64,000 bases of DNA from Pelagibacterium nitratireducens. Its GTDB lineage: Bacteria; Pseudomonadota; Alphaproteobacteria; Rhizobiales; Devosiaceae. The stretch lies in the NCBI RefSeq assembly GCF_037044555.1, contig NZ_CP146275.1:1468501-1532500 (forward strand). The letters are read 5' to 3'. The translations under genes and the position numbers were made by a program. This document shows positions 1 through 64,000 of the stretch, in pieces (position 1 is the stretch's first letter; every line of letters begins with the position of its first letter). The notes beneath the pieces were generated by a model. That model saw only the letters and a program-made list of their open reading frames with translations, had not been told where the DNA came from and did no database searches.

Positions 1-1
1 A

Positions 2-1172
<1,171 letters not shown>

Positions 1173-1186
<14 letters not shown>

Positions 1187-2456
1187 CTCCATCATCAGTG
1201 CCGGCGAACCCAGGCCGGACAAGCTGCGCCAGCTCGGTATTCTCTCGCTCAACGGCATGTTCGACGAGATGGACGCCGAGGGCGTGCTGCGTCAGGCGGT
1301 CGAGGAATTGCTGCCGGGTGAGATCGCCATGGTGTCCTCGTTCGGGGCGGATTCGGCGGTGCTTTTGCATCTGGTGTCCAAGGTCGATCAGAAGCTGCCG
1401 GTCTATTTTCTCGAGACGGGCAAGCATTTTGCCGAGACGCTCGATTATGTGGAAACGTTGAAAGCGCGGTTCGGGCTGACCAATGTGATTACGCTCTATC
1501 CCGACAGCGCCGACATCAAGCGGTTCGATCCCGATGGGACGCTATGGGAGAATGATCCGGATTCGTGCTGTCATATCCGCAAGACCGAACCGCTCGAAAA
1601 GGTGCTCGAGGGTTATGGTGGCTGGGTGACCGGGCGCAAGCGGTTCCAGACCGCCGAGCGGGGCGTGCTGCCGCATTTCGAGCTCACCAGCGACGATCGC
1701 ATCAAGGTCAATCCATTGGCCTACTTTACCCATGAGGACATTGATGCGTACAAGGCGGCCCATGGGCTGCCCGAGCATCCGCTGTTCGAGCGCGGGTACA
1801 AGTCCATAGGCTGTGCTCCGTGCACCAGCGCCGTGGCGGAAGGGGAAGATCCCCGGGCCGGCCGTTGGCGCGGGCGCGACAAGCGTGAGTGCGGCATTCA
1901 TTTCGATTTCAATGGGAGCATCGCGAAACCGGTGAGCCAATCTTCTTTGACTCTCTATAAGGACGGTGCGTTCAGGGCCGATCCCTGGCGCGCCTGGGCC
2001 GAGGACGATGTGGCGGCCGATGTGCGCTATACCCATGTGCCGCTGACCGTGTTCGTCGAAAACCGCGATGTGTTTCTGGCCAGCCCGCACCCCATCGGGT
2101 TGCTGGTCAGCCCGGGCGAAAAGGTCGAGGACGTGGCGGACGATCTGGGGCGGTTTTCCTCGATTGCCATCAATTTTCCGGCCTTTACGGACGGGCGGGG
2201 CTATTCGAGCGCGCGGCTGTTGCGCGAGCGCTATGGGTATGAGGGCGAGTTGCGGGCGGTGGGCGATATCCTGACCGACCAGATCCCCTTCATGCGCCGC
2301 TGCGGGATCGATGCGTTCGTTGTGACGAACGGTCCGACGCGGGCGGCGCTGGAAAAGGATGCGCTGGCCGAGGTGTCGCGCTATTACCAGCCCGTGGGGG
2401 CGCGCGTCGAAATTCCAGCCGGCACGCGGCCGTTTCTGAGGCGGCCAGCCGAGTGA
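1173..2456 (+). CDS. cysH: Phosphoadenylyl/adenylyl-sulfate reductase fused to DUF934 domain
   Basis: A 427-residue protein. Residues ~1-255 are an assimilatory APS/PAPS reductase: the CC pair at 132-133 (followed by HIRK) and C214-x2-C217 are the iron-sulfur ligands of the APS-reductase type, and C240 in ECGIH is the catalytic cysteine. Residues ~259-420 match the DUF934 family (starts LTLYKDGAF), normally a separate small gene beside cysI/cysH and thought to assist sulfite reduction. There is no stop between the halves. The ATG at 1173 overlaps the end of cysI; MVSS at 1179 is an alternative start. Family and overall function are clear; that the fusion is real rather than a sequencing artefact is inferred from uninterrupted frame. 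Confidence 0.9.
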
Positions 2457-3566
<1,110 letters not shown>

Positions 3567-3576
3567 CCGGGATGGT

Positions 3577-3660
3577 CTGCAAATGGCAATGACCTGCGCT
3601 TCCGGTGCTCACGTATTTTTAATACGCTCCGCTCCGGTTCTCGGGCATCACCATTTTCGA
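3577..3660 (+). repeat. Intergenic palindromic repeat, family C copy 1
   Basis: About 80 bp with an internal hairpin: a CGCTTCCGGTGCTCACGTA arm opposed by TACGCTCCGCTCCGGTTCTC, flanked by CTGCAAATGG on the left and CCATTTTCG on the right. A second copy lies at 14184-14267 with the same arms but a different loop. Fills the gap between the reductase and ferredoxin genes. Confidence 0.75.
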
Positions 3661-3713
3661 CTCATCCGGGCCAAGCCAGGGACCTAACGACCTCACGCGA
3701 ACAGGACCTCACA

Positions 3714-4043
3714 ATGCAGATCTACGTCACCGACCAGGATGGGACCGAACACGAACTCGAAGCCCTCGAGGGCTGGCGGGTGATGGAAGTGATCCGGGAC
3801 TGGGGGCTCAACATCAAGGCCGAGTGTGGCGGTTCGTGCTCGTGCGCGACCTGCCATGTGTTTGTCGATGCCGAATGGCAGGACAAGCTCACCCCGCCGA
3901 CCGACGAGGAAGAGGACATGCTCGATTCGGTGCCCGACTACGAGGCCAATTCGCGGCTGTCGTGCCAGATCCTGATGAGCGAGGAGTTGGACGGGTTGCG
4001 GGTGAGGCTTGCGGACTCGGCCAAGCAGGACGAAGCGGCCTAG
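3714..4043 (+). CDS. 2Fe-2S ferredoxin (adrenodoxin/plant-like fold)
   Basis: A 109-residue soluble electron carrier. The cluster ligands are C38, C44, C47 (C-x5-C-x2-C in ECGGSCSCATC) and C84, the spacing of adrenodoxin-type [2Fe-2S] ferredoxins; C42 is an extra cysteine inside the loop. The acidic middle (TDEEEDML) resembles a partner-docking surface. It lies 147 bp downstream of the ferredoxin-NADP reductase, its likely redox partner, but a palindromic repeat separates them, so co-transcription is uncertain. Confidence 0.9.
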   Translation: MQIYVTDQDGTEHELEALEGWRVMEVIRDWGLNIKAECGGSCSCATCHVFVDAEWQDKLTPPTDEEEDMLDSVPDYEANSRLSCQILMSEELDGLRVRLADSAKQDEAA

Positions 4044-4131
4044 AAAATCGAAGACAACTGGTCCTTTGCTGTTGTGGCGCGCGGGTGTATGAGCGGGTCC
4101 TGAGCCAAGATCGACTGCCCGAGTGCCTGCC

Positions 4132-4746
4132 ATGACCCTTCTCGACTATCTCCCCTATGCCATCGCGCTGGCGATTGCCGCTGCCATTCCCGGACCGGGT
4201 ATTGCCGCGGCGGTGGGCAAGGCGCTCGGATCGGGCTTTCGCCCGGCGGTGTGGTTCGGCACCGGGCTGGTGCTGGGCGATCTGACCTATCTCACGCTGG
4301 CCGTTCTGGGGCTGGCGGCGGTCGCGGCGGCCTTTTCGGGGATATTCGTTGTCGTCAAGGTGCTCGGCGCGGCCTATCTCGCCTATCTGGCGTGGAGCTT
4401 CTGGCGGGCCGGCATCGATCCTGAAAAGATCCAGGCCGGCAAGGGCAATGGCGCTCTGGCCTCGATGCTGGGCGGCTATTCGGTGACGCTGGGCAATCCC
4501 AAGACCATCATTTTCTACATGGCGCTTCTGCCCACCGTTGTCGATCTGGGTGCGGTTACGCCCGAGCGGTTTGCGGGGCTGGTGGTCACCACTATCGTCG
4601 TGCTCTATCTGGTTGTCGTGCCGTATGTGGCGCTGGCCGCCAAGGCGCGCGATTTCCTGCGCAATCCACGGGCGCTCAAAGCGCTCAATCGCGGCGCGGC
4701 GGGCGCAATGGCGGGCGCAGCCGCCTATATCGTGCTCAAGCCGTAA
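4132..4746 (+). CDS. LysE/RhtB family amino-acid exporter
   Basis: A 204-residue inner-membrane protein with about six hydrophobic segments and the N-terminal PGPG motif of LysE/RhtB translocators, which export amino acids or related metabolites. Substrate cannot be told from sequence. ATG 4132 is preferred to the in-frame GTG at 4123 because it fits the short N-terminus before the first membrane helix. It is separated by ~90 bp from the ferredoxin and probably monocistronic. Confidence 0.85.
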   Translation: MTLLDYLPYAIALAIAAAIPGPGIAAAVGKALGSGFRPAVWFGTGLVLGDLTYLTLAVLGLAAVAAAFSGIFVVVKVLGAAYLAYLAWSFWRAGIDPEKIQAGKGNGALASMLGGYSVTLGNPKTIIFYMALLPTVVDLGAVTPERFAGLVVTTIVVLYLVVVPYVALAAKARDFLRNPRALKALNRGAAGAMAGAAAYIVLKP

Positions 4747-4967
4747 CCGCTTCCAGTACTAAAACTTAATCAATGTTAACGTGCGCAGCCGGCTTTGTGG
4801 CGAAATCGGGCGGTTTTCGGCGCGGCTCGACGCGCCCGAAAAACAATGTGAACAGGCGCGTCATTCTATGACGAAAAACTCACATCTTTAATCTGGAAAT
4901 CGGCTCGCGAACGCCTATCTCTTGTCTTGTCCCCAACGAGGGACGTCAAGAAAAGGATACTTAAAAA

Positions 4968-5225
4968 ATGAAGCTCAAAGCCCTTCTCGCCTCCGTCGCA
5001 GTTGTTGCCGGTCTTGCCGCTCCCGCCATGGCCGCAAACATCGGTACGGTCTCGGTTTCCGACGCAGACTGGACTTACGTGACCGACTACTGTGACTCCC
5101 TTGATGGCCTTTCGGTCTCCGACGCTTTCGATTTCAGCCCGTCGACGACCGCTGAACTTTCCACCGCGAGCGTTCAGCTGAGCTCGATCACCCAGAGCGA
5201 CTGTGAAAAAGCCGGTCTGATCTGA
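4968..5225 (+). CDS. Small secreted protein, paralogue A of a local pair
   Basis: An 85-residue protein with a clean signal peptide (MKLKALLASVAVVAGLAAPA, cut after AMA), leaving a ~63-residue acidic, Ser/Thr-rich mature domain with two cysteines that may form a periplasmic disulfide. The mature part shares a pattern with the gene at 5479: GxVSVSxxDWxYV...YC...SPS.T.ELST.S..LS.IT..DC..AGL. Function not recognised. AAGGATA before the ATG serves as ribosome site, and a strong terminator follows, so it is a single-gene unit. Confidence 0.75.
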   Translation: MKLKALLASVAVVAGLAAPAMAANIGTVSVSDADWTYVTDYCDSLDGLSVSDAFDFSPSTTAELSTASVQLSSITQSDCEKAGLI

Positions 5226-5252
5226 TCGATAAAAACCATTGCCAGATGCGAC

Positions 5253-5281
5253 AAGGGCGGCCCCAAGGAGCCGCCCTTTTT
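5253..5281 (+). terminator. Rho-independent terminator after small secreted protein A
   Basis: GGGCGGC (5255-5261) pairs with GCCGCCC (5270-5276), followed by five T. Confidence 0.85.
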
Positions 5282-5478
5282 GTTGCGCGCAGCTCGGCCC
5301 TGGCCTGGCAATGCCACCAAATGATCAAATTTGGAATGGCAACCCGGCGCGGGGTCTCTGCATTGTGTCAGCAACGCCCCGCTTGCCGGCTTCGAATAAT
5401 CGGATGAACGGTGGGTAATGCGTTGTTTCGTCGGTCGTTTTTTCAGTTTGGCCGACAAAAGAACCAATGGAGAAAACC

Positions 5479-5841
5479 ATGAAACGCACTGCTCTTTTTG
5501 CCTCTATCGCTCTCGCCGCAGGTCTTGCCGCTCCTGCCATGGCGCAGGATGCTCCGGCTATGGCCGGGGAAATCGGCGGGGTTTCCGTCAGCGCTGAAGA
5601 CTGGGTTTATGTGGAAGAATATTGCATGACCCTTGGCGAAGAAACCCAGGCCGATTCCGTTGATGAATCGCCAAGCTCCACCGAAGAGCTTTCGACCTCT
5701 TCGATCGAGCTGTCGACCATCACTCGTGACGACTGCCTCGAAGCCGGTCTGGTCGATGGTCCCGTGACCGGTGGTTCGGATGACGGCGAAATGGACGACG
5801 GCATGACCGAGGGTGATGTCGAGGAAGAAGACGCCGAATAA
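5479..5841 (+). CDS. Small secreted protein, paralogue B with acidic tail
   Basis: A 120-residue protein with signal peptide (MKRTALFASIALAAGLAAPA, then MAQ) and a domain homologous to the upstream gene: VSVSAEDWVYVEEYC, SPSSTEELST, TRDDC, EAGL. It adds an unrelated C-terminal tail rich in Asp, Glu, Gly and Met, possibly metal-binding or disordered. ATG 5479 is chosen over 5467 because GGAG at 5469-5472 is an ideal ribosome site for it. No known domain recognised. Tandem paralogy with 4968-5225 is seen directly; function is unknown. Confidence 0.72.
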   Translation: MKRTALFASIALAAGLAAPAMAQDAPAMAGEIGGVSVSAEDWVYVEEYCMTLGEETQADSVDESPSSTEELSTSSIELSTITRDDCLEAGLVDGPVTGGSDDGEMDDGMTEGDVEEEDAE

Positions 5842-5865
5842 CAGCGGCTCTTCTTCAAGCCTTTT

Positions 5866-5893
5866 GGGGCGGCGCTTCGGCGCTGCCCTTTAT
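5866..5893 (+). terminator. Terminator between secreted protein B and convergent YcjF gene
   Basis: GGGGCGGCGC-loop-GCGCTGCCC followed by TTTATTTT. It overlaps the stop of the reverse-strand gene at 5890, so it may act in both directions. Confidence 0.65.
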
Positions 5894-6912
5894 TTTGTCT
5901 TGCCCTCGGTGGCGACCTTGCCAAGATCGGCCACGAAGTCCGAGACGACGGGCGATGTCCGGGCCGCAAAGGGCAGGGGGCGAACGAGCTTGATCGCCGC
6001 GATGCCCACCCGCACGGTCATCAGACCGTTCAGAACGCCTTCGCCCAGACGCGCCGAAAGGTTGGCGGCCACGCCATGGCCGATCAATTGCTCGACGACT
6101 CCGTCGGTCAAGACCAGCCCACCGGTGACCGCGAGGTGGGCAATGATGGCCCCTATCAAACGGATAAAGCCGAAAAAGCCCGGACGCGCGCCGTAAAGAT
6201 CGGCCAGATTGCGGGCGAGGCGAAAGCTTTCGAACACGACGAATGCGATATCGATCAGGGCGCGCGGGGCGACTGCGGTGACCAGAGCGACGCGGCGGGC
6301 GCTCGATGCGGTGAGCGCACGGGCGCGCGCATCGAGGGGCGCCATGAGCGCGCGTTCGGCTGTGTGGATCAACTCGGCACCGTCGAGGATCGAGGCGGTA
6401 TCGGTTTTGAGCCCCGTGCGGGCGCGGGCCAGATCGGCGCGTTCGGCGTAGAGCCCATCGAGTTCGGCAACGATTTTCCGGGCGGCGGGCAGGTCATCGG
6501 CGATCAGGGCCGCCGAGGCCTTGTCGCGCAGGCGGTCCATGGTGCGCAGACGGGCCAGACCGATGATTTGGCGGATGGTGAGGACGGCCAGAGCGAGGGC
6601 AAAGATCGCCAAAACGCCCAGTCCGAACCAGCCCAGCCAATCATAGGCCGCAAACAGGTCGCGGATCAGCCGGTCGGCGGCCAGCCCCAGGCCAAGGGAG
6701 ATCAGGGTGCCGCCGGTCCACAGCGCCAGATTGCGCCAGAAGCGACCGCGGCGTTTGGGCGGCGGGGCCACATCGGTATCGGCGAGGTCCTGGGGCGTGG
6801 CTTCGAAGACGTCGGGGGCCGGTTCGGCCAGCGCGGTTTCAAAGGCGCGCGGGGCGCGGGCCGCCTGTTCATCGGCACGGGTTTGGGTGGGGATGGCGCG
6901 GGGCTCTCTCAT
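5890..6912 (-). CDS. YcjF/TIGR01620 family inner-membrane protein (DUF697)
   Basis: A 340-residue protein. A charged N-terminal ~75 residues precede two close membrane segments (near 80-135, LISLGLGLAADRL and LGVLAIFALALAV), then a soluble domain and a C-terminal DUF697-like region with further hydrophobic stretches. In many proteobacteria it is encoded with YcjX and induced by envelope or phage-shock stress. Its ATG overlaps the end of the YcjX gene by 4 nt, so the two are translationally coupled. Molecular role unknown. Confidence 0.85.
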   Translation of the reverse strand: MREPRAIPTQTRADEQAARAPRAFETALAEPAPDVFEATPQDLADTDVAPPPKRRGRFWRNLALWTGGTLISLGLGLAADRLIRDLFAAYDWLGWFGLGVLAIFALALAVLTIRQIIGLARLRTMDRLRDKASAALIADDLPAARKIVAELDGLYAERADLARARTGLKTDTASILDGAELIHTAERALMAPLDARARALTASSARRVALVTAVAPRALIDIAFVVFESFRLARNLADLYGARPGFFGFIRLIGAIIAHLAVTGGLVLTDGVVEQLIGHGVAANLSARLGEGVLNGLMTVRVGIAAIKLVRPLPFAARTSPVVSDFVADLGKVATEGKTK

Positions 6913-8366
6913 GCCATCTTGTCCCCGATCAGGAAATCCAGCGCGCGGTCGAGGCGGATATGGGGAAACACGGGATCACCGGTCTGGCTCGGGGAAAGGG
7001 TTTTGGGCGGCAGGAAGCGCAGGAAGTTCAGTTGAGGTGTTGAATCAACCGATTTGAAAAGTGAATCTGGGTTTTCGGGCAAGTCACCGGGAAACAAGGC
7101 GATTTCGGTTTTGCCATCATAGGTGGTTTCGCCGAGGCGCTGGCCGTTTTCGGGGGTGCCGATGATGGTGGGCAGCGTTTCGCCTCCATGTTTGACGCTG
7201 CCCTCGTGGGTGGCGCGGATGGCGGCGATGGCCAGTGAGCGCGTCTCGGCGCCGTGGAATTTGGCGCGGCGCGAGGCGTTGGCGACGAGGCGGTTGAGGA
7301 TGGTTTCCAGCCGCGCGTGGGAGGTGTGGTGCAGGAGGTCGGCCTTGGTGGCGGCAAACAGGATGCGGTCGATCTTGCGGGTGAACAGCCGCGAAATGGG
7401 GTTGGACGACCCTTGCCGGAAGCAGGAGAGCACCGAAGTGAGCGCCGTTTCCAGATCGGCCACAGCTTCGGGGCCGGCGTTGAGTGCGCGAAGCGCATCG
7501 ACAAGCACGATCTGGCGGTCGAGGCGGGCGAAATGGTCGCGAAAGAAGGGGCGGACGACAACGGATTTATACGCCTCGTAGCGGCGCTCGAGCATTGCAT
7601 AAAGGCTCGAATGGCGCGGCGTCGATGCCGGGGCCGGTAGGGGCGCGAAGGTGAGGGCCGGCGAGCCCTCGAGATCGCCGGGCATCAGAAAACGCCCCGG
7701 CGGGAGCGTGGAGAGCGCGCGGGCATCGCCCTTGGAGGCGCGCAGATAGGCGGTGAAGGCGGTGGCGAGGGTTTCGGCAGCGGCGTCATCGGCCTCGCGG
7801 GAGGGATCGAACGATCCCAGGGCATCGAGGAAGGGTTTTGCGTCTTCGGCGCGGGCCGGGCGCCGGGCAAGCGCCAGGGCCTCCTCGCTCCATTCGGCGT
7901 AGGATTTGGTCAGAAGCGGCAGGTCGAGCAGCCATTCGCCGGGATAATCGACGATGTCGAGATTAAGGGTCGAGGTGCCGAACTGCGATTTGATCCAGCT
8001 TGCCGACTGATAACGCAGGGTGAGGCGCAACTGGGAGATGCGGCGCGTGCTTTCGGGCCAGACCGGGGGCGTGCCCATCAGCGCGGCAAGGTGGTTTTCA
8101 TAGGCGAAACGAGGCGTGGCGTTGTCGGGGTGTTCGGCCAGCCGAGCGCCGATCAGCCGGCCTTCGGCCATGGGCGCAAAACCGGGCAGGCGCGCGCCGG
8201 TCAAAAGGTTATGGATGAGCGCGGTGATGAAGATGGTCTTGCCGGCCCGCGACAGGCCGGTGACGCCCAGCCGCAGGGTTGGGGTGACGGTTCCGGTCGC
8301 CGCATCGGCGAGATTGCCGAGCGCAATGCCCAGTTCGTCGGCGATGGTGGTGGGCAGGCTGGGCAA
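6909..8366 (-). CDS. YcjX-like P-loop GTPase/ATPase (DUF463)
   Basis: A 485-residue cytosolic nucleotide-binding protein. Walker A is GLSRAGKT at 37-44; a DYPGEW motif further on fits the switch region of YcjX-type GTPases. Length agrees with the family (~465-490). The start is a TTG at 8366: an in-frame TAA lies just upstream, GGAG is placed before it, and no ATG/GTG precedes the P-loop. It forms an operon with the YcjF-like gene. Stress-linked function is known for the family only in outline. Confidence 0.87.
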   Translation of the reverse strand: MPSLPTTIADELGIALGNLADAATGTVTPTLRLGVTGLSRAGKTIFITALIHNLLTGARLPGFAPMAEGRLIGARLAEHPDNATPRFAYENHLAALMGTPPVWPESTRRISQLRLTLRYQSASWIKSQFGTSTLNLDIVDYPGEWLLDLPLLTKSYAEWSEEALALARRPARAEDAKPFLDALGSFDPSREADDAAAETLATAFTAYLRASKGDARALSTLPPGRFLMPGDLEGSPALTFAPLPAPASTPRHSSLYAMLERRYEAYKSVVVRPFFRDHFARLDRQIVLVDALRALNAGPEAVADLETALTSVLSCFRQGSSNPISRLFTRKIDRILFAATKADLLHHTSHARLETILNRLVANASRRAKFHGAETRSLAIAAIRATHEGSVKHGGETLPTIIGTPENGQRLGETTYDGKTEIALFPGDLPENPDSLFKSVDSTPQLNFLRFLPPKTLSPSQTGDPVFPHIRLDRALDFLIGDKMA

Positions 8367-8572
8367 GAACTCAAACTCCGATTACGCCCGAACAAGGTAG
8401 GGGGAGAACGGCAGAATGCAAGGGAGGTGTTGGCGCGATATCGCTTGCCCTTGGGGCTGGTCTGGATTATCGATGCGCCGTCTTTGATCTTCGCCGATTG
8501 AAGGCTTTGGCCCGGTCGGAGATTCCACCTCCTGGCCGGGTCATTCATTTTTTGCACAGTATGGTGACCCTG

Positions 8573-8806
8573 ATGGCCTATACCCCACGCCGACCGACCA
8601 GCGGCAAGGAGCGCGCCGAAGCGCTGTTCAAGGCCGCGACCACAAGGCCCGAAGACCCCAAGCCGAAAACCAACGCCATACCGACCGGAAAGGAAATGGT
8701 CTCGATCCGCATCGACCGCGATGTGCTGGCCCATTTCCAGGATGATGGGCCGGGCTGGCAGGAGCGGATCAACGCGGCGCTGAGGGTGGCTGCGGGGCTG
8801 GAGTGA
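8573..8806 (+). CDS. BrnA-like (DUF4415) antitoxin family protein, no adjacent toxin
   Basis: A 77-residue basic protein whose C-terminal half (VSIRIDRDVLAHFQDDGPGW then QERINAALR) matches the DNA-binding/antitoxin domain of BrnA. BrnA normally follows BrnT, a RelE-fold RNase toxin; no BrnT-like frame is seen in the 200 bp upstream or downstream, so this is an orphan and may act simply as a regulator. ATG 8573 preferred; ATG 8561 adds four residues. Confidence 0.68.
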   Translation: MAYTPRRPTSGKERAEALFKAATTRPEDPKPKTNAIPTGKEMVSIRIDRDVLAHFQDDGPGWQERINAALRVAAGLE

Positions 8807-8842
8807 GCAGTGGGCGCGGCATCGTGCCCAAACGCCCCTGTG

Positions 8843-9259
8843 TCAAGCCACTGGCATTTTCTCAAACGATTGCAATCCCGGATCGATCGTGTCCCATGCG
8901 TGGCCGCGCATGCTGTAAGTGAGCGCTTGCGGAGTGAACTGGCCGGGGTCGTCGAGGCTGGCGGCGTGGATCGCGATCAAGTCAGGCATGGCGGTGAAGG
9001 TCAGGTAAACCGGCGCTCCGCAGGTCGGGCAGAAGGCGTGAATCTTGTCGTGCCCGCTGTCCGCCGTTACACGCCACTCTGACACCTCACCGGTGATTTT
9101 TACCTCGGCGCGGTTCGGAAAGCTCAGATAGGAGCCGTGTCCGGTGCCGCTTCGCTTTTGGCAATCGATACATTGGCAGTGGTTCTGAAAAATAGGATCG
9201 CTGCCCGTTTCATAGCGGACCGCGCCGCATGCGCATCCGCCCTTGTAGGATCTGGCCAT
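8843..9259 (-). CDS. GFA-family (CENP-V/GFA) zinc protein
   Basis: A 138-residue protein of the glutathione-dependent formaldehyde-activating enzyme fold. Zinc-binding cysteines appear in order as GCACG, CQCIDC and FCPTCGAP, the usual GFA arrangement. Members are mostly uncharacterised; assignment to formaldehyde metabolism would be over-reach. Two further GFA genes lie at 57.6-58.4 kb in this window. Transcribed alone, 33 bp downstream of the SRPBCC gene and possibly in its operon. Confidence 0.86.
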   Translation of the reverse strand: MARSYKGGCACGAVRYETGSDPIFQNHCQCIDCQKRSGTGHGSYLSFPNRAEVKITGEVSEWRVTADSGHDKIHAFCPTCGAPVYLTFTAMPDLIAIHAASLDDPGQFTPQALTYSMRGHAWDTIDPGLQSFEKMPVA

Positions 9260-9292
9260 TTGTGGGTCCTCGGGAATTGACGCCGCGCGGGA

Positions 9293-9757
9293 TCAGGCCG
9301 CTTTGGGCCTGGCAAAGATGTCGAGCCCGCGACCGGTTTCAAGGAAGGATTTGAGGCTGGAAAGCACGACCGGCCAGCCCTTGCTGATCCCGGCTTCCAT
9401 GCCGCTGCCGGCAATCAGTTCGTCATGGCTGACGGTGAGGCGGACCATGTCCTCATATTCCTCGATGGTGAAGGTTACGCGGCTGTGGGCGTCGGGGTCG
9501 TCGGCCTGCGAGGCGTTGGCCCAGGTGATGACGAGATGGGCGGGCGGGGTGATCTCGACGACTTCGCCGACGAGTTCGACCGTCCGTTCGTCATTGGCGC
9601 GGATGTGCTGCCATTGGGCGCCGGGGGTCCAGTCCGAGACGTTTTCGTGGCCCCAGTAGCGCCGGGCGATGTCGGGGCGGGTGATGGCTTCGAACACTTT
9701 TTGCGGGGTCGAGGCGATGTAGGTGACATAGACAAAGCTGGTGCGTTCGGCGGTCAT
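9293..9757 (-). CDS. SRPBCC/AHSA1-family ligand-binding protein
   Basis: A 154-residue START-like (AHSA1) domain protein; FVYVTYIASTPQKVFEAIT at the N-terminus is the usual first strand and helix, with RYWGHEN and the late VRLTVSHDEL strand. Such proteins bind small hydrophobic ligands; the ligand is unknown. It overlaps the preceding ArsR gene by 4 nt, a very common pairing in which the regulator and SRPBCC protein form one operon. Confidence 0.88.
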   Translation of the reverse strand: MTAERTSFVYVTYIASTPQKVFEAITRPDIARRYWGHENVSDWTPGAQWQHIRANDERTVELVGEVVEITPPAHLVITWANASQADDPDAHSRVTFTIEEYEDMVRLTVSHDELIAGSGMEAGISKGWPVVLSSLKSFLETGRGLDIFARPKAA

Positions 9758-10074
9758 TCTTTCTCTCCTTCAAGTTCGGTCTTGAGCTGGTAAAGCAGGC
9801 TCAGGCGCTGGTGCTCGAACTTGCGGACCCAGCGCTCGTAAACGTCGTGAAGCGGCACGGGATTGATGAAGTGAAGTTTTTCCCGGCCGCGTTTGACTGT
9901 GGAGATGAGATTGGCCGCTTCGAGAATATCGAGGTGCTGGGTGGCGGACTGACGGGTCATATCCAGCCCTTCGATGAGCTGGCTGAGCGTGCGTCCGTTG
10001 TTTTCATAGAGCAGGTCGAGAAGTTTCCTGCGGGTCGGGTCGCCCAGCGCCCTGAATACCTTGTCGTCGTCCAT
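9754..10074 (-). CDS. ArsR-family winged-helix transcriptional regulator
   Basis: A 106-residue HTH_20/ArsR repressor: VFRALGDPTRRKLLDLLYEN then the recognition region MTRQSATQHLDILEAANLIS. No metal-binding cysteine pair of the ArsR/SmtB type is present, as is usual for ArsR proteins paired with AHSA1 partners. ATG 10074 is preferred (GAGG five bases upstream) over in-frame ATGs at 10083 and 10134. First gene of an ArsR-SRPBCC operon, probably autoregulated. Confidence 0.88.
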   Translation of the reverse strand: MDDDKVFRALGDPTRRKLLDLLYENNGRTLSQLIEGLDMTRQSATQHLDILEAANLISTVKRGREKLHFINPVPLHDVYERWVRKFEHQRLSLLYQLKTELEGEKE

Positions 10075-10196
10075 TGGCCTCATTTCCGTCTGGAAAGATA
10101 ATATGCAGGTATTTGACTGCACATCAAGATGCAAAACGAATGCGCGCGGGTTTTATGCCGCGCGCTTGTCTTTTCCGTCGGTGTCAGTCGATCAGT

Positions 10197-11117
10197 CTAC
10201 CACTCGCCCGTGCCGACCTTGTCGAGATCGTAGGGCGTTGTCTGGTAGATCTCGTTGATCCAGTTCTGGAACAGAAGGTGTGCGTGGCTGCGCCAGCGGT
10301 TTTCGGGCATTCTGGCCGGATCGTTGTCGGGGAACAGGTCCACGGGCATCGGGGTTTCGAGTCCGGCCTCGATGTCGCGGTGGTATTCGTCGGCCAGCGA
10401 TGTGTTGTCGTATTCGAGGTGGTTGAGCATGTAGGCGGCGCGGTATTTGCGGTCGTCGAGCATGCAGATGCCCACTTCGTCGCTGTCGATCAGGATATCG
10501 AGATCGGGCGAAAGGCTTTTGCGGTCGATGTCGTTGTAGCGCGACACAGGCACGGCCAGATCGTCGGAAAAGCCGCGCAGGAAGGGGTGGCGGGTGTCGA
10601 GCACCTTGTGGCGATAGACCCCGAACGCCTTGTGGTCCATGCGATAGCGCCTGACGCCGTGCAGGTGATGCAATGCGGCCTGGGCCCCCCAGCAGATGAA
10701 CATGGTGTGGTGGACGTTGGTCTGGGTCCAGTCGATGATTTCGAGCATTTCGGGCCAGTAGCGCACGTCCTCGAACGGCATGTTGGCGATGGGGGCGCCG
10801 GTGACCACGAACCCATCGAACTTTTTGGCCCGCACGTCCTCCCAGGTGGAATAGAAGTTCTGGAGATAATCCTCGGGCGTGCTTTTCGATAGCGGGTCGG
10901 CAACCCGGACCAGGGTGAGATCGATCTGGAGCGGGGTGGAGGCGATGAGGCGCGCGAACTGGGTTTCGGTGCGCTGCTTGTTGGGCATCAAATTGAGCAG
11001 GCCGAACTGGAGCGGGCGGATGTCCTGACGTGCCGAACGGGACTGGTCCATGACCACCACGCCCTCGGTTTCGAGCGTGACGCGGGCGGGAAGCTGGTCG
11101 GGAATGCGGATTGGCAT
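10197..11117 (-). CDS. metA: Homoserine O-acyltransferase (MetA/MetAA)
   Basis: A 306-residue enzyme that acylates homoserine in methionine synthesis. The catalytic cysteine is C142 (ICWGAQ), and HLEYD supplies the histidine of the HxE motif. Numbering aligns without gaps to E. coli MetA at the N-terminus. The residue known to set acyl-CoA preference, position 111 (Gly for succinyl-CoA, Glu for acetyl-CoA), is Ala here (GAPIANMPFEDV), so the acyl donor cannot be assigned. It lies 43 bp downstream of a P-loop ATPase gene; the gap is too short for a SAM riboswitch. Confidence 0.93.
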   Translation of the reverse strand: MPIRIPDQLPARVTLETEGVVVMDQSRSARQDIRPLQFGLLNLMPNKQRTETQFARLIASTPLQIDLTLVRVADPLSKSTPEDYLQNFYSTWEDVRAKKFDGFVVTGAPIANMPFEDVRYWPEMLEIIDWTQTNVHHTMFICWGAQAALHHLHGVRRYRMDHKAFGVYRHKVLDTRHPFLRGFSDDLAVPVSRYNDIDRKSLSPDLDILIDSDEVGICMLDDRKYRAAYMLNHLEYDNTSLADEYHRDIEAGLETPMPVDLFPDNDPARMPENRWRSHAHLLFQNWINEIYQTTPYDLDKVGTGEW

Positions 11118-11160
11118 TTTCGGATGTCTTTCAGTAAACTCTTATATAAGTGCAGTCCTA

Positions 11161-12039
11161 TTATTCTGCGGCCACCGCCAGACGATTGGCGATGGCCCTG
11201 CACATGAGCTCCATGAAATCCTTTTCGTCGCGCACGTCGGAAAGCTCGGACGCGTCGACCTGATATCCGAAATTGTCGGCCAGCGCCTGATAGCGCGGCA
11301 GCCGGTCGCGCAGCAGGGCCTCGAAGCCCCACACGCCGAAAGCGTCGGGATCGACGTCGTCATCGTGGGTGACGCCGTTTTCGCGCTTGAACTCGTCCCA
11401 TTTGGCAACGAGGAAGTCGGGCGGGTAGTACATGGGTTTGGGGTTGGCCTTGTACCTGTCGATCAGGCGCTGGGCATCGCCCTCGGTGCCGCGCAGGTAG
11501 AGCAGGGCCGTGGTGTCGGTCAAAGCCTTGACCACGGGGTCTTCTGGATTGTGCGGGTCGAGCACCTCGATCAGCGAACCGCCGGTGTCGCACAGGAAAT
11601 CGTCATAACCATAGAGCGCCTTGGCGCGCTCGATGAAATAGGGAACGTCGAGCAGGGCGTAGATTTCGGCCACGCGGTGCTGTTCCTGACGGCGCTGGTA
11701 TTCGGAAAAGGTCAGCCCGCCCTTGGCCGGATTGCCCGGCGTGCCGAGATAGCTCGAAAGCGGATCGAGATTGTCGAAGGAAATGTTGGACTGGATCGAG
11801 ATCGAATCCGAGCGCAGCAGTTCGGCAAGGAAGGGCACCTTCATTGCCTCGCGCTTGAAATTGTCGACGATGTATTCGCCCATGTGCCGCGTGCCGATGC
11901 GGAAATCGACCGAGAAATGAAACCAGTCGGCACGGCGCACGATGTTGCCCAGCCGCGTCTTGCCCACGCCGGCCATGCCGAAGACCGTGACGGCCTTGCG
12001 GGGGAGCGCGCGGAATTGATCGGGGCTGGAAAAGAGCAT
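11161..12039 (-). CDS. P-loop ATPase of unknown function
   Basis: A 292-residue soluble protein with Walker A GMAGVGKT at 21-28 close to the N-terminus, followed by an ADWFHFSVDFRIGTRHMGEY segment. I recognise it only as a conserved alphaproteobacterial ATPase/kinase-like protein; a C-terminal aspartate/tyrosine-rich region has no motif I can name. It sits immediately upstream of metA in the same direction (43-bp gap), so the two are probably co-transcribed. Whether it has a role in methionine metabolism is open. Confidence 0.75.
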   Translation of the reverse strand: MLFSSPDQFRALPRKAVTVFGMAGVGKTRLGNIVRRADWFHFSVDFRIGTRHMGEYIVDNFKREAMKVPFLAELLRSDSISIQSNISFDNLDPLSSYLGTPGNPAKGGLTFSEYQRRQEQHRVAEIYALLDVPYFIERAKALYGYDDFLCDTGGSLIEVLDPHNPEDPVVKALTDTTALLYLRGTEGDAQRLIDRYKANPKPMYYPPDFLVAKWDEFKRENGVTHDDDVDPDAFGVWGFEALLRDRLPRYQALADNFGYQVDASELSDVRDEKDFMELMCRAIANRLAVAAE

Positions 12040-12139
12040 GGGGCTGGTCCGGTCAAAGTCAAGAAAATCAGAACATGCTGCTTAGATTTTTATGGCGCGG
12101 GCGTCCAGTCATTCGCTGGTCTGCCCTCAATCTCGGCCT

Positions 12140-12172
12140 GTCACCCCGGACTTGATCCGGGGGCAGTACACT
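12140..12172 (-). repeat. REP-like palindrome (family A), copy 1
   Basis: GTCACCCCGGACTTGATCCG followed by GGGGCAGTAC; paired with the oppositely oriented copy at 12205-12236. Same family at 28.4-28.5 and 30.1-30.4 kb. Confidence 0.75.
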
Positions 12173-12204
12173 CCGCCCCGGAGAGAAATCACAAACGCTG
12201 GTGA

Positions 12205-12236
12205 GTACTGGATCCCGGTTCTTCGCCCGGGATGAC
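12205..12236 (+). repeat. REP-like palindrome (family A), copy 2
   Basis: TACTGGATCCCGGTTCTTCG then CCCGGGATGACA; stem CCCGG..CCGGG. Opposed to copy 1. Confidence 0.75.
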
Positions 12237-12282
12237 AGTGGTGGGGAGGCGGCGAGGATGACAGTGGTGGGGAGGCAGCGAG
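12231..12282. repeat. Two tandem 26-bp units
   Basis: GATGACAGTGGTGGGGAGGC plus RGCGAG occurs twice head to tail, differing at one base; degenerate GGTGGCGGGG units continue to ~12330. Confidence 0.75.
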
Positions 12283-12340
12283 GGTGGCGGGGCGTGTATG
12301 GCAACGAGGGTGGCGGGGGCGCATGGCAGCGGAGGGTGAG

Positions 12341-12353
12341 GGAAAAATTTGCC
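12341..12353. promoter_or_regulatory. ftr/FlbD-like palindrome, one mismatch, upstream of flgE
   Basis: GGAA-AAATT-TGCC differs by one base from the GGCA-N5-TGCC palindrome seen exactly at seven other flagellar sites. Its centre is ~95 bp upstream of the -24 element of the sigma-54 promoter, the distance expected of an enhancer site. Confidence 0.4.
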
Positions 12354-12440
12354 GGGTGGGCGGCTGAAATTTCCCGATGATGTGCTTTCGACGGTCGTCG
12401 ATATCGAAGAAAATCCAGCAAAATCAAGGGTTCCGGAGTC

Positions 12441-12456
12441 TGGCACCCCTCTTGCA
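12441..12456 (+). promoter_or_regulatory. Sigma-54 promoter of flgE
   Basis: TGGCAC (12441-12446), five bases, TTGCA (12452-12456): an exact -24/-12 element with GG and GC ten bases apart. It lies 89 bp before the flgE ATG. Implies RpoN plus an enhancer-binding activator, as for Caulobacter class III genes. Confidence 0.85.
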
Positions 12457-12544
12457 TCACCTGTTTGCGAATGCGCGTGCTTGGCGTGCACATGTTTGGG
12501 CTGTCGCGATCCCGGTCGGGGTTGCTCGTACGACGGAGAGTAAA

Positions 12545-14164
12545 ATGGGTATCTATGGGGCATTGTCGACGGCCGTTACGGGCATGGCGGCGCAGTCGTT
12601 CGCGCTCGAGAACATTTCGGGCAACATCGCCAACTCGCAAACCACCGGCTACAAGCGCATGGAAACCGGGTTCATCGACCTGATCCCCGATGCGGCGGTC
12701 GGTCGGCAGAAACCCGGCGCGGTTCTGTCCTATTCGCGCTCTACAAACGATGTGCGCGGTGACATCATCACGTCCTCGACCGGTACCCATGTCGCGCTGA
12801 ACGGGTCGGGTTTTTTCGTTGTTGCGGAAAAGACCGGCACGTCCGATGGCAATTCCGTGTTCGGCGATGCGAGCTATTATACCCGTCGCGGCGATTTCGA
12901 GATGGATCGCGAAGGGTTTTTGCGCAATGGCGCGGGCTATTATCTCAAGGGCGTGCCCATCGATACCACGACGGGCAACGTGGCGGGTTCGGTGCCCGAA
13001 ATGGTGCAGGTTTCCAACGGGCTGATCCCGGCCAAGGCGACCCAGCGCATCGTTTACGAGGTCAACCTGCCCGATACTCCCGCCGTGGGGCTGGCCGCCG
13101 ATTTCGCCACGACGCTTTCGTCCGCCGGCGACATGGACGGCACCGAGACGCTTCAGGGCGCAGCGCCGGGCCTGGGATGGGCGGGCGGCGACCAGTTCAC
13201 GATTTCGGTCGGGGGCGGGGCGGTCGAGACGTTCGTGGAGGGCGTGGACGGGACCACGGTCCAGGACTTGATCGATTGGGTCAATTCCTCGGTTCCCGGT
13301 GCGACGGCGTCTCTGGACTCCGAAGGGCGCCTGCAGATCACCGCCGAAAACACCAACCATAACATTGTCATTGGCGGTACCGGCACCATCGCCGGCGTTG
13401 CCTCTCAGCCGGTCCCCGACGCGCCAGAGACCAATTCCGACTTCGTCGGGCGCTCGGTCGAAGGCGGGGCGATCACGGTCTATGCCCCCAATGGTGCGTC
13501 GGTGAACGTGCAGATGCGCTGGGGCAAGGTTTCCAACGAGCCCGATACCTGGCGCCTCTATTACATGAGCGACGGCGAGCCCCAGACATGGTCGGAAGTT
13601 CCCGATGGTGAATTCACCTTCGAGGATGGCGTGCTTCAGACGCAGGGCGGCGCCTCGGTGTCTCTGACAGAGCCACTGCGACTGAACCTTCCGAACCTTA
13701 CCATCAACGGGACCGAGGTGGGTGATGTCGAGATCGACCTCGGTTCGGGCGGACTGACCCAGTTCGACAACGCCAATGGCCGGGCCGCCGTCTCGACGCT
13801 CAACCAGAACGGGTACCCCGCCGGTTCGTTCATGTCGGTTGCCATCAACGACAGTGGCCGGGTGGTCGCCACCTATTCCAATGGCGAGCAGATCGAAATC
13901 TTCCAGCTTGTCACGGCCAATTTCAACGCCGAGAACCAGTTGAAACGCCTTGATGGCGGCATCTATTCGGCCACGGCCGCGTCGGGCGAGGCAATCCTTT
14001 CCACCGATGGCGGTATCACCGGCGGTGCTCTTGAATCGTCCAACACCGACATCTCCGAAGAGTTCACCAAGCTGATCGTGACCCAGCAGGCCTATTCGGC
14101 GGGTACCCGCATCGTCTCGACGGCTGACGAGATGCTGCAAGAAGCCCTCAACATGATCCGATGA
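12545..14164 (+). CDS. flgE: Flagellar hook protein FlgE
   Basis: A 539-residue structural subunit of the extracellular hook. The N-terminal rod/hook motif (MGIYGALSTAVTGMAAQS, then NISGNIANSQTTGYKR) and the C-terminal coiled-coil (EFTKLIVTQQAYSAGTRIVS) are both present; the central ~400 residues form the variable D1/D2 domains. It is longer than enteric FlgE (~400), as usual in alphaproteobacteria. ATG 12545 begins exactly at the conserved motif. It is driven by the sigma-54 promoter at 12441 and followed by flgK after a palindromic repeat, so it may be transcribed alone. Confidence 0.95.
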   Translation: MGIYGALSTAVTGMAAQSFALENISGNIANSQTTGYKRMETGFIDLIPDAAVGRQKPGAVLSYSRSTNDVRGDIITSSTGTHVALNGSGFFVVAEKTGTSDGNSVFGDASYYTRRGDFEMDREGFLRNGAGYYLKGVPIDTTTGNVAGSVPEMVQVSNGLIPAKATQRIVYEVNLPDTPAVGLAADFATTLSSAGDMDGTETLQGAAPGLGWAGGDQFTISVGGGAVETFVEGVDGTTVQDLIDWVNSSVPGATASLDSEGRLQITAENTNHNIVIGGTGTIAGVASQPVPDAPETNSDFVGRSVEGGAITVYAPNGASVNVQMRWGKVSNEPDTWRLYYMSDGEPQTWSEVPDGEFTFEDGVLQTQGGASVSLTEPLRLNLPNLTINGTEVGDVEIDLGSGGLTQFDNANGRAAVSTLNQNGYPAGSFMSVAINDSGRVVATYSNGEQIEIFQLVTANFNAENQLKRLDGGIYSATAASGEAILSTDGGITGGALESSNTDISEEFTKLIVTQQAYSAGTRIVSTADEMLQEALNMIR

Positions 14165-14183
14165 CTGATTGGGTGAGGGTGGG

Positions 14184-14267
14184 CTGCAAATGGCTATTTC
14201 CTGCGCTTCCGGTGCTCACGTACAAAAAGTACGCTCCGCTCCGGTTCTCGGAAACAACCATTTTCGC
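14184..14267 (+). repeat. Intergenic palindromic repeat, family C copy 2
   Basis: Same arms as 3577-3660 (CGCTTCCGGTGCTCACGTA... and ...TACGCTCCGCTCCGGTTCTC) with a changed loop AAAAAG. Lies between flgE and flgK. Confidence 0.75.
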
Positions 14268-14322
14268 CGCACCCTGGCCCAAACAGCGCCGTGCCACTGG
14301 CCTTTAAGACGGAGTTGATGCG

Positions 14323-16152
14323 ATGGGATTGAGTTCGACGCTATCGAATGCACTGGGCGGCATGAATGCCGGCCAGCGGGGCATCGATGTCGTTTCGCGC
14401 AACATCGCCAATCAGGGAACGCCGGGCTATCACCGGCAGTCCATCGTCATCGAGGAAACCGCCTATGGGACGAGCGCGCAGGTTCGCGCCTCGACCCTGT
14501 CGCGGGCGTTCAACGAAGCGCTGGAAAAGCAGCATCTGGTGGCCGTTTCATCGGCGAGCTATCACGATGTGCGCACAAGCTTTCTCGACCGGATGCAGAT
14601 GCATCTGGGCAAGCCGGGCGATGCCAATTCGCTCGATACGCTCTATGGCGGACTGGAAAACGCGCTGCAGGCGCTGGTGACCAACCCCAATGACGTAACG
14701 ACACGGGCCGGCGTGCTCAACGCCGCTCAGCAGATCGTTGGGCAGCTCAACACCCTGACCGGCGCGGTCCAGGAGATGCGGGTCGAGGCCGAGCAGCAGA
14801 TTTCCAACAGCGTGTCCGAGCTCAACCGGCAGCTTACGGCGCTGGCCGATGTCAATGTGCGCATTCTCGACATCTCCCAGGATCAGCAGGCGCGGCTTTC
14901 GCTGATGGACGAGCGCGACCGCCTGGTCGCCTCGATTTCCGAGCTGGTCGACGTGCGGGCCACATACCGGACCGACGGCACCGTGGCGCTGATGACCGAA
15001 AGCGGGGTGGGCATTCTCGACGTCGAGGCCTCCCAGTTCGGGTTCCGCTCGGGGGGCGGGCTCAATTCAAGCTCGCTGTTCGATCCCGACCCGGCCAAGA
15101 ACGGGGTAGGGGAATTGACCCTGCGCACCCCTTCGGGGCTGCAGATCGACCTGGCCGGGCAGCAATTGCTCTCTTCTGGGCGCATCGCGGGACTTCTGGA
15201 GCTGCGCGACACGACGCTGGTCAACATGCAGGACCAGCTCGACGAGATTGCCGCGGGCCTGGCCCAGGCGATGAACACTGTCACCACGGTGGCACAGCCT
15301 GACGAACTGACGCCCGATCTCTACGAACTCGATCTTTCCGGCATGCAATCGGGCAATTCGCTTGCCCTGACCTATAATGACGGCACGACCGACCGCTCCG
15401 TTCGGATCGTGGCGATGGGCGATGCGGCCAATCTGCCGCTCGCTACGCCCAACGCCAAGGGCGAGCGGGTTATCGGGGTCGATATCTCGGGCGGTGATCC
15501 GGCTGCGGCGATCGCCGCGGCGCTGGCGGGCGAATTGCCGGGAACGGCGGTCATCGGCGATGCCGGCGGCGTTCTGTCCATCGACAGCCCCGACATGCGC
15601 GCCATGTCATCCCAGATCAGCGTGACCGGAACGCAGGACGGTGCGGGCGCGCTCAATCTCTTCGTCGATACCCGCGACCAGTCGTTTACCAATTCGCTCG
15701 ATGGCAATGGCCAGAAGCGCGGGTTTGCCGGGCGAATTGCGATCAACACGGCGCTGATCTCCGATCCGGCCCAGCTTGTGCAGTATGCGAGCGGGATATC
15801 GCTGGGGGACGCGACACGGCCGGAATTCCTGCTCGACAATCTCAAATCGATGGAATTTGTCTCCGACAAGATGACCGCGCTTTCCGATGGCGGGGTGCGG
15901 CTTTCGGGCAAGGTCACCGATCTCATCGGCCAGATGATCAATCATCAGGGCAATGTGGTTTCCAAGGCCCAGTCGGAAAGTTCGGCTGTCAGCTATACGT
16001 TGCAATCGATCACCACGCGCATGAGCGCCGAGTATGGCGTGAACGTGGATGAAGAGATGGCGCGGCTGATGCAACTCCAGAACGCCTATTCGGCAAGCGC
16101 ACGCGTGGTTTCGACGGTTCAGGAACTGATCGACGCCCTGCTGGCCATGTGA
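14323..16152 (+). CDS. flgK: Flagellar hook-associated protein 1 FlgK
   Basis: A 609-residue hook-filament junction protein. It starts with the typical SSTLSNALGGMNAGQRGIDV and NIANQGTPGYHRQ motif and ends with an axial helix (MARLMQLQNAYSASARVVST then VQELIDALLAM). Long Ala/Gln-rich coiled-coil at 120-200. Length is within the alphaproteobacterial range. flgL begins 6 bp after its stop, so the two are co-transcribed and made in equal order of assembly (FlgK then FlgL). Confidence 0.95.
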   Translation: MGLSSTLSNALGGMNAGQRGIDVVSRNIANQGTPGYHRQSIVIEETAYGTSAQVRASTLSRAFNEALEKQHLVAVSSASYHDVRTSFLDRMQMHLGKPGDANSLDTLYGGLENALQALVTNPNDVTTRAGVLNAAQQIVGQLNTLTGAVQEMRVEAEQQISNSVSELNRQLTALADVNVRILDISQDQQARLSLMDERDRLVASISELVDVRATYRTDGTVALMTESGVGILDVEASQFGFRSGGGLNSSSLFDPDPAKNGVGELTLRTPSGLQIDLAGQQLLSSGRIAGLLELRDTTLVNMQDQLDEIAAGLAQAMNTVTTVAQPDELTPDLYELDLSGMQSGNSLALTYNDGTTDRSVRIVAMGDAANLPLATPNAKGERVIGVDISGGDPAAAIAAALAGELPGTAVIGDAGGVLSIDSPDMRAMSSQISVTGTQDGAGALNLFVDTRDQSFTNSLDGNGQKRGFAGRIAINTALISDPAQLVQYASGISLGDATRPEFLLDNLKSMEFVSDKMTALSDGGVRLSGKVTDLIGQMINHQGNVVSKAQSESSAVSYTLQSITTRMSAEYGVNVDEEMARLMQLQNAYSASARVVSTVQELIDALLAM

Positions 16153-16158
16153 GGTCTC

Positions 16159-17625
16159 ATGACGATCATCAACAAATCGCTCTATCCGGTGTCCTCGACG
16201 CTTTCGACCATATCCAAGATGAGCAAGCAGTTCGAGAACCTCCAGCTGCAACTGGCGACGGGCAACCGCTACAACACGCTGGCCGAGATGGGCAGCGACC
16301 GTGTCCACGACATCAATCTGCGCAACCGCCTGTCGCGGATCGAGGGCTATCAGGCCAATATCCTGACCGTCGAGAACCGGATGAGCTTTTACACCAACGG
16401 GCTGGAGCGGCTCGACGAGATCGAAGGGTCGGCCCGGGACCTGGCGGTGCCCAACGCCTATGGCACCGACGGAATCAATCTCACCAACGCCCGCAACCAG
16501 GCCACCAATCTGCTCAAGGAGGTCATCGACGTCCTCAATACAGATATCACGGGGCAGTTCATTTTCGGGGGCAACAAGTCCGATACCAAGCCGGTGTCGA
16601 GCTTTGAGGACATCATGAACGGGCCGAACGGGTTCGTGCGCTACACCGAGAACCGCAACAGCGAGGATATGGGAACCGTGGCGGGCAATTCGGGTCGGAT
16701 CGATCAGGCGCTGGCGGCCGATACGATCACGCTGACCGAAGATGGCGACCATGATTTCGGGTTCAAGATCGCTTCGGTGACCACCACGGGAACCGCGATA
16801 ACCGGCACCGCTGCGCCGGTCGATCCGCTGCAGCCCGATGCCGAACAGGTCGCCACGATCACCGCGGGCGGCGTGCCGGCAAAGGGCGATGCGGTCACCA
16901 TCGGGGTCACCTTTCCCCATGACCGCGAGACCGTCCAGTATCTGACGTTTACGGCGACCGATACCGATCCGGTGCCCGAAGGCGGCTTTGCCATCGGGGC
17001 CGATGCCGACGAGACAGCGGCCAATCTCGATGCGGCGATTGCCGGCAAGCTCGAAAATCTGACCAAGACGGACCTGCGCTCGTCCTCGACCTATGCGGCG
17101 GCGGACGGGTTCTTCAACGGCATGGGCGAGACCCAGGATCCCAACGCCAATGCCTGGTACAACGGGCAGGACAGCACCAATCCGCGCCAGACGGTCTCGG
17201 CCAATATCGACGAGAGCACCAAGACCCAATATGGCGTGCAGGCCAACGAGAAGGGGTTTGTGGAGCTCATCAAGGGACTGGCCGTGTTCTCGGTTTCAGA
17301 GCTGTCTCCGCTCGATGAGGAAAATGCGGGGCGCTACGATGCCCTTGTCGATATCCAGCGCTCGCGGCTGTCGGAAGACAACAATGCCCAGACCGGAGCG
17401 ATCGAAGTCATCACCATGGAGCTGGGCATCGCCGCTTCGACGGTCAACACCGTCAAGGAGCGCCATTCCCAATATGGGGCGCAGCTCGAAACGATGCTGG
17501 CGGAAATTTCCGAAGCGCCCAAGGAAGAGGTGGCGATGATGCTGCTGACGCTGCAGACGCAGCTTCAGGCGAGCTATCAGGCCACGGCGATGGCCAGCCA
17601 GCTTTCGCTGGTGAACTACCTTTAA
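16159..17625 (+). CDS. flgL: Flagellar hook-associated protein 3 FlgL (flagellin family)
   Basis: A 488-residue flagellin-like junction protein. N-terminal helices (residues ~10-70, with LQLQLATGNRYNTLAEMGSD) and C-terminal helices (LLTLQTQLQASYQATAMASQ then LSLVNYL) frame a large insert at ~180-390. It sits directly behind flgK. A strong hairpin terminator follows, shared with convergent flaF. Confidence 0.93.
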   Translation: MTIINKSLYPVSSTLSTISKMSKQFENLQLQLATGNRYNTLAEMGSDRVHDINLRNRLSRIEGYQANILTVENRMSFYTNGLERLDEIEGSARDLAVPNAYGTDGINLTNARNQATNLLKEVIDVLNTDITGQFIFGGNKSDTKPVSSFEDIMNGPNGFVRYTENRNSEDMGTVAGNSGRIDQALAADTITLTEDGDHDFGFKIASVTTTGTAITGTAAPVDPLQPDAEQVATITAGGVPAKGDAVTIGVTFPHDRETVQYLTFTATDTDPVPEGGFAIGADADETAANLDAAIAGKLENLTKTDLRSSSTYAAADGFFNGMGETQDPNANAWYNGQDSTNPRQTVSANIDESTKTQYGVQANEKGFVELIKGLAVFSVSELSPLDEENAGRYDALVDIQRSRLSEDNNAQTGAIEVITMELGIAASTVNTVKERHSQYGAQLETMLAEISEAPKEEVAMMLLTLQTQLQASYQATAMASQLSLVNYL

Positions 17626-17652
17626 GAGCGCGTCGTGAGCGGATGCAAAAAC

Positions 17653-17680
17653 AAAGCCCCGGCATCGACCGGGGCTTTTT
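17653..17680. terminator. Bidirectional terminator between flgL and flaF
   Basis: AAAGCCCCGG (17653-17662) pairs with CCGGGGCTTT (17669-17678), T-run on the plus side and A-rich on the other. Serves flgKL forward and probably the flagellin-flbT-flaF side in reverse. Confidence 0.88.
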
Positions 17681-17702
17681 CATTTCAGTGATGGGTGCCG
17701 GT

Positions 17703-18071
17703 TCAGCCTTTGCTGCGCAGGCCGGCTGAAATCTGGCGATTGATGTTGATGAGCGCGTCGAGCTTGGCGGGGTCGGCGCCAGCGAGCAGCTCATAGGTCT
17801 GGCCCATGACGAAGATGCCGAGATTGGCGATGTTCTGGCGGATGGGTTGGGGGAGGGGGCTGTCGTCCCTGGTCACGGCCTGAACGAAGATGGACCAGAC
17901 CTTGCGGTTCTTGTTGAGGGTTTCTTCGAGCTGGTCGTAATGCTCAGGCCAGGTGTCGCGGATGTTCTGCAAACGGGAAGCAAGACGGGCCAGAAGGTTG
18001 GCCTCAAGATCTCTGGGACTCGCCGTTTGTTGCGCGGTCCTTTGATACGCGAGTGCCCCCTGATGTTGCAT
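17703..18071 (-). CDS. flaF: Flagellar biosynthesis regulator FlaF
   Basis: A 122-residue cytosolic protein of the FlaF family, which in Caulobacter and rhizobia works with FlbT to set flagellin synthesis and secretion. YQRTAQQTASPRDLEANLL and the WSIFVQAVTRDDSPLP core match the family. It overlaps the end of flbT by 68 nt in another frame, an unusually long overlap, which makes translational coupling likely. Last gene of the flagellin-flbT-flaF run. Confidence 0.9.
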   Translation of the reverse strand: MQHQGALAYQRTAQQTASPRDLEANLLARLASRLQNIRDTWPEHYDQLEETLNKNRKVWSIFVQAVTRDDSPLPQPIRQNIANLGIFVMGQTYELLAGADPAKLDALININRQISAGLRSKG

Positions 18072-18447
18072 TGCCCAGCAACTCCCCTTCGTATTCGATA
18101 AGCTTTTTTGCAGCCCTGAGAGCTTTGTAGAGATCGCCGGTTAATATCTCATTATTTATAGCGTCGACATAAGGCAAAGTGGACGGCGCGGCGCGGACCA
18201 TTTCATTGATGAGTTCGAAATAGCTCTTGGTGAGCTTGTCGACATTTCCTTCCACATACATGATCTGGATGGCGAGATAGATTGCCTTGCCGGGTGTATC
18301 GGCGGTCGCTGCGGACAGAATGTCCTTTTCGCGCAGAATGGGCGCCTTACCCTCGATGAACAGGCGGGTGCGCTGGTCGGAATTGGTGATTACGCAGCTT
18401 CCAACGATCAGTTTTTCGCCGGGTTTGAGCTCGACCTTCAGCGCCAT
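18004..18447 (-). CDS. flbT: Flagellin translation repressor FlbT
   Basis: A 147-residue protein of the FlbT family, which in Caulobacter binds the flagellin mRNA leader and represses translation until the hook is complete. ALKVELKPGEKLIVGSCVIT and FIEGKAPILREKDIL are the recognisable N-terminal motifs. The start MALKVEL at 18447 is chosen; an in-frame ATG at 18465 would add six residues. Its C-terminus extends through the flaF start region. It lies 120 bp downstream of flagellin 1, behind a strong terminator, so it needs its own promoter or read-through. Confidence 0.9.
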   Translation of the reverse strand: MALKVELKPGEKLIVGSCVITNSDQRTRLFIEGKAPILREKDILSAATADTPGKAIYLAIQIMYVEGNVDKLTKSYFELINEMVRAAPSTLPYVDAINNEILTGDLYKALRAAKKLIEYEGELLGNATSGGTRVSKDRATNGESQRS

Positions 18448-18501
18448 GATTCGTATCCCCTTCAAATTTGGGGTGATTATGAAGAGGGGTGGGACAAAAG
18501 A

Positions 18502-18529
18502 AAAGGGCGGGCCTTCTGGCCCGCCCTTT
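18502..18529 (-). terminator. Terminator of flagellin 1
   Basis: Perfect 12-bp stem AAAGGGCGGGCC / GGCCCGCCCTTT with TTCT loop, downstream of the flagellin stop at 18568. Confidence 0.9.
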
Positions 18530-18567
18530 CCCGCAATGGATGCTCCCGTTCTGGGAGCGTCAGTTCA

Positions 18568-20097
18568 TTAGAACAGACGCAGCACGGCCTGATCGGCCTG
18601 CGAAGCCATCGACAGAGCGGTCGAGGACAGCTGCTGGCGGGTCTGCAGGGCCAGAAGGTTGGCGGCTTCCTCATTGGCATCGGCCAGGGTGAGGTTGGAC
18701 GCGCCGGTTTCGAGCGTATTGATCATGTTCTTGGTGAAGTTCTGACGGTTTTCGACGACCGACAGGTTCGAACCAAAGGACGAGGACTGAGCGCGAACTT
18801 CGTTGATCGCGGTCTTCACATCGGCCAGAACGTTGTCGATGTTGGTGTCGCTGTCGAGGTCAGAGGCTTCGAGCGTGGTCGGAACACCCAGATTGCCCGA
18901 GTTGATGGTCTCGCCACCTTCGGTCTGAATGTTGATTTCCGACGTGCCGGTCTCGTTGAAGGTGATCTGCAGATTGTCGCCACGCAGCAGGTTGATACCG
19001 TTGAACGAAGCATCGTCTGCAATCTTGTCGAGCTGATCGCGCAGTTCGTTGAACTGGTCGGCCAGGCCGGCGCGGACAGTGTTGCCTTCGATGGTGTTGG
19101 CGTCCGAAGACGTGCCGTCAATGGCACCGTCTGCCGAGACACCATCGACGCTCAGATCCTGGGTCGACTGGTTTTCGATACGCAGCTTGCCGTTGTCATT
19201 CGATGCGCGAATGGCGCCATTGAGGGTGGCGTTGTTGTTGATCTCGGAAACGAGTTCATCAACGGTCTTGGTCTCGCCGCCGTCCACAGCACCGGCAACG
19301 GTCGTCAGCGTGTCGAGACCACTGTCGGTTGTTGCGATATCGTTCGTACCGCCGTTGGCAACAGCCAGGTTGGTGACGGCGATCGAAGAATCGGTGCCAA
19401 CCGAATTGGACGTGATGGCGAGGTTGCCACCGTCGTTAGAAGCTGTTGCTTCGAGGCCGGCTGCGTCAAGTTTGGCCTGAACCACCGCGGCGAATTCATC
19501 GACGTCGTCGATGGTGTCATCGCCATTGCCAACGGCTTGGACATCGGCCTGTGCAATGCTGATGCTGGTTGCAGTGCCGCCGTCGACCGCTACGTCAAAG
19601 CTCAGCGAGTCGCCGCCTTCGTCAAATTGCATGGCCGCAAAAGTACCTGCACCGGTCTGCGAGCCTGCCGCACCCTTGGTCAGATTGACTTCGACCGCAG
19701 TATCGCCAACGGCGCCGCCCGAGAAGTCGATCGTTTCGCCGGCAGCGAAAGATGCATCGTCAGCAATCGTGTAGGACGCGGTCTCAAAAGACTTGTCCTG
19801 ACGGGCCTGACGCAGGGTCGACTGCATCGACTCGAGGGTTTTGGTGATTGCGGTAAGGCCGTTATCGGCGGCTTCAAGGGTCTGAATGCCGTTGGCCATG
19901 CCGTCCAGAAGGGCGTTCATGTCGCCGGCGCGAGAGTTCAAACCGGAAGAAGTGAAGAAGTTGGTGGGGTTGTCCAGAGCCGAGTTGACCTTCTTGCCGG
20001 TCGCCAGACGGTTCTGGGTCGTCGACATCATGTCAGCGGTGTTCTGGAGGGAGAGCAGGTTGGTGCGTACGGCGCTCGAAAGCGTTACGTCAGACAT
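18568..20097 (-). CDS. Flagellin 1
   Basis: A 509-residue filament subunit. Conserved N-terminal D0/D1 (VRTNLLSLQNTADMMSTTQN, then RLATGKKVNSALDNP) and C-terminal D1/D0 (NLLALQTRQQLSSTALSMAS then QADQAVLRLF) frame a large acidic D2/D3 insert at ~125-330. It is larger than rhizobial flagellins (~320-400). Ribosome site AGAAGGGG precedes the ATG at 20097. It is a tandem paralogue of flagellin 2, each with its own terminator, so the two are separate units that can be expressed at different levels. Confidence 0.95.
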   Translation of the reverse strand: MSDVTLSSAVRTNLLSLQNTADMMSTTQNRLATGKKVNSALDNPTNFFTSSGLNSRAGDMNALLDGMANGIQTLEAADNGLTAITKTLESMQSTLRQARQDKSFETASYTIADDASFAAGETIDFSGGAVGDTAVEVNLTKGAAGSQTGAGTFAAMQFDEGGDSLSFDVAVDGGTATSISIAQADVQAVGNGDDTIDDVDEFAAVVQAKLDAAGLEATASNDGGNLAITSNSVGTDSSIAVTNLAVANGGTNDIATTDSGLDTLTTVAGAVDGGETKTVDELVSEINNNATLNGAIRASNDNGKLRIENQSTQDLSVDGVSADGAIDGTSSDANTIEGNTVRAGLADQFNELRDQLDKIADDASFNGINLLRGDNLQITFNETGTSEINIQTEGGETINSGNLGVPTTLEASDLDSDTNIDNVLADVKTAINEVRAQSSSFGSNLSVVENRQNFTKNMINTLETGASNLTLADANEEAANLLALQTRQQLSSTALSMASQADQAVLRLF

Positions 20098-20221
20098 ATG
20101 GAAATCCCCTTCTAGGATTTATGCAATTTCAGAGCGCCTCTTCCTGAGACGACTGGCCAGACACTGTGCGATATCTTCTAAAGAACGGTTAAAGCGCGCT
20201 GGTGCATCCGACATACACGCA

Positions 20222-20249
20222 TAAAAAAGGCGAGCCGGGGCCCGCCTTG
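20222..20249 (-). terminator. Terminator of flagellin 2
   Basis: On the minus strand AAGGCGGGCC-loop-GGCTCGCCTT followed by six T; 23 bp beyond the flagellin 2 stop. Confidence 0.88.
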
Positions 20250-20271
20250 TTCATCTCCAATGTCCGTGCGG

Positions 20272-21792
20272 TTAGCCGAACAGGCGCAGAACCGCCTGAT
20301 CGGCCTGGCTGGCAAGGCTGAGCGCGGTCTGGGAGAGCTGCTGGCGGGTCTGCAGCGCCAGAAGGTTGGCGCCTTCCTCGTTGGTATCGGCGAGGGTGAG
20401 ATTGGCCGCTCCGGTTTCCAGCGTATTGATCATGCGCTTGGTGAAATCCTCGCGGTTCTGGACCACCGAAAGGGTCGAACCGAGATCGGATGCCTGGGCG
20501 CGCACCTCGTTGAGCGCGTTCTGCAGGTTGGCAAGCTGGGCATCGATATCATCGTTGAGGTCGAGATCTTCGGGGCTGAGCTCGAGCAGGCCCAGATTGG
20601 CCACGTTGATGGCGCGGGCCTCTCCCTTGGCATTTTTTGCCTGAATTTCGATGGTTGAAGTGCCCGATTCGTTGAAGACGATCTTGAGCTGGTCGCCGCG
20701 CAGGAGGTTGACGCCGTTGAACGAGGCGTCTTCCGAGAGCCGGTCGAGTTCGGTGCGCAGATCGTTGAACTGACGGGCAAGGCTGGAGCGCACGTCGTTG
20801 CCCTCGATTTCGGACTCGCCGATCCCGCCGGTCATTTCGCCATTGGTGAGCCCGGTCAGGGTGAGCGGGCTGGTCGACTGGTTCTCGATGCGCAGTTTGC
20901 CGTTGTCATTGGATGCGCGCACGAACCCGTCCAGATCGGCGTTGGCATTGATGGCGGTCACCATGTCGTCGACGGTGCGGGCGCGGGTGCCGATCGATGT
21001 GCCTGTTCCGTTGGCGATACCCGTGGTGCCCGCGGTGGCGGTTTCGGCAAAGTTGGAAATCTCGATACCGGCGCTGCTGCTGCCGGCGAAGGCGTCGGTT
21101 GTGAGCACCAGATCGCCGCCATCAACAGTCGCGGTGGCGGCGATGCCGGCGTTGTCGAGCTTGGCGTTGATGATGGCCGCAAGTTCGTCGGCGGTCACAG
21201 CCGTGGGATCGGCGACGGCGCCGGGCGAGGTGATATCGGCGTTGGTGACGGAAATGGCGACCGGGTCGCCGCCATGCACGGCAATATCGAATCCGACCGC
21301 ATCGCCCGCACCGGAAAGATCGACCCCGGCCGGGGTGTAGGCGCCGGCGGCGAGTTCGGAGCGCGATGCGGTCAGGTCGACGTCGAAATCGGTCCCATCG
21401 GGCAGGGCGCCCCCGGCAAAATTGAGCACTTCGGTGCCGACGGGCGCGGCCGCCATGTTGAGCGTGTAGCTTTCGGTCTTGAACGAATTGTCCTGCCGGG
21501 CCTGACGCAATGTCGATTGCATCGACTCTATCTGCTTGGTGATCGCCGACAGACCGTTGTCGGCTGCCTCGATGGTGCGGATGCCGTTGCTCATGGCGTC
21601 GAGCAGGGTGCCAATGTCGGCAGCGCGCCCGTTCAGCGATGCTGCAGTGAAGAAGTTTGTCGGGTTATCCAGGGCCGAATTGACCTTCTTGCCCGTTGCC
21701 AGACGCTCCTGGGTGGAGTCCATCATCTTGGCTGTGTTTTGAAGGTGCAGAAGGTTGGAACGTACCGCCTTCGATAGCGTCACATCAGACAT
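20272..21792 (-). CDS. Flagellin 2
   Basis: A 506-residue filament subunit, paralogue of flagellin 1. N-terminal ~110 and C-terminal ~150 residues are closely similar between the two; the central insert has diverged (this copy is Ala/Gly/Thr-rich, with repeated GxAAxATVDGGDLV-like strands). MSDVTL at 21792 is chosen to match the paralogue; the TTG six bases upstream is unlikely. The 136-bp region upstream holds TTAACCAT half-sites on both strands and a perfect 12-bp palindrome GGTAAATTTACC (21910-21921), but no convincing sigma-54 or ftr-like element. Confidence 0.95.
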   Translation of the reverse strand: MSDVTLSKAVRSNLLHLQNTAKMMDSTQERLATGKKVNSALDNPTNFFTAASLNGRAADIGTLLDAMSNGIRTIEAADNGLSAITKQIESMQSTLRQARQDNSFKTESYTLNMAAAPVGTEVLNFAGGALPDGTDFDVDLTASRSELAAGAYTPAGVDLSGAGDAVGFDIAVHGGDPVAISVTNADITSPGAVADPTAVTADELAAIINAKLDNAGIAATATVDGGDLVLTTDAFAGSSSAGIEISNFAETATAGTTGIANGTGTSIGTRARTVDDMVTAINANADLDGFVRASNDNGKLRIENQSTSPLTLTGLTNGEMTGGIGESEIEGNDVRSSLARQFNDLRTELDRLSEDASFNGVNLLRGDQLKIVFNESGTSTIEIQAKNAKGEARAINVANLGLLELSPEDLDLNDDIDAQLANLQNALNEVRAQASDLGSTLSVVQNREDFTKRMINTLETGAANLTLADTNEEGANLLALQTRQQLSQTALSLASQADQAVLRLFG

Positions 21793-21928
21793 GGCCAAAA
21801 CCCCCGTCGTCGCTTGGTATGATCAGAATCACTCCCTGTTAGGAGCGCGTTAACCATACAGTGCGATGCCAAGTGCTACTGAATGGTTAACAAAGTCTGA
21901 TCGTTAAGGGGTAAATTTACCTTTTGCG

Positions 21929-22279
21929 CTAGACGGAGCGGTCGCGCAGCGTGAGGCTCGAGTGTGGCGGTTGCCAGGGGGCGGACCGCAGAACCAGGGC
22001 GGCTCCGGGCTCGGTTCCGGTGTTGACCAGGGTCGATGCGATCAGGCTCGTCTCGAGCAGGGTAGCCGACGAGACGGCGCCCTCAAGCGCTTGATTATCC
22101 TGAGGATTTTTCCGACTCTGGCGGTTGGGCGTCGGGCGTTTGGGCAGGGGCTGGCCAAGGCTTGCGCCAGCGGAATCGCGGATGCGATGGGGCGGTGGCG
22201 CCGAGGGCCGTTCAGCCGGTCGTGCGACGGCTGCTGCGATCCCCAACGGGCCTTGCTGTGGTGGGATGAACCCTGTCAC
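21929..22279 (-). CDS. Small Pro-rich protein of unknown function in flagellar cluster
   Basis: A possible 116-residue protein starting with GTG at 22279, with a proline- and arginine-rich N-terminal half and an Ala/Thr/Leu-rich C-terminal half (SSATLLETSLIASTLVNTGT). I do not recognise a family. Support for expression is positional: two GGCA-N5-TGCC palindromes (22306-22332) end 27 bp upstream of the start, as at other flagellar units, and it is transcribed with its flagellar neighbours. A competing forward frame (21962-22426) has no ribosome site and less sensible composition. Confidence 0.45.
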   Translation of the reverse strand: MTGFIPPQQGPLGIAAAVARPAERPSAPPPHRIRDSAGASLGQPLPKRPTPNRQSRKNPQDNQALEGAVSSATLLETSLIASTLVNTGTEPGAALVLRSAPWQPPHSSLTLRDRSV

Positions 22280-22305
22280 CTGTTAACCATTCCCCTGACC
22301 GATGC

Positions 22306-22332
22306 GGCAAAAACTGCCGGGCAGAATGTGCC
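22306..22332. promoter_or_regulatory. Two overlapping-phase ftr-like palindromes
   Basis: CGGCA-AAAAC-TGCCG (core 22306-22318) and GGCA-GAATG-TGCC (22320-22332), 14 bp apart. Same GGCA-N5-TGCC signature as at fliX/flgI, fliL and flgB/fliO. A TTAACCAT half-site lies at 22283. Confidence 0.65.
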
Positions 22333-22409
22333 GCAAAGGCTCTCGGGCGGATTAAGCAGGGGTGTGGTGTTTTATGAAAATCGTATCATTTCGGAATGTT
22401 CGGCCGCGA

Positions 22410-22877
22410 TCACAGCGCCCGGTTGATCGAAAGGCCCTTCATGGATTCAGCCGAAGGCTTGGGGGACTGGCCGGCGGCACCGTAGGTCTTGGGCTTGGCC
22501 GTGTTGCCGGCGGCGCGGGCCACGTCCGAGAGCAGGTTTTCGGTCACGGTGCGGGCGGTGGCCAGGACGCGAAGGTTTTCGGCCATCTGGGTGGCCAGCG
22601 CCTCATGGCCCCGGCGCAGGGCGTCGATGCGTATGGGGGCCTCGGCCTTCAGGCGCGGCGCGGCGCGCTGGATGGCGCGGGCCAGCGTCACGTAGTCCTG
22701 AGCAAGCTGGGTCTTTTCACCGGTGAGCGCCGTGGCCTCGCGCACATGGCCGGCCCGCAAATAGGTGGTTTCGCGGTTCATGACCTCGACCAGGGCACCG
22801 AGCGCGGTTTCTGCGCGGGCGCAAAGGGATTCTGCGTCCAGAGATTCAAGCGCCATGAGGCGATCGGCGGCGGTCAT
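22410..22877 (-). CDS. FlgN-like flagellar export chaperone (putative)
   Basis: A 155-residue helical protein. The stretch around 25-75 (LGALVEVMNRETTYLRAGHV, then ALTGEKTQLAQDYVTLAR) resembles the FlgN family, cytosolic chaperones that deliver FlgK and FlgL to the export apparatus. The C-terminal ~30 residues are low complexity. Its ATG overlaps the stop of the flgJ-like gene by 4 nt, placing it third in a flgI-flgJ-flgN operon. Family assignment is by pattern only. Confidence 0.6.
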   Translation of the reverse strand: MTAADRLMALESLDAESLCARAETALGALVEVMNRETTYLRAGHVREATALTGEKTQLAQDYVTLARAIQRAAPRLKAEAPIRIDALRRGHEALATQMAENLRVLATARTVTENLLSDVARAAGNTAKPKTYGAAGQSPKPSAESMKGLSINRAL

Positions 22878-23191
22878 TGTGTGTAAGCTCCCATGGATGA
22901 CAGGTGAGGCGCGCTTTGCTGTGCGGCCTGTGTTTCGATAAGGGCGGCGACCATCTGGTCGGCAATGCCGATGCCGCCGGCCTGGGCCATTTCGGCCGCG
23001 TATTGTTCGCTCATCATGCCGCGCCAGGTTTCCTCGGCGTAACCGCCGCCAAACATGGAGTCGGTTTCCAGCCCTTTGAACATTTCGGAAACGAGGGTGT
23101 TCAAAAACACGCCTTCGAGTTCGGAAGCCTTTTCGCGCAGATCGGCGTATCCGGGCAGGGACTGGTAAGCGGGGTTGAGGGTAACGGCCAT
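22874..23191 (-). CDS. Rod-binding protein, FlgJ N-terminal domain only
   Basis: A 105-residue protein equal to the rod-binding half of FlgJ (ASELEGVFLNTLVSEMFKGL, then GGGYAEETWRGMMSEQYA). The peptidoglycan hydrolase half found in enterics is absent, as is usual in alphaproteobacteria (Caulobacter CheL type), so another hydrolase must open the wall for the rod. Start and flgI stop overlap (TGATG), giving translational coupling. Periplasmic assembly factor exported through the flagellar channel. Confidence 0.88.
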   Translation of the reverse strand: MAVTLNPAYQSLPGYADLREKASELEGVFLNTLVSEMFKGLETDSMFGGGYAEETWRGMMSEQYAAEMAQAGGIGIADQMVAALIETQAAQQSAPHLSSMGAYTQ

Positions 23192-24315
23192 CAGATCACC
23201 TCGATTTCGGCCTGCAGCGCGCCGGACGCCTTGATGGCCTGCAGGATGGCGATCAGATCGCGCGGCGAGATGCCCAGGGTATTGAGCCCGTCGACAAGCT
23301 GCTGCAGCGAGATCGATTCGGGGACCACGGCAAGCTGGGTGCCGTCTTCATTGACGTTGATCTGCGTGCGCGGCTCGACGGCGGTCACCCCGTCGGTGAA
23401 GGGTTCGGGCTGTACGATCTCGGGGTTTTCGGCAATCGATATTGTCAGATTGGCGTGCGCTATGGCGACCGAGGACACCCGTACGTCGCGACCGATGACG
23501 ATGATGCCCGAGTTTTCGTTGATGACGATGCGGGCCGCCTGATCGGTCTGGATCACCAATTGTTCGATGTCGGTGAGAAGATCGACGATATTGCCGTTGA
23601 AATTGTTGGGCAGGGAGACCCGTACATTGGCCGGATCGGTGGGGATGGCGACGGGCAGGCCGATAAGATCGTTGATGGCCAGCGCGATGCGGCGCGAGGT
23701 GGTGAGATCGGGGTTGCGCAGCGAGAGGCGCACCGAGTGCTGGGCGCCGAGCGCGAAATTGATCTCGCGCTCGATCAGGGCGCCCGAGGAGACCATGCCG
23801 GTGGTGGGCACGCCCGAAACCACTGTCGCGGCCTCGCCCTGGGCCGAAAAGCCGTTGATGAGCACCGGGCCCTGGGCGATGGCATAGGCCTCGCCATCGG
23901 CGCCAAGCAGGGGCGTGACCAAAAGCGTGCCGCCCTGGAGCGAGGACGCATCGCCCATGGCCGCGACCGAAACGTCGAGGCGCGAGCCTTGCGTGGAAAA
24001 GGGCGGCAGATTGGCGGTGACCATCACGGCGGCAACATTTGCCGTGCGCATCGTCTCGCCGCGGGTGTTGACCCCCATGCGCTCGAGCATGGCGATCATC
24101 GACTGGCGGGTGAAGGGCGAATTGTTGAGGCTGTCGCCGGTGCCGTTGAGGCCCACGACCAGCCCGTAGCCGATCAACTGGTTGTCGCGCACGCCCTCGA
24201 TCTGGACGATATCCTTGATGCGGGCCGGTGCGGCAAGCACCGGAAGCGTCCCGGTGATCGCCAGTGCGGCGGCGAGGGCGATTGCCAATGTGGTGCGAAA
24301 CAAACCTGTTTTCAT
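23191..24315 (-). CDS. flgI: Flagellar P-ring protein FlgI
   Basis: A 374-residue periplasmic protein forming the P-ring around the rod in the peptidoglycan layer. Signal peptide MKTGLFRTTLAIALAAALAI ends at VLA-AP; the mature start ARIKDIVQIEGVRDNQLIGY and the motif GLNGTGDS are diagnostic. Length matches the family. The ATG at 24315 is chosen because it begins the signal peptide; 24360 would add a charged leader. It is first gene of flgI-flgJ-flgN and is divergent from fliX, across a control region with CtrA-like and ftr-like sites. Confidence 0.95.
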   Translation of the reverse strand: MKTGLFRTTLAIALAAALAITGTLPVLAAPARIKDIVQIEGVRDNQLIGYGLVVGLNGTGDSLNNSPFTRQSMIAMLERMGVNTRGETMRTANVAAVMVTANLPPFSTQGSRLDVSVAAMGDASSLQGGTLLVTPLLGADGEAYAIAQGPVLINGFSAQGEAATVVSGVPTTGMVSSGALIEREINFALGAQHSVRLSLRNPDLTTSRRIALAINDLIGLPVAIPTDPANVRVSLPNNFNGNIVDLLTDIEQLVIQTDQAARIVINENSGIIVIGRDVRVSSVAIAHANLTISIAENPEIVQPEPFTDGVTAVEPRTQINVNEDGTQLAVVPESISLQQLVDGLNTLGISPRDLIAILQAIKASGALQAEIEVI

Positions 24316-24483
24316 TTTCGTCCGATTCCCCGTTTCCGGGCGGCGTACCCTCGTCCCCACGATGGCGTGCCGCTGTTCACGGGTAATAGAGCGAAAAGCG
24401 TGCCAAGCACGGGCGCTTCCTGTTAATCGATTGTTTTTGTTGGGAATTATCTGAATTGATGGTTCGCGATACGGCTGGCGATG

Positions 24484-24496
24484 GGCAGTGTTTGCC
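24484..24496. promoter_or_regulatory. ftr/FlbD-like palindrome 1 in fliX-flgI region
   Basis: GGCA-GTGTT-TGCC, preceded by G and followed by G. Exactly 42 bp (four helical turns) from the copy at 24526. Confidence 0.68.
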
Positions 24497-24502
24497 GGGC
24501 CG

Positions 24503-24517
24503 TTAAGGGTAAATTAA
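24503..24517. promoter_or_regulatory. CtrA box, perfect TTAA-N7-TTAA
   Basis: TTAA-GGGTAAA-TTAA followed by C. Lies between the two ftr-like palindromes and 61 bp before the fliX start. In Caulobacter fliX is a CtrA-activated class II gene. Confidence 0.75.
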
Positions 24518-24525
24518 CTCCCCTG

Positions 24526-24538
24526 GGCAAAATCTGCC
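24526..24538. promoter_or_regulatory. ftr/FlbD-like palindrome 2 in fliX-flgI region
   Basis: GGCA-AAATC-TGCC, same face of the helix as copy 1. Confidence 0.68.
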
Positions 24539-24540
24539 GG

Positions 24541-24555
24541 TTAGCAATCGATTAA
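24541..24555. promoter_or_regulatory. CtrA-like box, one mismatch
   Basis: TTAG-CAATCGA-TTAA followed by CC, 23 bp before the fliX ATG. One base from the consensus. Confidence 0.5.
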
Positions 24556-24577
24556 CCACGAGCCAATCGGGCCAGAC

Positions 24578-24994
24578 ATGCGGATCGACGGAACAGGGCG
24601 GATCATCACCACGAACCGGCCGGGTACCGCTGCGAAATCGTCCGGGCCTGCATTCCAGATCGAATCGGGGCAGGGTTCGGGCCGCAGCGCCCAGACCTCG
24701 GCGCCGATCGCGGCGGGCGGGATCGATGCGCTGCTGGCGCTGCAGGCGGCAGACGATGCGACCACCGGGCGCCGCAAGGCGGTCAAGCGCGCCAACTCCC
24801 TGCTCGACATGCTCGAAGACATTCAGGCCGATCTTTTGATCGGGCAGGTCGGGGAAGGACGGCTCAACCGGGCCATCTCCCTGCTGCAGCAGGCCAAGGC
24901 GCAGACCGATCCGGAGCTCGAGGCCATCGTGGCCGATATCGAATTGCGGGTGCGGGTCGAACTCGCCAAGCTGGGACGCTATCCCGAAACCTGA
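24578..24994 (+). CDS. fliX: Flagellar assembly regulator FliX
   Basis: A 138-residue FliX-family protein. The C-terminal two-thirds (GGIDALLALQAADDATTGRR, then KRANSLLDMLEDIQADLL) is the conserved helical domain. In Caulobacter FliX couples completion of the early basal body to activity of the sigma-54 activator FlbD, and helps assembly of the P-ring. Here it is divergent from flgI and controlled by a region with CtrA and ftr-like sites, which matches that role. dksA follows 123 bp downstream with its own promoter. Confidence 0.92.
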   Translation: MRIDGTGRIITTNRPGTAAKSSGPAFQIESGQGSGRSAQTSAPIAAGGIDALLALQAADDATTGRRKAVKRANSLLDMLEDIQADLLIGQVGEGRLNRAISLLQQAKAQTDPELEAIVADIELRVRVELAKLGRYPET

Positions 24995-25051
24995 TGCTGT
25001 GACCCGTTTGCGGCACCTCACGGTGTTGTTAACGAGTCGGTCACTTTCCGT

Positions 25052-25080
25052 TTGCCCGATAAGTTTGACCCCACTATATA
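25052..25080 (+). promoter_or_regulatory. Promoter of dksA
   Basis: TTGCCC (25052) - 17 bp - TATATA (25075-25080), 38 bp before the ATG; a TTAAC half-site lies at 25029. Confidence 0.55.
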
Positions 25081-25117
25081 AGCGGCGACCTGTTGCCAAG
25101 GGGAGTGAGTCTTAACG

Positions 25118-25537
25118 ATGTCGGTCGAGGCCCTTGCTGACGACTACCGTCCTTCCGAGGACGAAGAGTTCATGAATGCGCGTCAGCGCGAGTATTTCCG
25201 CAAGAAGCTCAACGCCTGGAAGGACGAGATTCTCCGCGAAAGTCGCGAGACTCTCGAGAACCTGCAGGAAGAAAGCACCAACCACCCCGATATGGCTGAC
25301 CGGGCGTCCTCGGAAAGCGATCGTGCGCTCGAATTGCGCACTCGCGACCGGCAGCGCAAGCTGATCGCCAAGATCGATTCGGCGCTCAAGCGGATCGAGG
25401 ACGGTTCGTACGGTTTTTGCGAGGAGACCGGCGAGCCGATCGGTCTGGCCCGGCTCGACGCCCGTCCCATCGCGACCCTGAGCCTTGAGGCCCAGGAGAT
25501 GCACGAGCGGCGCGAGAAGGTTTATCGCGACGACTGA
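25118..25537 (+). CDS. dksA: RNA polymerase-binding transcription factor DksA
   Basis: A 139-residue secondary-channel regulator of RNA polymerase that acts with ppGpp. The long coiled-coil (30-95, with DRASSESDRALELRTRDR at its tip) and C-terminal globular region are present. Only one of the four zinc-finger cysteines remains (C101 in FCEETGEPIG), the usual state in many alphaproteobacterial DksA proteins, so the fold there does not depend on zinc. Own promoter and own terminator. Confidence 0.93.
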   Translation: MSVEALADDYRPSEDEEFMNARQREYFRKKLNAWKDEILRESRETLENLQEESTNHPDMADRASSESDRALELRTRDRQRKLIAKIDSALKRIEDGSYGFCEETGEPIGLARLDARPIATLSLEAQEMHERREKVYRDD

Positions 25538-25563
25538 TCGCTGAATCTTTTGAATCGTTTGCG

Positions 25564-25597
25564 GCGGCCCGTTGAAGGAAAACTTCAGCGGGCCGTT
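25564..25597 (+). terminator. Terminator of dksA
   Basis: CGGCCCGTTGAAG-loop-CTTCAGCGGGCCG, 13-bp stem with one wobble pair, then TTTGCCG. Also lies just past the stop of the reverse ABC-F gene. Confidence 0.75.
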
Positions 25598-25604
25598 TGC
25601 CGTT

Positions 25605-27185
25605 TCAGGCCAATGCCATCTCCCGCGTGATGGCTATGGCGTCGAGGAAGGGGCGGTCGTGGCTGACGATGAGCAGGGCGCCGTCATAGCCGCGCAGGCC
25701 GGCTTCGACCGCCTCGATGGATTCGAGGTCGAGGTGGTTGGTCGGTTCGTCCAGGATCAGCAATTGCGGCGGGGCAGCGGTGCCCAGAACGCAGGCGAGG
25801 CCGGCGCGCAGGGTTTCGCCGCCTGAGAGCGATGCGGTCATTTTCAGCGCGGCGTCGGCGCGGAATTTGAAGCGGGCCAAAGCGGAGCGACAGGCTTGCT
25901 CGTCGGACGCCGGATTGAGGGCGAGGAAATTGTCGCGCACCGTTTTTTGCGGGTCCAGGACGGACACCTGCTGGTCGAGCAGGGCGTGGGGGACGTGCAC
26001 ACTGACAGCCCCGGCGAACGGTTCGAGAGTGCCGGTAACGAGGCGGAGAAGAGTGGTCTTGCCCGACCCGTTCGGGCCGGTGATTGCCACGCGCTCGGGG
26101 CCGGCGATGGCGAGAGAGACATCCTTGAGGACCGGGGCAGCCGGATCGTAGCCGGCTGAAATGGCGTCGAGGGTCAGCACCTTTTTTCCGACGGGCAGAC
26201 CGGTTGGCGGCATTGCGATGGTAACGTGCTGGAGCACTTCGATTTTGTCGCGGGCCGCCTGAGCGTCCGATTCCGCCTGCTGCCGTAAACGGCTGGCAAG
26301 ACGGGCGTTTTCGCCCGCCGAATTTTCGGCGGCGCTCTTGCGTCCGTTGAGGAGGATTTTCGGCAGATCGCCCTTGGCACGTTTGCGCTTGCCTGCGGCA
26401 TCGGATTTCTGCTGGCGCTCGCGGGTCTGCTGGGCCTTTTTTTCCACCTGGGCGGTGCGGCGTTCGGCAGTGGCCAGATCGTGCTCGGCGGCGGCCAGCT
26501 CGATGGCTTTGCGTTCGCGATAGAAAGAATAATTGCCGCCATAGGTCGTGGCGCCCAGGCTGGTCAGTTCCACAATGGCGTCCATGGTTTCGAGCAATTC
26601 GCGGTCATGGCTGACCACAACGGCGCCGCCGCGCCATTTGGCCAGAAGATCGATGACCGCATCGCGGCCATCGCGATCGAGATTGTTGGTGGGTTCGTCG
26701 AGCAGCAGGAAATCGGGATCGGCGAACACCAGCGCAGCCAGCATGGCGCGGGTGCGCTGGCCGCCCGAGAGGGTTTCGAGCGCGGTATCGGCGGCGGCGG
26801 GCAGGGCAAAGCGGGCGAGGGCTTCGTCGAGCCGCGCTTCGATCGTCCAGTCGGCATCGGCCAATTCCTCGGCACTGGCGGTTCCGGCGGCGGCGCGGGC
26901 GAGGATGTCGCGTTGGGCGGTGGCGCCGAACAGGTCGGCTATGGTCTCGCCAGCCCCGGCCTTGAGCGACTGGCGCAGCAAGCCAATGGTGCCATCGATG
27001 GTGACGCTGCCCGATTGCGGGACCAGCGCGCCGGTGATCAGCCCCAGGATCGTCGATTTGCCCACACCGTTGCGGCCCACAAGGCCGGTGCGCTGGCGGG
27101 AGAAGGCGAGATCGAGATCGGAGAAAAGCTGCGTGCCGTCAGGCGTTGAAAAGCTTAAGCGCGATAGCGTGATGTGTGCGGGCAT
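25605..27185 (-). CDS. ABC-F family ATPase (ribosome-associated)
   Basis: A 526-residue soluble protein with two ABC modules and no membrane segments. Walker A sequences are GRNGVGKST (~36) and GPNGSGKTT (~320); both signature motifs (ETLSGGQRTRAML, ASLSGGETLRAGL) and both DEPTNNLD / DEPTNHLD motifs are present. A lysine/glutamine-rich linker (~235-290) fits the ABC-F interdomain linker. Members act on the ribosomal E site as translation factors or resistance proteins; this subgroup is not identified. Start MPAHITLS at 27185 chosen; upstream frame runs through a repeat hairpin. Confidence 0.9.
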   Translation of the reverse strand: MPAHITLSRLSFSTPDGTQLFSDLDLAFSRQRTGLVGRNGVGKSTILGLITGALVPQSGSVTIDGTIGLLRQSLKAGAGETIADLFGATAQRDILARAAAGTASAEELADADWTIEARLDEALARFALPAAADTALETLSGGQRTRAMLAALVFADPDFLLLDEPTNNLDRDGRDAVIDLLAKWRGGAVVVSHDRELLETMDAIVELTSLGATTYGGNYSFYRERKAIELAAAEHDLATAERRTAQVEKKAQQTRERQQKSDAAGKRKRAKGDLPKILLNGRKSAAENSAGENARLASRLRQQAESDAQAARDKIEVLQHVTIAMPPTGLPVGKKVLTLDAISAGYDPAAPVLKDVSLAIAGPERVAITGPNGSGKTTLLRLVTGTLEPFAGAVSVHVPHALLDQQVSVLDPQKTVRDNFLALNPASDEQACRSALARFKFRADAALKMTASLSGGETLRAGLACVLGTAAPPQLLILDEPTNHLDLESIEAVEAGLRGYDGALLIVSHDRPFLDAIAITREMALA

Positions 27186-27253
27186 AGATGGATTCCGTTC
27201 CGAGACAATTGCGGTTTGCTGTCGGAAGAAAATCCATTTGGGCACACATCCTG

Positions 27254-27358
27254 TTGGAGCGTTTCGGCGCTTCTTGGAATCGCCGAAATGCTCCAAGTCT
27301 TTGTTGGTCGCGCTTCCGAACCGGATAAGTGGAGCCCACTTATCCTGGAAGCACTCCT
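27254..27358. repeat. Composite hairpin repeat (family B), copy 1
   Basis: Hairpin 1: TTGGAGCGTTTCGGCG (27254-27269) against CGCCGAAATGCTCCAA (27281-27296). After a linker GTCTTTGTTG comes hairpin 2, CGCTTCCGAACCGGATAAGT against ACTTATCCTGGAAGC. Hairpin 1 lies in the leader of the ABC-F gene when read on the minus strand. Confidence 0.72.
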
Positions 27359-27426
27359 GTTGCAGTTCGGCGCCAAATTAATCGCTAAACACCACAAGTC
27401 AAGCCGCGCAGGTTGACAGGAAAGCC

Positions 27427-28389
27427 ATGCTGACGCTTTCTGGTGCCATGGGCTCGAAAACATTTCTCACCACAGCCGCGCTTGCGCTTACGTCGGTTTT
27501 TGCCCCAGGGGCGTCCGCGATGGATATCTCGCTGGGCTCAAACGTGCGGCTGAGCGCGGGGTATCTTTCGCTCAATCACGACGCGTCCCATCTCACGCCA
27601 CCGGGCAGTTCGGGGATGGCGAGCTATGGCGATCCCACCTCGATCCTGAGCTATGAGCCGCTCTATCAGGCCGATATCGAATTTTCTCTCACCGGGCGCG
27701 GAGAGGAAGGCTGGTTCGATCTGATCGCTGCGTTCCCCATCGCGGCGGGCGGTACGTTCGGGGATCGCGACTACGAGGCGGGGCAGGCGCTTTATTCGGA
27801 AACCTTCAGCGACATCACCCTTGAAAATGGCGGCAGTGTCGCGCTGCGGTACGGATTGCCGACGGATGGGACGCTGGTCTGGAACGATATGGTCGTGCGC
27901 CCCTATCTGACCGGCGGGTTTGGGCTGGAGCGCTATGGCATGGACGGATTGCGCTGCGGTGCTGCCTGTCCCAGCGGTCCGATTGCATCCGGCGTCACGG
28001 TGATCGGGCACGATCTGTTTTCGGCTTCGGCCGGGCTGGGCGTGTGGCTGGAAAATGAAATTTCGGAGGCCGAGACCATCGATCTGCGGTTCGAGGTCAA
28101 TGGCGGCTATCTCGGGGTTACCGACAGCCATTATCTGCGGTTGGCGGATCTGGGGAGCGTGCCCAACATCTTTTACGATCTGGCCACGGTGGGCGGACTG
28201 GCCGAGGCCACCTATCGCTATGAAACCGAGCAGGGCGCCGAGCTTTCGGCCAGCGTCTTTGCCGGTGGACAACTGGGGCTGGGCGGGGTGACCTTCGGCA
28301 GCGCCGGCGGCCCGCAAACCGGGCCGCTCTGGGCGTGGTCGGTTGCGGGGCATGCGGGCATCAGCGTCGGGGCGAGTGTGCCGTTTTAG
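27427..28389 (+). CDS. Putative outer-membrane beta-barrel protein
   Basis: A 320-residue exported protein. Signal peptide spans ~1-31 (TTAALALTSVFAPGASA). The mature region alternates hydrophobic and polar residues in short strands and ends with a terminal phenylalanine (SVGASVPF), the usual C-terminal signature for BAM-dependent insertion. Two cysteines (RCGAACPSG) may form an extracellular-loop disulfide. No specific family recognised; omptin/OmpA-like barrels are possible. AGGAAAGCC is placed well for the ATG at 27427. It stands alone between repeats. Confidence 0.7.
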   Translation: MLTLSGAMGSKTFLTTAALALTSVFAPGASAMDISLGSNVRLSAGYLSLNHDASHLTPPGSSGMASYGDPTSILSYEPLYQADIEFSLTGRGEEGWFDLIAAFPIAAGGTFGDRDYEAGQALYSETFSDITLENGGSVALRYGLPTDGTLVWNDMVVRPYLTGGFGLERYGMDGLRCGAACPSGPIASGVTVIGHDLFSASAGLGVWLENEISEAETIDLRFEVNGGYLGVTDSHYLRLADLGSVPNIFYDLATVGGLAEATYRYETEQGAELSASVFAGGQLGLGGVTFGSAGGPQTGPLWAWSVAGHAGISVGASVPF

Positions 28390-28418
28390 CGCGAACGGCG
28401 GCCGATCCTCTCTTTGTC

Positions 28419-28449
28419 GTCATCCCGGGCGAAGACCCAGGATCCAGTA
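28419..28449 (-). repeat. REP-like palindrome (family A), copy 3
   Basis: GTCATCCCGGGCGAAGACCC then AGGATCCAGTA. Oppositely oriented to the copy at 28484. Confidence 0.72.
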
Positions 28450-28483
28450 ATCGGCAGCGCTCAGGTTCCTTCACCAATGCAGA

Positions 28484-28517
28484 GTGTACTGGACTCCGGC
28501 TCAAGGCCGGGGTGACC
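28484..28517 (+). repeat. REP-like palindrome (family A), copy 4
   Basis: GTGTACTGGACTCCGGCTCA then AGGCCGGGGTGACC. Confidence 0.72.
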
Positions 28518-28552
28518 GGGTGGGGAGTAGGGCGCGCAGCACTTGGGCGCTG

Positions 28553-30046
28553 CTACCCGTACCGCTTTTTGAGATGCGCGATGAAGATGTCGGGATCGAG
28601 GGTCGAGCCCGTGGCGCGTTCGATGAGGTCGGGGGTCGAATAGCGTGAGCCTTGCGACCAGATATTTTCGCTGCGCCATTTGTTGACGCCGGAAAAGTCA
28701 CCCTTTGCGATTTCATCGAGCACGTTGGGGCGGGCCTTTTCGATGGCCTGCCATTGCTGGGCGGCGAGCATGGCGCCCAGCGTGTAGCTGGGGAAATAGC
28801 CGAAGGCACCGGCCGGCCAATGGACGTCCTGCATGGGGCCGTCCTTGGGATTTTCGATTGTCGAAAGCCCCAGATACTCGGTCATTTTTGCGTCCCAGGC
28901 CCCGGGCAGGTCGACCACTTCGAGATCGCCGCCGATCAGCGCCTGTTCGAGCTCGAAGCGCAAGATGATGTGGAGCGGATAGGTCACCTCATCGGCATCG
29001 ACACGGATGAAGCCGCGTTCGACCTTGTTAACCTCGGCCACGACGTCCTCGATCTCCCAGCCCCTAAGCGCATCTTCACCGAGATGCTGGGACACGATGG
29101 GCATGGCCCAGCGCCAGAATTGGGGGGCATGGGCCAGTTGCTGTTCAACGAAAAGCGACTGGCTTTCGTGCATGGCCATGCCGCGCGCCTGACCGACGGC
29201 CATATGCGAAAGATCCTTGGGCAGGCCCTGCTCGTACAGTGCGTGACCGGTTTCGTGCAGAACACCCATCAGGGCGGTGAGGAACTCGTCGGTTCTGTAG
29301 CGCGTGGTCATGCGCACATCGGTGGGCACACCGCCGCAGAAGGGGTGGTGAGAGACGTCGAGCCGGCCATGGGTGAAATCGAACCCGAGCGCACCCATCA
29401 TCGAAAGGCCCAGCTCGCGCTGTTTTTCGATCGGGAAGGGGCCTTCGACCGATTTGGCGGGGCGGCTGGCGTAGCGGCGTTCCTGCGCATCGAGCGCTTG
29501 GGGCACGAAATCGACAAGGAAGGCTTTGAGCTTTTCGAGCACCGGGGCGACATCGGCGACGCGGTTGCCGGGGTCGAACTGTTCCATCAGCGCGTCGTAA
29601 GGGGTGAGCCCCAGCACATCGGCGCGCATCTGCGCTTCCTCGCGGGCCAGCGCCACGACGCCTTCGAGGGCGGGGGCGAAATTTGCCCAATCGTTCTTGG
29701 CGCGCAGATCGCGCCAGAGCTGCTCGGAGCGTATTTCGGCCTGGGATTTGCGCACCACGAAATCGGCGGGCAGGCAGGTGGCGTTGGTGTAAACGCGCTT
29801 GAATTCGCGCACGGCAAGTTTCTGGTCGTCGGAGAGGTCTTCGGATTCGGCCTTTGCGATCCAGTCGCCGATCTGGGGCGCGGTCGCCGTTTCGTGCCGC
29901 AGCCCGTAAAGGAAAGACACCGATTCCGCGCGCTTTTCACCGCCGCCGACCGGCATGTTGGTCGCCTCATCCGCCGAGAGGATGGCGATAGCGTGCTCGA
30001 TGGATTCGAGCTTGCGTCCGAGGGTTTCGAGATCGGCGTAGGACAT
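28553..30046 (-). CDS. M32 family (Taq-type) metallocarboxypeptidase
   Basis: A 497-residue cytosolic zinc carboxypeptidase. The zinc motif HETGH is at 264-268 with the third ligand Glu in HES at 294, as in Thermus Taq carboxypeptidase; SHHPFCGG and the C-terminal GYFPSYTLGAMLAAQ are family landmarks. Broad C-terminal specificity except proline is known for the family. Starts with ATG at 30046. Monocistronic and flanked on both sides by REP-like palindromes. Confidence 0.93.
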   Translation of the reverse strand: MSYADLETLGRKLESIEHAIAILSADEATNMPVGGGEKRAESVSFLYGLRHETATAPQIGDWIAKAESEDLSDDQKLAVREFKRVYTNATCLPADFVVRKSQAEIRSEQLWRDLRAKNDWANFAPALEGVVALAREEAQMRADVLGLTPYDALMEQFDPGNRVADVAPVLEKLKAFLVDFVPQALDAQERRYASRPAKSVEGPFPIEKQRELGLSMMGALGFDFTHGRLDVSHHPFCGGVPTDVRMTTRYRTDEFLTALMGVLHETGHALYEQGLPKDLSHMAVGQARGMAMHESQSLFVEQQLAHAPQFWRWAMPIVSQHLGEDALRGWEIEDVVAEVNKVERGFIRVDADEVTYPLHIILRFELEQALIGGDLEVVDLPGAWDAKMTEYLGLSTIENPKDGPMQDVHWPAGAFGYFPSYTLGAMLAAQQWQAIEKARPNVLDEIAKGDFSGVNKWRSENIWSQGSRYSTPDLIERATGSTLDPDIFIAHLKKRYG

Positions 30047-30138
30047 GGGGGGCTCCGGGCAGATGAGTGTCGGCAGGGTTGTAGAGGATTTTGGCGGCGA
30101 GGGGGAGAGGGACTACGGAGAGGTTGGGGCTTACAGAG

Positions 30139-30171
30139 AGTACTGGATCCCGGCTCAAGGCCGGGATGACG
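30139..30171 (+). repeat. REP-like palindrome (family A), copy 5
   Basis: AGTACTGGATCCCGGCTCAA then GGCCGGGATGACG. Confidence 0.75.
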
Positions 30172-30201
30172 GTGGTGGGGAGGTGAGGAGGGAAGAGAGA
30201 T

Positions 30202-30232
30202 AAAAAAGGCGCTGCGGGGAGCAGCGCCTTTT
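30202..30232 (-). terminator. Terminator of flgF-flgG-flgA-flgH operon
   Basis: On the minus strand AAAAGGCGCTGC-TCCCC-GCAGCGCCTTTTTT; 12-bp perfect stem and six T, 176 bp beyond the flgH stop. Confidence 0.85.
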
Positions 30233-30336
30233 GGGTCGGCCCGACGGGGAAGACGGGCCGGTTAACCGGCTGCCGCGAATTTGGGGAACGGCAGGCGGTT
30301 GGGGACTGAAGCGCCAGGGAGAAGGCGGCGCTGGGG

Positions 30337-30368
30337 ATACTGGATCCCGGATCAAGTCCGGGATGACC
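30337..30368 (+). repeat. REP-like palindrome (family A), copy 6
   Basis: GATACTGGATCCCGGATCAA then GTCCGGGATGACC. Confidence 0.75.
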
Positions 30369-30407
30369 GTGGAGGGTTGGGAGGCGTGATGTGCCTCCCT
30401 TCCGCGG

Positions 30408-31148
30408 TTAGAACGGCAGGATGGCGTCGAGGATCTGCTGGCCGTATCGGGGCTGCTGGACGTCGGTGATCTGGCCGCGGCCACCGTAAGCGATGCGGGC
30501 TTCGGCGATCTTGGTGGAGGAAATCGTGTTGTCCGATCCGATATCTTCGGGCCGCACGATGCCGGCCACGATCAGGTCGCGGACCTCGAAATTGACGCGC
30601 ACTTCCTGACGGCCTTCGATGACCAGATTGCCGTTGGGCAGCACCTGGGTCACGACGGCGGCGACCTGGGTGGTGACCCGTTCGGAGCGGTTGACCGAAC
30701 CGTTGCCGGCGTTGGAGACGCCCGAATTGGTGCCGATGGCGGCATCCGCGGACACGTCGGCCGGGGCGACCGAGTTAAAGATCGAGCCCAGTGCGCCACC
30801 CAGCCCGGCTTCGTTGGACGAAGAGCGCGTGGCGGTGGTGGTGTTTCCGATCTGGGCGCGGTCGTCGATGGTGACGATAACAGTCAGAATGTCGCCGATC
30901 TTGGCGGCGCGCTGATCCTTGAAAAAGCCGCGCGCATCGGACGAAAACAGCGAATTGGGCTGGTAAGTGGCCGGCTCGGCGGCGGGCATGGGCATGGTCA
31001 CCGGACGATAGCCGGCGGTGACCGTGGGATCGACGATGGGGGTCAGGGCCGGAGCCTGGCCGACATTGGCCAATCGGTCGGTGGTGGCGCAGGCGCCGAG
31101 CGCGGAAACGAGCAGCAGGCCCGTTGCGAGTTTGAGAAGTGCGTTCAT
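30408..31148 (-). CDS. flgH: Flagellar L-ring lipoprotein FlgH
   Basis: A 246-residue outer-membrane lipoprotein forming the L-ring. The lipobox LGAC places the lipidated cysteine at C20. The motif NSLFSSDARGFFKDQRAAKI then GDILTVIVTIDDRA is diagnostic, and the C-terminal GIVRPEDI is conserved. Last gene of the flgF-G-A-H operon; 114 bp with a composite hairpin separates it from flgA. Confidence 0.95.
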   Translation of the reverse strand: MNALLKLATGLLLVSALGACATTDRLANVGQAPALTPIVDPTVTAGYRPVTMPMPAAEPATYQPNSLFSSDARGFFKDQRAAKIGDILTVIVTIDDRAQIGNTTTATRSSSNEAGLGGALGSIFNSVAPADVSADAAIGTNSGVSNAGNGSVNRSERVTTQVAAVVTQVLPNGNLVIEGRQEVRVNFEVRDLIVAGIVRPEDIGSDNTISSTKIAEARIAYGGRGQITDVQQPRYGQQILDAILPF

Positions 31149-31174
31149 TTCAAAATTCCCCGTAATTTTTCAGT

Positions 31175-31226
31175 GGTCGCGTTTCCGAACCGAAGAACCG
31201 GTATCGACTTCTTCTGGAAACGCTCC
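31175..31226 (+). repeat. Composite repeat, hairpin-2 module only (family B), copy 2
   Basis: GTCGCGTTTCCGAACCGAAG with return arm CTTCTTCTGGAAACGCTCC. Sits between flgA and flgH. Confidence 0.7.
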
Positions 31227-31262
31227 GGTGACCGAGACTTCCCCAAGTCCCGAGCGTGAAGA

Positions 31263-32216
31263 TCAGAGCCCGGCGAGTTGCTGGGGGCCCGAATAGACCG
31301 TGACCGTGCCGTTCTGCGTGGCGACGCCCTGCAGAACCTTGTTGGTCATGGTGTTGAGCACGGATACCGGCTGGCTCAGGCTGGCGGAATTGAGCGCCTT
31401 GCCGGTTGTGGTGAGGGTGAGCGCGCCTTGCTGGAAGACGACGGTCACCGAATCGTTGCGCGAGATGATTTCGGGCGCGGCAATATCGGAGGGCTTGAGC
31501 ATGACGCCTTCGCGCGTCTGGCGCTGCAGGGCCATGCCCATGATTTCCGCGTCCGACACCAGGCCGGTGGATTCGGCGTAGGCGAGTGGGACCATGCGCA
31601 TTTCGATGTCGTCGGGCCCCAAAATCGTGCCCTGCGGCAGGGTGCGGGCGAGATGGGGCGCGGCGATCATCAACTGAATCTGGCCCGAAACGTCGAGCGG
31701 GCGATCGATGCCGGCCACCGCAAAGCGGGCGGAAAAGCTCGATGAACCGGGCATGTAGCGCAGGATGGTCAGCGCGGCGGGGGTTTCGGTGTTGGCGGCG
31801 ATGAGATCGGGCAGGGGCGCGTCGAGCGCGATGTCCATGTCCATGCCGGCGGTGAGGATGCCGCGCGATTGCAGATCCTGGGCGATCAGGTCCGAGAGCA
31901 TCTCCTGGCGCACATCGATGCCGACGCGGGCCACCCGGATGCGGTCGAACCCGGCGGGCTCGAATGTCTCGATGCCGGCGGCCTGAACCGCTGAGGCGAT
32001 GTCCTGGAGCGAGAGAATGCCCGATGTGCCGGGGGCCGGGGCGCGGAACACGGCGGTTTCGGCCATCAGTCCGGCGCCGTCGAACAGATCGCCCACGGTG
32101 ACGATGGCGGCGTTGACGGTCACATCGCCGCGCAGCATCGGCTCGGCTTGCGCCGCGCCGGCCAGTGCGCCGAGGACGATTGCGATACCGGTGCGTTTGA
32201 GAAGTGAAGCAAACAT
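31263..32216 (-). CDS. flgA: P-ring assembly chaperone FlgA
   Basis: A 317-residue periplasmic chaperone for P-ring (FlgI) assembly. Signal peptide ~1-24 (IAIVLGALAGAAQAEP). The C-terminal half carries the SAF-like domain (LARTLPQGTILGPDDIEMRM, then REGVMLKPSDI) and the terminal GTVTVYSGPQQLAGL. It is longer than enteric FlgA (~220) because of an extra N-terminal domain, normal in alphaproteobacteria. 26 bp downstream of flgG. Confidence 0.92.
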   Translation of the reverse strand: MFASLLKRTGIAIVLGALAGAAQAEPMLRGDVTVNAAIVTVGDLFDGAGLMAETAVFRAPAPGTSGILSLQDIASAVQAAGIETFEPAGFDRIRVARVGIDVRQEMLSDLIAQDLQSRGILTAGMDMDIALDAPLPDLIAANTETPAALTILRYMPGSSSFSARFAVAGIDRPLDVSGQIQLMIAAPHLARTLPQGTILGPDDIEMRMVPLAYAESTGLVSDAEIMGMALQRQTREGVMLKPSDIAAPEIISRNDSVTVVFQQGALTLTTTGKALNSASLSQPVSVLNTMTNKVLQGVATQNGTVTVYSGPQQLAGL

Positions 32217-32241
32217 CGTCGTTACCCCCTTTGTCAGGTGT

Positions 32242-33027
32242 TTAGCGAAGCTGGGCGGTGGCCTGGAGCATCTGGTCGGCGCCGGAGATCACGCGGGCAT
32301 TCATTTCGTAGGCGCGCTGGGCCGAGATCAGATCGGCCATTTCGGTCACCGCGTTGACGTTGGCGCTTTCGAGATATCCCTGGAGGAGGTCGCCCATGCC
32401 CTCGGCGCCGGGCACCCCGATCTGGGCCTCGCCCGATGCGGCGGTTTCGAGAAAGAGATTGTCGCCCATCGATTCCAGGCCCGCCTTGTTGACGAAGCGC
32501 GCCATCTGGAACTGGCCAAGCTGAACCGGTTCGGTGCCGCCGTTAAAGAACCCCTCGACGATGCCGTCGCGGCTGATCGAAACCGAAGTGGCATCCTCGG
32601 GAATGATGATGCCGGGTTCGACCTCATAGCCGTCCACGGTCACCAGCATGCCGGTGGACGAGCGCTCGAAGGTGCCGTCGCGGGTGTAGGCGGTGCGCCC
32701 GTCGGGCATGTTGACGATGAAATAGCCCTCGCCGCGGATGGCGACGTCGTTTTCCTTTTCGGTGGGTGCCACATTGCCCTGGCTCATGATGCGGGCGGTG
32801 GCCGAAACCCTTACGCCCGAGCCGATCTCGATGCCGACGGGAACCTGCGTGCCCGCTTCCGAGGTCGATGCGCCGGCGCGGCGGTAGGACTGGTAGAGCA
32901 GGTCCTGGAACTCGGCGCGCTGGCGCTTGAAACCGGTGGTGCGCATGTTGGCGATGTTGTTGGAGATGACTTCGACATTGCGCTCCTGGGCGGCCATGCC
33001 GGTCGATGCTATGTAGAGAGCTTTCAT
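32242..33027 (-). CDS. flgG: Distal rod protein FlgG
   Basis: A 261-residue axial protein. The N-terminal MKALYIASTGMAAQERNVEV and NIANMRTTGFKRQRAEFQDL, the FlgG-specific YQSYRRAG insertion, and the C-terminal YLESANVNAVTEMADLISAQ match FlgG exactly in length and order. Second in flgF-G-A-H. Confidence 0.96.
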   Translation of the reverse strand: MKALYIASTGMAAQERNVEVISNNIANMRTTGFKRQRAEFQDLLYQSYRRAGASTSEAGTQVPVGIEIGSGVRVSATARIMSQGNVAPTEKENDVAIRGEGYFIVNMPDGRTAYTRDGTFERSSTGMLVTVDGYEVEPGIIIPEDATSVSISRDGIVEGFFNGGTEPVQLGQFQMARFVNKAGLESMGDNLFLETAASGEAQIGVPGAEGMGDLLQGYLESANVNAVTEMADLISAQRAYEMNARVISGADQMLQATAQLR

Positions 33028-33059
33028 CGGTGTTGTCCTTATGTCGGTCGCTGGCTGGC

Positions 33060-33803
33060 TCAGGCCTGGGTATCGCCAAGCCGCTGGATCGCGGAACGGC
33101 GCAATTCGTCTTGCTTGTTCATGAGGTCGGCGAGCGAGGAATAGGCCCGCGTCACCCGGATCATTTCGGTCATTTCGCCAACGCCCGAGACGTTGGAGCG
33201 CTCGAGCGCGCCCTGGACGACGCGGGTGGTCGAAACCGCCAGCGGGGTGCCGCCGGCAAACATGGTGTCGCCGGTGCGGGTCAGTTCCTGGGGGTTTTCA
33301 AACTCGACGACTGCGAGGCTGCCCTTGTTGCCGGCGCTCGATGTGATTTCGCCCTCGGCGGTTATGGCGATGTCGGTTTCCCCGGCGCCAAAGACGATGG
33401 GGTTGCCGCCATCGGAAAGCACCGGGAAGCCGTTCTGGGTGACGAGCACGCCGTCGGAATTGATTTCCATTGCGCCATTACGGGTGTAGCGGGTGCCCTC
33501 GGGCGCCTGGACGGCCAGAAAGCCTTCGCCGGCAAGAGCGACGTCGAGCGGATTGCCGGTCTGGGTCATGGACCCGGCGGCGAGATCGTGCATGGTGGCC
33601 CAGTCCTGGACATAGGAAAGCTGCTGGCTGCCGCTGGGGAAACTGCGGTCGGAAGCGACCGGCATGACGTATTCCTCGAACAGGATCGCCTCGGCCTTGA
33701 AACCGGTCGAATTGATGTTGGCCAGATTGTTGGCCACCACATCCATCTGCCGTTGCAGCGCCATCTGGCGCGAGAGGCCGATCAATTGCGCGTTCTCGAT
33801 CAT
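33060..33803 (-). CDS. flgF: Proximal rod protein FlgF
   Basis: A 247-residue axial rod protein. The start IENAQLIGLSRQMALQRQMD, then ANNLANINSTGFKAEAI, and C-terminal ERSNVSGVGEMTEMIRVTRA identify FlgF. First gene of the reverse operon, divergent from fliL across a 281-bp control region. Confidence 0.94.
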   Translation of the reverse strand: MIENAQLIGLSRQMALQRQMDVVANNLANINSTGFKAEAILFEEYVMPVASDRSFPSGSQQLSYVQDWATMHDLAAGSMTQTGNPLDVALAGEGFLAVQAPEGTRYTRNGAMEINSDGVLVTQNGFPVLSDGGNPIVFGAGETDIAITAEGEITSSAGNKGSLAVVEFENPQELTRTGDTMFAGGTPLAVSTTRVVQGALERSNVSGVGEMTEMIRVTRAYSSLADLMNKQDELRRSAIQRLGDTQA

Positions 33804-33977
33804 GCGCGTTTCCCCGTTAACATCTTTCGAGGGCCCTGCCTCCCCAGGCCAGGCGTCTCGCCAAAAGACAATGCAGGTGGCGTGCCAACTTCATAAATTG
33901 ATATAAAACAACGGGTTAGATTGATCGGGTGTTGTGGGCTTTGCGGTAAGGCTTTGCCGGCGGGGAAAAATCTACCC

Positions 33978-33990
33978 GGCAATACTTGCC
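33978..33990. promoter_or_regulatory. ftr/FlbD-like palindrome between flgF and fliL
   Basis: CGGCA-ATACT-TGCCG, five-base arms perfect. 95 bp before fliL and 175 bp before flgF. Confidence 0.68.
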
Positions 33991-34005
33991 GCCCTTAGGC
34001 AAATC

Positions 34006-34020
34006 GTAACCATTCGTTAA
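34006..34020. promoter_or_regulatory. CtrA-like box, one mismatch
   Basis: GTAA-CCATTCG-TTAA followed by CC; one base from TTAA-N7-TTAA. 65 bp before fliL. Confidence 0.55.
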
Positions 34021-34084
34021 CCCTGTGGGGATTAGCTGGGCACAGGGCAAAAGCGCCTGAAACCGGGGGATTCGGAAGGCCTGC

Positions 34085-34585
34085 ATGAGCGACGTGACCG
34101 AAACAGACGTTAACGCCACATCGGACGCGGCTCCCGCCAAAAAGGGGCTGCCCAAGATTGCGCTGATCGGCGGGGGCGTTGCCGTGCTGTTGCTGGTCGC
34201 GGGGGCAGGTGGGTGGTTTCTGACCCAATCGGGCGGCGGCGACAGTGCCGACCATGGGGGTGAGGTCGAGGTCGCCGCGGAGGCCGCCTTTTATGATCTC
34301 CCCGATATCATGGTCAATCTCAACACCTCGGGCGGTGCGGACGCATTCCTGCGGCTGCGCACGGCGCTGGAAGTGCGCGACGAGGCGATGATCGAGTTGA
34401 TCGAACCGCGCATGCCGCGGGTTCTCGATGCCTTTCAGGTTTATTTGCGTGAGCTGCGTCCCGCCGATCTTGAAGGTTCGGCAGGGCTCTATCGTCTCAA
34501 GGAAGAGTTGCTGCGGCGCGTCAACCTCGCCGTCTATCCGGCGAGCGTGGACAATATCCTGTTCAAGGAAATCCTGGTGCAATAG
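34085..34585 (+). CDS. fliL: Flagellar basal body-associated protein FliL
   Basis: A 166-residue single-pass inner-membrane protein. A cytosolic tail of ~25 residues, one helix at ~26-47 (IALIGGGVAVLLLVAGAGGW) and a periplasmic stomatin-like domain (FYDLPDIMVNLNTSGGADAF) ending NILFKEILVQ match FliL. It supports stator function. Heads a fliL-fliM-DUF6468-motE-TPR operon; fliM starts 9 bp after its stop. Confidence 0.94.
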   Translation: MSDVTETDVNATSDAAPAKKGLPKIALIGGGVAVLLLVAGAGGWFLTQSGGGDSADHGGEVEVAAEAAFYDLPDIMVNLNTSGGADAFLRLRTALEVRDEAMIELIEPRMPRVLDAFQVYLRELRPADLEGSAGLYRLKEELLRRVNLAVYPASVDNILFKEILVQ

Positions 34586-34594
34586 CGGATAATC

Positions 34595-35689
34595 ATGGCC
34601 AACGAGACAGGAAAAACGGACGGGGCGCTCGGGGACGACTGGGCCGCCATGCTCGAAGCCGAAGCGGGCGGGGCGGACGATGTCGACCGCGTTCTCAATC
34701 AGGATGAAATCGACTCTCTTCTCGGGTTCGATTCCAGCGCTGCATCCAATGTCGAGCTGACCGGTGTGCGGGCGCTGATCAATTCGGCGCTGGTGTCCTA
34801 TGAACGCCTGCCGATGCTGGAAATCGCGTTCGACCGCCTGGTGCGGCTGACGACGACCACGCTGCGCAATTTCACCTCCGACAATGTCGAGGTCACCCTT
34901 GAATCGATCAGTTCGGTTCGGTTCGGCGATTATCTCAATTCCATTCCACTGCCCGCCATTCTCTCGGTCATCAAGGCCGAGGAGTGGGACAATTTCGGGC
35001 TTTTGACCGTCGACAGCGCGCTGATCTATTCGATGATCGACGTGCTCCTTGGCGGGCGGCGCGGCTCGAGCGTCATCCGTGTCGAGGGGCGGCCCTATAC
35101 GACAATCGAGATGGCACTGGCGCGGCGGATGATCGAGCATATTCTCGATGACATGCACAAGGCGTTCGAGCCTCTGGCGCCCGTCAATTTCAAGCTCGAC
35201 CGGCTGGAGACCAATCCGCGCTTTGCCGCCATTTCGCGGCCGGGCAATGCGGCGATCCTTGTCGAATTGCGCATCGACATGGACGATCGCGGCGGCAAGA
35301 TCGAGATCATGCTGCCCTATGCCACGATCGAGCCGATCCGCGAGCAGTTGCTCCAGATGTATATGGGCGAAAAATTCGGGCGCGATCCGATCTGGGAGGG
35401 GCATCTGGCCACCGAGATCCACGCCGCCGATACCGAAATTTCCGCCGTGCTGCACGAGCTCGACCTGCCGCTGTCGAAGGCTCTGAGCCTGGCCGAGGGC
35501 GACACGATCATGTTCGACATGACTCCGTCCGACCCGGTGACGCTGCGCTGCGGCGAGGTGGACCTGACCCGGGCGGTGATGGGCCATATCGGGAAAAATG
35601 TTTCGGTCCGGGTCACCCGGCCGCTCAACCCGCCAAAGGTGACGATGGCGGCCTTCGAAGCGATGGAAGAAAAGGCGGAGGGCAAATAA
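34595..35689 (+). CDS. fliM: Flagellar motor switch protein FliM
   Basis: A 364-residue C-ring switch protein. The CheY-P binding peptide near the N-terminus (LNQDEIDSLLGF, ~34-45), the middle CheC-like domain with LINSALVSYERLPMLEIAFD, and a C-terminal SpoA domain (AVLHELDLPLSKALSLAEGD) are in the right order. The stop and the next start share one base (35689), so translation is coupled. Confidence 0.95.
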   Translation: MANETGKTDGALGDDWAAMLEAEAGGADDVDRVLNQDEIDSLLGFDSSAASNVELTGVRALINSALVSYERLPMLEIAFDRLVRLTTTTLRNFTSDNVEVTLESISSVRFGDYLNSIPLPAILSVIKAEEWDNFGLLTVDSALIYSMIDVLLGGRRGSSVIRVEGRPYTTIEMALARRMIEHILDDMHKAFEPLAPVNFKLDRLETNPRFAAISRPGNAAILVELRIDMDDRGGKIEIMLPYATIEPIREQLLQMYMGEKFGRDPIWEGHLATEIHAADTEISAVLHELDLPLSKALSLAEGDTIMFDMTPSDPVTLRCGEVDLTRAVMGHIGKNVSVRVTRPLNPPKVTMAAFEAMEEKAEGK

Positions 35690-36099
35690 TGCCTCTTGGA
35701 CTGATGATTGAAATTGCCGTTGCCGCGCTTTTGGCAACGACGATCGGTTACTGCATCGTGCTCAACGGCCGGATCAAGAATCTGCAGGCCGACCGCGCCG
35801 CCCTCCAGCAGATGATCGCCGATCTGGTGCAGGCGACGACCATGGCCAACGGGGCCATCAAAGGGATGCGGGAAACCGCCGTCGAGGCCGACGAAAGGCT
35901 CAACAGCCGGCTCAACGAGGCCGAGCGCTTTGCGATCGAACTGGCCAATCACGTCAATGCCGGCCAGGCCGTCATGGACCGGATTGCCAAGATCACCCAG
36001 GCCGCGCGTTCTCCGGGAGATGGCGGCGATGGCAGCCGGGCCGGCAGCGCTCTCAAGACACTCAAGGACCACCAGAAGCGCCGGGAGCACGCCGCGTGA
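35689..36099 (+). CDS. DUF6468 membrane-anchored coiled-coil flagellar protein (PflI-like position)
   Basis: A 136-residue protein with one N-terminal membrane helix (~4-23) and a cytosolic helical region (IKNLQADRAALQQMIADLVQ, then EADERLNSRLNEAERFAIEL). I recognise it as DUF6468. It occupies the place directly after fliM where, to my recollection, Caulobacter encodes the flagellar positioning protein PflI; this equivalence is inference. It starts within the fliM stop and overlaps the next gene by 4 nt, so it is part of the motor operon. Confidence 0.75.
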   Translation: MPLGLMIEIAVAALLATTIGYCIVLNGRIKNLQADRAALQQMIADLVQATTMANGAIKGMRETAVEADERLNSRLNEAERFAIELANHVNAGQAVMDRIAKITQAARSPGDGGDGSRAGSALKTLKDHQKRREHAA

Positions 36100-36842
36100 A
36101 CCGGGTTCGTCTTCTGCCTGTCGTGGTTATTGCCGCATCGGCTTTGCTGATGCTCAAGACGTTCGGCATTGTCTCGGGGCAGGGCTATATCCTTGGCGGT
36201 GTGAGCGCCGCGCAGGCGGCTGGCGGCGGGCAGGTGGCCGAAGAGGCGGCGGCCGAGCCCGAAGCGGCGCCGGCCGATGGGGAACCCGAGGTCGAGATGT
36301 CACCGGCCGATGCCGCCGCGGCGGCGCTTTTTGAAAATTTCCCTATCGACGACAGTGAGCTGGAAGGGGCCGACGACGCCCCGCCGGGCGCGACCGAGGC
36401 GATCATTCTCCAGCGCCTCACCGAGCGCCGCACCGAACTCGAAAGCTTTGCGAGCGAGTTGCAGACCCGGCTCGCGGTGGTCGAGGCCGCCGAAATGCGT
36501 ATCGAGGAGCGCATGAGCGAATTGAGCGCCATGGAGGCCCAGATCAATGCGCTGGTCGACGCCCAGCAAGACGCCGAGGCCGAGCAGTTCGCGGCCATTG
36601 TGGCCATGTATGAAAACATGCGGGCCAGCGATGCCGCCACGATCTTCAACGATCTCGATGAAGGCGTGCTGGTCAAGGTCGGACATGCCATGAACCCGCG
36701 CAAGCTCGGGCCGATCATGGCCAAGATGATCCCTGCCAAAGCCCAGCAACTGACAGTTCTTCTTGCCCAGACGGGACCGGAAGGACCTCAGGAGCCGACA
36801 ACGCCCGAATTTGCCAATCTGCCCCAGATCGTCGGGCAATAG
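36096..36842 (+). CDS. MotE-like periplasmic flagellar motor chaperone
   Basis: A 248-residue protein: membrane-spanning N-terminus (~6-24), an Ala/Glu/Pro-rich linker, a coiled-coil (~100-165) and an MgtE-N-like domain (FAAIVAMYENMRASDAATIF, then NDLDEGVLVKVGHAMNPRKL). This layout is that of rhizobial MotE, which stabilises MotC. No MotC is in the window. It overlaps the upstream gene by 4 nt (ATGA). Confidence 0.82.
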   Translation: MNRVRLLPVVVIAASALLMLKTFGIVSGQGYILGGVSAAQAAGGGQVAEEAAAEPEAAPADGEPEVEMSPADAAAAALFENFPIDDSELEGADDAPPGATEAIILQRLTERRTELESFASELQTRLAVVEAAEMRIEERMSELSAMEAQINALVDAQQDAEAEQFAAIVAMYENMRASDAATIFNDLDEGVLVKVGHAMNPRKLGPIMAKMIPAKAQQLTVLLAQTGPEGPQEPTTPEFANLPQIVGQ

Positions 36843-36929
36843 CCGAACACAGGGGCTTTTGAGGTGGCGCGGTAATCCCATCTTAAGCGCTTCTGCCTAG
36901 TGTGCCCTTGAATAAGGGCGGCAGGCAGA

Positions 36930-39900
36930 ATGCTTTCGACCACAAGAAAACGTGGACGCCAGATTTATGGATATGGGGACGCTGCAAGATTTATCTTGCT
37001 GGCGTTTTTCGTGTTTGTAGGGTGGGCCGGACCGGCGCTGGCGCAGGAAAACATCACCTTCGAGGCACAGCGGCATGAGAATTACGCCCGGCTGATCCTG
37101 ACCTTTCCCGACCGGCTCAACCTGCCCGAGCATACGGTGGAAAGCGACAATGGCGTGCTGGTCATATCGGTGCCCGACACGCCCATGGAGGGGGTTCTGC
37201 CCGATGTCGGAACCACGCTGAGCGAATATGTTGCCATTGCCCGGTTTGATCCCGACCGCACCGGCATCCGCATGGGGATGCGCGAGCAGTTCCAGATCAA
37301 CACCATGGCAGCGGGCGAACAGCTCTATATCGATCTGCTGCCGGCAAGCTGGGTCGGGCTGCCCCCGGGGCTGCCGCCCGAAATTATCACCAAGCTGGCC
37401 GAACGCGCCGAGGAGGCAGCCCGGATCGCCGAGGAACGCAGGCGCGCCGAGCTTGTACTCGAATACGATCCCCAGCCCACCATCAGGGTGGGGCGGCATC
37501 AGACCTTTTCGCGTATCGAATTCAGCTGGAACGTGGGCACCAAGGCCGAGTTCACCCGCGAAGGGGAAAACGCCTCGATCCGGTTCGACTGGCCGGTGCC
37601 GGTCGATCTTTATGAGGTGCTGTCGGACCGCCCTGCGCAGCTTGGCGAGGTGACCAACATCGTCCATGGCGGCGACACCGAAATCGCCATGACCATTCCC
37701 GAGGATGTTTCGGCGCGCTTTTACGAGCAGTCGAGCACCGAATTCATCCTCGATATCGACGTGCCGGGGGCGAGTGCCGATGGGCTCGAACTGGACGAGA
37801 TCGCCGCGACCCTTTCGGATCCCGAACCTGTTTCCGAAGGGGAGGAGGTAGGGGAGGACCCCGCGCAGGAGGTGTCGGACGGGCCGGGCACCGTCCAGCC
37901 CTATGTCAGCACGGTGGGCCAGACCGTCCGTGTCGTTTTCCCTTTCGTCGAGGAAACGCCCGCCGCCGTGTTCCGGCGCGGCAATGTGGTGTGGATGTTA
38001 TTCGATACGCCCTCCCGGCTGGTCAGCCCCGATGCGCAATCGGGAGAAATTCTCGATGGCCTGGCCCGCGACCTGACCGTTGAAAGCACGGGCGCGGCCT
38101 ATGTCGTGCGCATGGTGCTCGACGACAACCGGCTGGCCACGCTGGCCTCGGAAGGGCAGAGCTGGGTTCTCTCGCTCGGTGACATCCTGCTTTCGGCGGT
38201 TCAGCCGGTGACGCTTGAACGCCGCCGCTCGCCCACCGGGCTTTATGAAATGCAGGCCGATCTCGAGCGGCCGGGCAATGTGCACCAACTGCGCGATCCC
38301 GATGTGGGCGATATTCTGGATGTGGTGACCACCTATCCGCCGGCCCGCGGGGTGGTGCGCGATCTGGGCTTTGTGGATTTCGAAGCGCCGCGCTCCATCC
38401 ATGGACTGGTGATCAAGCCGCTGCACGAGGGCATCAATGTTTCCATCGAGGACCGGTTTGCGGTGATCACCGCCGAGACCGGCCTTACGGTTTCGACCGA
38501 CGATGGCCAGCAGCGCCTTTACGCCCCGGATGCGACGAGCGTCAGCGCGCTCGACCTCAATGCGATGATGGCACCGAACCCCGATGAATTCGTGCTTTTG
38601 CGCGACGAGTATCAGGAGCGCGCCGCGCTTGTCGAGGGCAGGGAACTCGACCGCGCCCGGCTCGATCTCGCCCAGTTCTACCTGAGCAACAATTTTGCCT
38701 ACGAAGCGATCGGCGTACTCGATGTTCTTACGCGCGATCTGCGTCAGGAGAGCCTCGAGCCGGTCATGAGCGCGACGCTGGGTGCGGCCAACGCGCTGGC
38801 CGGGCGCCATGCCGAAGCACTGGACCTGCTCAACGCCGACAGGATGCTCAACGATGCCGACGCCATGATCTGGCGCACCATCGCCAAGGTCGATGCCGGC
38901 GATTTCGCCGGTGCGCGGCTCGATGCGTTCGGCGGCGACCACGTCATCGACAATTATCCCAACTGGGTCCGGGCGCGCTTTCATATGGCGGCCATACGCG
39001 CCGCCGTGGAGCAGAGCGATGCCAAGATGGCCGCCGATATGATCCGCGCTGTCGATCTTGCCGCGCTGACGCCCGATCAGGTTGCGCAATATCAGCTGCT
39101 TTCGGCGCGCCTTGATCATATCAACGGGCTCGAGAACGACGCGCTGGAGGGCTATGGGCGGGTCATCGCCGCCGACCGGCGCGGCTCGACCGCCGAAGCG
39201 GTGCTGCGCACCATCGAGATCCTGGACGATATGGGGCAACTCGATATCGCCAAGGCCATCCATACGCTGGCCGTCCAATCGACGCTGTGGCGCGGCGACC
39301 AGCTTGAAATCGATATCGTTACCAAGCTCACCGATCTGCAATATCGCCATGGCGATTATCGCGATGCGTTCGTTCTGACCCGTGAAATGGCGTTGGGGTT
39401 CGAGGAGAGCCAAACGCTCGACGGGCTTCTGGCGCGGGCGCGGACCGAATTTTCCGGGCTGTTCCTCGACGGGAAGGCCGACGCCTTGGACCCGGTTTCG
39501 GCGCTGTCGATCTATTACGACTATCGCCATCTCACCCCGCCGGGGGCCGAGGGCGACATGATGATCCGCAATCTCGCCCAGCGGCTGATCGAGGTCGACC
39601 TGCTGGCCCAGGCATCCGAACTGCTGAGCTATCAGATCGAGAACCGGCTCGATGGCGCGGCGCGCGCGCAGGTGGCCGCCGATCTTGCCGTTGTCCATAT
39701 CGCCAATCGCGATCCCAATTCGGCATTGCGAGTGCTTTACGACACGCGGCTGGCCGGGTTGCCGCCGGGGCTGGAGCGCCAGCGCCGCGTGCTCGAGGCC
39801 AGCGCGCTCATTCACGCCCATCGGCACGATCTGGCGCTCGACCTGCTTTCGAGCCTTACGGGCCGCGATACCGAATTGCTGCGCATCGATGCGCTGTGGC

Positions 39901-40286
39901 AGGCCAACCGCTTTTCGGCGGCCAGCGAAACCATCGAGGCGCTCTATTCGCCCGATCTGGACACCGGCACGCTTTCGCCCATGGCGCGCACCAACATCGT
40001 CAAGGCCGCGGTGGGCTATGTGCTCTCGAACGACCAGATCGGCCTGGCCCGGTTGCGCAGCCGGTTTTCCGAGGCAATGTCGACAACGCCCGAATGGCCG
40101 GTCTTTGCCTTCGTTGTCGAAAATGTCGATCCCAATGGCGTCAACTTCCGCGAGATTGCCCGGCAGGTGGCCGACACCCAGGCGATCAACGCGTTTTTGA
40201 ATGCGTATCGCGAGATTTATTCCGGGCAGGATGCGGTGACGCCATTGCGCGCGGCGCCGGAAACGGGGGCGGTGGCGAGCTTGTAG
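36930..40286 (+). CDS. Giant exported TPR-type protein in the fliM-motE operon
   Basis: An 1118-residue protein with an N-terminal signal/anchor (~20-42, ILLAFFVFVGWAGPALAQ). Residues ~45-500 form a beta-rich region with two similar ITFEAQRHENYARLILTFP / RVGRHQTFSRIEFSWN modules; residues ~540-1110 are helical repeats of TPR/SEL1 character. A positive coiled-coil (AERAEEAARIAEERRRAELV) lies at ~155-180. I know such proteins at this position in alphaproteobacterial motor operons but not their function; a periplasmic scaffold around the motor or stator is a reasonable guess. 87-bp gap after motE, same direction. Confidence 0.78.
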   Translation: MLSTTRKRGRQIYGYGDAARFILLAFFVFVGWAGPALAQENITFEAQRHENYARLILTFPDRLNLPEHTVESDNGVLVISVPDTPMEGVLPDVGTTLSEYVAIARFDPDRTGIRMGMREQFQINTMAAGEQLYIDLLPASWVGLPPGLPPEIITKLAERAEEAARIAEERRRAELVLEYDPQPTIRVGRHQTFSRIEFSWNVGTKAEFTREGENASIRFDWPVPVDLYEVLSDRPAQLGEVTNIVHGGDTEIAMTIPEDVSARFYEQSSTEFILDIDVPGASADGLELDEIAATLSDPEPVSEGEEVGEDPAQEVSDGPGTVQPYVSTVGQTVRVVFPFVEETPAAVFRRGNVVWMLFDTPSRLVSPDAQSGEILDGLARDLTVESTGAAYVVRMVLDDNRLATLASEGQSWVLSLGDILLSAVQPVTLERRRSPTGLYEMQADLERPGNVHQLRDPDVGDILDVVTTYPPARGVVRDLGFVDFEAPRSIHGLVIKPLHEGINVSIEDRFAVITAETGLTVSTDDGQQRLYAPDATSVSALDLNAMMAPNPDEFVLLRDEYQERAALVEGRELDRARLDLAQFYLSNNFAYEAIGVLDVLTRDLRQESLEPVMSATLGAANALAGRHAEALDLLNADRMLNDADAMIWRTIAKVDAGDFAGARLDAFGGDHVIDNYPNWVRARFHMAAIRAAVEQSDAKMAADMIRAVDLAALTPDQVAQYQLLSARLDHINGLENDALEGYGRVIAADRRGSTAEAVLRTIEILDDMGQLDIAKAIHTLAVQSTLWRGDQLEIDIVTKLTDLQYRHGDYRDAFVLTREMALGFEESQTLDGLLARARTEFSGLFLDGKADALDPVSALSIYYDYRHLTPPGAEGDMMIRNLAQRLIEVDLLAQASELLSYQIENRLDGAARAQVAADLAVVHIANRDPNSALRVLYDTRLAGLPPGLERQRRVLEASALIHAHRHDLALDLLSSLTGRDTELLRIDALWQANRFSAASETIEALYSPDLDTGTLSPMARTNIVKAAVGYVLSNDQIGLARLRSRFSEAMSTTPEWPVFAFVVENVDPNGVNFREIARQVADTQAINAFLNAYREIYSGQDAVTPLRAAPETGAVASL

Positions 40287-40395
40287 GTGGGGGCTCGGCA
40301 GCTTCCTGGTCAGTGGAGTTGGGAGGCGCAGATAAGGGGCCGGTGTATTGTGCAGCGCTGATCCGGCCGTCGCTTAGGCTCCGGCGTTCGTGCCT

Positions 40396-40439
40396 CAAAT
40401 CGCTCCACTGGAGCGATTTGACCTTGCCTTTGGCAAGGT
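40396..40439. other. Two back-to-back perfect hairpins
   Basis: CAAATCGCTCC-act-GGAGCGATTTG (40396-40420) abuts ACCTTGCC-ttt-GGCAAGGT (40421-40439), between the convergent TPR gene and fliP. No T-tract on either side, so termination is possible but not certain. Confidence 0.7.
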
Positions 40440-40445
40440 CGGCAC

Positions 40446-41252
40446 TCACCCCGTAAAACTTCGTATCAATGAGCCCGCCACAAGGTGCCAGCCGTCGACG
40501 AGGACGAAGAAGATCAGCTTGAAGGGCAGGGAGATGATGACCGGGGGGAGCATCATCATGCCCATGCTCATCAGCACCGAGGCCACGACCATGTCGATGA
40601 CCACGAAGGGCAGGAACAAAAGAAAGCCGATCTCGAAGGCCCGGCGCAGTTCGGAGATCATGAAGGCGGGGATGAGGATGCGCAGTTCGAGGTCTTCGGG
40701 GTTTTCCGGCGCCGGGGTTTCGGTCAGATCCATGAACAGCATCACGTCCTGGGGGCGGACATGGGTGCGCATGAATTCGTGCAATGGCCCGGAGCCCAGT
40801 TCGATCGCTTCGACGATCTCAACCTCGCCGGCGACAAGCGGTTCGATGCCCAGCTCATAGCTTTGCTGCAGTGTGGGCGCCATGATGAAGGCGGTGAGAA
40901 ACAGCGCCAGCGAGATCATCACCGAATTGGGCGGCGCGGTCTGCAGCCCGATGGCGGTGCGCAGCAGCGAAAGCACCACCACGATGCGAGTAAAACTGGT
41001 CACCATCACGAGAATGGAGGGCGCGAGCGCCAGGATGGTGATGAGCGCGATCATCTGGATCGCGCGTTCGGTCAACGTGGTCTCGTCGCCGAAATCGATG
41101 GAGATGTCCTGGGCAATTCCCGTTGCGGGCAACAGCAGGACGGCAGCGAGGCCAAGAGCAAGAACAAGTGCCGCGCGGGGCGTTCCGGCCCGGCGCGGTG
41201 CGGTATCAGGACCTGGTTGCGGTGTCCTCGTAATCTCGTTCCCTCGCTTCAA
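40446..41252 (-). CDS. fliP: Flagellar export gate protein FliP
   Basis: A protein of about 268 residues in the inner-membrane export gate. A cleavable signal peptide (AALVLALGLAAVLLLPATGI then AQ) precedes four membrane segments; TERAIQMIALITILALAPSI and MSMGMMMLPPVIISLPFKLI are FliP hallmarks. The start is unclear: no ATG/GTG lies before the signal peptide. TTG at 41252 is used; ATT at 41234, with AGGG seven bases upstream, is an alternative. Either way it overlaps fliO by 29-47 nt, so coupling with fliO is certain. Confidence 0.9.
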   Translation of the reverse strand: MKRGNEITRTPQPGPDTAPRRAGTPRAALVLALGLAAVLLLPATGIAQDISIDFGDETTLTERAIQMIALITILALAPSILVMVTSFTRIVVVLSLLRTAIGLQTAPPNSVMISLALFLTAFIMAPTLQQSYELGIEPLVAGEVEIVEAIELGSGPLHEFMRTHVRPQDVMLFMDLTETPAPENPEDLELRILIPAFMISELRRAFEIGFLLFLPFVVIDMVVASVLMSMGMMMLPPVIISLPFKLIFFVLVDGWHLVAGSLIRSFTG

Positions 41253-41793
41253 GCAGCGGTTCGGGCTCCACGGTGGTGGTGGCCGACATGGCAACGCTTG
41301 TAGCTGAGTCGGACGAGGTGCGGCCCTTATTGTCGGGCTTTCCCCCATCGAGTTTGGGTTCGTTGTCCTCGACCGGGCGCAAAAGGCCGGTATGGCGCAG
41401 CGAGGTGCCGGCGGGCCGGGCAGGGGCCGCCGGCTCGGGTGCGACGGCGGGGGCCGGTTCGGCGGGTTTGCGGCGCGGACGCTGGACCTGCTGGACGGGC
41501 GGCGCTTCAAAACCGCTTTCGACAACCAGATCGTTGGGGCCGCCGATGACGATGAGGTGCTCGGTTTCATCGCGGCGGATGATGATGGCCTGGCGCTTGT
41601 TGTCGATGGCAACGGAATCGATGACCATGAGGCGCCGGTTGCGGCCACGGCCGACACTGGCCGACGCATCGCCCACGAGCTTGATAAGCCATACGGCAAG
41701 CACGATCAGAACGATCACGATGGCCAGCGCCACGATCATTGTCAGATAGCCGTTTTCACCGCCGAAAAGGCTGTTCAGAAATCCCACTGTCAT
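41206..41793 (-). CDS. fliO: Flagellar export chaperone FliO
   Basis: A 195-residue membrane protein that assembles the FliP ring. One helix near the N-terminus (~18-40, TMIVALAIVIVLIVLAVWLI) is followed by the conserved RLMVIDSVAIDNKRQAIIIR and VIGGPNDLVVES motif, then a long Pro/Ala-rich tail. Start MTVGFLNSL at 41793; upstream in-frame ATG at 41826 is weaker. Heads fliO-fliP, with an ftr-like palindrome 55 bp upstream. Confidence 0.88.
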   Translation of the reverse strand: MTVGFLNSLFGGENGYLTMIVALAIVIVLIVLAVWLIKLVGDASASVGRGRNRRLMVIDSVAIDNKRQAIIIRRDETEHLIVIGGPNDLVVESGFEAPPVQQVQRPRRKPAEPAPAVAPEPAAPARPAGTSLRHTGLLRPVEDNEPKLDGGKPDNKGRTSSDSATSVAMSATTTVEPEPLLEARERDYEDTATRS

Positions 41794-41847
41794 GCTCCTG
41801 GAAATGGGCAACGCGTCCCGCGACACATAGCCGGACGCTTGGCGCTG

Positions 41848-41860
41848 GGCAATAGCTGCC
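41848..41860. promoter_or_regulatory. ftr/FlbD-like palindrome upstream of fliO
   Basis: GGCA-ATAGC-TGCC followed by TACTATAG. 96 bp from the copy at 41944. Confidence 0.65.
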
Positions 41861-41918
41861 TACTATAGCGCAGCTTTGTTCAAAATTGGGAGATTTCCGG
41901 CCCTTCCTTTCCGATCGG

Positions 41919-41933
41919 TTAACGCGCCGTTAA
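41919..41933. promoter_or_regulatory. CtrA box, perfect TTAA-N7-TTAA, upstream of flgB
   Basis: GTTAA-CGCGCCG-TTAACC: an inverted TTAAC-type full site 60 bp before the flgB ATG. Confidence 0.78.
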
Positions 41934-41943
41934 CCATGGAGTG

Positions 41944-41956
41944 GGCAAAGTTTGCC
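41944..41956. promoter_or_regulatory. ftr/FlbD-like palindrome upstream of flgB, extended
   Basis: Core GGCA-AAGTT-TGCC within a perfect 17-bp palindrome TGGGCAAAGTTTGCCCA (41942-41958), starting 10 bp after the CtrA box. It would sit at or just past a CtrA-activated start site, a place fit for repression. Confidence 0.72.
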
Positions 41957-41992
41957 CAGTTAACAGACCGTAACCGGATTCGGCGAACCGAC

Positions 41993-42397
41993 ATGGCCAT
42001 TGGCGATCTGCCCATCTTTGCCGCGCTCAAGAACAGGATGCAATGGCATCAAACCCGCCAGACGCTTCTGGCCGAGAACGTCGCCAATGCCGAGACGCCC
42101 GGCTATCGCGGGCGCGACCTTGCTCCGTTTTCCATCGAAAGCACGGCGCGGCATTCGGGGGCCAGTGTCACGACGACGGCGACCAACAAGAAGCATTTCT
42201 CGGTCGGGAGCGATCCGAGCCGGGCCATGGGCGCGCGGACGATGAACAGTTTCGAGGTCATGCCCGAGGGCAACGGGGTGACGCTGGAAGAAGAGATGAT
42301 GAAGGTCACGACCAACCAGATGGACTATCAGGCCGCGACCACGCTCTACACACGCTCCATGCGGCTGATGAAAATCGCCCTGGGCAAGAACGTATAG
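41993..42397 (+). CDS. flgB: Proximal rod protein FlgB
   Basis: A 134-residue rod subunit. IFAALKNRMQWHQTRQTLLA and ENVANAETPGYRGRDLAPF give the rod N-terminal motif; the C-terminal TTNQMDYQAATTLYTRSMRL is conserved. ATG 41993 chosen because it starts the conserved motif; the frame upstream runs through the regulatory palindromes. First gene of flgB-flgC-fliE-fliQ-fliR-flhB. Confidence 0.95.
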   Translation: MAIGDLPIFAALKNRMQWHQTRQTLLAENVANAETPGYRGRDLAPFSIESTARHSGASVTTTATNKKHFSVGSDPSRAMGARTMNSFEVMPEGNGVTLEEEMMKVTTNQMDYQAATTLYTRSMRLMKIALGKNV

Positions 42398-42408
42398 GAC
42401 GCTAGCGC

Positions 42409-42822
42409 ATGAACGACTTCATGACATCGATCAAGATCGCCGGGTCGGGGCTCAACGCCCAGACGGCGCGCATGCGGGTGATCGCCGAGAACATGGCCAA
42501 CGCCGATTCCGCGGGGCACACGCCCGAGGAGGATCCCTATCGCCGCAAGGTGCCGACCTTTCACGCCGTGCTCAATCGCGAACTGGGTGCCACCGAAGTG
42601 ACGGTCGGGGCGCTGGCCACGGACATGAGCGATTTCTCCTCGCGCTACGAGCCGGGCCATCCGGCGGCCGACGAGAACGGGTATGTCAAATACCCCAACG
42701 TCAACACGCTGATCGAGACCATGGACATGCGCGAGGCCCAGCGCACCTACGAGGCCAATCTCAACGTCGTCACCGTGTCGCGCCAGATGCTGGGACGGAC
42801 GCTCGATATTCTGAGGGGATAG
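42409..42822 (+). CDS. flgC: Proximal rod protein FlgC
   Basis: A 137-residue rod subunit. SGLNAQTARMRVIAENMANA followed by DSAGHTPEEDPYRRKVPTF, and the C-terminal NTLIETMDMREAQRTYEANL, identify FlgC. 11 bp after flgB. Confidence 0.96.
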   Translation: MNDFMTSIKIAGSGLNAQTARMRVIAENMANADSAGHTPEEDPYRRKVPTFHAVLNRELGATEVTVGALATDMSDFSSRYEPGHPAADENGYVKYPNVNTLIETMDMREAQRTYEANLNVVTVSRQMLGRTLDILRG

Positions 42823-42828
42823 CGGGAG

Positions 42829-42876
42829 GGCTTCCAGTAAAAGTGGGAGCCACTTTTGCGGTTCGGAAGCGCGACA
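42829..42876 (-). repeat. Composite repeat, hairpin-2 module (family B), copy 3, reversed
   Basis: On the minus strand TCGCGCTTCCGAACCGCAAA with return arm TTTTACTGGAAGC. Lies between flgC and fliE, inside the operon. Confidence 0.68.
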
Positions 42877-42894
42877 ACTAAAGGATACAAGCTC

Positions 42895-43218
42895 ATGAGC
42901 ACGCCATTCAATGCAGCCACAGCCGCTTACGGCAATGTCTCGCGCCTGATTTCCGATCAGGCCGGCGGCAAGCTGACAGCGCCCACAGCTTCGCCCTCGG
43001 GCACCGATTTCGGGCAGATGCTGGCCGATCAGCTCGGTGGTATCGCCGAGACCGGGCAGCGCTCCGATCAGGTGTCTGTCGATATGATCAACGGCAAGGC
43101 CAATGTGGTCGATGTGGTGACCGCGCTGGCCGAAACCGAGTCGGCGATGGAAACCATGGTCACCGTTCGCGACCGGGTGATCTCGGCCTACGAAGAAATC
43201 ATGCGCATGCCGATCTAG
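42895..43218 (+). CDS. fliE: Hook-basal body complex protein FliE
   Basis: A 107-residue adaptor joining MS-ring and rod. The C-terminal MINGKANVVDVVTALAETES then AMETMVTVRDRVISAYEEIM is the conserved FliE core. ATG 42895 is chosen (AAAGGATACAAG upstream) over a frame running into the repeat hairpin. Confidence 0.94.
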   Translation: MSTPFNAATAAYGNVSRLISDQAGGKLTAPTASPSGTDFGQMLADQLGGIAETGQRSDQVSVDMINGKANVVDVVTALAETESAMETMVTVRDRVISAYEEIMRMPI

Positions 43219-43309
43219 GCTGACCTTTGGGCGTGGCCCTCCAGTACACCGAGGGTCCATTGGGCGTCAGAGCGTGTAGAATGGGCTCGATTCGGCAGGA
43301 GCCATTCCC

Positions 43310-43576
43310 ATGAGCGGGGCAGAAACTCTCGATATCGCCACCTCCGGCATCTGGACCCTGATTATCGTTTCGGGGCCGATGATGATCGTGGGACTGGTGG
43401 TCGGCGTCATCATCGCCCTGTTTCAGGCTTTGACGCAAATCCAGGAAATGACACTGGTTTTCGTGCCCAAGATCATCGCGATCTTTGTCACGCTGCTGGT
43501 GACCTTGCCGTTCATGGGCGCCACGATGAGCGCTTACATGACCCAGATCGTCGACATGATCATAACAGGCGGGTAA
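43310..43576 (+). CDS. fliQ: Flagellar export gate protein FliQ
   Basis: An 88-residue protein with two membrane helices (~16-42 and ~52-78); the intervening FQALTQIQEMTLVFVPKIIA is the FliQ signature. fliR follows 6 bp later. Confidence 0.95.
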   Translation: MSGAETLDIATSGIWTLIIVSGPMMIVGLVVGVIIALFQALTQIQEMTLVFVPKIIAIFVTLLVTLPFMGATMSAYMTQIVDMIITGG

Positions 43577-43582
43577 CGGGCC

Positions 43583-44344
43583 ATGAGCGTGAGCTGGGGC
43601 CCCGATGTCGCCTATTATTTCTTTCTCATTTTCGCGCGCCTCGGCACGATCCTGATGTTGCTGCCCGCGCTCGGGGAATCAACGATTCCCACGCGCTTGC
43701 GGCTGACGTTCGCGCTGGCGTTTTCGCTGATCCTTTATCCGCTGATCCTGCCCAATCTGGGGGCGGTTCCGGTGACGCTGGGCGGATTGATGACGGCGCT
43801 GGGCCATGAACTTGCCGTGGGATTTATCCTCGGGGGGCTGACCCGGCTCATTCTTACGGCGGCGCAGGTCGCAGGTGCGGTGATCGCGTTCCAGATGGGG
43901 CTTTCGATGGCCCAGACATCCGATCCCACCCAGCCGGGGGTGCAGGGGGCCATCATTGGCAATTTTCTGGCCATGCTGGGCGTGACGCTGATCTTTGCCA
44001 CCGATCTGCACCATGTGCTGCTGGCCGGGATCTATGCCAGCTACAGCTATTTCCCGCCCGACGCGCCGCTGATGCTGGGCGATGCTGCGGAAATGGCCAC
44101 GGAGATGGTGGCGCAGGCGTTTCTGATCGGCACGCAGATGTCGGCGCCGTTCCTGGTTTTCGGTCTGGTGTTTTACCTGGGGCTGGGGATTTTGGGGCGC
44201 CTGATGCCGCAGATTCAGGTGTTTTTCATGGCCATGCCGGCCAACATCATCATCGGGCTGATCCTGTTCGCGTTGCTGCTCAGCCTCACGATGACCCTTT
44301 ATATGACCCATCTCGAAGATCACTTTTCGCAGTTTCTGGGCTAG
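43583..44344 (+). CDS. fliR: Flagellar export gate protein FliR
   Basis: A 253-residue membrane protein with six predicted helices, including FARLGTILMLLPALGESTIP near the N-terminus and the LITRLILTAAQVAGAVIAF-type central motif GGLTRLILTAAQVAG. Ends three bases before flhB, showing tight co-translation. Confidence 0.94.
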   Translation: MSVSWGPDVAYYFFLIFARLGTILMLLPALGESTIPTRLRLTFALAFSLILYPLILPNLGAVPVTLGGLMTALGHELAVGFILGGLTRLILTAAQVAGAVIAFQMGLSMAQTSDPTQPGVQGAIIGNFLAMLGVTLIFATDLHHVLLAGIYASYSYFPPDAPLMLGDAAEMATEMVAQAFLIGTQMSAPFLVFGLVFYLGLGILGRLMPQIQVFFMAMPANIIIGLILFALLLSLTMTLYMTHLEDHFSQFLG

Positions 44345-44347
44345 AGT

Positions 44348-45445
44348 ATGAGCGACGACAAACCCGAACAGAGCGAAAAGACAGAGGACCCCTCCCAAAA
44401 ACGGCTCGAGGACGCCCACAAGAAGGGCGATGTGGTCAAGAGCCAGGAGGTGACGACCTGGTTCATGATCCTGGGGTCGGCGCTGATCTTTGCCTTTGTC
44501 GCCCCGTTTACCAGTGCGCAGTTCATGACCAGCCTCGGCGATTATCTTGGCCGCGCCGACCTTTACGAAGTGGGCGGGCCGGGGTTCAACCAGTTCGTCT
44601 ATGGCGCGACGATCAGCCTTTTGAGTGCGCTTTTGCTGCCGATGGTCCTTCTGGCGCTGTGCGGGATTGCGGGAAACATGGTGCAGCACCGCATGGTGTT
44701 TTCGGCCGAAAACCTCAAACCCAAATTCTCCAAAGTCTCCCCGCTGGCCGGAGCCAAGCGCCTGTTTTCGAGCGAGGCGCTGGTCAATTTCGGTAAGGGG
44801 CTGTTCAAGCTCGTGGTGTTTTCCACCATCATGGTGCTGGTGGTCTGGCCCGACCGGGACCGGCTTTCGACCATCATGACCGCCGACCCCATCGTGACAC
44901 TGGAACTGTTCCAGGAAATCGGCATCAAGATCTTTATCGCGACCCTGATCGCCATCACCATCGTGGCGCTGCTCGACTATATCTACATGCGCCACAAATG
45001 GTGGCAGCGCCAGATGATGACGGTCAAGGAAGTGCGCGACGAGTACAAGCAGATGGAGGGCGATCCTCACGTCAAGGGCCGTATCCGCCAGATCCGCATG
45101 GAGCGGTCCCGCAAGCGCATGATGGCCGCGGTGCCCGATGCGACGGTTGTGGTGACCAACCCGACCCATTTTGCCGTGGCGCTCAAATACGACAAGGACA
45201 TGGCCGCTCCCCAGGTGCTGGCCAAGGGCGTCGATGCCGTTGCGCTCAGAATCCGCGGGCTGGCCAGGGATCACGACATTCCAATCGTCGAAAATCCCCC
45301 GCTGGCCCGGGCGCTTTATGCGGGCGCCGAGGTGGGCGAGACGATCCCGGCAGAGCATTTCAAGGCCGTGGCGCAGATCATCGGCTATGTGATGCGGTTG
45401 AAAAACCGCTCGAGCTGGCGCAGTGGAAATCAGGGTCGACCCTAA
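44348..45445 (+). CDS. flhB: Flagellar export substrate-specificity switch FlhB
   Basis: A 365-residue protein with four membrane helices and a cytosolic C-terminal domain. The autocleavage motif NPTH is at N271-P272 (TVVVTNPTHFAVALKYDKDM). EKTEDPSQKRLEDAHKKGDV at the N-terminus is diagnostic. Self-cleavage switches export from rod/hook to filament proteins. Last gene of the flgB operon; cckA starts 115 bp downstream with its own CtrA box. Confidence 0.96.
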   Translation: MSDDKPEQSEKTEDPSQKRLEDAHKKGDVVKSQEVTTWFMILGSALIFAFVAPFTSAQFMTSLGDYLGRADLYEVGGPGFNQFVYGATISLLSALLLPMVLLALCGIAGNMVQHRMVFSAENLKPKFSKVSPLAGAKRLFSSEALVNFGKGLFKLVVFSTIMVLVVWPDRDRLSTIMTADPIVTLELFQEIGIKIFIATLIAITIVALLDYIYMRHKWWQRQMMTVKEVRDEYKQMEGDPHVKGRIRQIRMERSRKRMMAAVPDATVVVTNPTHFAVALKYDKDMAAPQVLAKGVDAVALRIRGLARDHDIPIVENPPLARALYAGAEVGETIPAEHFKAVAQIIGYVMRLKNRSSWRSGNQGRP

Positions 45446-45454
45446 CCGAGACTG

Positions 45455-45469
45455 TTAACGAGCGGTTAA
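45455..45469. promoter_or_regulatory. CtrA box, perfect TTAA-N7-TTAA, upstream of cckA
   Basis: GTTAA-CGAGCGG-TTAATCC, 92 bp before the cckA ATG and just beyond the flhB stop. Confidence 0.75.
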
Positions 45470-45560
45470 TCCGCACTACCCAAGGCGAAGTCGGGTTTGC
45501 TACCAATAGGAAGCCCGATTCGATTTGCGGGCGGATGTCTCTAGCGAGGAACAAAAAGCG

Positions 45561-48107
45561 ATGGCGGTGGCCCCGATGGACGAGGACAGCTATCCCGAGC
45601 CGATGGTGGCGCGTCCGTCGTCCAATGCAGCGCTGTGGCGGGTGATCATCCTTTCGCTCGCTTTCGTCGCGGTTGCCGTAGCGTTCTCGCTGATGGGAGA
45701 CGCCATTTCGCCCGAAATGATCGTCCTGTTTCTGGGTGTCCTGTCGGTTATCGGGGTGTTTTCGCTGTTTGCGCTGGCGGCGGGGCTGTTCCGGTTCGTG
45801 GGGGGCTCTGAAAAGCGGACGTTGGCCCGCGCCATTGTCGACAGCCTGCCCTACGGGGCGGTGGTCACCGACCGCGACGGCAAGATCTTTTATGCCAATG
45901 CGCAATATTCGGACCTTTCCAAATCTGTTTCCAAGGGGGTCCCCGTTGGCGTGCCGCGGCTGTTTGCCAGCCAGCCCGAAGCGAGCGAGGCGGTCTATCG
46001 GCTTTCGCGGGCCGCGCGGGACGGGCGGGCGATTGTCGAGGATGTGCGGATTGCGCGCGGCAAGAGCGCTGCGCAATGGTTCCGCATCGGGGCACGCAGC
46101 CTTCCCGATTACGATGGCGCGCCGGGCAAATCGGTGATCTGGACGGTCGAGGACATAACCCGCGACCGCGAGAGCCAGGAAAATTTCTACGTCGAGCTGC
46201 AAAAGGCCATCGACTATCTCGATCATGCGCCGGCCGGGTTCTTTTCGGCCAATGCGCGCGGGCGGATACAGTATATCAACTCAACGCTGGCCGACTGGCT
46301 GGGCTATGATCTCGCGGCTTTCGAGGCGGGCGATCTCGATCTTGCCGAGATCGTGCAGGGCGATGGCGCGGGGCTTTTGATGGGCGGCGGGCAGGACGGC
46401 GCGGTGCGCACCGAAGTGATCGATCTCGATCTGGTGCGCCACGACGGCACCAATCTGCCGGTGCGGCTGTTGCACCGCGCGGCGCGGCTGGCCGAGGGCG
46501 AGCTGGGCGAGACGCGTACGCTGGTGCTCGACCGCTCACGCGGCATCGAGGGGGAAGAGGCATTGCGGGCCGCCGAAGTGCGGTTTTCGCGGTTTTTCAA
46601 CCACACCCCGATTGCCATTGCGGCGCTCGACGGGGCGGGCAAGGTGGTGCGTACCAATGCGCCCTTTACCCGGATTTTCGGGCTGACATCCGGGGAACGC
46701 GGGATCGAGGGGCTCAATGTCGCCTCGCTGATCGATCCGGAAAGCCGGGAAAAACTGGCGATGGCGCTGGCCGATGCCAAGGGGCACCGGTCGGAAATCG
46801 CGCCGGTCGATGCGACGATTCCGGGGGAAAAGCCGCGCAGCGTGCGCATGTTCATTTCGGGCGTCGAGCAGGGCGGGGAAAGCGACGAGGCGGCGATCCT
46901 TTATGCGCTCGACATGACCGAGCAGCGCCAGCTCGAAGAACAGTTTGCCCAGGGCATGAAAATGCAGGCGGTGGGGCAACTGGCCGGTGGGGTGGCCCAT
47001 GATTTCAACAACGTGCTGACGGCGATCATCGGGTTTTCGGACCTGCTGCTGCTCAAGCACAAACCGTCCGATCCCTCGTTTGGCGACATCATGTCGATCA
47101 AGCAGAGCGCCAACCGCGCTGCGGGCCTGGTGCGCCAGCTTCTGGCCTTCTCGCGTCGGCAGACGCTGCGCCCGCAGGTGCTTGAAGTGCCCCAGCATAT
47201 CGACGATCTGACGGTGTTGCTCAAGCGGCTGATCGGTGAGCATGTGACGCTCGATGTCGAGCACGGGCGCGATGTGTGGCCGATCCGGGCCGACCTGGTG
47301 CAGCTCGAACAGGTGATCATCAACCTTGCGGTCAATGCGCGCGACGCGATGCCCGATGGCGGGCAGATCACGCTGCGCACCCGCAATGTCGAGCAGGCCG
47401 AAGCCGAGACTTTCACCTATCCGGGGCTGGTGCCCACCGATTTCGTTTCGATCGAGGTGAGCGATACCGGCACGGGCATGACCCAGGAGGTCATGGAAAA
47501 AATCTTCGAGCCGTTCTTTTCGACAAAGGAGCTGGGCAAGGGGACCGGGCTGGGCCTGTCGATGGTCTATGGCATCATCAAGCAGACCGGTGGCTATATC
47601 TATCCCGAATCCGAAGTGGGAAAGGGCACGACCTTCCGGTTGCTGCTGCCCCGGCACATCCAGCAGGAAAAGGAAGAAGTGGTCAAGGCGGTTGCGGCGC
47701 CTGTCCGCGATCTGACGGGCAATGAACGCATCCTTCTCGTCGAGGACGAGGAGAGCGTGCGCATGTTCTCGGCGCGGGCCCTGTCGACAACGGGTTATGA
47801 AGTGTTCGAGGCCGGATCTGGCGAAGAGGCGCTCGAAGTGCTCGAGGAAATCGAGGGCAAGGTCGACCTGATCATTTCGGACGTGGTGATGCCCGAGATG
47901 GACGGGCCGACGCTTCTGACCCATGTGCGCAGGCTCTATCCGGGGCTCAAGGTGATCTTCGTTTCCGGCTATGCCGAAGAAAGCGTGCGCCAGGGGCTCG
48001 AGGACGACAGGAGCGTGGAATTTTTGCCCAAGCCCTATACGCTCGATCAGATCAATTCCAAGGTCAAGGAAGTGCTTTCGGGCAGTCCGGCGGCCAGCGA
48101 GGACTAG
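45561..48107 (+). CDS. cckA: Hybrid histidine kinase CckA (CtrA pathway)
   Basis: An 848-residue hybrid kinase. Two N-terminal membrane helices (~22-72) are followed by PAS-type regions (~90-460), a HisKA domain with phosphorylated H480 in [10 protein letters not shown], an HATPase_c domain ([32 protein letters not shown]) and a receiver domain with D774 ([13 protein letters not shown]). This is the CckA order; it passes phosphate through ChpT to CtrA and drives cell-cycle and flagellar genes. ATG 45561 is preferred to the TTG at 45525. A CtrA box upstream implies feedback. Confidence 0.95.
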
Positions 48108-48238
48108 TCTTTTTCCGAGGAGTTCGAGGCAGCCAGAAATGCCGCACCAAGACCGGCGCCGATGGCAACGCCGATGCCGATTCCGATGGCGATGTTGTCT
48201 AGCGCGACGCCGATTCCGGCACCGATTGCGATTCCCAA
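48104..48238 (-). CDS. Glycine-zipper mini-protein, ATG apparently lost to frameshift
   Basis: A 44-codon frame too short to be called routinely. It reads as a membrane-active glycine zipper: GIAIGAGIGVALDNIAIGIG, then IGVAIGAGLGAAFLAAS and a charged tail NSSEKD. Such small proteins are common and often begin MENSTSYALG. Here the codons before the TTG start encode NSSTSYA in frame, and an ATG-GAA pair (48259-48261) sits one frame off, so one or two bases seem to be missing near the start. It converges on cckA and overlaps its stop codon. Function unknown; could be a pseudogene or start at TTG 48238. Confidence 0.5.
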   Translation of the reverse strand: MGIAIGAGIGVALDNIAIGIGIGVAIGAGLGAAFLAASNSSEKD

Positions 48239-48274
48239 TGCGTATGAAGTGGAAGAGTTCCATTATTCCAGAAT

Positions 48275-48317
48275 GTTCTTATTTTGTCTCTTGACATATC
48301 GAAAACAAAATGAGAAC
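48275..48317. promoter_or_regulatory. recA promoter with LexA-like operator pair
   Basis: TTGACA at 48291-48296 lies between two inverted 16-bp arms: GTTCTTATTTTGTCTC (48275) and the complement of AAAACAAAATGAGAAC (48302-48317), matching at 13 of 16 positions. Each resembles the alphaproteobacterial SOS box GTTC-N7-GTTC with one or two mismatches. Confidence 0.6.
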
Positions 48318-48402
48318 AAATATGCAACCTAGAAATAGGCGTTGAGGGCCGACTGATCGCGTTGCGCGCGCAGGGCATTTGGTGAAATAAGGAGAGCTAA
48401 CA

Positions 48403-49476
48403 ATGGCAGTTTCACAGCTTCGCGTGGTTGACGGGGGTTCGATGGACAAGAACAAGGCGCTCGAGGCCGCTCTGGGTCAGATCGAGCGCAATTTCGGCAA
48501 GGGTTCGGTCATGAAGCTGGGGGAAAACACCTCAGTCAATGTCGAATCGATTTCCACGGGCTCGCTCGGTCTCGATATCGCGCTGGGCATCGGTGGTCTG
48601 CCGCGCGGGCGTATCATCGAAATTTTCGGGCCGGAAAGCTCGGGCAAGACAACGCTGGCTTTGCATGTGCTGGCCGAAGCCCAGAAAGGCGGCGGTATCT
48701 GCGCGTTCATCGACGCAGAACACGCGCTCGATCCCACCTATGCGCGCAAGCTTGGCGTCAATATCGACGAGCTGTTGATCTCCCAGCCCGATGCGGGTGA
48801 ACAGGCGCTCGAAATCGCAGATACGCTGGTGCGGTCTGGCGCGATCGACGTTCTGGTCGTCGACTCGGTGGCGGCTTTGACGCCACGGGCCGAACTCGAA
48901 GGCGAGATGGGCGATTCCCTGCCGGGCCTTCAGGCGCGTCTGATGAGCCAGGCTATGCGCAAGCTCACGGGTTCGATTTCCAAATCGAAGGCCATGGTGA
49001 TCTTCATCAACCAGATCCGCATGAAGATCGGCGTGATGTTCGGCTCGCCCGAAACCACGACCGGCGGCAATGCGCTCAAATTCTATTCCTCGGTTCGTCT
49101 CGACATTCGCCGCATCGGCGCCATCAAGGACCGCGAGGAAGTTGTCGGCAACCAAACGCGCGTCAAGGTGGTCAAGAACAAGATGGCCCCTCCGTTCCGT
49201 CAGGTCGAATTCGACATCATGTATGGCGAAGGCGTTTCCAAGACCGGTGAGCTGCTCGATCTGGGCGTCAAGGCCGGGATCGTCGAGAAATCGGGAGCCT
49301 GGTTCTCCTATGACAGCCAGCGGCTGGGCCAGGGGCGTGAAAATTCGCGCCAGTTCCTCAAGGACAATCCCGAGATCGCCAATCAGATCGAGAACGGGGT
49401 GCGCGAGAGCGCCGGGCTTATTGCCGCTGAACTGATCACGGCAGGAGAAGGCAGCGCCGAGGACAGCGAAGACTAG
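48403..49476 (+). CDS. recA: Recombinase A
   Basis: A 357-residue RecA. Walker A is GPESSGKT at 76-83; the LexA co-protease and DNA-binding loops ([20 protein letters not shown] then [16 protein letters not shown]) are intact. AAGGAGAG is an ideal ribosome site for the ATG at 48403. It catalyses strand exchange and SOS induction. Alone in its unit, under a LexA-like operator; a composite repeat begins at its stop codon. Confidence 0.98.
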
Positions 49477-49602
49477 AGCCGTTCAGGATTTGATTGACTC
49501 AAATCCTTGGCTCCAAGTTCTTGTTTTGGCGCGTGTCCGAGCCGCAAAACCGTTTCCATCCCCGATCGCGTCGAGGACATGGTTTTGCTGGACACGCTCT
49601 AA
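49476..49602 (+). repeat. Composite hairpin repeat (family B), copy 4, both modules
   Basis: Hairpin 1: GAGCC...GGATTTG (49476-49492) with CAAATCC..GGCTC (49500-49513). Linker CAAGTTCTTGTTTTGG. Hairpin 2: CGCGTGTCCGAGCCGCAAAA with return arm GGTTTTGCTGGACACGCTCT. Confidence 0.75.
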
Positions 49603-49888
49603 TTGGCTGTTGCGGTTTTGCGCGGCCAAGCCGAATTGTGGTCTCTGACCTCCTGGCGCCGGGCAACCGGCGCCTTTCTTTTTTGCAAAACCAGCGGGTT
49701 TGCTGCCGGCACTTATTGGCCCGGTGCCGCAGCCTTCGCATTGCACTCGCCCGATGCACACGCTAGAAGGCTTGCTCAAGTTTCCAGCCGGTGAAAACGG
49801 GGCGCAATCGGCCGCGTATCCGGCGCATCCAGAACGATAAAGATATGGTGCGGCGCCTTGGCCGCAGACAGGGTTTTTGGGCTCGATC
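49603..49888. other. alaS upstream region, no gene seen
   Basis: Together with the repeat at 49476-49602 this makes a 412-bp gap between recA and alaS. A 63-codon forward frame at 49603 has no ribosome site or recognisable content. The alaS promoter should lie near 49780-49870; no T-box-like structure was seen. Confidence 0.55.
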
Positions 49889-52549
49889 ATGACAAGCGTA
49901 AACGACATCCGTTCGACCTTCCTCGACTTCTTTGCCAGGAACGGCCATGAGAAAGTCTCTTCAAGCCCGCTGGTGCCGCGCAACGATCCGACGCTGATGT
50001 TCACCAATGCGGGCATGGTGCAGTTCAAGAACGTTTTTACCGGGCTTGAAAAGCGGCCCTATTCTCGCGCCACGACCTCGCAGAAATGCGTGCGGGCAGG
50101 GGGCAAGCACAACGATCTCGACAATGTGGGCTTTACGGCGCGGCATCTGACCTTTTTCGAGATGCTGGGCAATTTTTCCTTCGGCGACTATTTCAAGGAA
50201 CAGGCCATCGAAATGGCCTGGACGCTGGTCACCAAGGAGTTCGGTCTCGACAAGGACAAGCTGCTGGTCACCGTCTATCACACCGACGACGAAGCGGCGG
50301 ACCTATGGAAAAAGATCGCCGGGTTTTCCGATGACAAGATCATCCGTATTCCCACTTCGGACAATTTCTGGACGATGGGCGATACGGGCCCGTGCGGTCC
50401 GTGCTCGGAAATCTTTATCGATCGCGGCGATCATATCTGGGGCGGCCCTCCGGGCACGCCAGAAGAAGACGGCGACAGGTTCCTCGAGTTCTGGAATCTG
50501 GTGTTCATGCAATACGAGCAAAGCGGCGACGGCAAGCAAGAACCGCTGCCGCGCCCCTCGATCGATACGGGGATGGGGCTCGAGCGGATGGCCTCGATCC
50601 TTCAGGGTGTCGAGAGCGTCTTTGAAACCGACATGTTCCGCCATGTGATCGATGCGACCGCTTCTGCAGTCGGGCGCGCGCCGACCCCGGAAACCGTGGC
50701 GTCCTATCGCGTCATCGCCGATCATTTGCGTTCGATGTCGTTCCTGATTGCCGACGGCGTGCTGCCGGCCAATGAGGGGCGCGGTTACGTGCTGCGCCGC
50801 ATCATGCGCCGTGCCATGCGCCATGCAACACTGTTGGGCACCAACAATGCCACGATCTTCAAGCTCGTGCCGTCCCTGGTGCGCGAGATGGGGCAGGCCT
50901 ATCCGGACCTCGTTGCGGGCGAGGCGATGATTTCGGAAACGATCCGGCTCGAAGAGGAACGCTTCTTAAAGACGCTCAGCCGCGGGCTGCAGATTCTTGA
51001 GGACGAAAGCGCCGGATTGGGCAAGGGCGATACGCTGGCCGGCGAGACCGCCTTCAAGCTCTACGACACTTATGGCTTCCCGCTCGATCTGACCCAGGAT
51101 GCGCTGCGGCTGCGGGGTGTTTCGGTCGACCAGACCGGGTTCGATGCGGCCATGGCGCGCCAGAAAGCCGAAGCACGCAAGAACTGGTCGGGATCGGGCG
51201 ATGCGGCAACGAGCGCGGTGTGGTTTTCGATTGCCGACACGGCCGGGCCCACAGAATTTCTGGGCTATGAGACCGAAGACAGCGACGGCGCAGTCAAGGC
51301 GCTGGTCAAGGACGGGGCAAGCGTGGATACGCTCAATGCGGGAGACGAGGGTTTCATCGTCCTTAACCAGACGCCATTCTACGGCGAAAGCGGCGGGCAG
51401 GTGGGAGACACCGGCACGATGGAGAGCGAGGACGGCGCGAAGGTGGTCGTGCTCGATACCACAAAGCAGGCGGGCGGCGTGTTCGCCCATCGCGTCAAGG
51501 TCGAAGCCGGGACGGTCAAGATCGACGAGGCGCTGACGCTCAAGGTCGACCATTCCCGCCGAACCGCGATCCGCGCCAACCATTCGGCGACCCACCTTCT
51601 GCACGAGGCGCTGCGCGAGGTGCTGGGCAGCCATGTTGCGCAGAAGGGCTCGCTGGTTTCGCCCGACCGTTTGCGGTTCGACTATTCGCACACCAAGCCG
51701 ATGAGCGAAGCGGAGATCGCCGAGGTCGAGCGCATGGCCAATGCCATCGTGCTGCAGAACGCGCCTGTCGAAACGCGGCTGATGGCCGTCGACGATGCGG
51801 TCAAGGCCGGGGCCATGGCGCTGTTTGGCGAAAAATACGGCGACGAGGTGCGCGTGGTCTCCATGGGCATGGCGCTGGATGGGGAAAAGGCGGGCAAGAC
51901 CTATTCGATGGAATTGTGCGGCGGCACGCATGTGCGGCGCACCGGCGACATCGGGCTGGTCAAGATCGTCCAGGAAAGTTCTGTCGCAGCGGGCGTGCGG
52001 CGTGTCGAGGCGCTGACCGCCGATGGCGCACGGGCCTATCTCAACGAGCAGGAAGATCAGCTCAAGACGGTCGCCGCGGCGCTCAAGGTGTCGCCGCGCG
52101 ATGTGGTGTCGCGGGTCGAAGCGCTGGTGGAAGAACGGCGGGCACTGGAGCGGCAGGTCGCCGATCTGCGCCAGAAGCTGGCCATGGGCGGCGGCGCTGC
52201 CAATGGGGCGGCCAGCGAAACGATCAATGGCGTGACCTTTATGGGGCGCGTGGTCGAAGGACTGCAGCCCAAGGATTTGCGCGGGCTCGTCGATCAGGGC
52301 AAAAAGCAGATCGGGTCGGGGATTGTTGTCATCGTGGGCACGACCGAGGATGGCAAGGCCGGCATTTCGGTGGGCGTGAGCGACGATCTTGTGTCGCGTT
52401 ACAGCGCCGTCGATCTGGTGCGGATCGGCTCGACGACGCTCGGCGGGCAGGGCGGCGGCGGTCGTCCCGACATGGCGCAGGCCGGTGGCCCCGACGCCTC
52501 GCAAGCCCAGGCGGCGGTTGATGCCATCAAGGCTCATCTGGGCGCCTGA
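49889..52549 (+). CDS. alaS: Alanine--tRNA ligase
   Basis: An 886-residue class II synthetase. The N-terminal catalytic domain starts [20 protein letters not shown]; the editing domain carries [14 protein letters not shown] and the zinc-site CGGTH with C677; the C-terminal C-Ala domain ends [13 protein letters not shown]. Length and all domains are normal. ATG 49889 chosen over an in-frame TTG at 49877. Followed by its own terminator. Confidence 0.98.
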
Positions 52550-52570
52550 TCGCCCCTATCAAACGCATAA

Positions 52571-52594
52571 AAATGGCCCCGTGAGGGGCCATTT
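52571..52594. terminator. Terminator between alaS and FadL gene
   Basis: AAATGGCCCC-GTGA-GGGGCCATTTT, 10-bp stem, usable by both convergent genes. Confidence 0.88.
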
Positions 52595-52611
52595 TCGTTA
52601 CCGCGAAACGC

Positions 52612-53733
52612 TCAGAACGATGCCTTGAGGCTGGCGCTGATGGCGAGGACCGAGCCGCGGTCCCAGCTTTCGTTCTGCAGATTGCTGCCGGGCGCGATTG
52701 TCGAATAGGACACGCCGCCGGAGAACTCGACGCTCTCGGAAATGTCGTAGGCCGCGCCCAGGGTTGCGCCCCAACGGTCGGTCTGGGTGCCGTTTTCCAA
52801 CACGCCCGCATTGTCGACCGAGGCGGTGCCGCGATCCCATGTAACCGTGCCCAGCACGGTAAGCTCGGGAGTCAGTGCGTGCCCGACCCCGCCGGTCACC
52901 GTCCAGCCATCGCGATAGTTGAGATCGGTGCTGATGGGACCGGCATTTGTACTGACAGCAAGTGTATCGACCACCGACCAATCGACCCATTTGACCGAGC
53001 CGAGCACGAGCCACCCCGGCGCAACGCCGGTCTGGGCCTTGAGCTCGATCGATTGCGGGGCGGTGACATTGGCGCTGGCCGGGCCGGAGAACGGGGTGCC
53101 GTCCAGGGCCGTGCCATCGAGGTCATAGGAAACGGCGGAATTGTAGATTGCGCTGACGCGCAGGGCGATCTCTTCGATTTCATAGGCAACACCCAGCCGC
53201 CAGCCGGCCGACATGCCGTCGATATCGATGGGGGCCGTGATGCCCAGAGCCGTGGGGACGGTGGCAGTGTAGCTCAATTGCTGGGCCGATATGCCGCCGA
53301 TGATGCTGGCAACGCCGGGGCCGACGTCGAGCCCGTAAGCGCAGGTCAGGCCGATGTCATTGGAACTTATGCGCTCGCGCACGGCCTGGCTGGTGGCGAA
53401 GGCATAGGCCCTGTCGCGATCGGTGCCCGAACCGAACGGGTTCTGTGCCGAGACCAGGCATGAGGTGTTGTCGATAATCTCGCCGCTTATGCCGAAATTG
53501 TAGTGAACGCGGCTTGGTGACGAGGACACCGTGGTTCCCGGGTAGCCGGGATTGGTAATGGCGTGATCGATATCGACATAGGTGATCGTGCCTTTGGCGG
53601 CATAGGTCGCCGGATCGAAGATCATGTCCCAGTTGTAGCCATTGGCTTCCAGACCCCCGGCCTGGGCGGAGCCGCCGACGGCCATCAGGCCCAAAACGGC
53701 AAGTGCATGGGAACGCTTGCGTGGTGCACGCAT
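52612..53733 (-). CDS. FadL-family outer-membrane transporter
   Basis: A 373-residue outer-membrane protein with signal peptide (~1-25, LAVLGLMAVGGSAQAG). The mature protein alternates in beta strands and ends with the terminal Phe of an outer-membrane barrel (ISASLKASF). FGISGEIIDNTSCLVSAQNP and the C-terminal GATLGAAYDISESVEFSGGV fit the FadL/OmpP1 group, which takes up long-chain fatty acids or aromatic hydrocarbons; the substrate here is unknown. Monocistronic, with a composite repeat just upstream. Confidence 0.85.
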   Translation of the reverse strand: MRAPRKRSHALAVLGLMAVGGSAQAGGLEANGYNWDMIFDPATYAAKGTITYVDIDHAITNPGYPGTTVSSSPSRVHYNFGISGEIIDNTSCLVSAQNPFGSGTDRDRAYAFATSQAVRERISSNDIGLTCAYGLDVGPGVASIIGGISAQQLSYTATVPTALGITAPIDIDGMSAGWRLGVAYEIEEIALRVSAIYNSAVSYDLDGTALDGTPFSGPASANVTAPQSIELKAQTGVAPGWLVLGSVKWVDWSVVDTLAVSTNAGPISTDLNYRDGWTVTGGVGHALTPELTVLGTVTWDRGTASVDNAGVLENGTQTDRWGATLGAAYDISESVEFSGGVSYSTIAPGSNLQNESWDRGSVLAISASLKASF

Positions 53734-53750
53734 TGAGTAACTCTCCTCCT

Positions 53751-53842
53751 GGAGCCGTTCGGGATCTGATTGACGCAGATCCTTGGCTCCAACCTTTGTT
53801 CTGTCGCGTGTCCGAACCGCAAAAACGTCTTGCCGGACATGC
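53751..53842 (+). repeat. Composite hairpin repeat (family B), copy 5
   Basis: Hairpin 1: GGAGCC...GGATCTG with CAGATCC..GGCTCC (53751-53790). Linker AACCTTTGTTCTG. Hairpin 2 begins TCGCGTGTCCGAACCGCAAA and returns with TTGCCGGACATGCG. Closest relative is the copy after recA. Confidence 0.75.
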
Positions 53843-54032
53843 GCGGGATTGTCCTGACGCGTCCCTCCAACACGCCGACGCCATAAGCCCTATCGTTATC
53901 GATAGCGCTATGACGCTTACGTCAACAATCGCTGTGTTCCCTGTCCCGGTCAATTGCCCCGAAGCGGATTTGGTCAAAAATGTGTCACAAATGCACATCC
54001 GCAACAGCGCCGTGCGAGACTGCGGGCAAAAG

Positions 54033-54056
54033 AAAAGCCGCCCCGAGGGGCGGCTT
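54033..54056 (-). terminator. Terminator of icd
   Basis: AAAGCCGCCCC-GA-GGGGCGGCTTT; on the minus strand followed by TCTTTTG. 28 bp past the icd stop. Confidence 0.85.
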
Positions 54057-54083
54057 TGGCAGCTGTGTTCGGCTTGATGACGG

Positions 54084-55295
54084 TTACGCCATGGCCTTTT
54101 GCAGGTTGGCGTCGATGGCGTCCAGGAACCCCATTGTGGTGAGCCAGGGCTGATCGGGGCCGACCAGAAGCGCCAGATCCTTGGTCATCTTGCCCTGTTC
54201 GATCGTGTCGACGGTGACCTTTTCGAGCGTGGCGGCGAAGGTTGCCAGTTCGTCATTGCCGTCGAGCTTGGCGCGGTGGGCAAGGCCACGGGTCCAGGCA
54301 AAGATCGAGGCCGTGGAATTGGTCGAGGTTTCCTTGCCCTGCTGGTGCTGGCGGTAGTGACGGGTCACGGTGCCGTGGGCCGCTTCGGCTTCGACGGTCT
54401 GCCCATCGGGGGTCATGAGAACCGAGGTCATCAGGCCGAGCGAGCCAAAGCCCTGCGCGACGATGTCGGACTGCACGTCGCCATCGTAGTTCTTGCAGGC
54501 CCAGACGTAACCGCCGGACCATTTGAGGGCCGCTGCAACCATGTCGTCGATCAGGCGGTGCTCGTACCAGATCTTCTTGGCTTCGTATTTTTCCTTGAAC
54601 TCGGCCTGGAAGACTTCCTCGAAGATATCCTTGAAGCGGCCGTCATAGACCTTGAGGATGGTGTTCTTGGTCGAGAGATAGCAGGGGACGCCGCGCTGGA
54701 GGGCATAGTTGAGCGAGGCGCGGGCGAAGTCGCGGATCGACTCGTCGAGGTTATACATGGCCATGGCCACGCCCGAGGAGGGAGCGTCGAACACTTCGTG
54801 CTCGATTTCCTGTCCGTCTTCGCCAACGAACTTGATGGAGAGCTTGCCTTTGCCGGGGAATCTGAAATCGGTGGCGCGGTACTGATCGCCATAGGCGTGA
54901 CGGCCCACGATGATGGGCTGGGTCCAGCCGGGGACGAGGCGCGGCACGTTCTTGCAGATGATGGGCTCGCGGAAAATCACCCCGCCCAGGATGTTGCGGA
55001 TGGTGCCGTTGGGCGAGCGCCACATCTTCTTGAGACCGAATTCCTCGACGCGGCCCTCATCGGGGGTGATGGTGGCGCATTTGACGCCGACGCCGTGCTT
55101 CTTGATGGCGTTGGCCGCATCGACGGTGATCTGGTCGTCGGTTTCGTCGCGCTTCTGGACGCTGAGGTCGTAATATTCAAGATCGATGTCGAGATAGGGG
55201 TGGATCAGCTTGTCTTTGATGGCCTGCCAGATGATGCGTGTCATCTCGTCGCCGTCAAGTTCGACGACGGGATTGGCGACTTTGATCTTGCTCAT
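54084..55295 (-). CDS. icd: NADP-dependent isocitrate dehydrogenase
   Basis: A 403-residue TCA-cycle enzyme of the type II (eukaryote-like) subfamily usual in rhizobia and relatives. It starts [20 protein letters not shown], and carries the substrate-binding [20 protein letters not shown] and the NADP-binding [18 protein letters not shown] 55295 chosen; an upstream in-frame ATG at 55349 adds 18 residues not found in the family. Confidence 0.96.
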
Positions 55296-55442
55296 ATATG
55301 TGTGCTCCTCGCGCGCAAAAACCCGGTTCGGCCAGCACGGGCCAGCCAAAGTTCGCGGTCCCTATAGCAGAGCATTGGAAAGGCGCAAAGTGTCTCGCCG
55401 CGAAGGGGGCTTGCCGAGCGGGGGTGGCACGGAGGTGAATAG

Positions 55443-55476
55443 TATAGTGTATTTACACATGTGTAATTACACTATA
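55443..55476. promoter_or_regulatory. 34-bp near-perfect palindrome upstream of marR (operator)
   Basis: TATAGTGTAT-TTACACA and its mirror TGTGTAA-TTACACTATA: 16 of 17 positions pair, with nested TTACAC/GTGTAA half-sites. It ends 10 bp before the MarR ATG and covers the likely promoter, so autorepression is probable. Confidence 0.8.
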
Positions 55477-55486
55477 GGTTGCCGCC

Positions 55487-55927
55487 ATGACCTTTGCCTT
55501 TTTCGATTGCCTCGTGCTCAACACCGTCATGGCGGCGCGGGCGCTGACGCGCCGGTACGACAAGGTGCTCCGGCCTTTTGAAATTTCGGTTGTCCAGTTT
55601 ACCGTCCTTATGACGGTTCGGAACTCGCCGCGCATGTCGGTCAATTCGATGGCGGCACGAATTTCGATGGATCGGACGACGCTGCTGCGCAATCTCGAGC
55701 CACTCGCCAAACGCGGGCTCGTCGTCGCGGGACGCCCGGAAAAGGGCAATATCCGACACTATGAACTCACCGGGAAGGGCGCGGCGCTTCTTGACGACAT
55801 CCTGCCGCTCTGGCGGGAATCCCAGGTCGAATTGAGGGCGCTGGTGGCCGAGCCGGGGGCTGAGGATTTCCTTGGCGGGTTGCGTGCCCTTACCGCCGGT
55901 GAGGCGCGCGAGCACGCGGACGCCTGA
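55487..55927 (+). CDS. MarR-family transcriptional regulator
   Basis: A 146-residue winged-helix dimer. The DNA-binding part is SVNSMAARISMDRTTLLRNL followed by the wing KGNIRHYELTGKG. It begins 10 bp after a large palindrome that is probably its operator, and is followed 46 bp later by a ketoacyl synthase gene, which it may also control. Ligand unknown. Confidence 0.9.
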   Translation: MTFAFFDCLVLNTVMAARALTRRYDKVLRPFEISVVQFTVLMTVRNSPRMSVNSMAARISMDRTTLLRNLEPLAKRGLVVAGRPEKGNIRHYELTGKGAALLDDILPLWRESQVELRALVAEPGAEDFLGGLRALTAGEAREHADA

Positions 55928-55973
55928 AGGCCCGGACGGCATATCAATCCAGAACCATTGATGGAGACTTTCG

Positions 55974-57245
55974 ATGCAAAGCGATGATCCGGTTGTTGTA
56001 ACCGGGATGGGTGTGGTGTCGCCGCTTGGGGTGGGCGTTGCGACCAACTGGGAGCGGCTTATTGCCGGCAAGAGCGGGGTCGTGCGCAACGATCGCTTCG
56101 ATACGACGGGGTTTGCCTCCCACATCGCCGGGCTGGTTCCCGACAAGACCAACGATCCCCAAGGGTTCGATCCAGCCGAATGGATCGAGCCCAAGGAAAT
56201 CAAGAAGATGGATCTTTTCATCCAGTATGGGCTTGCCGCAGCGGCGCAGGCGCTCGATCAGGCCGGCTGGCACCCCCAGGACGATGCAGGGCAGCAGGCA
56301 ACGGCAACGATCATCGCTTCGGGCGTGGGCGGGGAGCCGGTGATGGCGCAGGCGGCGCGCACCATTGCCGAAAAGGGGCCGCGGCGGCTCTCGCCATTCA
56401 CCGTGCCCTCGTTCCTGGCCAATATGGCGGCGGGCTGGATTTCCATTGTGCATGGGTTTCGTGGGCCGATCGGTACGCCGGTTACGGCGTGCGCGGCGTC
56501 GGCCCAGGCGATCGGCGATGGCATGCGGCTGATCCTGACCGGTGAAGCCGAAGTTGCCGTGGTGGGCGGGGCCGAGGGTTCGGTCGATCCCATTTCAATT
56601 GGCGGGTTCGGCGCGTCGCGCGCTTTGACCTCGTCCTATAATGACGAGCCGCACAAGGCCTCGCGGCCGTTCGACAAGGGGCATTCGGGGTTCGTGCTGG
56701 CCGAGGGGGCAGCGGTGCTGGTGATCGAAAAGCTCAGTCACGCCAGGGCGCGCGGGGCCGTGCCGCTTGCGGTCGTGGCGGGATATGGCACGTCGGCCGA
56801 CGCCTATCATTTGACGGCGGGATCGCCGGATGGGGCTGGGGCTCAAGTGGCGATGCGCAAAGCACTGGCCATGGCGGGCATTTCTCCCGATGCCGTGGGC
56901 TATGTCAACGCGCATGCGACCGCCACGCCGGTGGGCGATGCGGCGGAACTGGCCGGCATTGGTGCGGTGTTCGGCGATCGGGGCAAGTCGCTGGCGATTT
57001 CGTCTACAAAATCGTCGACCGGGCATCTTCTCGGCGCGGCAGGGGGCATCGAGGCGATGTTCTCGGTGATGGCGCTGCGCGAAAACACGCTGCCTGCCAC
57101 GATCAATCTCGACGATCCGGTGCCCGAGGGCGGGGACTTCGAGCTCGTGCCCAATACGCCGATCGCCAGGGAAGTGGACTATGTCATGTCCAACTCGTTC
57201 GGGTTCGGCGGGATCAACGCGACGCTGGTGTTCGGGCGGGTCTGA
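55974..57245 (+). CDS. 3-oxoacyl-ACP synthase II (FabF-like)
   Basis: A 423-residue condensing enzyme. The catalytic triad is C173 (VTACAASAQ), H314 (NAHATATPVGD) and H351 (STGHLLGAAGG), so it should be active. The sequence resembles FabF variants of rhizobial very-long-chain fatty acid/lipid A pathways more than housekeeping FabF; this is a resemblance, not proof. GGAGAC is placed for the ATG. It probably belongs to a MarR-FabF unit, with no other fatty-acid gene in the window. Its 3' end overlaps the reverse TfoX-like gene by 32 nt. Confidence 0.88.
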   Translation: MQSDDPVVVTGMGVVSPLGVGVATNWERLIAGKSGVVRNDRFDTTGFASHIAGLVPDKTNDPQGFDPAEWIEPKEIKKMDLFIQYGLAAAAQALDQAGWHPQDDAGQQATATIIASGVGGEPVMAQAARTIAEKGPRRLSPFTVPSFLANMAAGWISIVHGFRGPIGTPVTACAASAQAIGDGMRLILTGEAEVAVVGGAEGSVDPISIGGFGASRALTSSYNDEPHKASRPFDKGHSGFVLAEGAAVLVIEKLSHARARGAVPLAVVAGYGTSADAYHLTAGSPDGAGAQVAMRKALAMAGISPDAVGYVNAHATATPVGDAAELAGIGAVFGDRGKSLAISSTKSSTGHLLGAAGGIEAMFSVMALRENTLPATINLDDPVPEGGDFELVPNTPIAREVDYVMSNSFGFGGINATLVFGRV

Positions 57246-57582
57246 CCTGTTTGGGCGGCAGGGTGGCCGTAAACGCCAGGCAGCGGTCAACCCATTGGGC
57301 GAGACCGCTGTCGGGTTCGAGCACGTCGCCATCGACTTCAACAAAGCCCGACATGGTCTTGGTGCCCATGGTCATGGGCCGGCAGCCGGGAAGGGTAAGG
57401 GCGTCCTCATAGCCGTCCTTGCCGACGCGGGCGAGCAGGGCTCCGTTTTTCATGATGCCGCAGACCATGTTGCCGTCGAGCATGAAGCAGCGTCCGCCGA
57501 ACATCTTTTGTTCGGTGATGCCGGGAATGGGGGCAAGGCGCTCGCGGATTCGGTCTGAGAGGGCGTCGGCGATGTGGCTCAT
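57214..57582 (-). CDS. TfoX N-terminal domain (Sxy-like) protein
   Basis: A 122-residue protein with the TfoX_N pattern (ITEQKMFGGRCFMLDGNMVC, then LARVGKDGYEDAL and TKTMSGFVEVDGD). Stand-alone TfoX_N proteins are widespread and mostly of unknown role; competence regulation by full-length TfoX should not be carried over. Its ATG directly abuts the stop of the GFA gene, so it is the third gene of a GFA-GFA-TfoX operon. Its C-terminus runs under the end of the fabF-like gene. Confidence 0.83.
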   Translation of the reverse strand: MSHIADALSDRIRERLAPIPGITEQKMFGGRCFMLDGNMVCGIMKNGALLARVGKDGYEDALTLPGCRPMTMGTKTMSGFVEVDGDVLEPDSGLAQWVDRCLAFTATLPPKQVRPARTPASR

Positions 57583-57981
57583 CTACATTCTTTCATGGGC
57601 CTCAATACCGGGGAGTTCAGGGTCCCATTGCGGGCGCTGTCCGGCATAAAGCACCATTGCGGGATTGAACCAGTCGGAATTGTCGAAGGCGCCGATGGCG
57701 ATGCCGATCACGCCGGGAGCCGTGTTGCGTTCGGAAAACAGGGTGGAGCCGCAGGTTGGGCAGAACGAGCGGCGGCGTTCGCTGCCACTATCGGCAACGT
57801 TTTCGAACACGGCCGGTTGTCCGCTGACCGTCAGATCATCTGTCTTGAAGAATGCCTGAACGATGTGCCCGGTGCCGGTGAGCCGCCGGCAATCCTCGCA
57901 ATGGCACTGGGCCATGCGGATGGGCGGTTCGGCGACCGTAAAGCTGATGGTTCCGCACAGGCAGCGGCCGGTTGCAAACAT
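57583..57981 (-). CDS. GFA-family zinc protein, downstream member of a tandem pair
   Basis: A 132-residue GFA-fold protein with zinc cysteines GRCLCG, CHCEDCRRLTGTGH and FCPTCGSTLF. Its ATG overlaps the stop of the upstream GFA gene (TGATG), and its stop abuts the TfoX-like start. Function uncharacterised; it may bind glutathione or a small thiol adduct like other family members. Confidence 0.85.
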   Translation of the reverse strand: MFATGRCLCGTISFTVAEPPIRMAQCHCEDCRRLTGTGHIVQAFFKTDDLTVSGQPAVFENVADSGSERRRSFCPTCGSTLFSERNTAPGVIGIAIGAFDNSDWFNPAMVLYAGQRPQWDPELPGIEAHERM

Positions 57982-58412
57982 CAAAATCCTCCGTTGTCGC
58001 GATAGGTGTCGTAGTGTGGGAGCGTCTCGTCGAGGGTGTCCCAATCGAGATGGGTGCGCGAGAAAATCGCCTGACTGGGCGAAAACCAATCGGGTCGGTC
58101 GAACAGGCCGGCGGGAACCAGAGCCAAAAGCGGCGCACGGGCTGTTCTGGCAAAAAGGGGCGTTCCACATTGGGGGCAGAAATAGCGGGTGATCTCAGAC
58201 CCGGAAGCGGCCTGGCGGGTATGGCCCTTGGTCTTGCCCGAAACGGCAACTGAATCGGTCGACATCAAGACGACGGCAGAGTGGCCCGTGCCGGTCGATT
58301 TGCGGCAATCGAGGCAGGAGCAGACCAGCATGGAGCGGACAAGCCCCTCGATCCGAAGGCTTACGGCGCCGCAGGCGCAACTGGCGGTTTCATCGAGGCT
58401 GAGTGTTGGCAT
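57981..58412 (-). CDS. GFA-family zinc protein, upstream member of a tandem pair
   Basis: A 143-residue GFA-fold protein with cysteines CACG, CSCLDCRKSTGTGH and FCPQCGTPLF. The start MPTLSLDETASCACG at 58412 is preferred, since it places the first zinc motif near the N-terminus as in its relatives; 58475 would add a Cys-rich leader. The two tandem proteins are only moderately alike, so they are probably not a recent duplication. Confidence 0.82.
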   Translation of the reverse strand: MPTLSLDETASCACGAVSLRIEGLVRSMLVCSCLDCRKSTGTGHSAVVLMSTDSVAVSGKTKGHTRQAASGSEITRYFCPQCGTPLFARTARAPLLALVPAGLFDRPDWFSPSQAIFSRTHLDWDTLDETLPHYDTYRDNGGF

Positions 58413-58515
58413 CGGCGAAAGCTGGCACGAGCACGCTGACAAATCCAGCGCTATTGTTGCCATTGCGACCGGCAAGCATTAGTGCCTCAGCCTTCAACAA
58501 ACGAGCGCCGGGCTA

Positions 58516-59079
58516 ATGACTTTTTTCGCAATAGAAACCGAGAGGCTGATGCTGCGCAAATTCGCACCGTCAGATGCCGAAGCGACAGCCGCCTATCAGG
58601 GGCTGCCCGAAGTCGCACGCTACTGCATGTGGGAGCCGCGCTCGCTCGATCGCGTTCGTGAGCTGATCCCGCGCTGGATCGCCATGGATGGAACGGGCGA
58701 GAACAGCGAAGGCATTCAATATGCGGCCGTGCTCAAGGCGAGCGGAGCGCTGATCGGGGATGTGGTGCTGATGTTTGAGGATCGCGCAGCGCGGCAGGGG
58801 CAGATCGGCTATGTCATGAGCCCCCAATTCCAGGGCCAGGGCTATACGACCGAGGCGATGGAAGCGGTGCTGGCGGTGGGTTTTGAGCAGGTGGGCCTTC
58901 ACAGGATTTCGGCGCGGTGCGATGCGCGCAACAGCGCCTCGTGGCGGGTTATGGAAAAGCTGGGCATGCGGCGGGAAGCGCATTTTCGCGAGCATGCGAT
59001 CTTCAAGGGTGAGTGGGACGAGGAATTGGTTTACGCCATTCTCGAAGACGAATGGCGCGCAGCGCGGAAGGCAAACTGA
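58516..59079 (+). CDS. GNAT-family N-acetyltransferase (RimJ/RimL-like)
   Basis: A 187-residue acetyltransferase. ERLMLRKFAPSDAEATAAYQ opens the fold; the acetyl-CoA loop region is QIGYVMSPQFQGQGYTTEAM, followed by RISARCDARNSASWRVMEKL, typical of the RimJ/RimL group that modifies N-termini or small amines. Target unknown. It overlaps the next gene by one base (TGATG). Confidence 0.9.
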   Translation: MTFFAIETERLMLRKFAPSDAEATAAYQGLPEVARYCMWEPRSLDRVRELIPRWIAMDGTGENSEGIQYAAVLKASGALIGDVVLMFEDRAARQGQIGYVMSPQFQGQGYTTEAMEAVLAVGFEQVGLHRISARCDARNSASWRVMEKLGMRREAHFREHAIFKGEWDEELVYAILEDEWRAARKAN

Positions 59080-59888
59080 TGGCGGGGACCGACAGCAGCA
59101 AGGAATTTGCGTTCCGGCCCACGCCGGCGATCATTCTGGTCGAGCCCCAGCTTGGCGAGAACATCGGGGCTGCGGCGCGGGCCATGGCCAATTTCGGGCT
59201 TTGGGATCTGCGGCTGGTCAATCCACGGGACGGATGGCCGAACGAAAAGGCCACGGCATCGGCGGCCAAGGCGCTGCCGGTGATCGAGCGGGTGCAGGTG
59301 TTCGAGACGCTGACAGAGGCGATGGCCGATCTCAATCTGGTCCTGGCAACGACGGCGCGCAACCGCGAGATGTTCAAGCCCGTGATCGGGCCCGACGAAG
59401 CGGCGGACCGGCTTTCGACCCATATCGGGGGCGGGCAGAAGGCCGGGATTTTGTTCGGGCGCGAGCGCTGGGGGCTCAACAATGACGAGGTGGCGCTGGC
59501 CGATGCCATCGTGACGCTGCCGGTCGAGCCGGCCTTTGCTTCGCTCAACATTGCCCAGGCGGTGCTGGTTATTGCCTATGAATGGCGGCGCGCGGCGCTC
59601 AAGGATCAGCCACTGCCCTTTTCTGCCGATGAGGGCGAGCCGGCACCGCGCGGGCAACTGGCCGCGATGACCGAACAATTGGGCGAAGCGCTCGACCGGG
59701 CGGGGTTCTTCAAGACCCCGGCGAAGCGGCCCGGCATGATGAACAATATTCGCGCTATGTTCGCGCGCGGCGGGTTCAACGCGCAGGAGGTGCGCACGCT
59801 GCGCGGCATCGTTGCGGCGCTCGACCGGCGGCACGAGCGGCCCAATCCTGCTCGGCACAAGGACGAGGACGCAGACGATTTGTCCTGA
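59079..59888 (+). CDS. TrmJ/TrmH-family RNA 2'-O-methyltransferase
   Basis: A 269-residue SPOUT methyltransferase. Motif 1 is LVEPQLGENIGAAARAMANF; motif 2 FGRERWGLNNDEV; motif 3 PVEPAFASLNIAQAVLVIAY: the knot that binds SAM. The best fit is TrmJ, which methylates tRNA nucleotide 32. Start MAGTDSS at 59079 is coupled to the end of the GNAT gene; upstream in-frame starts would overlap it further. Confidence 0.9.
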   Translation: MAGTDSSKEFAFRPTPAIILVEPQLGENIGAAARAMANFGLWDLRLVNPRDGWPNEKATASAAKALPVIERVQVFETLTEAMADLNLVLATTARNREMFKPVIGPDEAADRLSTHIGGGQKAGILFGRERWGLNNDEVALADAIVTLPVEPAFASLNIAQAVLVIAYEWRRAALKDQPLPFSADEGEPAPRGQLAAMTEQLGEALDRAGFFKTPAKRPGMMNNIRAMFARGGFNAQEVRTLRGIVAALDRRHERPNPARHKDEDADDLS

Positions 59889-59959
59889 GGTTGCCGTGCT
59901 CGGGTCTCGCAGCTAGGGTGGGACGCAAAACCCTCCCGTATTTTCCAATCAGGTCTGTC

Positions 59960-60880
59960 ATGGTCGCCACGCAATCTCCCGCTCCCAAAGCTGGAGCCGG
60001 TTCACCGCAAAGCGGGATGGCGCTTATGATCGCGGCGGTTCTTCTGGTGCCGATCAGCGATGCGATGTCGAAGAGCCTGACGGGCCTTCTCAGCCCGTTT
60101 GAGATCGCCTTCTGGCGTTTCGCGTTTCAGATGGTGATGCTGGGGCTGTTCATTGTGGTGATGCGCCGGCGGCTGGCGCGGGGGCCGTGGGGGCTGATGC
60201 TTCTGGGCGGGGCGACGATGGCGATCGTGCTCTCCTCGCTGATCGGGGCGTTCGTCACCATGCCGATTGCCACAGCGATCGCGATCTTTTTCGTCGAGCC
60301 GTTGATCCTGACAGTGCTTTCGGGCCTGCTGCTGGGGGAAAAGACCGGCTGGCGGCGCTATGTGGCGGTGGCCGTGGGGCTGGTTGGCGCGGTCGTCGTC
60401 ATTCGGCCGAGTTGGGATATTTTCGGCTGGGCGTCGATTCTGCCGCTGATCGCAGCGACTGGATTTGCTTCCAATGCGATCGTCATGCGCAAGCTGGGCC
60501 GGCATATGGACGCCATTTCGATGCAGTTCTGGTTTTCGCTTGTGGCGATGGCGTTGATCGGGGTCGGATTTGCGCTGCTGGGCCAGTTCCAGTTGGTAAG
60601 CTTTTCGGGCGGCATCGATACCAGCGGACCCTGGGGGCTGCTGGTGTTCATGGGCATGTTCTCGGGGCTGACCTTCTTTTTGTTTGCCGAAGCCTTTCGG
60701 CGTACACCGGCTTCGACGCTGGCGCCGTTCCAGTATATCGAGATCATCGGGGCGACGATCGTGGGGTATATCGTGTTCGGCGATTTTCCGGACCTGTGGA
60801 CCTGGGTGGGCACGGCCATCATACTGGCCTCCGGGCTCTACGTCTTTCACCGCGAGCGCAGGGTCGCCCGCAGCGCTTGA
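59960..60880 (+). CDS. EamA/DMT-family transporter
   Basis: A 306-residue inner-membrane protein with ten predicted helices in two EamA repeats (first ends near VIVSILLGEKTG-type ...LLLGEKTGWRRYVAVAVGLV). Exports or imports small metabolites; substrate unknown. ATG 59960 is chosen because it opens a short polar leader before helix 1. Begins 71 bp after the methyltransferase. Confidence 0.88.
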   Translation: MVATQSPAPKAGAGSPQSGMALMIAAVLLVPISDAMSKSLTGLLSPFEIAFWRFAFQMVMLGLFIVVMRRRLARGPWGLMLLGGATMAIVLSSLIGAFVTMPIATAIAIFFVEPLILTVLSGLLLGEKTGWRRYVAVAVGLVGAVVVIRPSWDIFGWASILPLIAATGFASNAIVMRKLGRHMDAISMQFWFSLVAMALIGVGFALLGQFQLVSFSGGIDTSGPWGLLVFMGMFSGLTFFLFAEAFRRTPASTLAPFQYIEIIGATIVGYIVFGDFPDLWTWVGTAIILASGLYVFHRERRVARSA

Positions 60881-61177
60881 CTTTATGCGCTTTGCCCCCT
60901 AGAAACCGGCCATCCTGATCGGCTTTGTCCGTCAGGAAGCACCCGGGACCGTCGGTTTGCGTTTTTGGTCGGCTTTCGAGCCGGACCTGAAATTCACGTT
61001 TTTCGCACGGTCTGTCGGTTCTGCTTTCGGGCAGAACAGAGGAGGGCGCTGTCTTTTATCGGTTAGAGAATCCGTCCGGTCGATCCGGACGTCATTCTCT
61101 AATTTTATGTGTCGCGCTTTCGAACCGCAAAAGTCTGCAACTTTTGCTGAATGCGCTCTGATTTGAAAGGACAAGCG
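60881..61177. other. rpsD upstream region
   Basis: 297 bp without a gene. A hairpin GTTCTGC-ttcgg-GCAGAAC lies at ~61018-61036 and a composite repeat at 61063-61159. The rpsD promoter must lie in or before this region, so the repeat is probably transcribed in the rpsD leader. Confidence 0.55.
61063..61159 (+). repeat. Composite hairpin repeat (family B), copy 6, both modules
   Basis: Hairpin 1: TTAGAGAAT..GTCCGG (61063-61079) with CCGGAC..ATTCTCTAA (61085-61102). Linker TTTTATGTG. Hairpin 2: CGCGCTTTCGAACCGCAAAA with return arm CAACTTTTGCTGAATGCGCT. Ends 18 bp before the rpsD start. Confidence 0.72.
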
Positions 61178-61795
61178 ATGTCAAAACGTCATTCGCAGAA
61201 GCACAAGATCGACCGCCGTCTCGGCGAAAATATCTGGGGTCGTCCCAAGTCCCCGCTCAATGCCCGCGCCTATGGCCCCGGCCAGCACGGCCAGCGCCGC
61301 AAGAGCAAGCTTTCCGACTTCGGTATTCAGCTGCGCGCCAAGCAGAAGCTGAAGGGGTATTACGGCTCGATCACCGAAAAGGCCTTCAAGCGCGTTTACG
61401 CCGAAGCCGCCCGTCGTCGCGGTGATACCGGCGAAAACCTGATCGGCATTCTCGAAAGCCGTCTGGACGCTATCGTCTATCGCGCCAAGTTCGTGCCGAC
61501 CGTGTTCGCGGCGCGCCAGTTCGTCAACCATGGCCATGTTCAGGTCAACGGCAAGCGCGTCAACATCCCGAGCTACAACGTGCAGCCGGGCGATGTGATC
61601 TCGATCCGTGAGCGCTCCAAGCAGCTCACCATCGTTCTCGAAGCCGTCCAGCTCGCCGAGCGCGACGTGCCCGATTACGTCGATGCCGATCACTCCAAGA
61701 TGACCGCGACCTTCGTCCGCGTCCCGACCCTGGGCGATGTGCCCTATCCGGTCCAGATGGAACCGAACCTGGTTGTGGAATTCTATTCGCGCTAA
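61178..61795 (+). CDS. rpsD: 30S ribosomal protein S4
   Basis: A 205-residue S4. [20 protein letters not shown] opens the protein, with the rRNA-binding S4 domain at ~90-160 ([40 protein letters not shown]). It binds 16S rRNA early in assembly. AAAGGACAAGCG is the ribosome site for ATG 61178. Stand-alone, as is usual in alphaproteobacteria. Confidence 0.98.
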
Positions 61796-61818
61796 GCGAA
61801 CCATACAGTTTTACGAAC

Positions 61819-61846
61819 AAGGGCCGCCCGGTGGGCGGCCCTTTTT
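61819..61846 (+). terminator. Terminator of rpsD
   Basis: AAGGGCCGCCC-GGT-GGGCGGCCCTT and a T-run. 33 bp (61819-61851) recur exactly at 63681-63713. Confidence 0.92.
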
Positions 61847-62068
61847 GTTTGGCCCGCCCATATGCGCGGACGTTCCGCCTTGCGGAATGCTGGCTGGCGG
61901 GGTTTGCCAGTACCCTGGCGCGCCGCAATCATTTGATCGTTCAATTCCGGACAGTTTGAGAGCACCAGTCCGCTGGGCGGTGCGCGGCAGGCGTTTGCGT
62001 GCGTAGCAGGCGTCGACTGCCGTCTGCCGGTTTGAACCTAATGTTGCCATTCGTTTGAGGAGGACGAG

Positions 62069-63664
62069 ATGACTAACAACAGGGCCAATGGACCTGGCAG
62101 GATGGGCCGAGCGACGCTGGTCGCCGGGTTGATCGCAGGGCTGGGCACGATGCCGGGGTGGGCTGTCGAGATTGCTGCGGACAGTGCCGCCGGCTGGTGC
62201 GAGAGTCTTTCAGGCTTCGCGTATCCGGACCTGCGGATTGACAGCACCGAGCTGCGGCTGGACGAGATGAGTGGCGAGACAAGTTTGCCGCCTCATTGTG
62301 TTCTCACAGGCTACATGGAAGAGCGCAAGGGCGTTGACGACGTCGCGTTTTCGACCGGGTTCGAGCTGCGCTTGCCACTCGACTGGAACGAGCGGTTCTA
62401 CTTCCAGGGCGGTGGCGGGACTGACGGTTCGATCCGTCCGGCCGTTGGAACGAACACGGCCGGCCAGCCGCCGGCGCTGACGATGGGCTACGCCGTGGTG
62501 TCCACGGATGCCGGACATACCGGGTCTGACGGGCGCGATGCATCGTTCGGGCTCGACCCCAAGGCGCGCATCGACTGGGGGTACAATTCGCTCGATCTTG
62601 TAACGGGTGTCTCCAAGTCGCTGCTTCAGTCGGCCTATGACATGGCACCGCGCTATTCTTATCTTGTCGGTGCGTCGAATGGTGGCCGGCAGGGGCTTAC
62701 CGCTGCCCAGCGCTTTGCCAACCATTTCGATGGCATCATCGCGGGGGCCCCCATCATCTCGCAGTCGCGCGGACACGTCGCGACGGCATGGGATCTGGCG
62801 GCGATGGCCGAGATTGCGCCGCGTGACGCCGAAGGACGTCCGCTCCTGAGCGAGGCCTATTCGCAGGCCGACACCGACCTGATCTTTGCCGAAATGATCG
62901 CCCAGTGCGACGGACACGATGGTCTGGAGGACGGGATCATCGATCTGCCGCTGCGGTGCCAATATGATCCTTCGCCGATCGTCTGCGAGGGCGAAAAGAC
63001 CGATAGCTGCATCACGGCAGTGCAGGCCGAGGCTTTCGTCAAGGTTCATGAAGGCGCGCGCAACGCGGCCGGTGAGCAGCTTTATGCGCCATTTCCTTAT
63101 GACCCCGGTTCTGACTTCCGCAGATGGAAGCTGGGGACAGCGACCGAATGGCCCAACAACAACCCGCGGGCAACCAACACATCGATCCGCTATGTTTTCA
63201 TGACGCCGCCCGATCCCGATTTCGATTCCTTTGCCTTCGATTTCGAGACCGATCCGGCAACCCTGGAAGGCTCGGCAGAGTTTTCCAGTGCCAACAGCCC
63301 CAATATGGACGCCTTCCGCTTCGCGGGCGGAAAAGTGATTGTCTATCATGGCACAGGCGATCAGGGCGTTTCGGCCATCGACACTGTGGATTGGTATGAC
63401 GCAATGATCGAGCGTTATGGCAGTGCGGAGGCGGTGCAGGATTTTGCGCGGCTGTATCTGATGCCCGGCGTCGGGCACGTTTCGGGTGGAACGGGCCCGG
63501 AATTGTTCGACGGTCTTGATGCGCTGGTTGCCTGGGTTGAAGACGGTGTCGCCCCTGGCCATCTGCCGGTGAGCGGCGGCACTCCGGATCGCGAGCGTCT
63601 CTTGTGCGTTTATCCGGCCGAAACCCGCTATGACGCGGCCAGCGCGGCGTTTATCTGCGAGTAA
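62069..63664 (+). CDS. Tannase/feruloyl esterase-family exported hydrolase
   Basis: A 531-residue exported alpha/beta hydrolase. Signal peptide ~1-33 (LVAGLIAGLGTMPGWA). The nucleophile is S203 (VGASNGGRQG), the histidine H470 (MPGVGHVSGG), and a calcium-site-like DGHDGLEDGIID lies in the lid. The family normally has a disulfide next to Ser and His (CS...HC); here these are A202 and V471, both lost. Substrates may be aromatic esters, but no phenolic pathway lies nearby. AGGAGGAC is a strong ribosome site for ATG 62069. Bracketed by identical terminators. Confidence 0.87.
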   Translation: MTNNRANGPGRMGRATLVAGLIAGLGTMPGWAVEIAADSAAGWCESLSGFAYPDLRIDSTELRLDEMSGETSLPPHCVLTGYMEERKGVDDVAFSTGFELRLPLDWNERFYFQGGGGTDGSIRPAVGTNTAGQPPALTMGYAVVSTDAGHTGSDGRDASFGLDPKARIDWGYNSLDLVTGVSKSLLQSAYDMAPRYSYLVGASNGGRQGLTAAQRFANHFDGIIAGAPIISQSRGHVATAWDLAAMAEIAPRDAEGRPLLSEAYSQADTDLIFAEMIAQCDGHDGLEDGIIDLPLRCQYDPSPIVCEGEKTDSCITAVQAEAFVKVHEGARNAAGEQLYAPFPYDPGSDFRRWKLGTATEWPNNNPRATNTSIRYVFMTPPDPDFDSFAFDFETDPATLEGSAEFSSANSPNMDAFRFAGGKVIVYHGTGDQGVSAIDTVDWYDAMIERYGSAEAVQDFARLYLMPGVGHVSGGTGPELFDGLDALVAWVEDGVAPGHLPVSGGTPDRERLLCVYPAETRYDAASAAFICE

Positions 63665-63680
63665 AGTTACCCAAGACGCG

Positions 63681-63708
63681 AAGGGCCGCCCGGTGGGCGG
63701 CCCTTTTT
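63681..63708 (+). terminator. Terminator of tannase-family gene, copy of the rpsD terminator
   Basis: Same 11-bp stem and T-run as at 61819; ends just before the stop of the convergent SbmA-like gene. Confidence 0.9.
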
Positions 63709-63713
63709 GTTTG

Positions 63714-64000
63714 TCAGTCCGCGTATTGGCTGACCGATTCCTTGATCGGTTCCTGATCGCGCGGGATGTGGCTTTCAAAGTGCATCAGACGCTTGTGGAC
63801 CGAGAGCAGTTCGATGACCGTGGACCAGGCGCGGGCCAGGAACTGGAACGAGGACGAAACCTGGCCGAAGGCCTGCTGGACCTGCTGATAGAGCCCGAGC
63901 GTCAGGGCTCCTGCGAGGATGGATGGCGAGAGGGCGAGGAGGGGGATGTAGCCCGCCAGGTTGAGATAACCGTAGCGGGCGAGATTGAAGTAGGTGTAGT
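63714..64000 (-). CDS. SbmA/BacA-family peptide transporter, C-terminal part
   Basis: The last 94 residues of a reverse-strand gene that continues beyond the window. YFNLARYGYLNLAGYIPLLA, then LTLGLYQQVQQAFGQVSSSF and WSTVIELLSVHKRL, match the C-terminal membrane helices of SbmA/BacA, an inner-membrane proton-driven importer of peptides related to host interaction and antimicrobial peptide uptake. Stop TGA at 63714-63716; no internal stop. Full length cannot be judged. Confidence 0.85.
   Translation of the reverse strand, partial: YTYFNLARYGYLNLAGYIPLLALSPSILAGALTLGLYQQVQQAFGQVSSSFQFLARAWSTVIELLSVHKRLMHFESHIPRDQEPIKESVSQYAD

Follow-up and report, generated by a model that had tools for sequence, protein, structure and literature searches.

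GGCA-N5-TGCC palindromes at flagellar promoters of Pelagibacterium nitratireducens are very probably FlbD sites of a Caulobacter-type switch

In Caulobacter, FlbD binds ftr sites, whose consensus is a GGCA..TGCC palindrome closely similar to the one described here. Like the Caulobacter crescentus regulon described in PMC3930126 and PMC3096577, the flagellar system of Pelagibacterium nitratireducens combines FlbD, FliX, RpoN, IHF-like sites and CtrA boxes at early genes, with palindromes both at fliF and at those rod, ring and hook genes that have sigma-54 promoters. A physical interaction between FliX and FlbD has been reported in Caulobacter (PMC3096577). Within the same order, Bradyrhizobium diazoefficiens has the same FlbD-FliX pair, for which control has been published (Dardis et al. 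2021); the likeness drawn here is to the regulator pair. The fla2 system of Rhodobacter sphaeroides resembles the present one in that divergent flagellar promoters share CtrA boxes, but it is said not to use RpoN, unlike the scheme proposed here, and the Rhodobacteraceae shown in the same source are without flbD (PMC6180460). The FlbD switch is already known from relatives; here its DNA layout, built around what very probably is the FlbD site, is legible in detail.

The window, a 64,000-nucleotide stretch of the P. nitratireducens genome, holds 11 exact copies of GGCA-N5-TGCC, against a mean of 2.13 and a maximum of 7 in 100 dinucleotide shuffles. A preliminary description had reported seven exact copies beside flagellar units (22306, 22320, 24484, 24526, 33978, 41848 and 41944), a one-mismatch copy at 12341 (GGAAAAATTTGCC) and none in the non-flagellar gaps scanned; all eight copies were found, and the window's non-flagellar gaps are indeed without any exact copy. 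The four further exact copies (19123, 20629, 24031 and 35681) lie inside coding sequence. One-mismatch palindromes are not enriched in the window (53, where 49.5 would be expected), so it is solely its conserved position that gives the 12341 copy weight.

Table 1. Features of the flagellar control regions, with positions in the window; promoters, boxes and operator or enhancer positions are predicted.
Feature	Position	Strand	Basis
ftr-like palindrome, one mismatch, enhancer position for flgE	12341..12353	.	sequence match and conserved spacing
sigma-54 promoter TGGCACCCCTCTTGCA of flgE	12441..12456	+	top score of the window, 20.6 of 21.2; conserved
flgE (hook)	12545..14164	+	start shifted from 12377 to suit codon model and Pfam match position
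small conserved ORF after FlgN-like gene	21929..22279	-	frame and ends kept in 7 same-genus relatives
palindrome, member of tandem pair 14 bp apart, before small ORF 21929	22306..22318	.	exact match; without promoter partner
palindrome, second member of tandem pair	22320..22332	.	exact match
flgI (P ring)	23191..24315	-	Pfam and codon model
sigma-54 promoter TGGCACGCTTTTCGCT of flgI operon	24390..24405	-	score at least 18.5 in 29/29 regions
palindrome 86 bp from flgI -24 element, just upstream of fliX CtrA box	24484..24496	.	
CtrA box TTAA-N7-TTAA of fliX, flanked by two palindromes	24503..24517	+	
palindrome, operator position for fliX, 23 bp past CtrA-box start	24526..24538	.	
fliX, predicted partner and regulator of FlbD	24578..24994	+	PF10768, 133.4 bits, cut-off 25
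flgF, head of flgF-flgG-flgA-flgH	33060..33803	-	
sigma-54 promoter TGGCACGCCACCTGCA of flgF operon	33872..33887	-	score at least 18.5 in 29/30 regions
palindrome 98 bp from flgF -24 element, upstream of fliL CtrA box	33978..33990	.	
CtrA-like box of fliL (GTAACCATTCGTTAA, one mismatch)	34006..34020	+	
fliL, head of fliL-fliM-DUF6468	34085..34585	+	
fliO-position gene beside fliP	41206..41793	-	named by position; Pfam FliP match lies downstream
palindrome on fliO side of fliO|flgB; promoter partner not found	41848..41860	.	
perfect CtrA box TTAACGCGCCGTTAA of flgB	41919..41933	+	perfect in 10/10 genomes including own
palindrome, operator position for flgB, 25 bp past CtrA-box start	41944..41956	.	
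flgB, head of flgB-flgC-fliE-fliQ-fliR-flhB, then cckA	41993..42397	+	Pfam rod match weak, 19.7 bits, cut-off 20.7

Across the genome, 193 exact sites were found, compared with 83 for the reversed pattern. We placed 172 of these (the other 21 have G or C in the middle) and split them with our own codon-model gene caller into 133 coding and 39 intergenic copies, where about 22 intergenic copies would be expected from an even spread (intergenic share 13%, measured on 204 kb). Among these 172 listed matches, 10 of the 39 intergenic copies fall in flagellar control regions and 29 do not. The coding majority and the 29 copies elsewhere are what one would expect if a GC-rich genome yielded such palindromes anywhere, by chance or codon bias. 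This explanation is hardly credible, because exact sites are 12 to 27 times denser in flagellar intergenic DNA (the figure of 27 rests on an estimated intergenic fraction), at 10 in 5,575 bp versus 3 in 20,898 bp sampled as contiguous stretches of intergenic DNA elsewhere (Fisher p = 2.6e-5), and because spacing and partner elements are conserved in relatives. The genome scan that had been suggested earlier thus bears out a concentration of the motif in flagellar intergenic DNA but not its exclusiveness: among the matches listed, the motif by itself is not flagellar-specific.

Specificity arises where the motif is paired with a sigma-54 site (score at least 18.5, at 50–170 bp) or a CtrA box (at most one mismatch, within 60 bp). 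Such a partner accompanies 7 of the 10 flagellar intergenic sites, 2 of the 29 other intergenic sites and 2 of the 133 coding sites; the flagellar copies at 22306, 22320 and 41848 are without one. The two non-flagellar intergenic copies with a partner are 3332123, which adjoins a CpaB/RcpC pilus gene and has CtrA-like boxes and a sigma-54-like site of 18.5, and 3433507, with a sigma-54-like site of 19.6 at 131 bp. We claim neither as a regulon member; among the neighbouring genes annotated, which cover 14 of these 29 copies, none looks flagellar. Partner elements by themselves are only moderately concentrated near flagellar genes in this genome, with four sigma-54 sites scoring at least 19.4 and three perfect CtrA boxes in 5,504 bp of flagellar intergenic DNA, versus two and three in 20,805 bp of other intergenic DNA. 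Genome-wide, one-mismatch matches to the sigma-54 consensus are only mildly enriched (183 and 184 per strand, versus 139 and 138 reversed), and the window's three best sigma-54-like sites on either strand are the three beside palindromes. The sigma-54 weights and the IHF consensus were set by hand; the former accord with the Caulobacter RpoN motif GGCNC-N4-CTTGC given in PMC4287350.

The likely reader of the palindrome is encoded 0.5 Mb from the window, at C1:955300-956691, with fliF-fliG-fliH-fliN and flhA. Its product scores 816.3 bits against the FlbD equivalog model NF050807 (cut-off 750; positions 1-450 of 454), carries PF00158 (231.6 bits), the Fis-type DNA-binding domain PF02954 (53.6 bits) and the GAFTGA motif of the sigma-54 interaction domain, and has a weak receiver domain (21.5 bits, under the Pfam cut-off of 30.2). 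RpoN has one match in the genome, so that a search for flbD and rpoN, proposed in the preliminary description, recovered both, and FliX too. The latter stays under the NCBIfam equivalog cut-offs (best 107 bits versus 153), and those models look lineage-specific. Eight sigma-54 activator domains above 130 bits occur in the genome, FlbD being the one examined further, and it could be that NtrC, NtrX or another sigma-54 activator binds the palindrome while FlbD acts elsewhere. We consider this very improbable: flbD sits in a flagellar operon, its product is the one match over the FlbD cut-off among the matches listed for this genome, and flagellar promoters are marked by the palindrome, the one of flbD's own operon among them. 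The presence of FliX and of FlbD over its cut-off also agree in 18 of the 19 genomes covered for both. We propose that the palindromes are, very probably, ftr-type sites through which FlbD, under FliX, would activate middle and repress early operons.

Two arrangements recur. Palindromes lie 85–130 bp upstream of the sigma-54 promoters of flgE, flgI, flgF and fliK, and they start 23–25 bp past the CtrA-box start at fliF, fliX and flgB. Kept in relatives, this geometry supports a reading as sigma-54 enhancers and as an operator behind CtrA boxes. The FlbD-like regulon of the preliminary description stands, and neither of the two refuting conditions named there came true; to it is added a second, early arm marked by CtrA boxes, which had not been seen there. 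At flgE, the distance from the palindrome (no or one mismatch) to the sigma-54 site downstream is exactly 100 bp, start to start, in 8/8 genomes, these being the 8 of 11 (own and seven relatives) in which flgE could be placed once two partial matches (G010, G012) and a wrong gene (G005) were dropped.

Of the divergent regions, flgI|fliX was compared in 29 genomes (this one and 28 relatives; 30 of 32 FliX matches taken, L272 dropped where its contig ends at the gene): the exact palindrome occurs in 27, the sigma-54 site in 29, the CtrA box in 28 and all three in 27. Shuffled counterparts (350-bp regions, 20 dinucleotide shuffles each, for both divergent regions) gave 0.3, 0.9, 3.9 and 0.0. Measured to the -24 element of flgI, palindrome 24526 is 128 bp away. 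For flgF|fliL, compared in 30 genomes (this one and 29 relatives; 30 of 34 FliL matches taken), the corresponding counts are 28, 29, 27 and 26, versus 0.7, 0.9, 3.8 and 0.0 after shuffling. IHF-like sites (at most one mismatch) occur in 23 of 29 flgI intervals and 22 of 28 flgF intervals, versus 3.1 and 3.5 after base shuffling. A check of 520-bp slices in named genomes (15 sought, 14 with FliX and 14 with FliL) found the fliX palindrome exact in 11/14 and with one mismatch in 2/14, sigma-54 in 13/14 and a CtrA box with at most one mismatch in 7/14; in a Terricaulis MAG the fliX region is without both the palindrome and the sigma-54 site. At fliL the palindrome is exact in 12/14 and has one mismatch in 1/14, sigma-54 is present in 14/14 and the CtrA box in 13/14, and in the MarineAlpha3 MAG the palindrome was not found. 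Pelagibacterium lacus is counted in both the named and the relatives' sets (same fliX coordinates as G010), and the relatives are non-independent draws. Overall, the layout recurs mostly in Devosiaceae and more loosely elsewhere, and almost never in shuffled controls.

On the early side, the putative CtrA sites TTAA-N7-TTAA are perfect at fliX and flgB and have one mismatch at fliL and fliF. An ftr4-like site is present at the fliF promoter of this genome, and among 27 named fliF loci (30 fetched; L100, L113 and L118 dropped) all have the palindrome with at most one mismatch (24 exact) and 26 a CtrA-like box. On the fliO side of fliO|flgB, the palindrome at 41848 is exact in six of nine relatives, has one mismatch in two and is absent in one. 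It is possible, if unlikely, that the palindrome is solely an activator site, that it ends up behind CtrA boxes only through the tight packing of divergent promoters, and that early genes are not repressed from it; some palindromes do lie upstream of CtrA boxes, and at fliL an operator-position palindrome occurs in just 2 of 30 regions, being missing from 28, which leaves repression of fliL unsupported. Against this explanation, fliF and flgB, which in this genome have no sigma-54 partner in range (for flgB, no site of at least 18.5), hold a palindrome behind the CtrA-box start, at exactly 25 bp in 23/27 named fliF loci and at 24–25 bp in 10/10 genomes for flgB (own included; one copy with one mismatch; G006 without flgB match). 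Caulobacter FlbD, moreover, is described as repressing fliF at ftr4 (PMC3930126). For Caulobacter, repression of flgB and activation of fliO through the CtrA site they share have been reported (PMC6180460); here a CtrA box and a palindrome in operator position precede flgB.

The flagellin side departs from this layout. Caulobacter flagellins are described as RpoN-dependent (PMC3930126), whereas both flagellin genes of this genome are without a sense sigma-54-like site of at least 17 or a nearby palindrome, and the best sigma-54-like score upstream of relatives' flagellins is 18.3. The only palindromes towards a flagellin here are the distant 22306/22320 pair, which we rejected as a flagellin enhancer because no sigma-54 site of at least 17 follows and 514 bp separate it from the flagellin start. 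Flagellin control by sigma-54 and FlbD of the Caulobacter kind does not appear to hold here. The pair itself (at most one mismatch per copy) is kept in 8/8 same-genus genomes (own and 7 of 11 relatives) and in 0/3 same-family genomes examined. ORF 21929 beside it has no Pfam or NCBIfam match and is not called by the codon model; it is probably a gene, and its dismissal as spurious was rejected on the conservation given in Table 1.

The proteins, DNA elements, spacings and conservation observed here are consistent with the following switch, for which binding by FlbD, CtrA and IHF, the directions of effect and control by FliX are carried over from Caulobacter. Early operons (fliF with flbD, fliX, fliL and flgB) would start from CtrA-box promoters, and completion of the early basal body would lead FliX to permit FlbD action. 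FlbD placed 85–130 bp upstream of the -24/-12 elements would then, with IHF bending the DNA, open the sigma-54 promoters of flgE, flgI, flgF and fliK and so of rod, ring and hook genes. Where it is bound 23–25 bp past the start of the CtrA box, at about the -10 region, FlbD would shut fliF, fliX and flgB. At flgI|fliX the same two palindromes could serve both ends, such that one occupancy may activate the middle operon and at once silence the early one.

We see about an even chance that the divergent flagellar intergenic regions of the order are compact toggles of this kind, in which a single FlbD occupancy sets flgI on and fliX off. The layout would run from sigma-54 promoter through IHF site, FlbD palindrome and CtrA box to a second FlbD palindrome at near-fixed spacings, and flbD itself would fall under the same kind of operator via fliF. 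If so, spacing would tell the sign of FlbD action, with mostly 84–98 bp from the -24 element meaning activation and 23–25 bp past the CtrA-box start meaning repression; strict spacings would provide a rule for reading activation or repression from sequence, promoter by promoter.

The preliminary description had set an FlbD-like regulon beside VisNR/Rem/FtcR control as the better-known scheme of this order. FlbD is not unexpected there: of 199 genomes sampled from the order, 108 have an FlbD above the curated cut-off. This puts FlbD in roughly half of the Hyphomicrobiales sampled, a group often discussed through VisNR/Rem/FtcR. Devosia and Pelagibacterium are given a subpolar and not a lateral flagellum in PMC6406911, as its table reads with column order taken from other rows. 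In Devosiaceae, an FlbD switch of the Caulobacter type, together with its probable cis sites, is very probably a conserved and commonplace component of the flagellar system.

The palindrome GGCA-N5-TGCC, a putative ftr-type FlbD site, takes two positions in the flagellar control regions of Pelagibacterium nitratireducens (Devosiaceae, Hyphomicrobiales): an enhancer position upstream of a sigma-54 promoter, and an operator position in which it begins 23–25 bp after the first base of a CtrA box (TTAA-N7-TTAA). The sigma-54 sites of flgE, flgI, flgF and fliK, scored by weight matrix, lie 86–128 bp from palindrome centres, and the first three are the top sigma-54-like sites of the whole window. 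The operator position is seen at fliX (palindrome start 24526), flgB (41944) and fliF. Between the divergent flgI and fliX, the CtrA box has a palindrome on either side, and their distances to the flgI promoter (86 and 128 bp) put both in enhancer range.

Promoter sites and genes discussed here (window positions unless a locus is named; L072 is the extracted fliK locus and C1 the contig)
Feature	Position	Strand	Remark
sigma-54 site	12441		flgE promoter
sigma-54 site	24390-24405		flgI promoter
sigma-54 site	33872-33887		flgF promoter
sigma-54 site	L072:3305-3320		fliK promoter
ORF 21929	21929-22279	-	116 aa; directly after FlgN-like gene, behind tandem palindrome pair
gap upstream of sciP (CtrA inhibitor gene)	L072:953-1126 (C1:960953-961126)		after fliK-flgD

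The preliminary description's seven exact copies and its single-mismatch copy are all present at the positions it gave. For the window (C1:1468501-1532500), shuffled sequences lead one to expect 2.13 exact copies; 11 are present, and the four beyond those seven all lie within coding sequence. One of these four, at 35681-35693, overlaps the stop codon of fliM and what may be the next start codon; it is counted as coding. The palindrome alone is common across the 3.85 Mb, two-contig genome (193 exact copies; 83 for a reversed-pattern control), as expected because it is short and GC-rich. Among the 172 of these copies that were listed with their placement, 133 are coding and 39 intergenic, 10 of the latter in flagellar control regions. 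The enrichment near flagellar genes that the same description had set as a test is borne out: in contiguous stretches, the intergenic DNA of flagellar genes (5,575 bp) has 10 copies and that of other genes (20,898 bp) has 3; part of the non-flagellar sample was picked for holding motif copies, so the bias runs against the enrichment. A sigma-54 or CtrA partner accompanies 7/10 flagellar intergenic palindromes, 2/29 other intergenic and 2/133 coding ones among the copies listed. It is context, not the motif alone, that sets the flagellar palindromes apart. Singly, the partner elements are only moderately concentrated (sigma-54 sites scoring at least 19.4: 4 in 5,504 bp flagellar versus 2 in 20,805 bp other intergenic DNA; perfect CtrA boxes: 3 versus 3), so that the case rests mainly on spacing and conservation.

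Two of the non-flagellar intergenic copies have a partner element. One, exact and G-flanked, is at C1:3332123 (L249:1501-1513), 138 bp ahead of a pilus gene (CpaB/RcpC); it has CtrA-like boxes close by and a sigma-54 match of only 18.5, and a link to the pilus is possible. Another exact non-flagellar copy, at C1:3433507 (L251:1501-1513), has a sigma-54-like site (19.6) at 131 bp.

The arrangement is conserved in relatives, in genomes chosen for having FliX (present in 32/41 queried) or FliL (33/41). Among 29 flgI–fliX regions (our own and 28 relatives'), the exact palindrome is found in 27, a sigma-54 site in 29, a CtrA box with at most one mismatch in 28 and all three in 27; a palindrome (at most one mismatch) starts 20–28 bp behind the CtrA-box start in 24. 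The corresponding counts for 30 flgF–fliL regions (our own and 29 relatives') are 28, 29, 27 and 26, and because the operator-position copy occurs in only 2 of them, this palindrome looks to have an enhancer role only. Dinucleotide shuffles of both sets gave 0.3–0.7 for the exact palindrome, 0.9 for sigma-54, 3.8–3.9 for the CtrA box, 0.0 for all three and at most 0.05 for the operator-position palindrome. At 27 named fliF loci the palindrome is present in all with at most one mismatch (24 exact) and a CtrA-like box in 26, the spacing being exactly 25 bp in 23; at flgB it is 24–25 bp in 10/10 genomes. At flgE, palindrome and sigma-54 site are 100 bp apart, start to start, in 8/8. Of 30 FlbD loci, 19 have, ahead of fliF, a palindrome (16 exact) followed by a sigma-54 site at 60–150 bp; in several of the remaining 11 the stretch is short. 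IHF-like sites in the flgF and flgI intervals far exceed base-shuffled controls. Outside Devosiaceae, both fliX and fliL retain the palindrome and the sigma-54 site in Roseibium, Stappia, Phreatobacter, Pleomorphomonas and a Beijerinckiaceae MAG, fliX often lacking the CtrA box. In an Emcibacteraceae MAG the palindromes at these two genes all carry one mismatch; a Terricaulis MAG retains the fliF palindrome, the one in the fliL slice and an enhancer pair, and does not keep the fliX-region layout.

In Caulobacter, FlbD works through ftr sites: it activates middle and late genes, and at ftr4 it represses fliF. Its control is by FliX rather than by a known kinase (PMC3930126, PMC3096577, PMC7064773), while the introduction of PMC6180460 still speaks of an unknown kinase. 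The parts and spacings observed here agree with that scheme, and on its model we infer FlbD binding, the sign of each effect and FliX control. FlbD at enhancer-position palindromes would switch on the sigma-54 middle promoters, FlbD at operator-position palindromes would repress early promoters, as at ftr4, and FliX would govern FlbD. The FlbD homologue and rpoN that the preliminary description had said to look for are both present: FlbD scores 816.3 bits against a curated model (cut-off 750), its closest relatives being from Pelagibacterium (91, 90 and 87% identity), and the genome has one RpoN match. With 21.5 bits, under the Pfam cut-off, the FlbD receiver domain is a weak match to its family, which fits control without phosphorylation.

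By Pfam, NCBIfam and a codon model, the window carries flgE, flgK, flgL (named by position, with a flagellin-type N-terminal match), flaF, flbT, two flagellins, ORF 21929, a FlgN-like protein (below the Pfam cut-off), a rod-binding protein, flgI, fliX, dksA, flgH, flgA, flgG, flgF, fliL, fliM, fliO (named by position), fliP, flgB (a weak match), flgC, fliE, fliQ, fliR, flhB and the CckA kinase. A large protein of 1096–1118 aa at 36930-40286 (+), encoded past fliL-fliM in the same orientation, has no Pfam or NCBIfam match and is kept in ten relatives at 45–88% identity. A perfect CtrA box (TTAACGAGCGGTTAA, 45455-45469) in the gap upstream of cckA hints that CtrA may act back on the gene of its own kinase. 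A second cluster 0.5 Mb away holds fliK-flgD-sciP and fliF-fliG-fliH-fliN-flbD-flhA (fliF, fliG and fliH named by position and sequence, fliH without a Pfam match); exact palindromes precede fliF (two) and fliK (one). There, sciP has its own CtrA-like box (TTAGCCAATTTTTAA, one mismatch) and no palindrome in the 174-bp gap upstream.

Palindromes 22306/22320 and 41848 have no recognised sigma-54 or CtrA-box partner. The tandem pair, 14 bp apart and some 27–53 bp before ORF 21929, is found (at most one mismatch per copy) in 8/8 same-genus genomes examined and is not kept in three other Devosiaceae. ORF 21929 has no family match and a poor codon score; its frame, start (V.G...QGPLGVA) and end (W.PP.SSL.LRDR.V) are all kept in seven same-genus relatives, and it probably encodes a small flagellar-linked protein. 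The flagellin genes have neither sigma-54 sites nor palindromes nearby and share TTAACC-containing elements within the genus. The flagellin upstream region 21793-21928, which lacks both, carries elements around TTTGTTAACCATTC and ATGGTTAACGCGCTCCTAAC; altered forms of them occur in the five same-genus relatives with a slice extending that far. Late flagellin control thus seems unlike that of Caulobacter.

The FlbD–FliX pair is described from dozens of polarly flagellated alphaproteobacteria (PMC3096577). In our sample of Hyphomicrobiales, FlbD exceeds the cut-off in 108 of 199 genomes and is concordant with FliX in 18 of the 19 scored for both, the exception having FlbD without a FliX match. 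No title on FlbD sites in Pelagibacterium or Devosia was among the matches listed, in a search whose coverage leaves out most subscription journals; FlbD–FliX control has reportedly been published for Bradyrhizobium diazoefficiens. The putative FlbD regulon of P. nitratireducens is a known kind of system in an unusually legible form.
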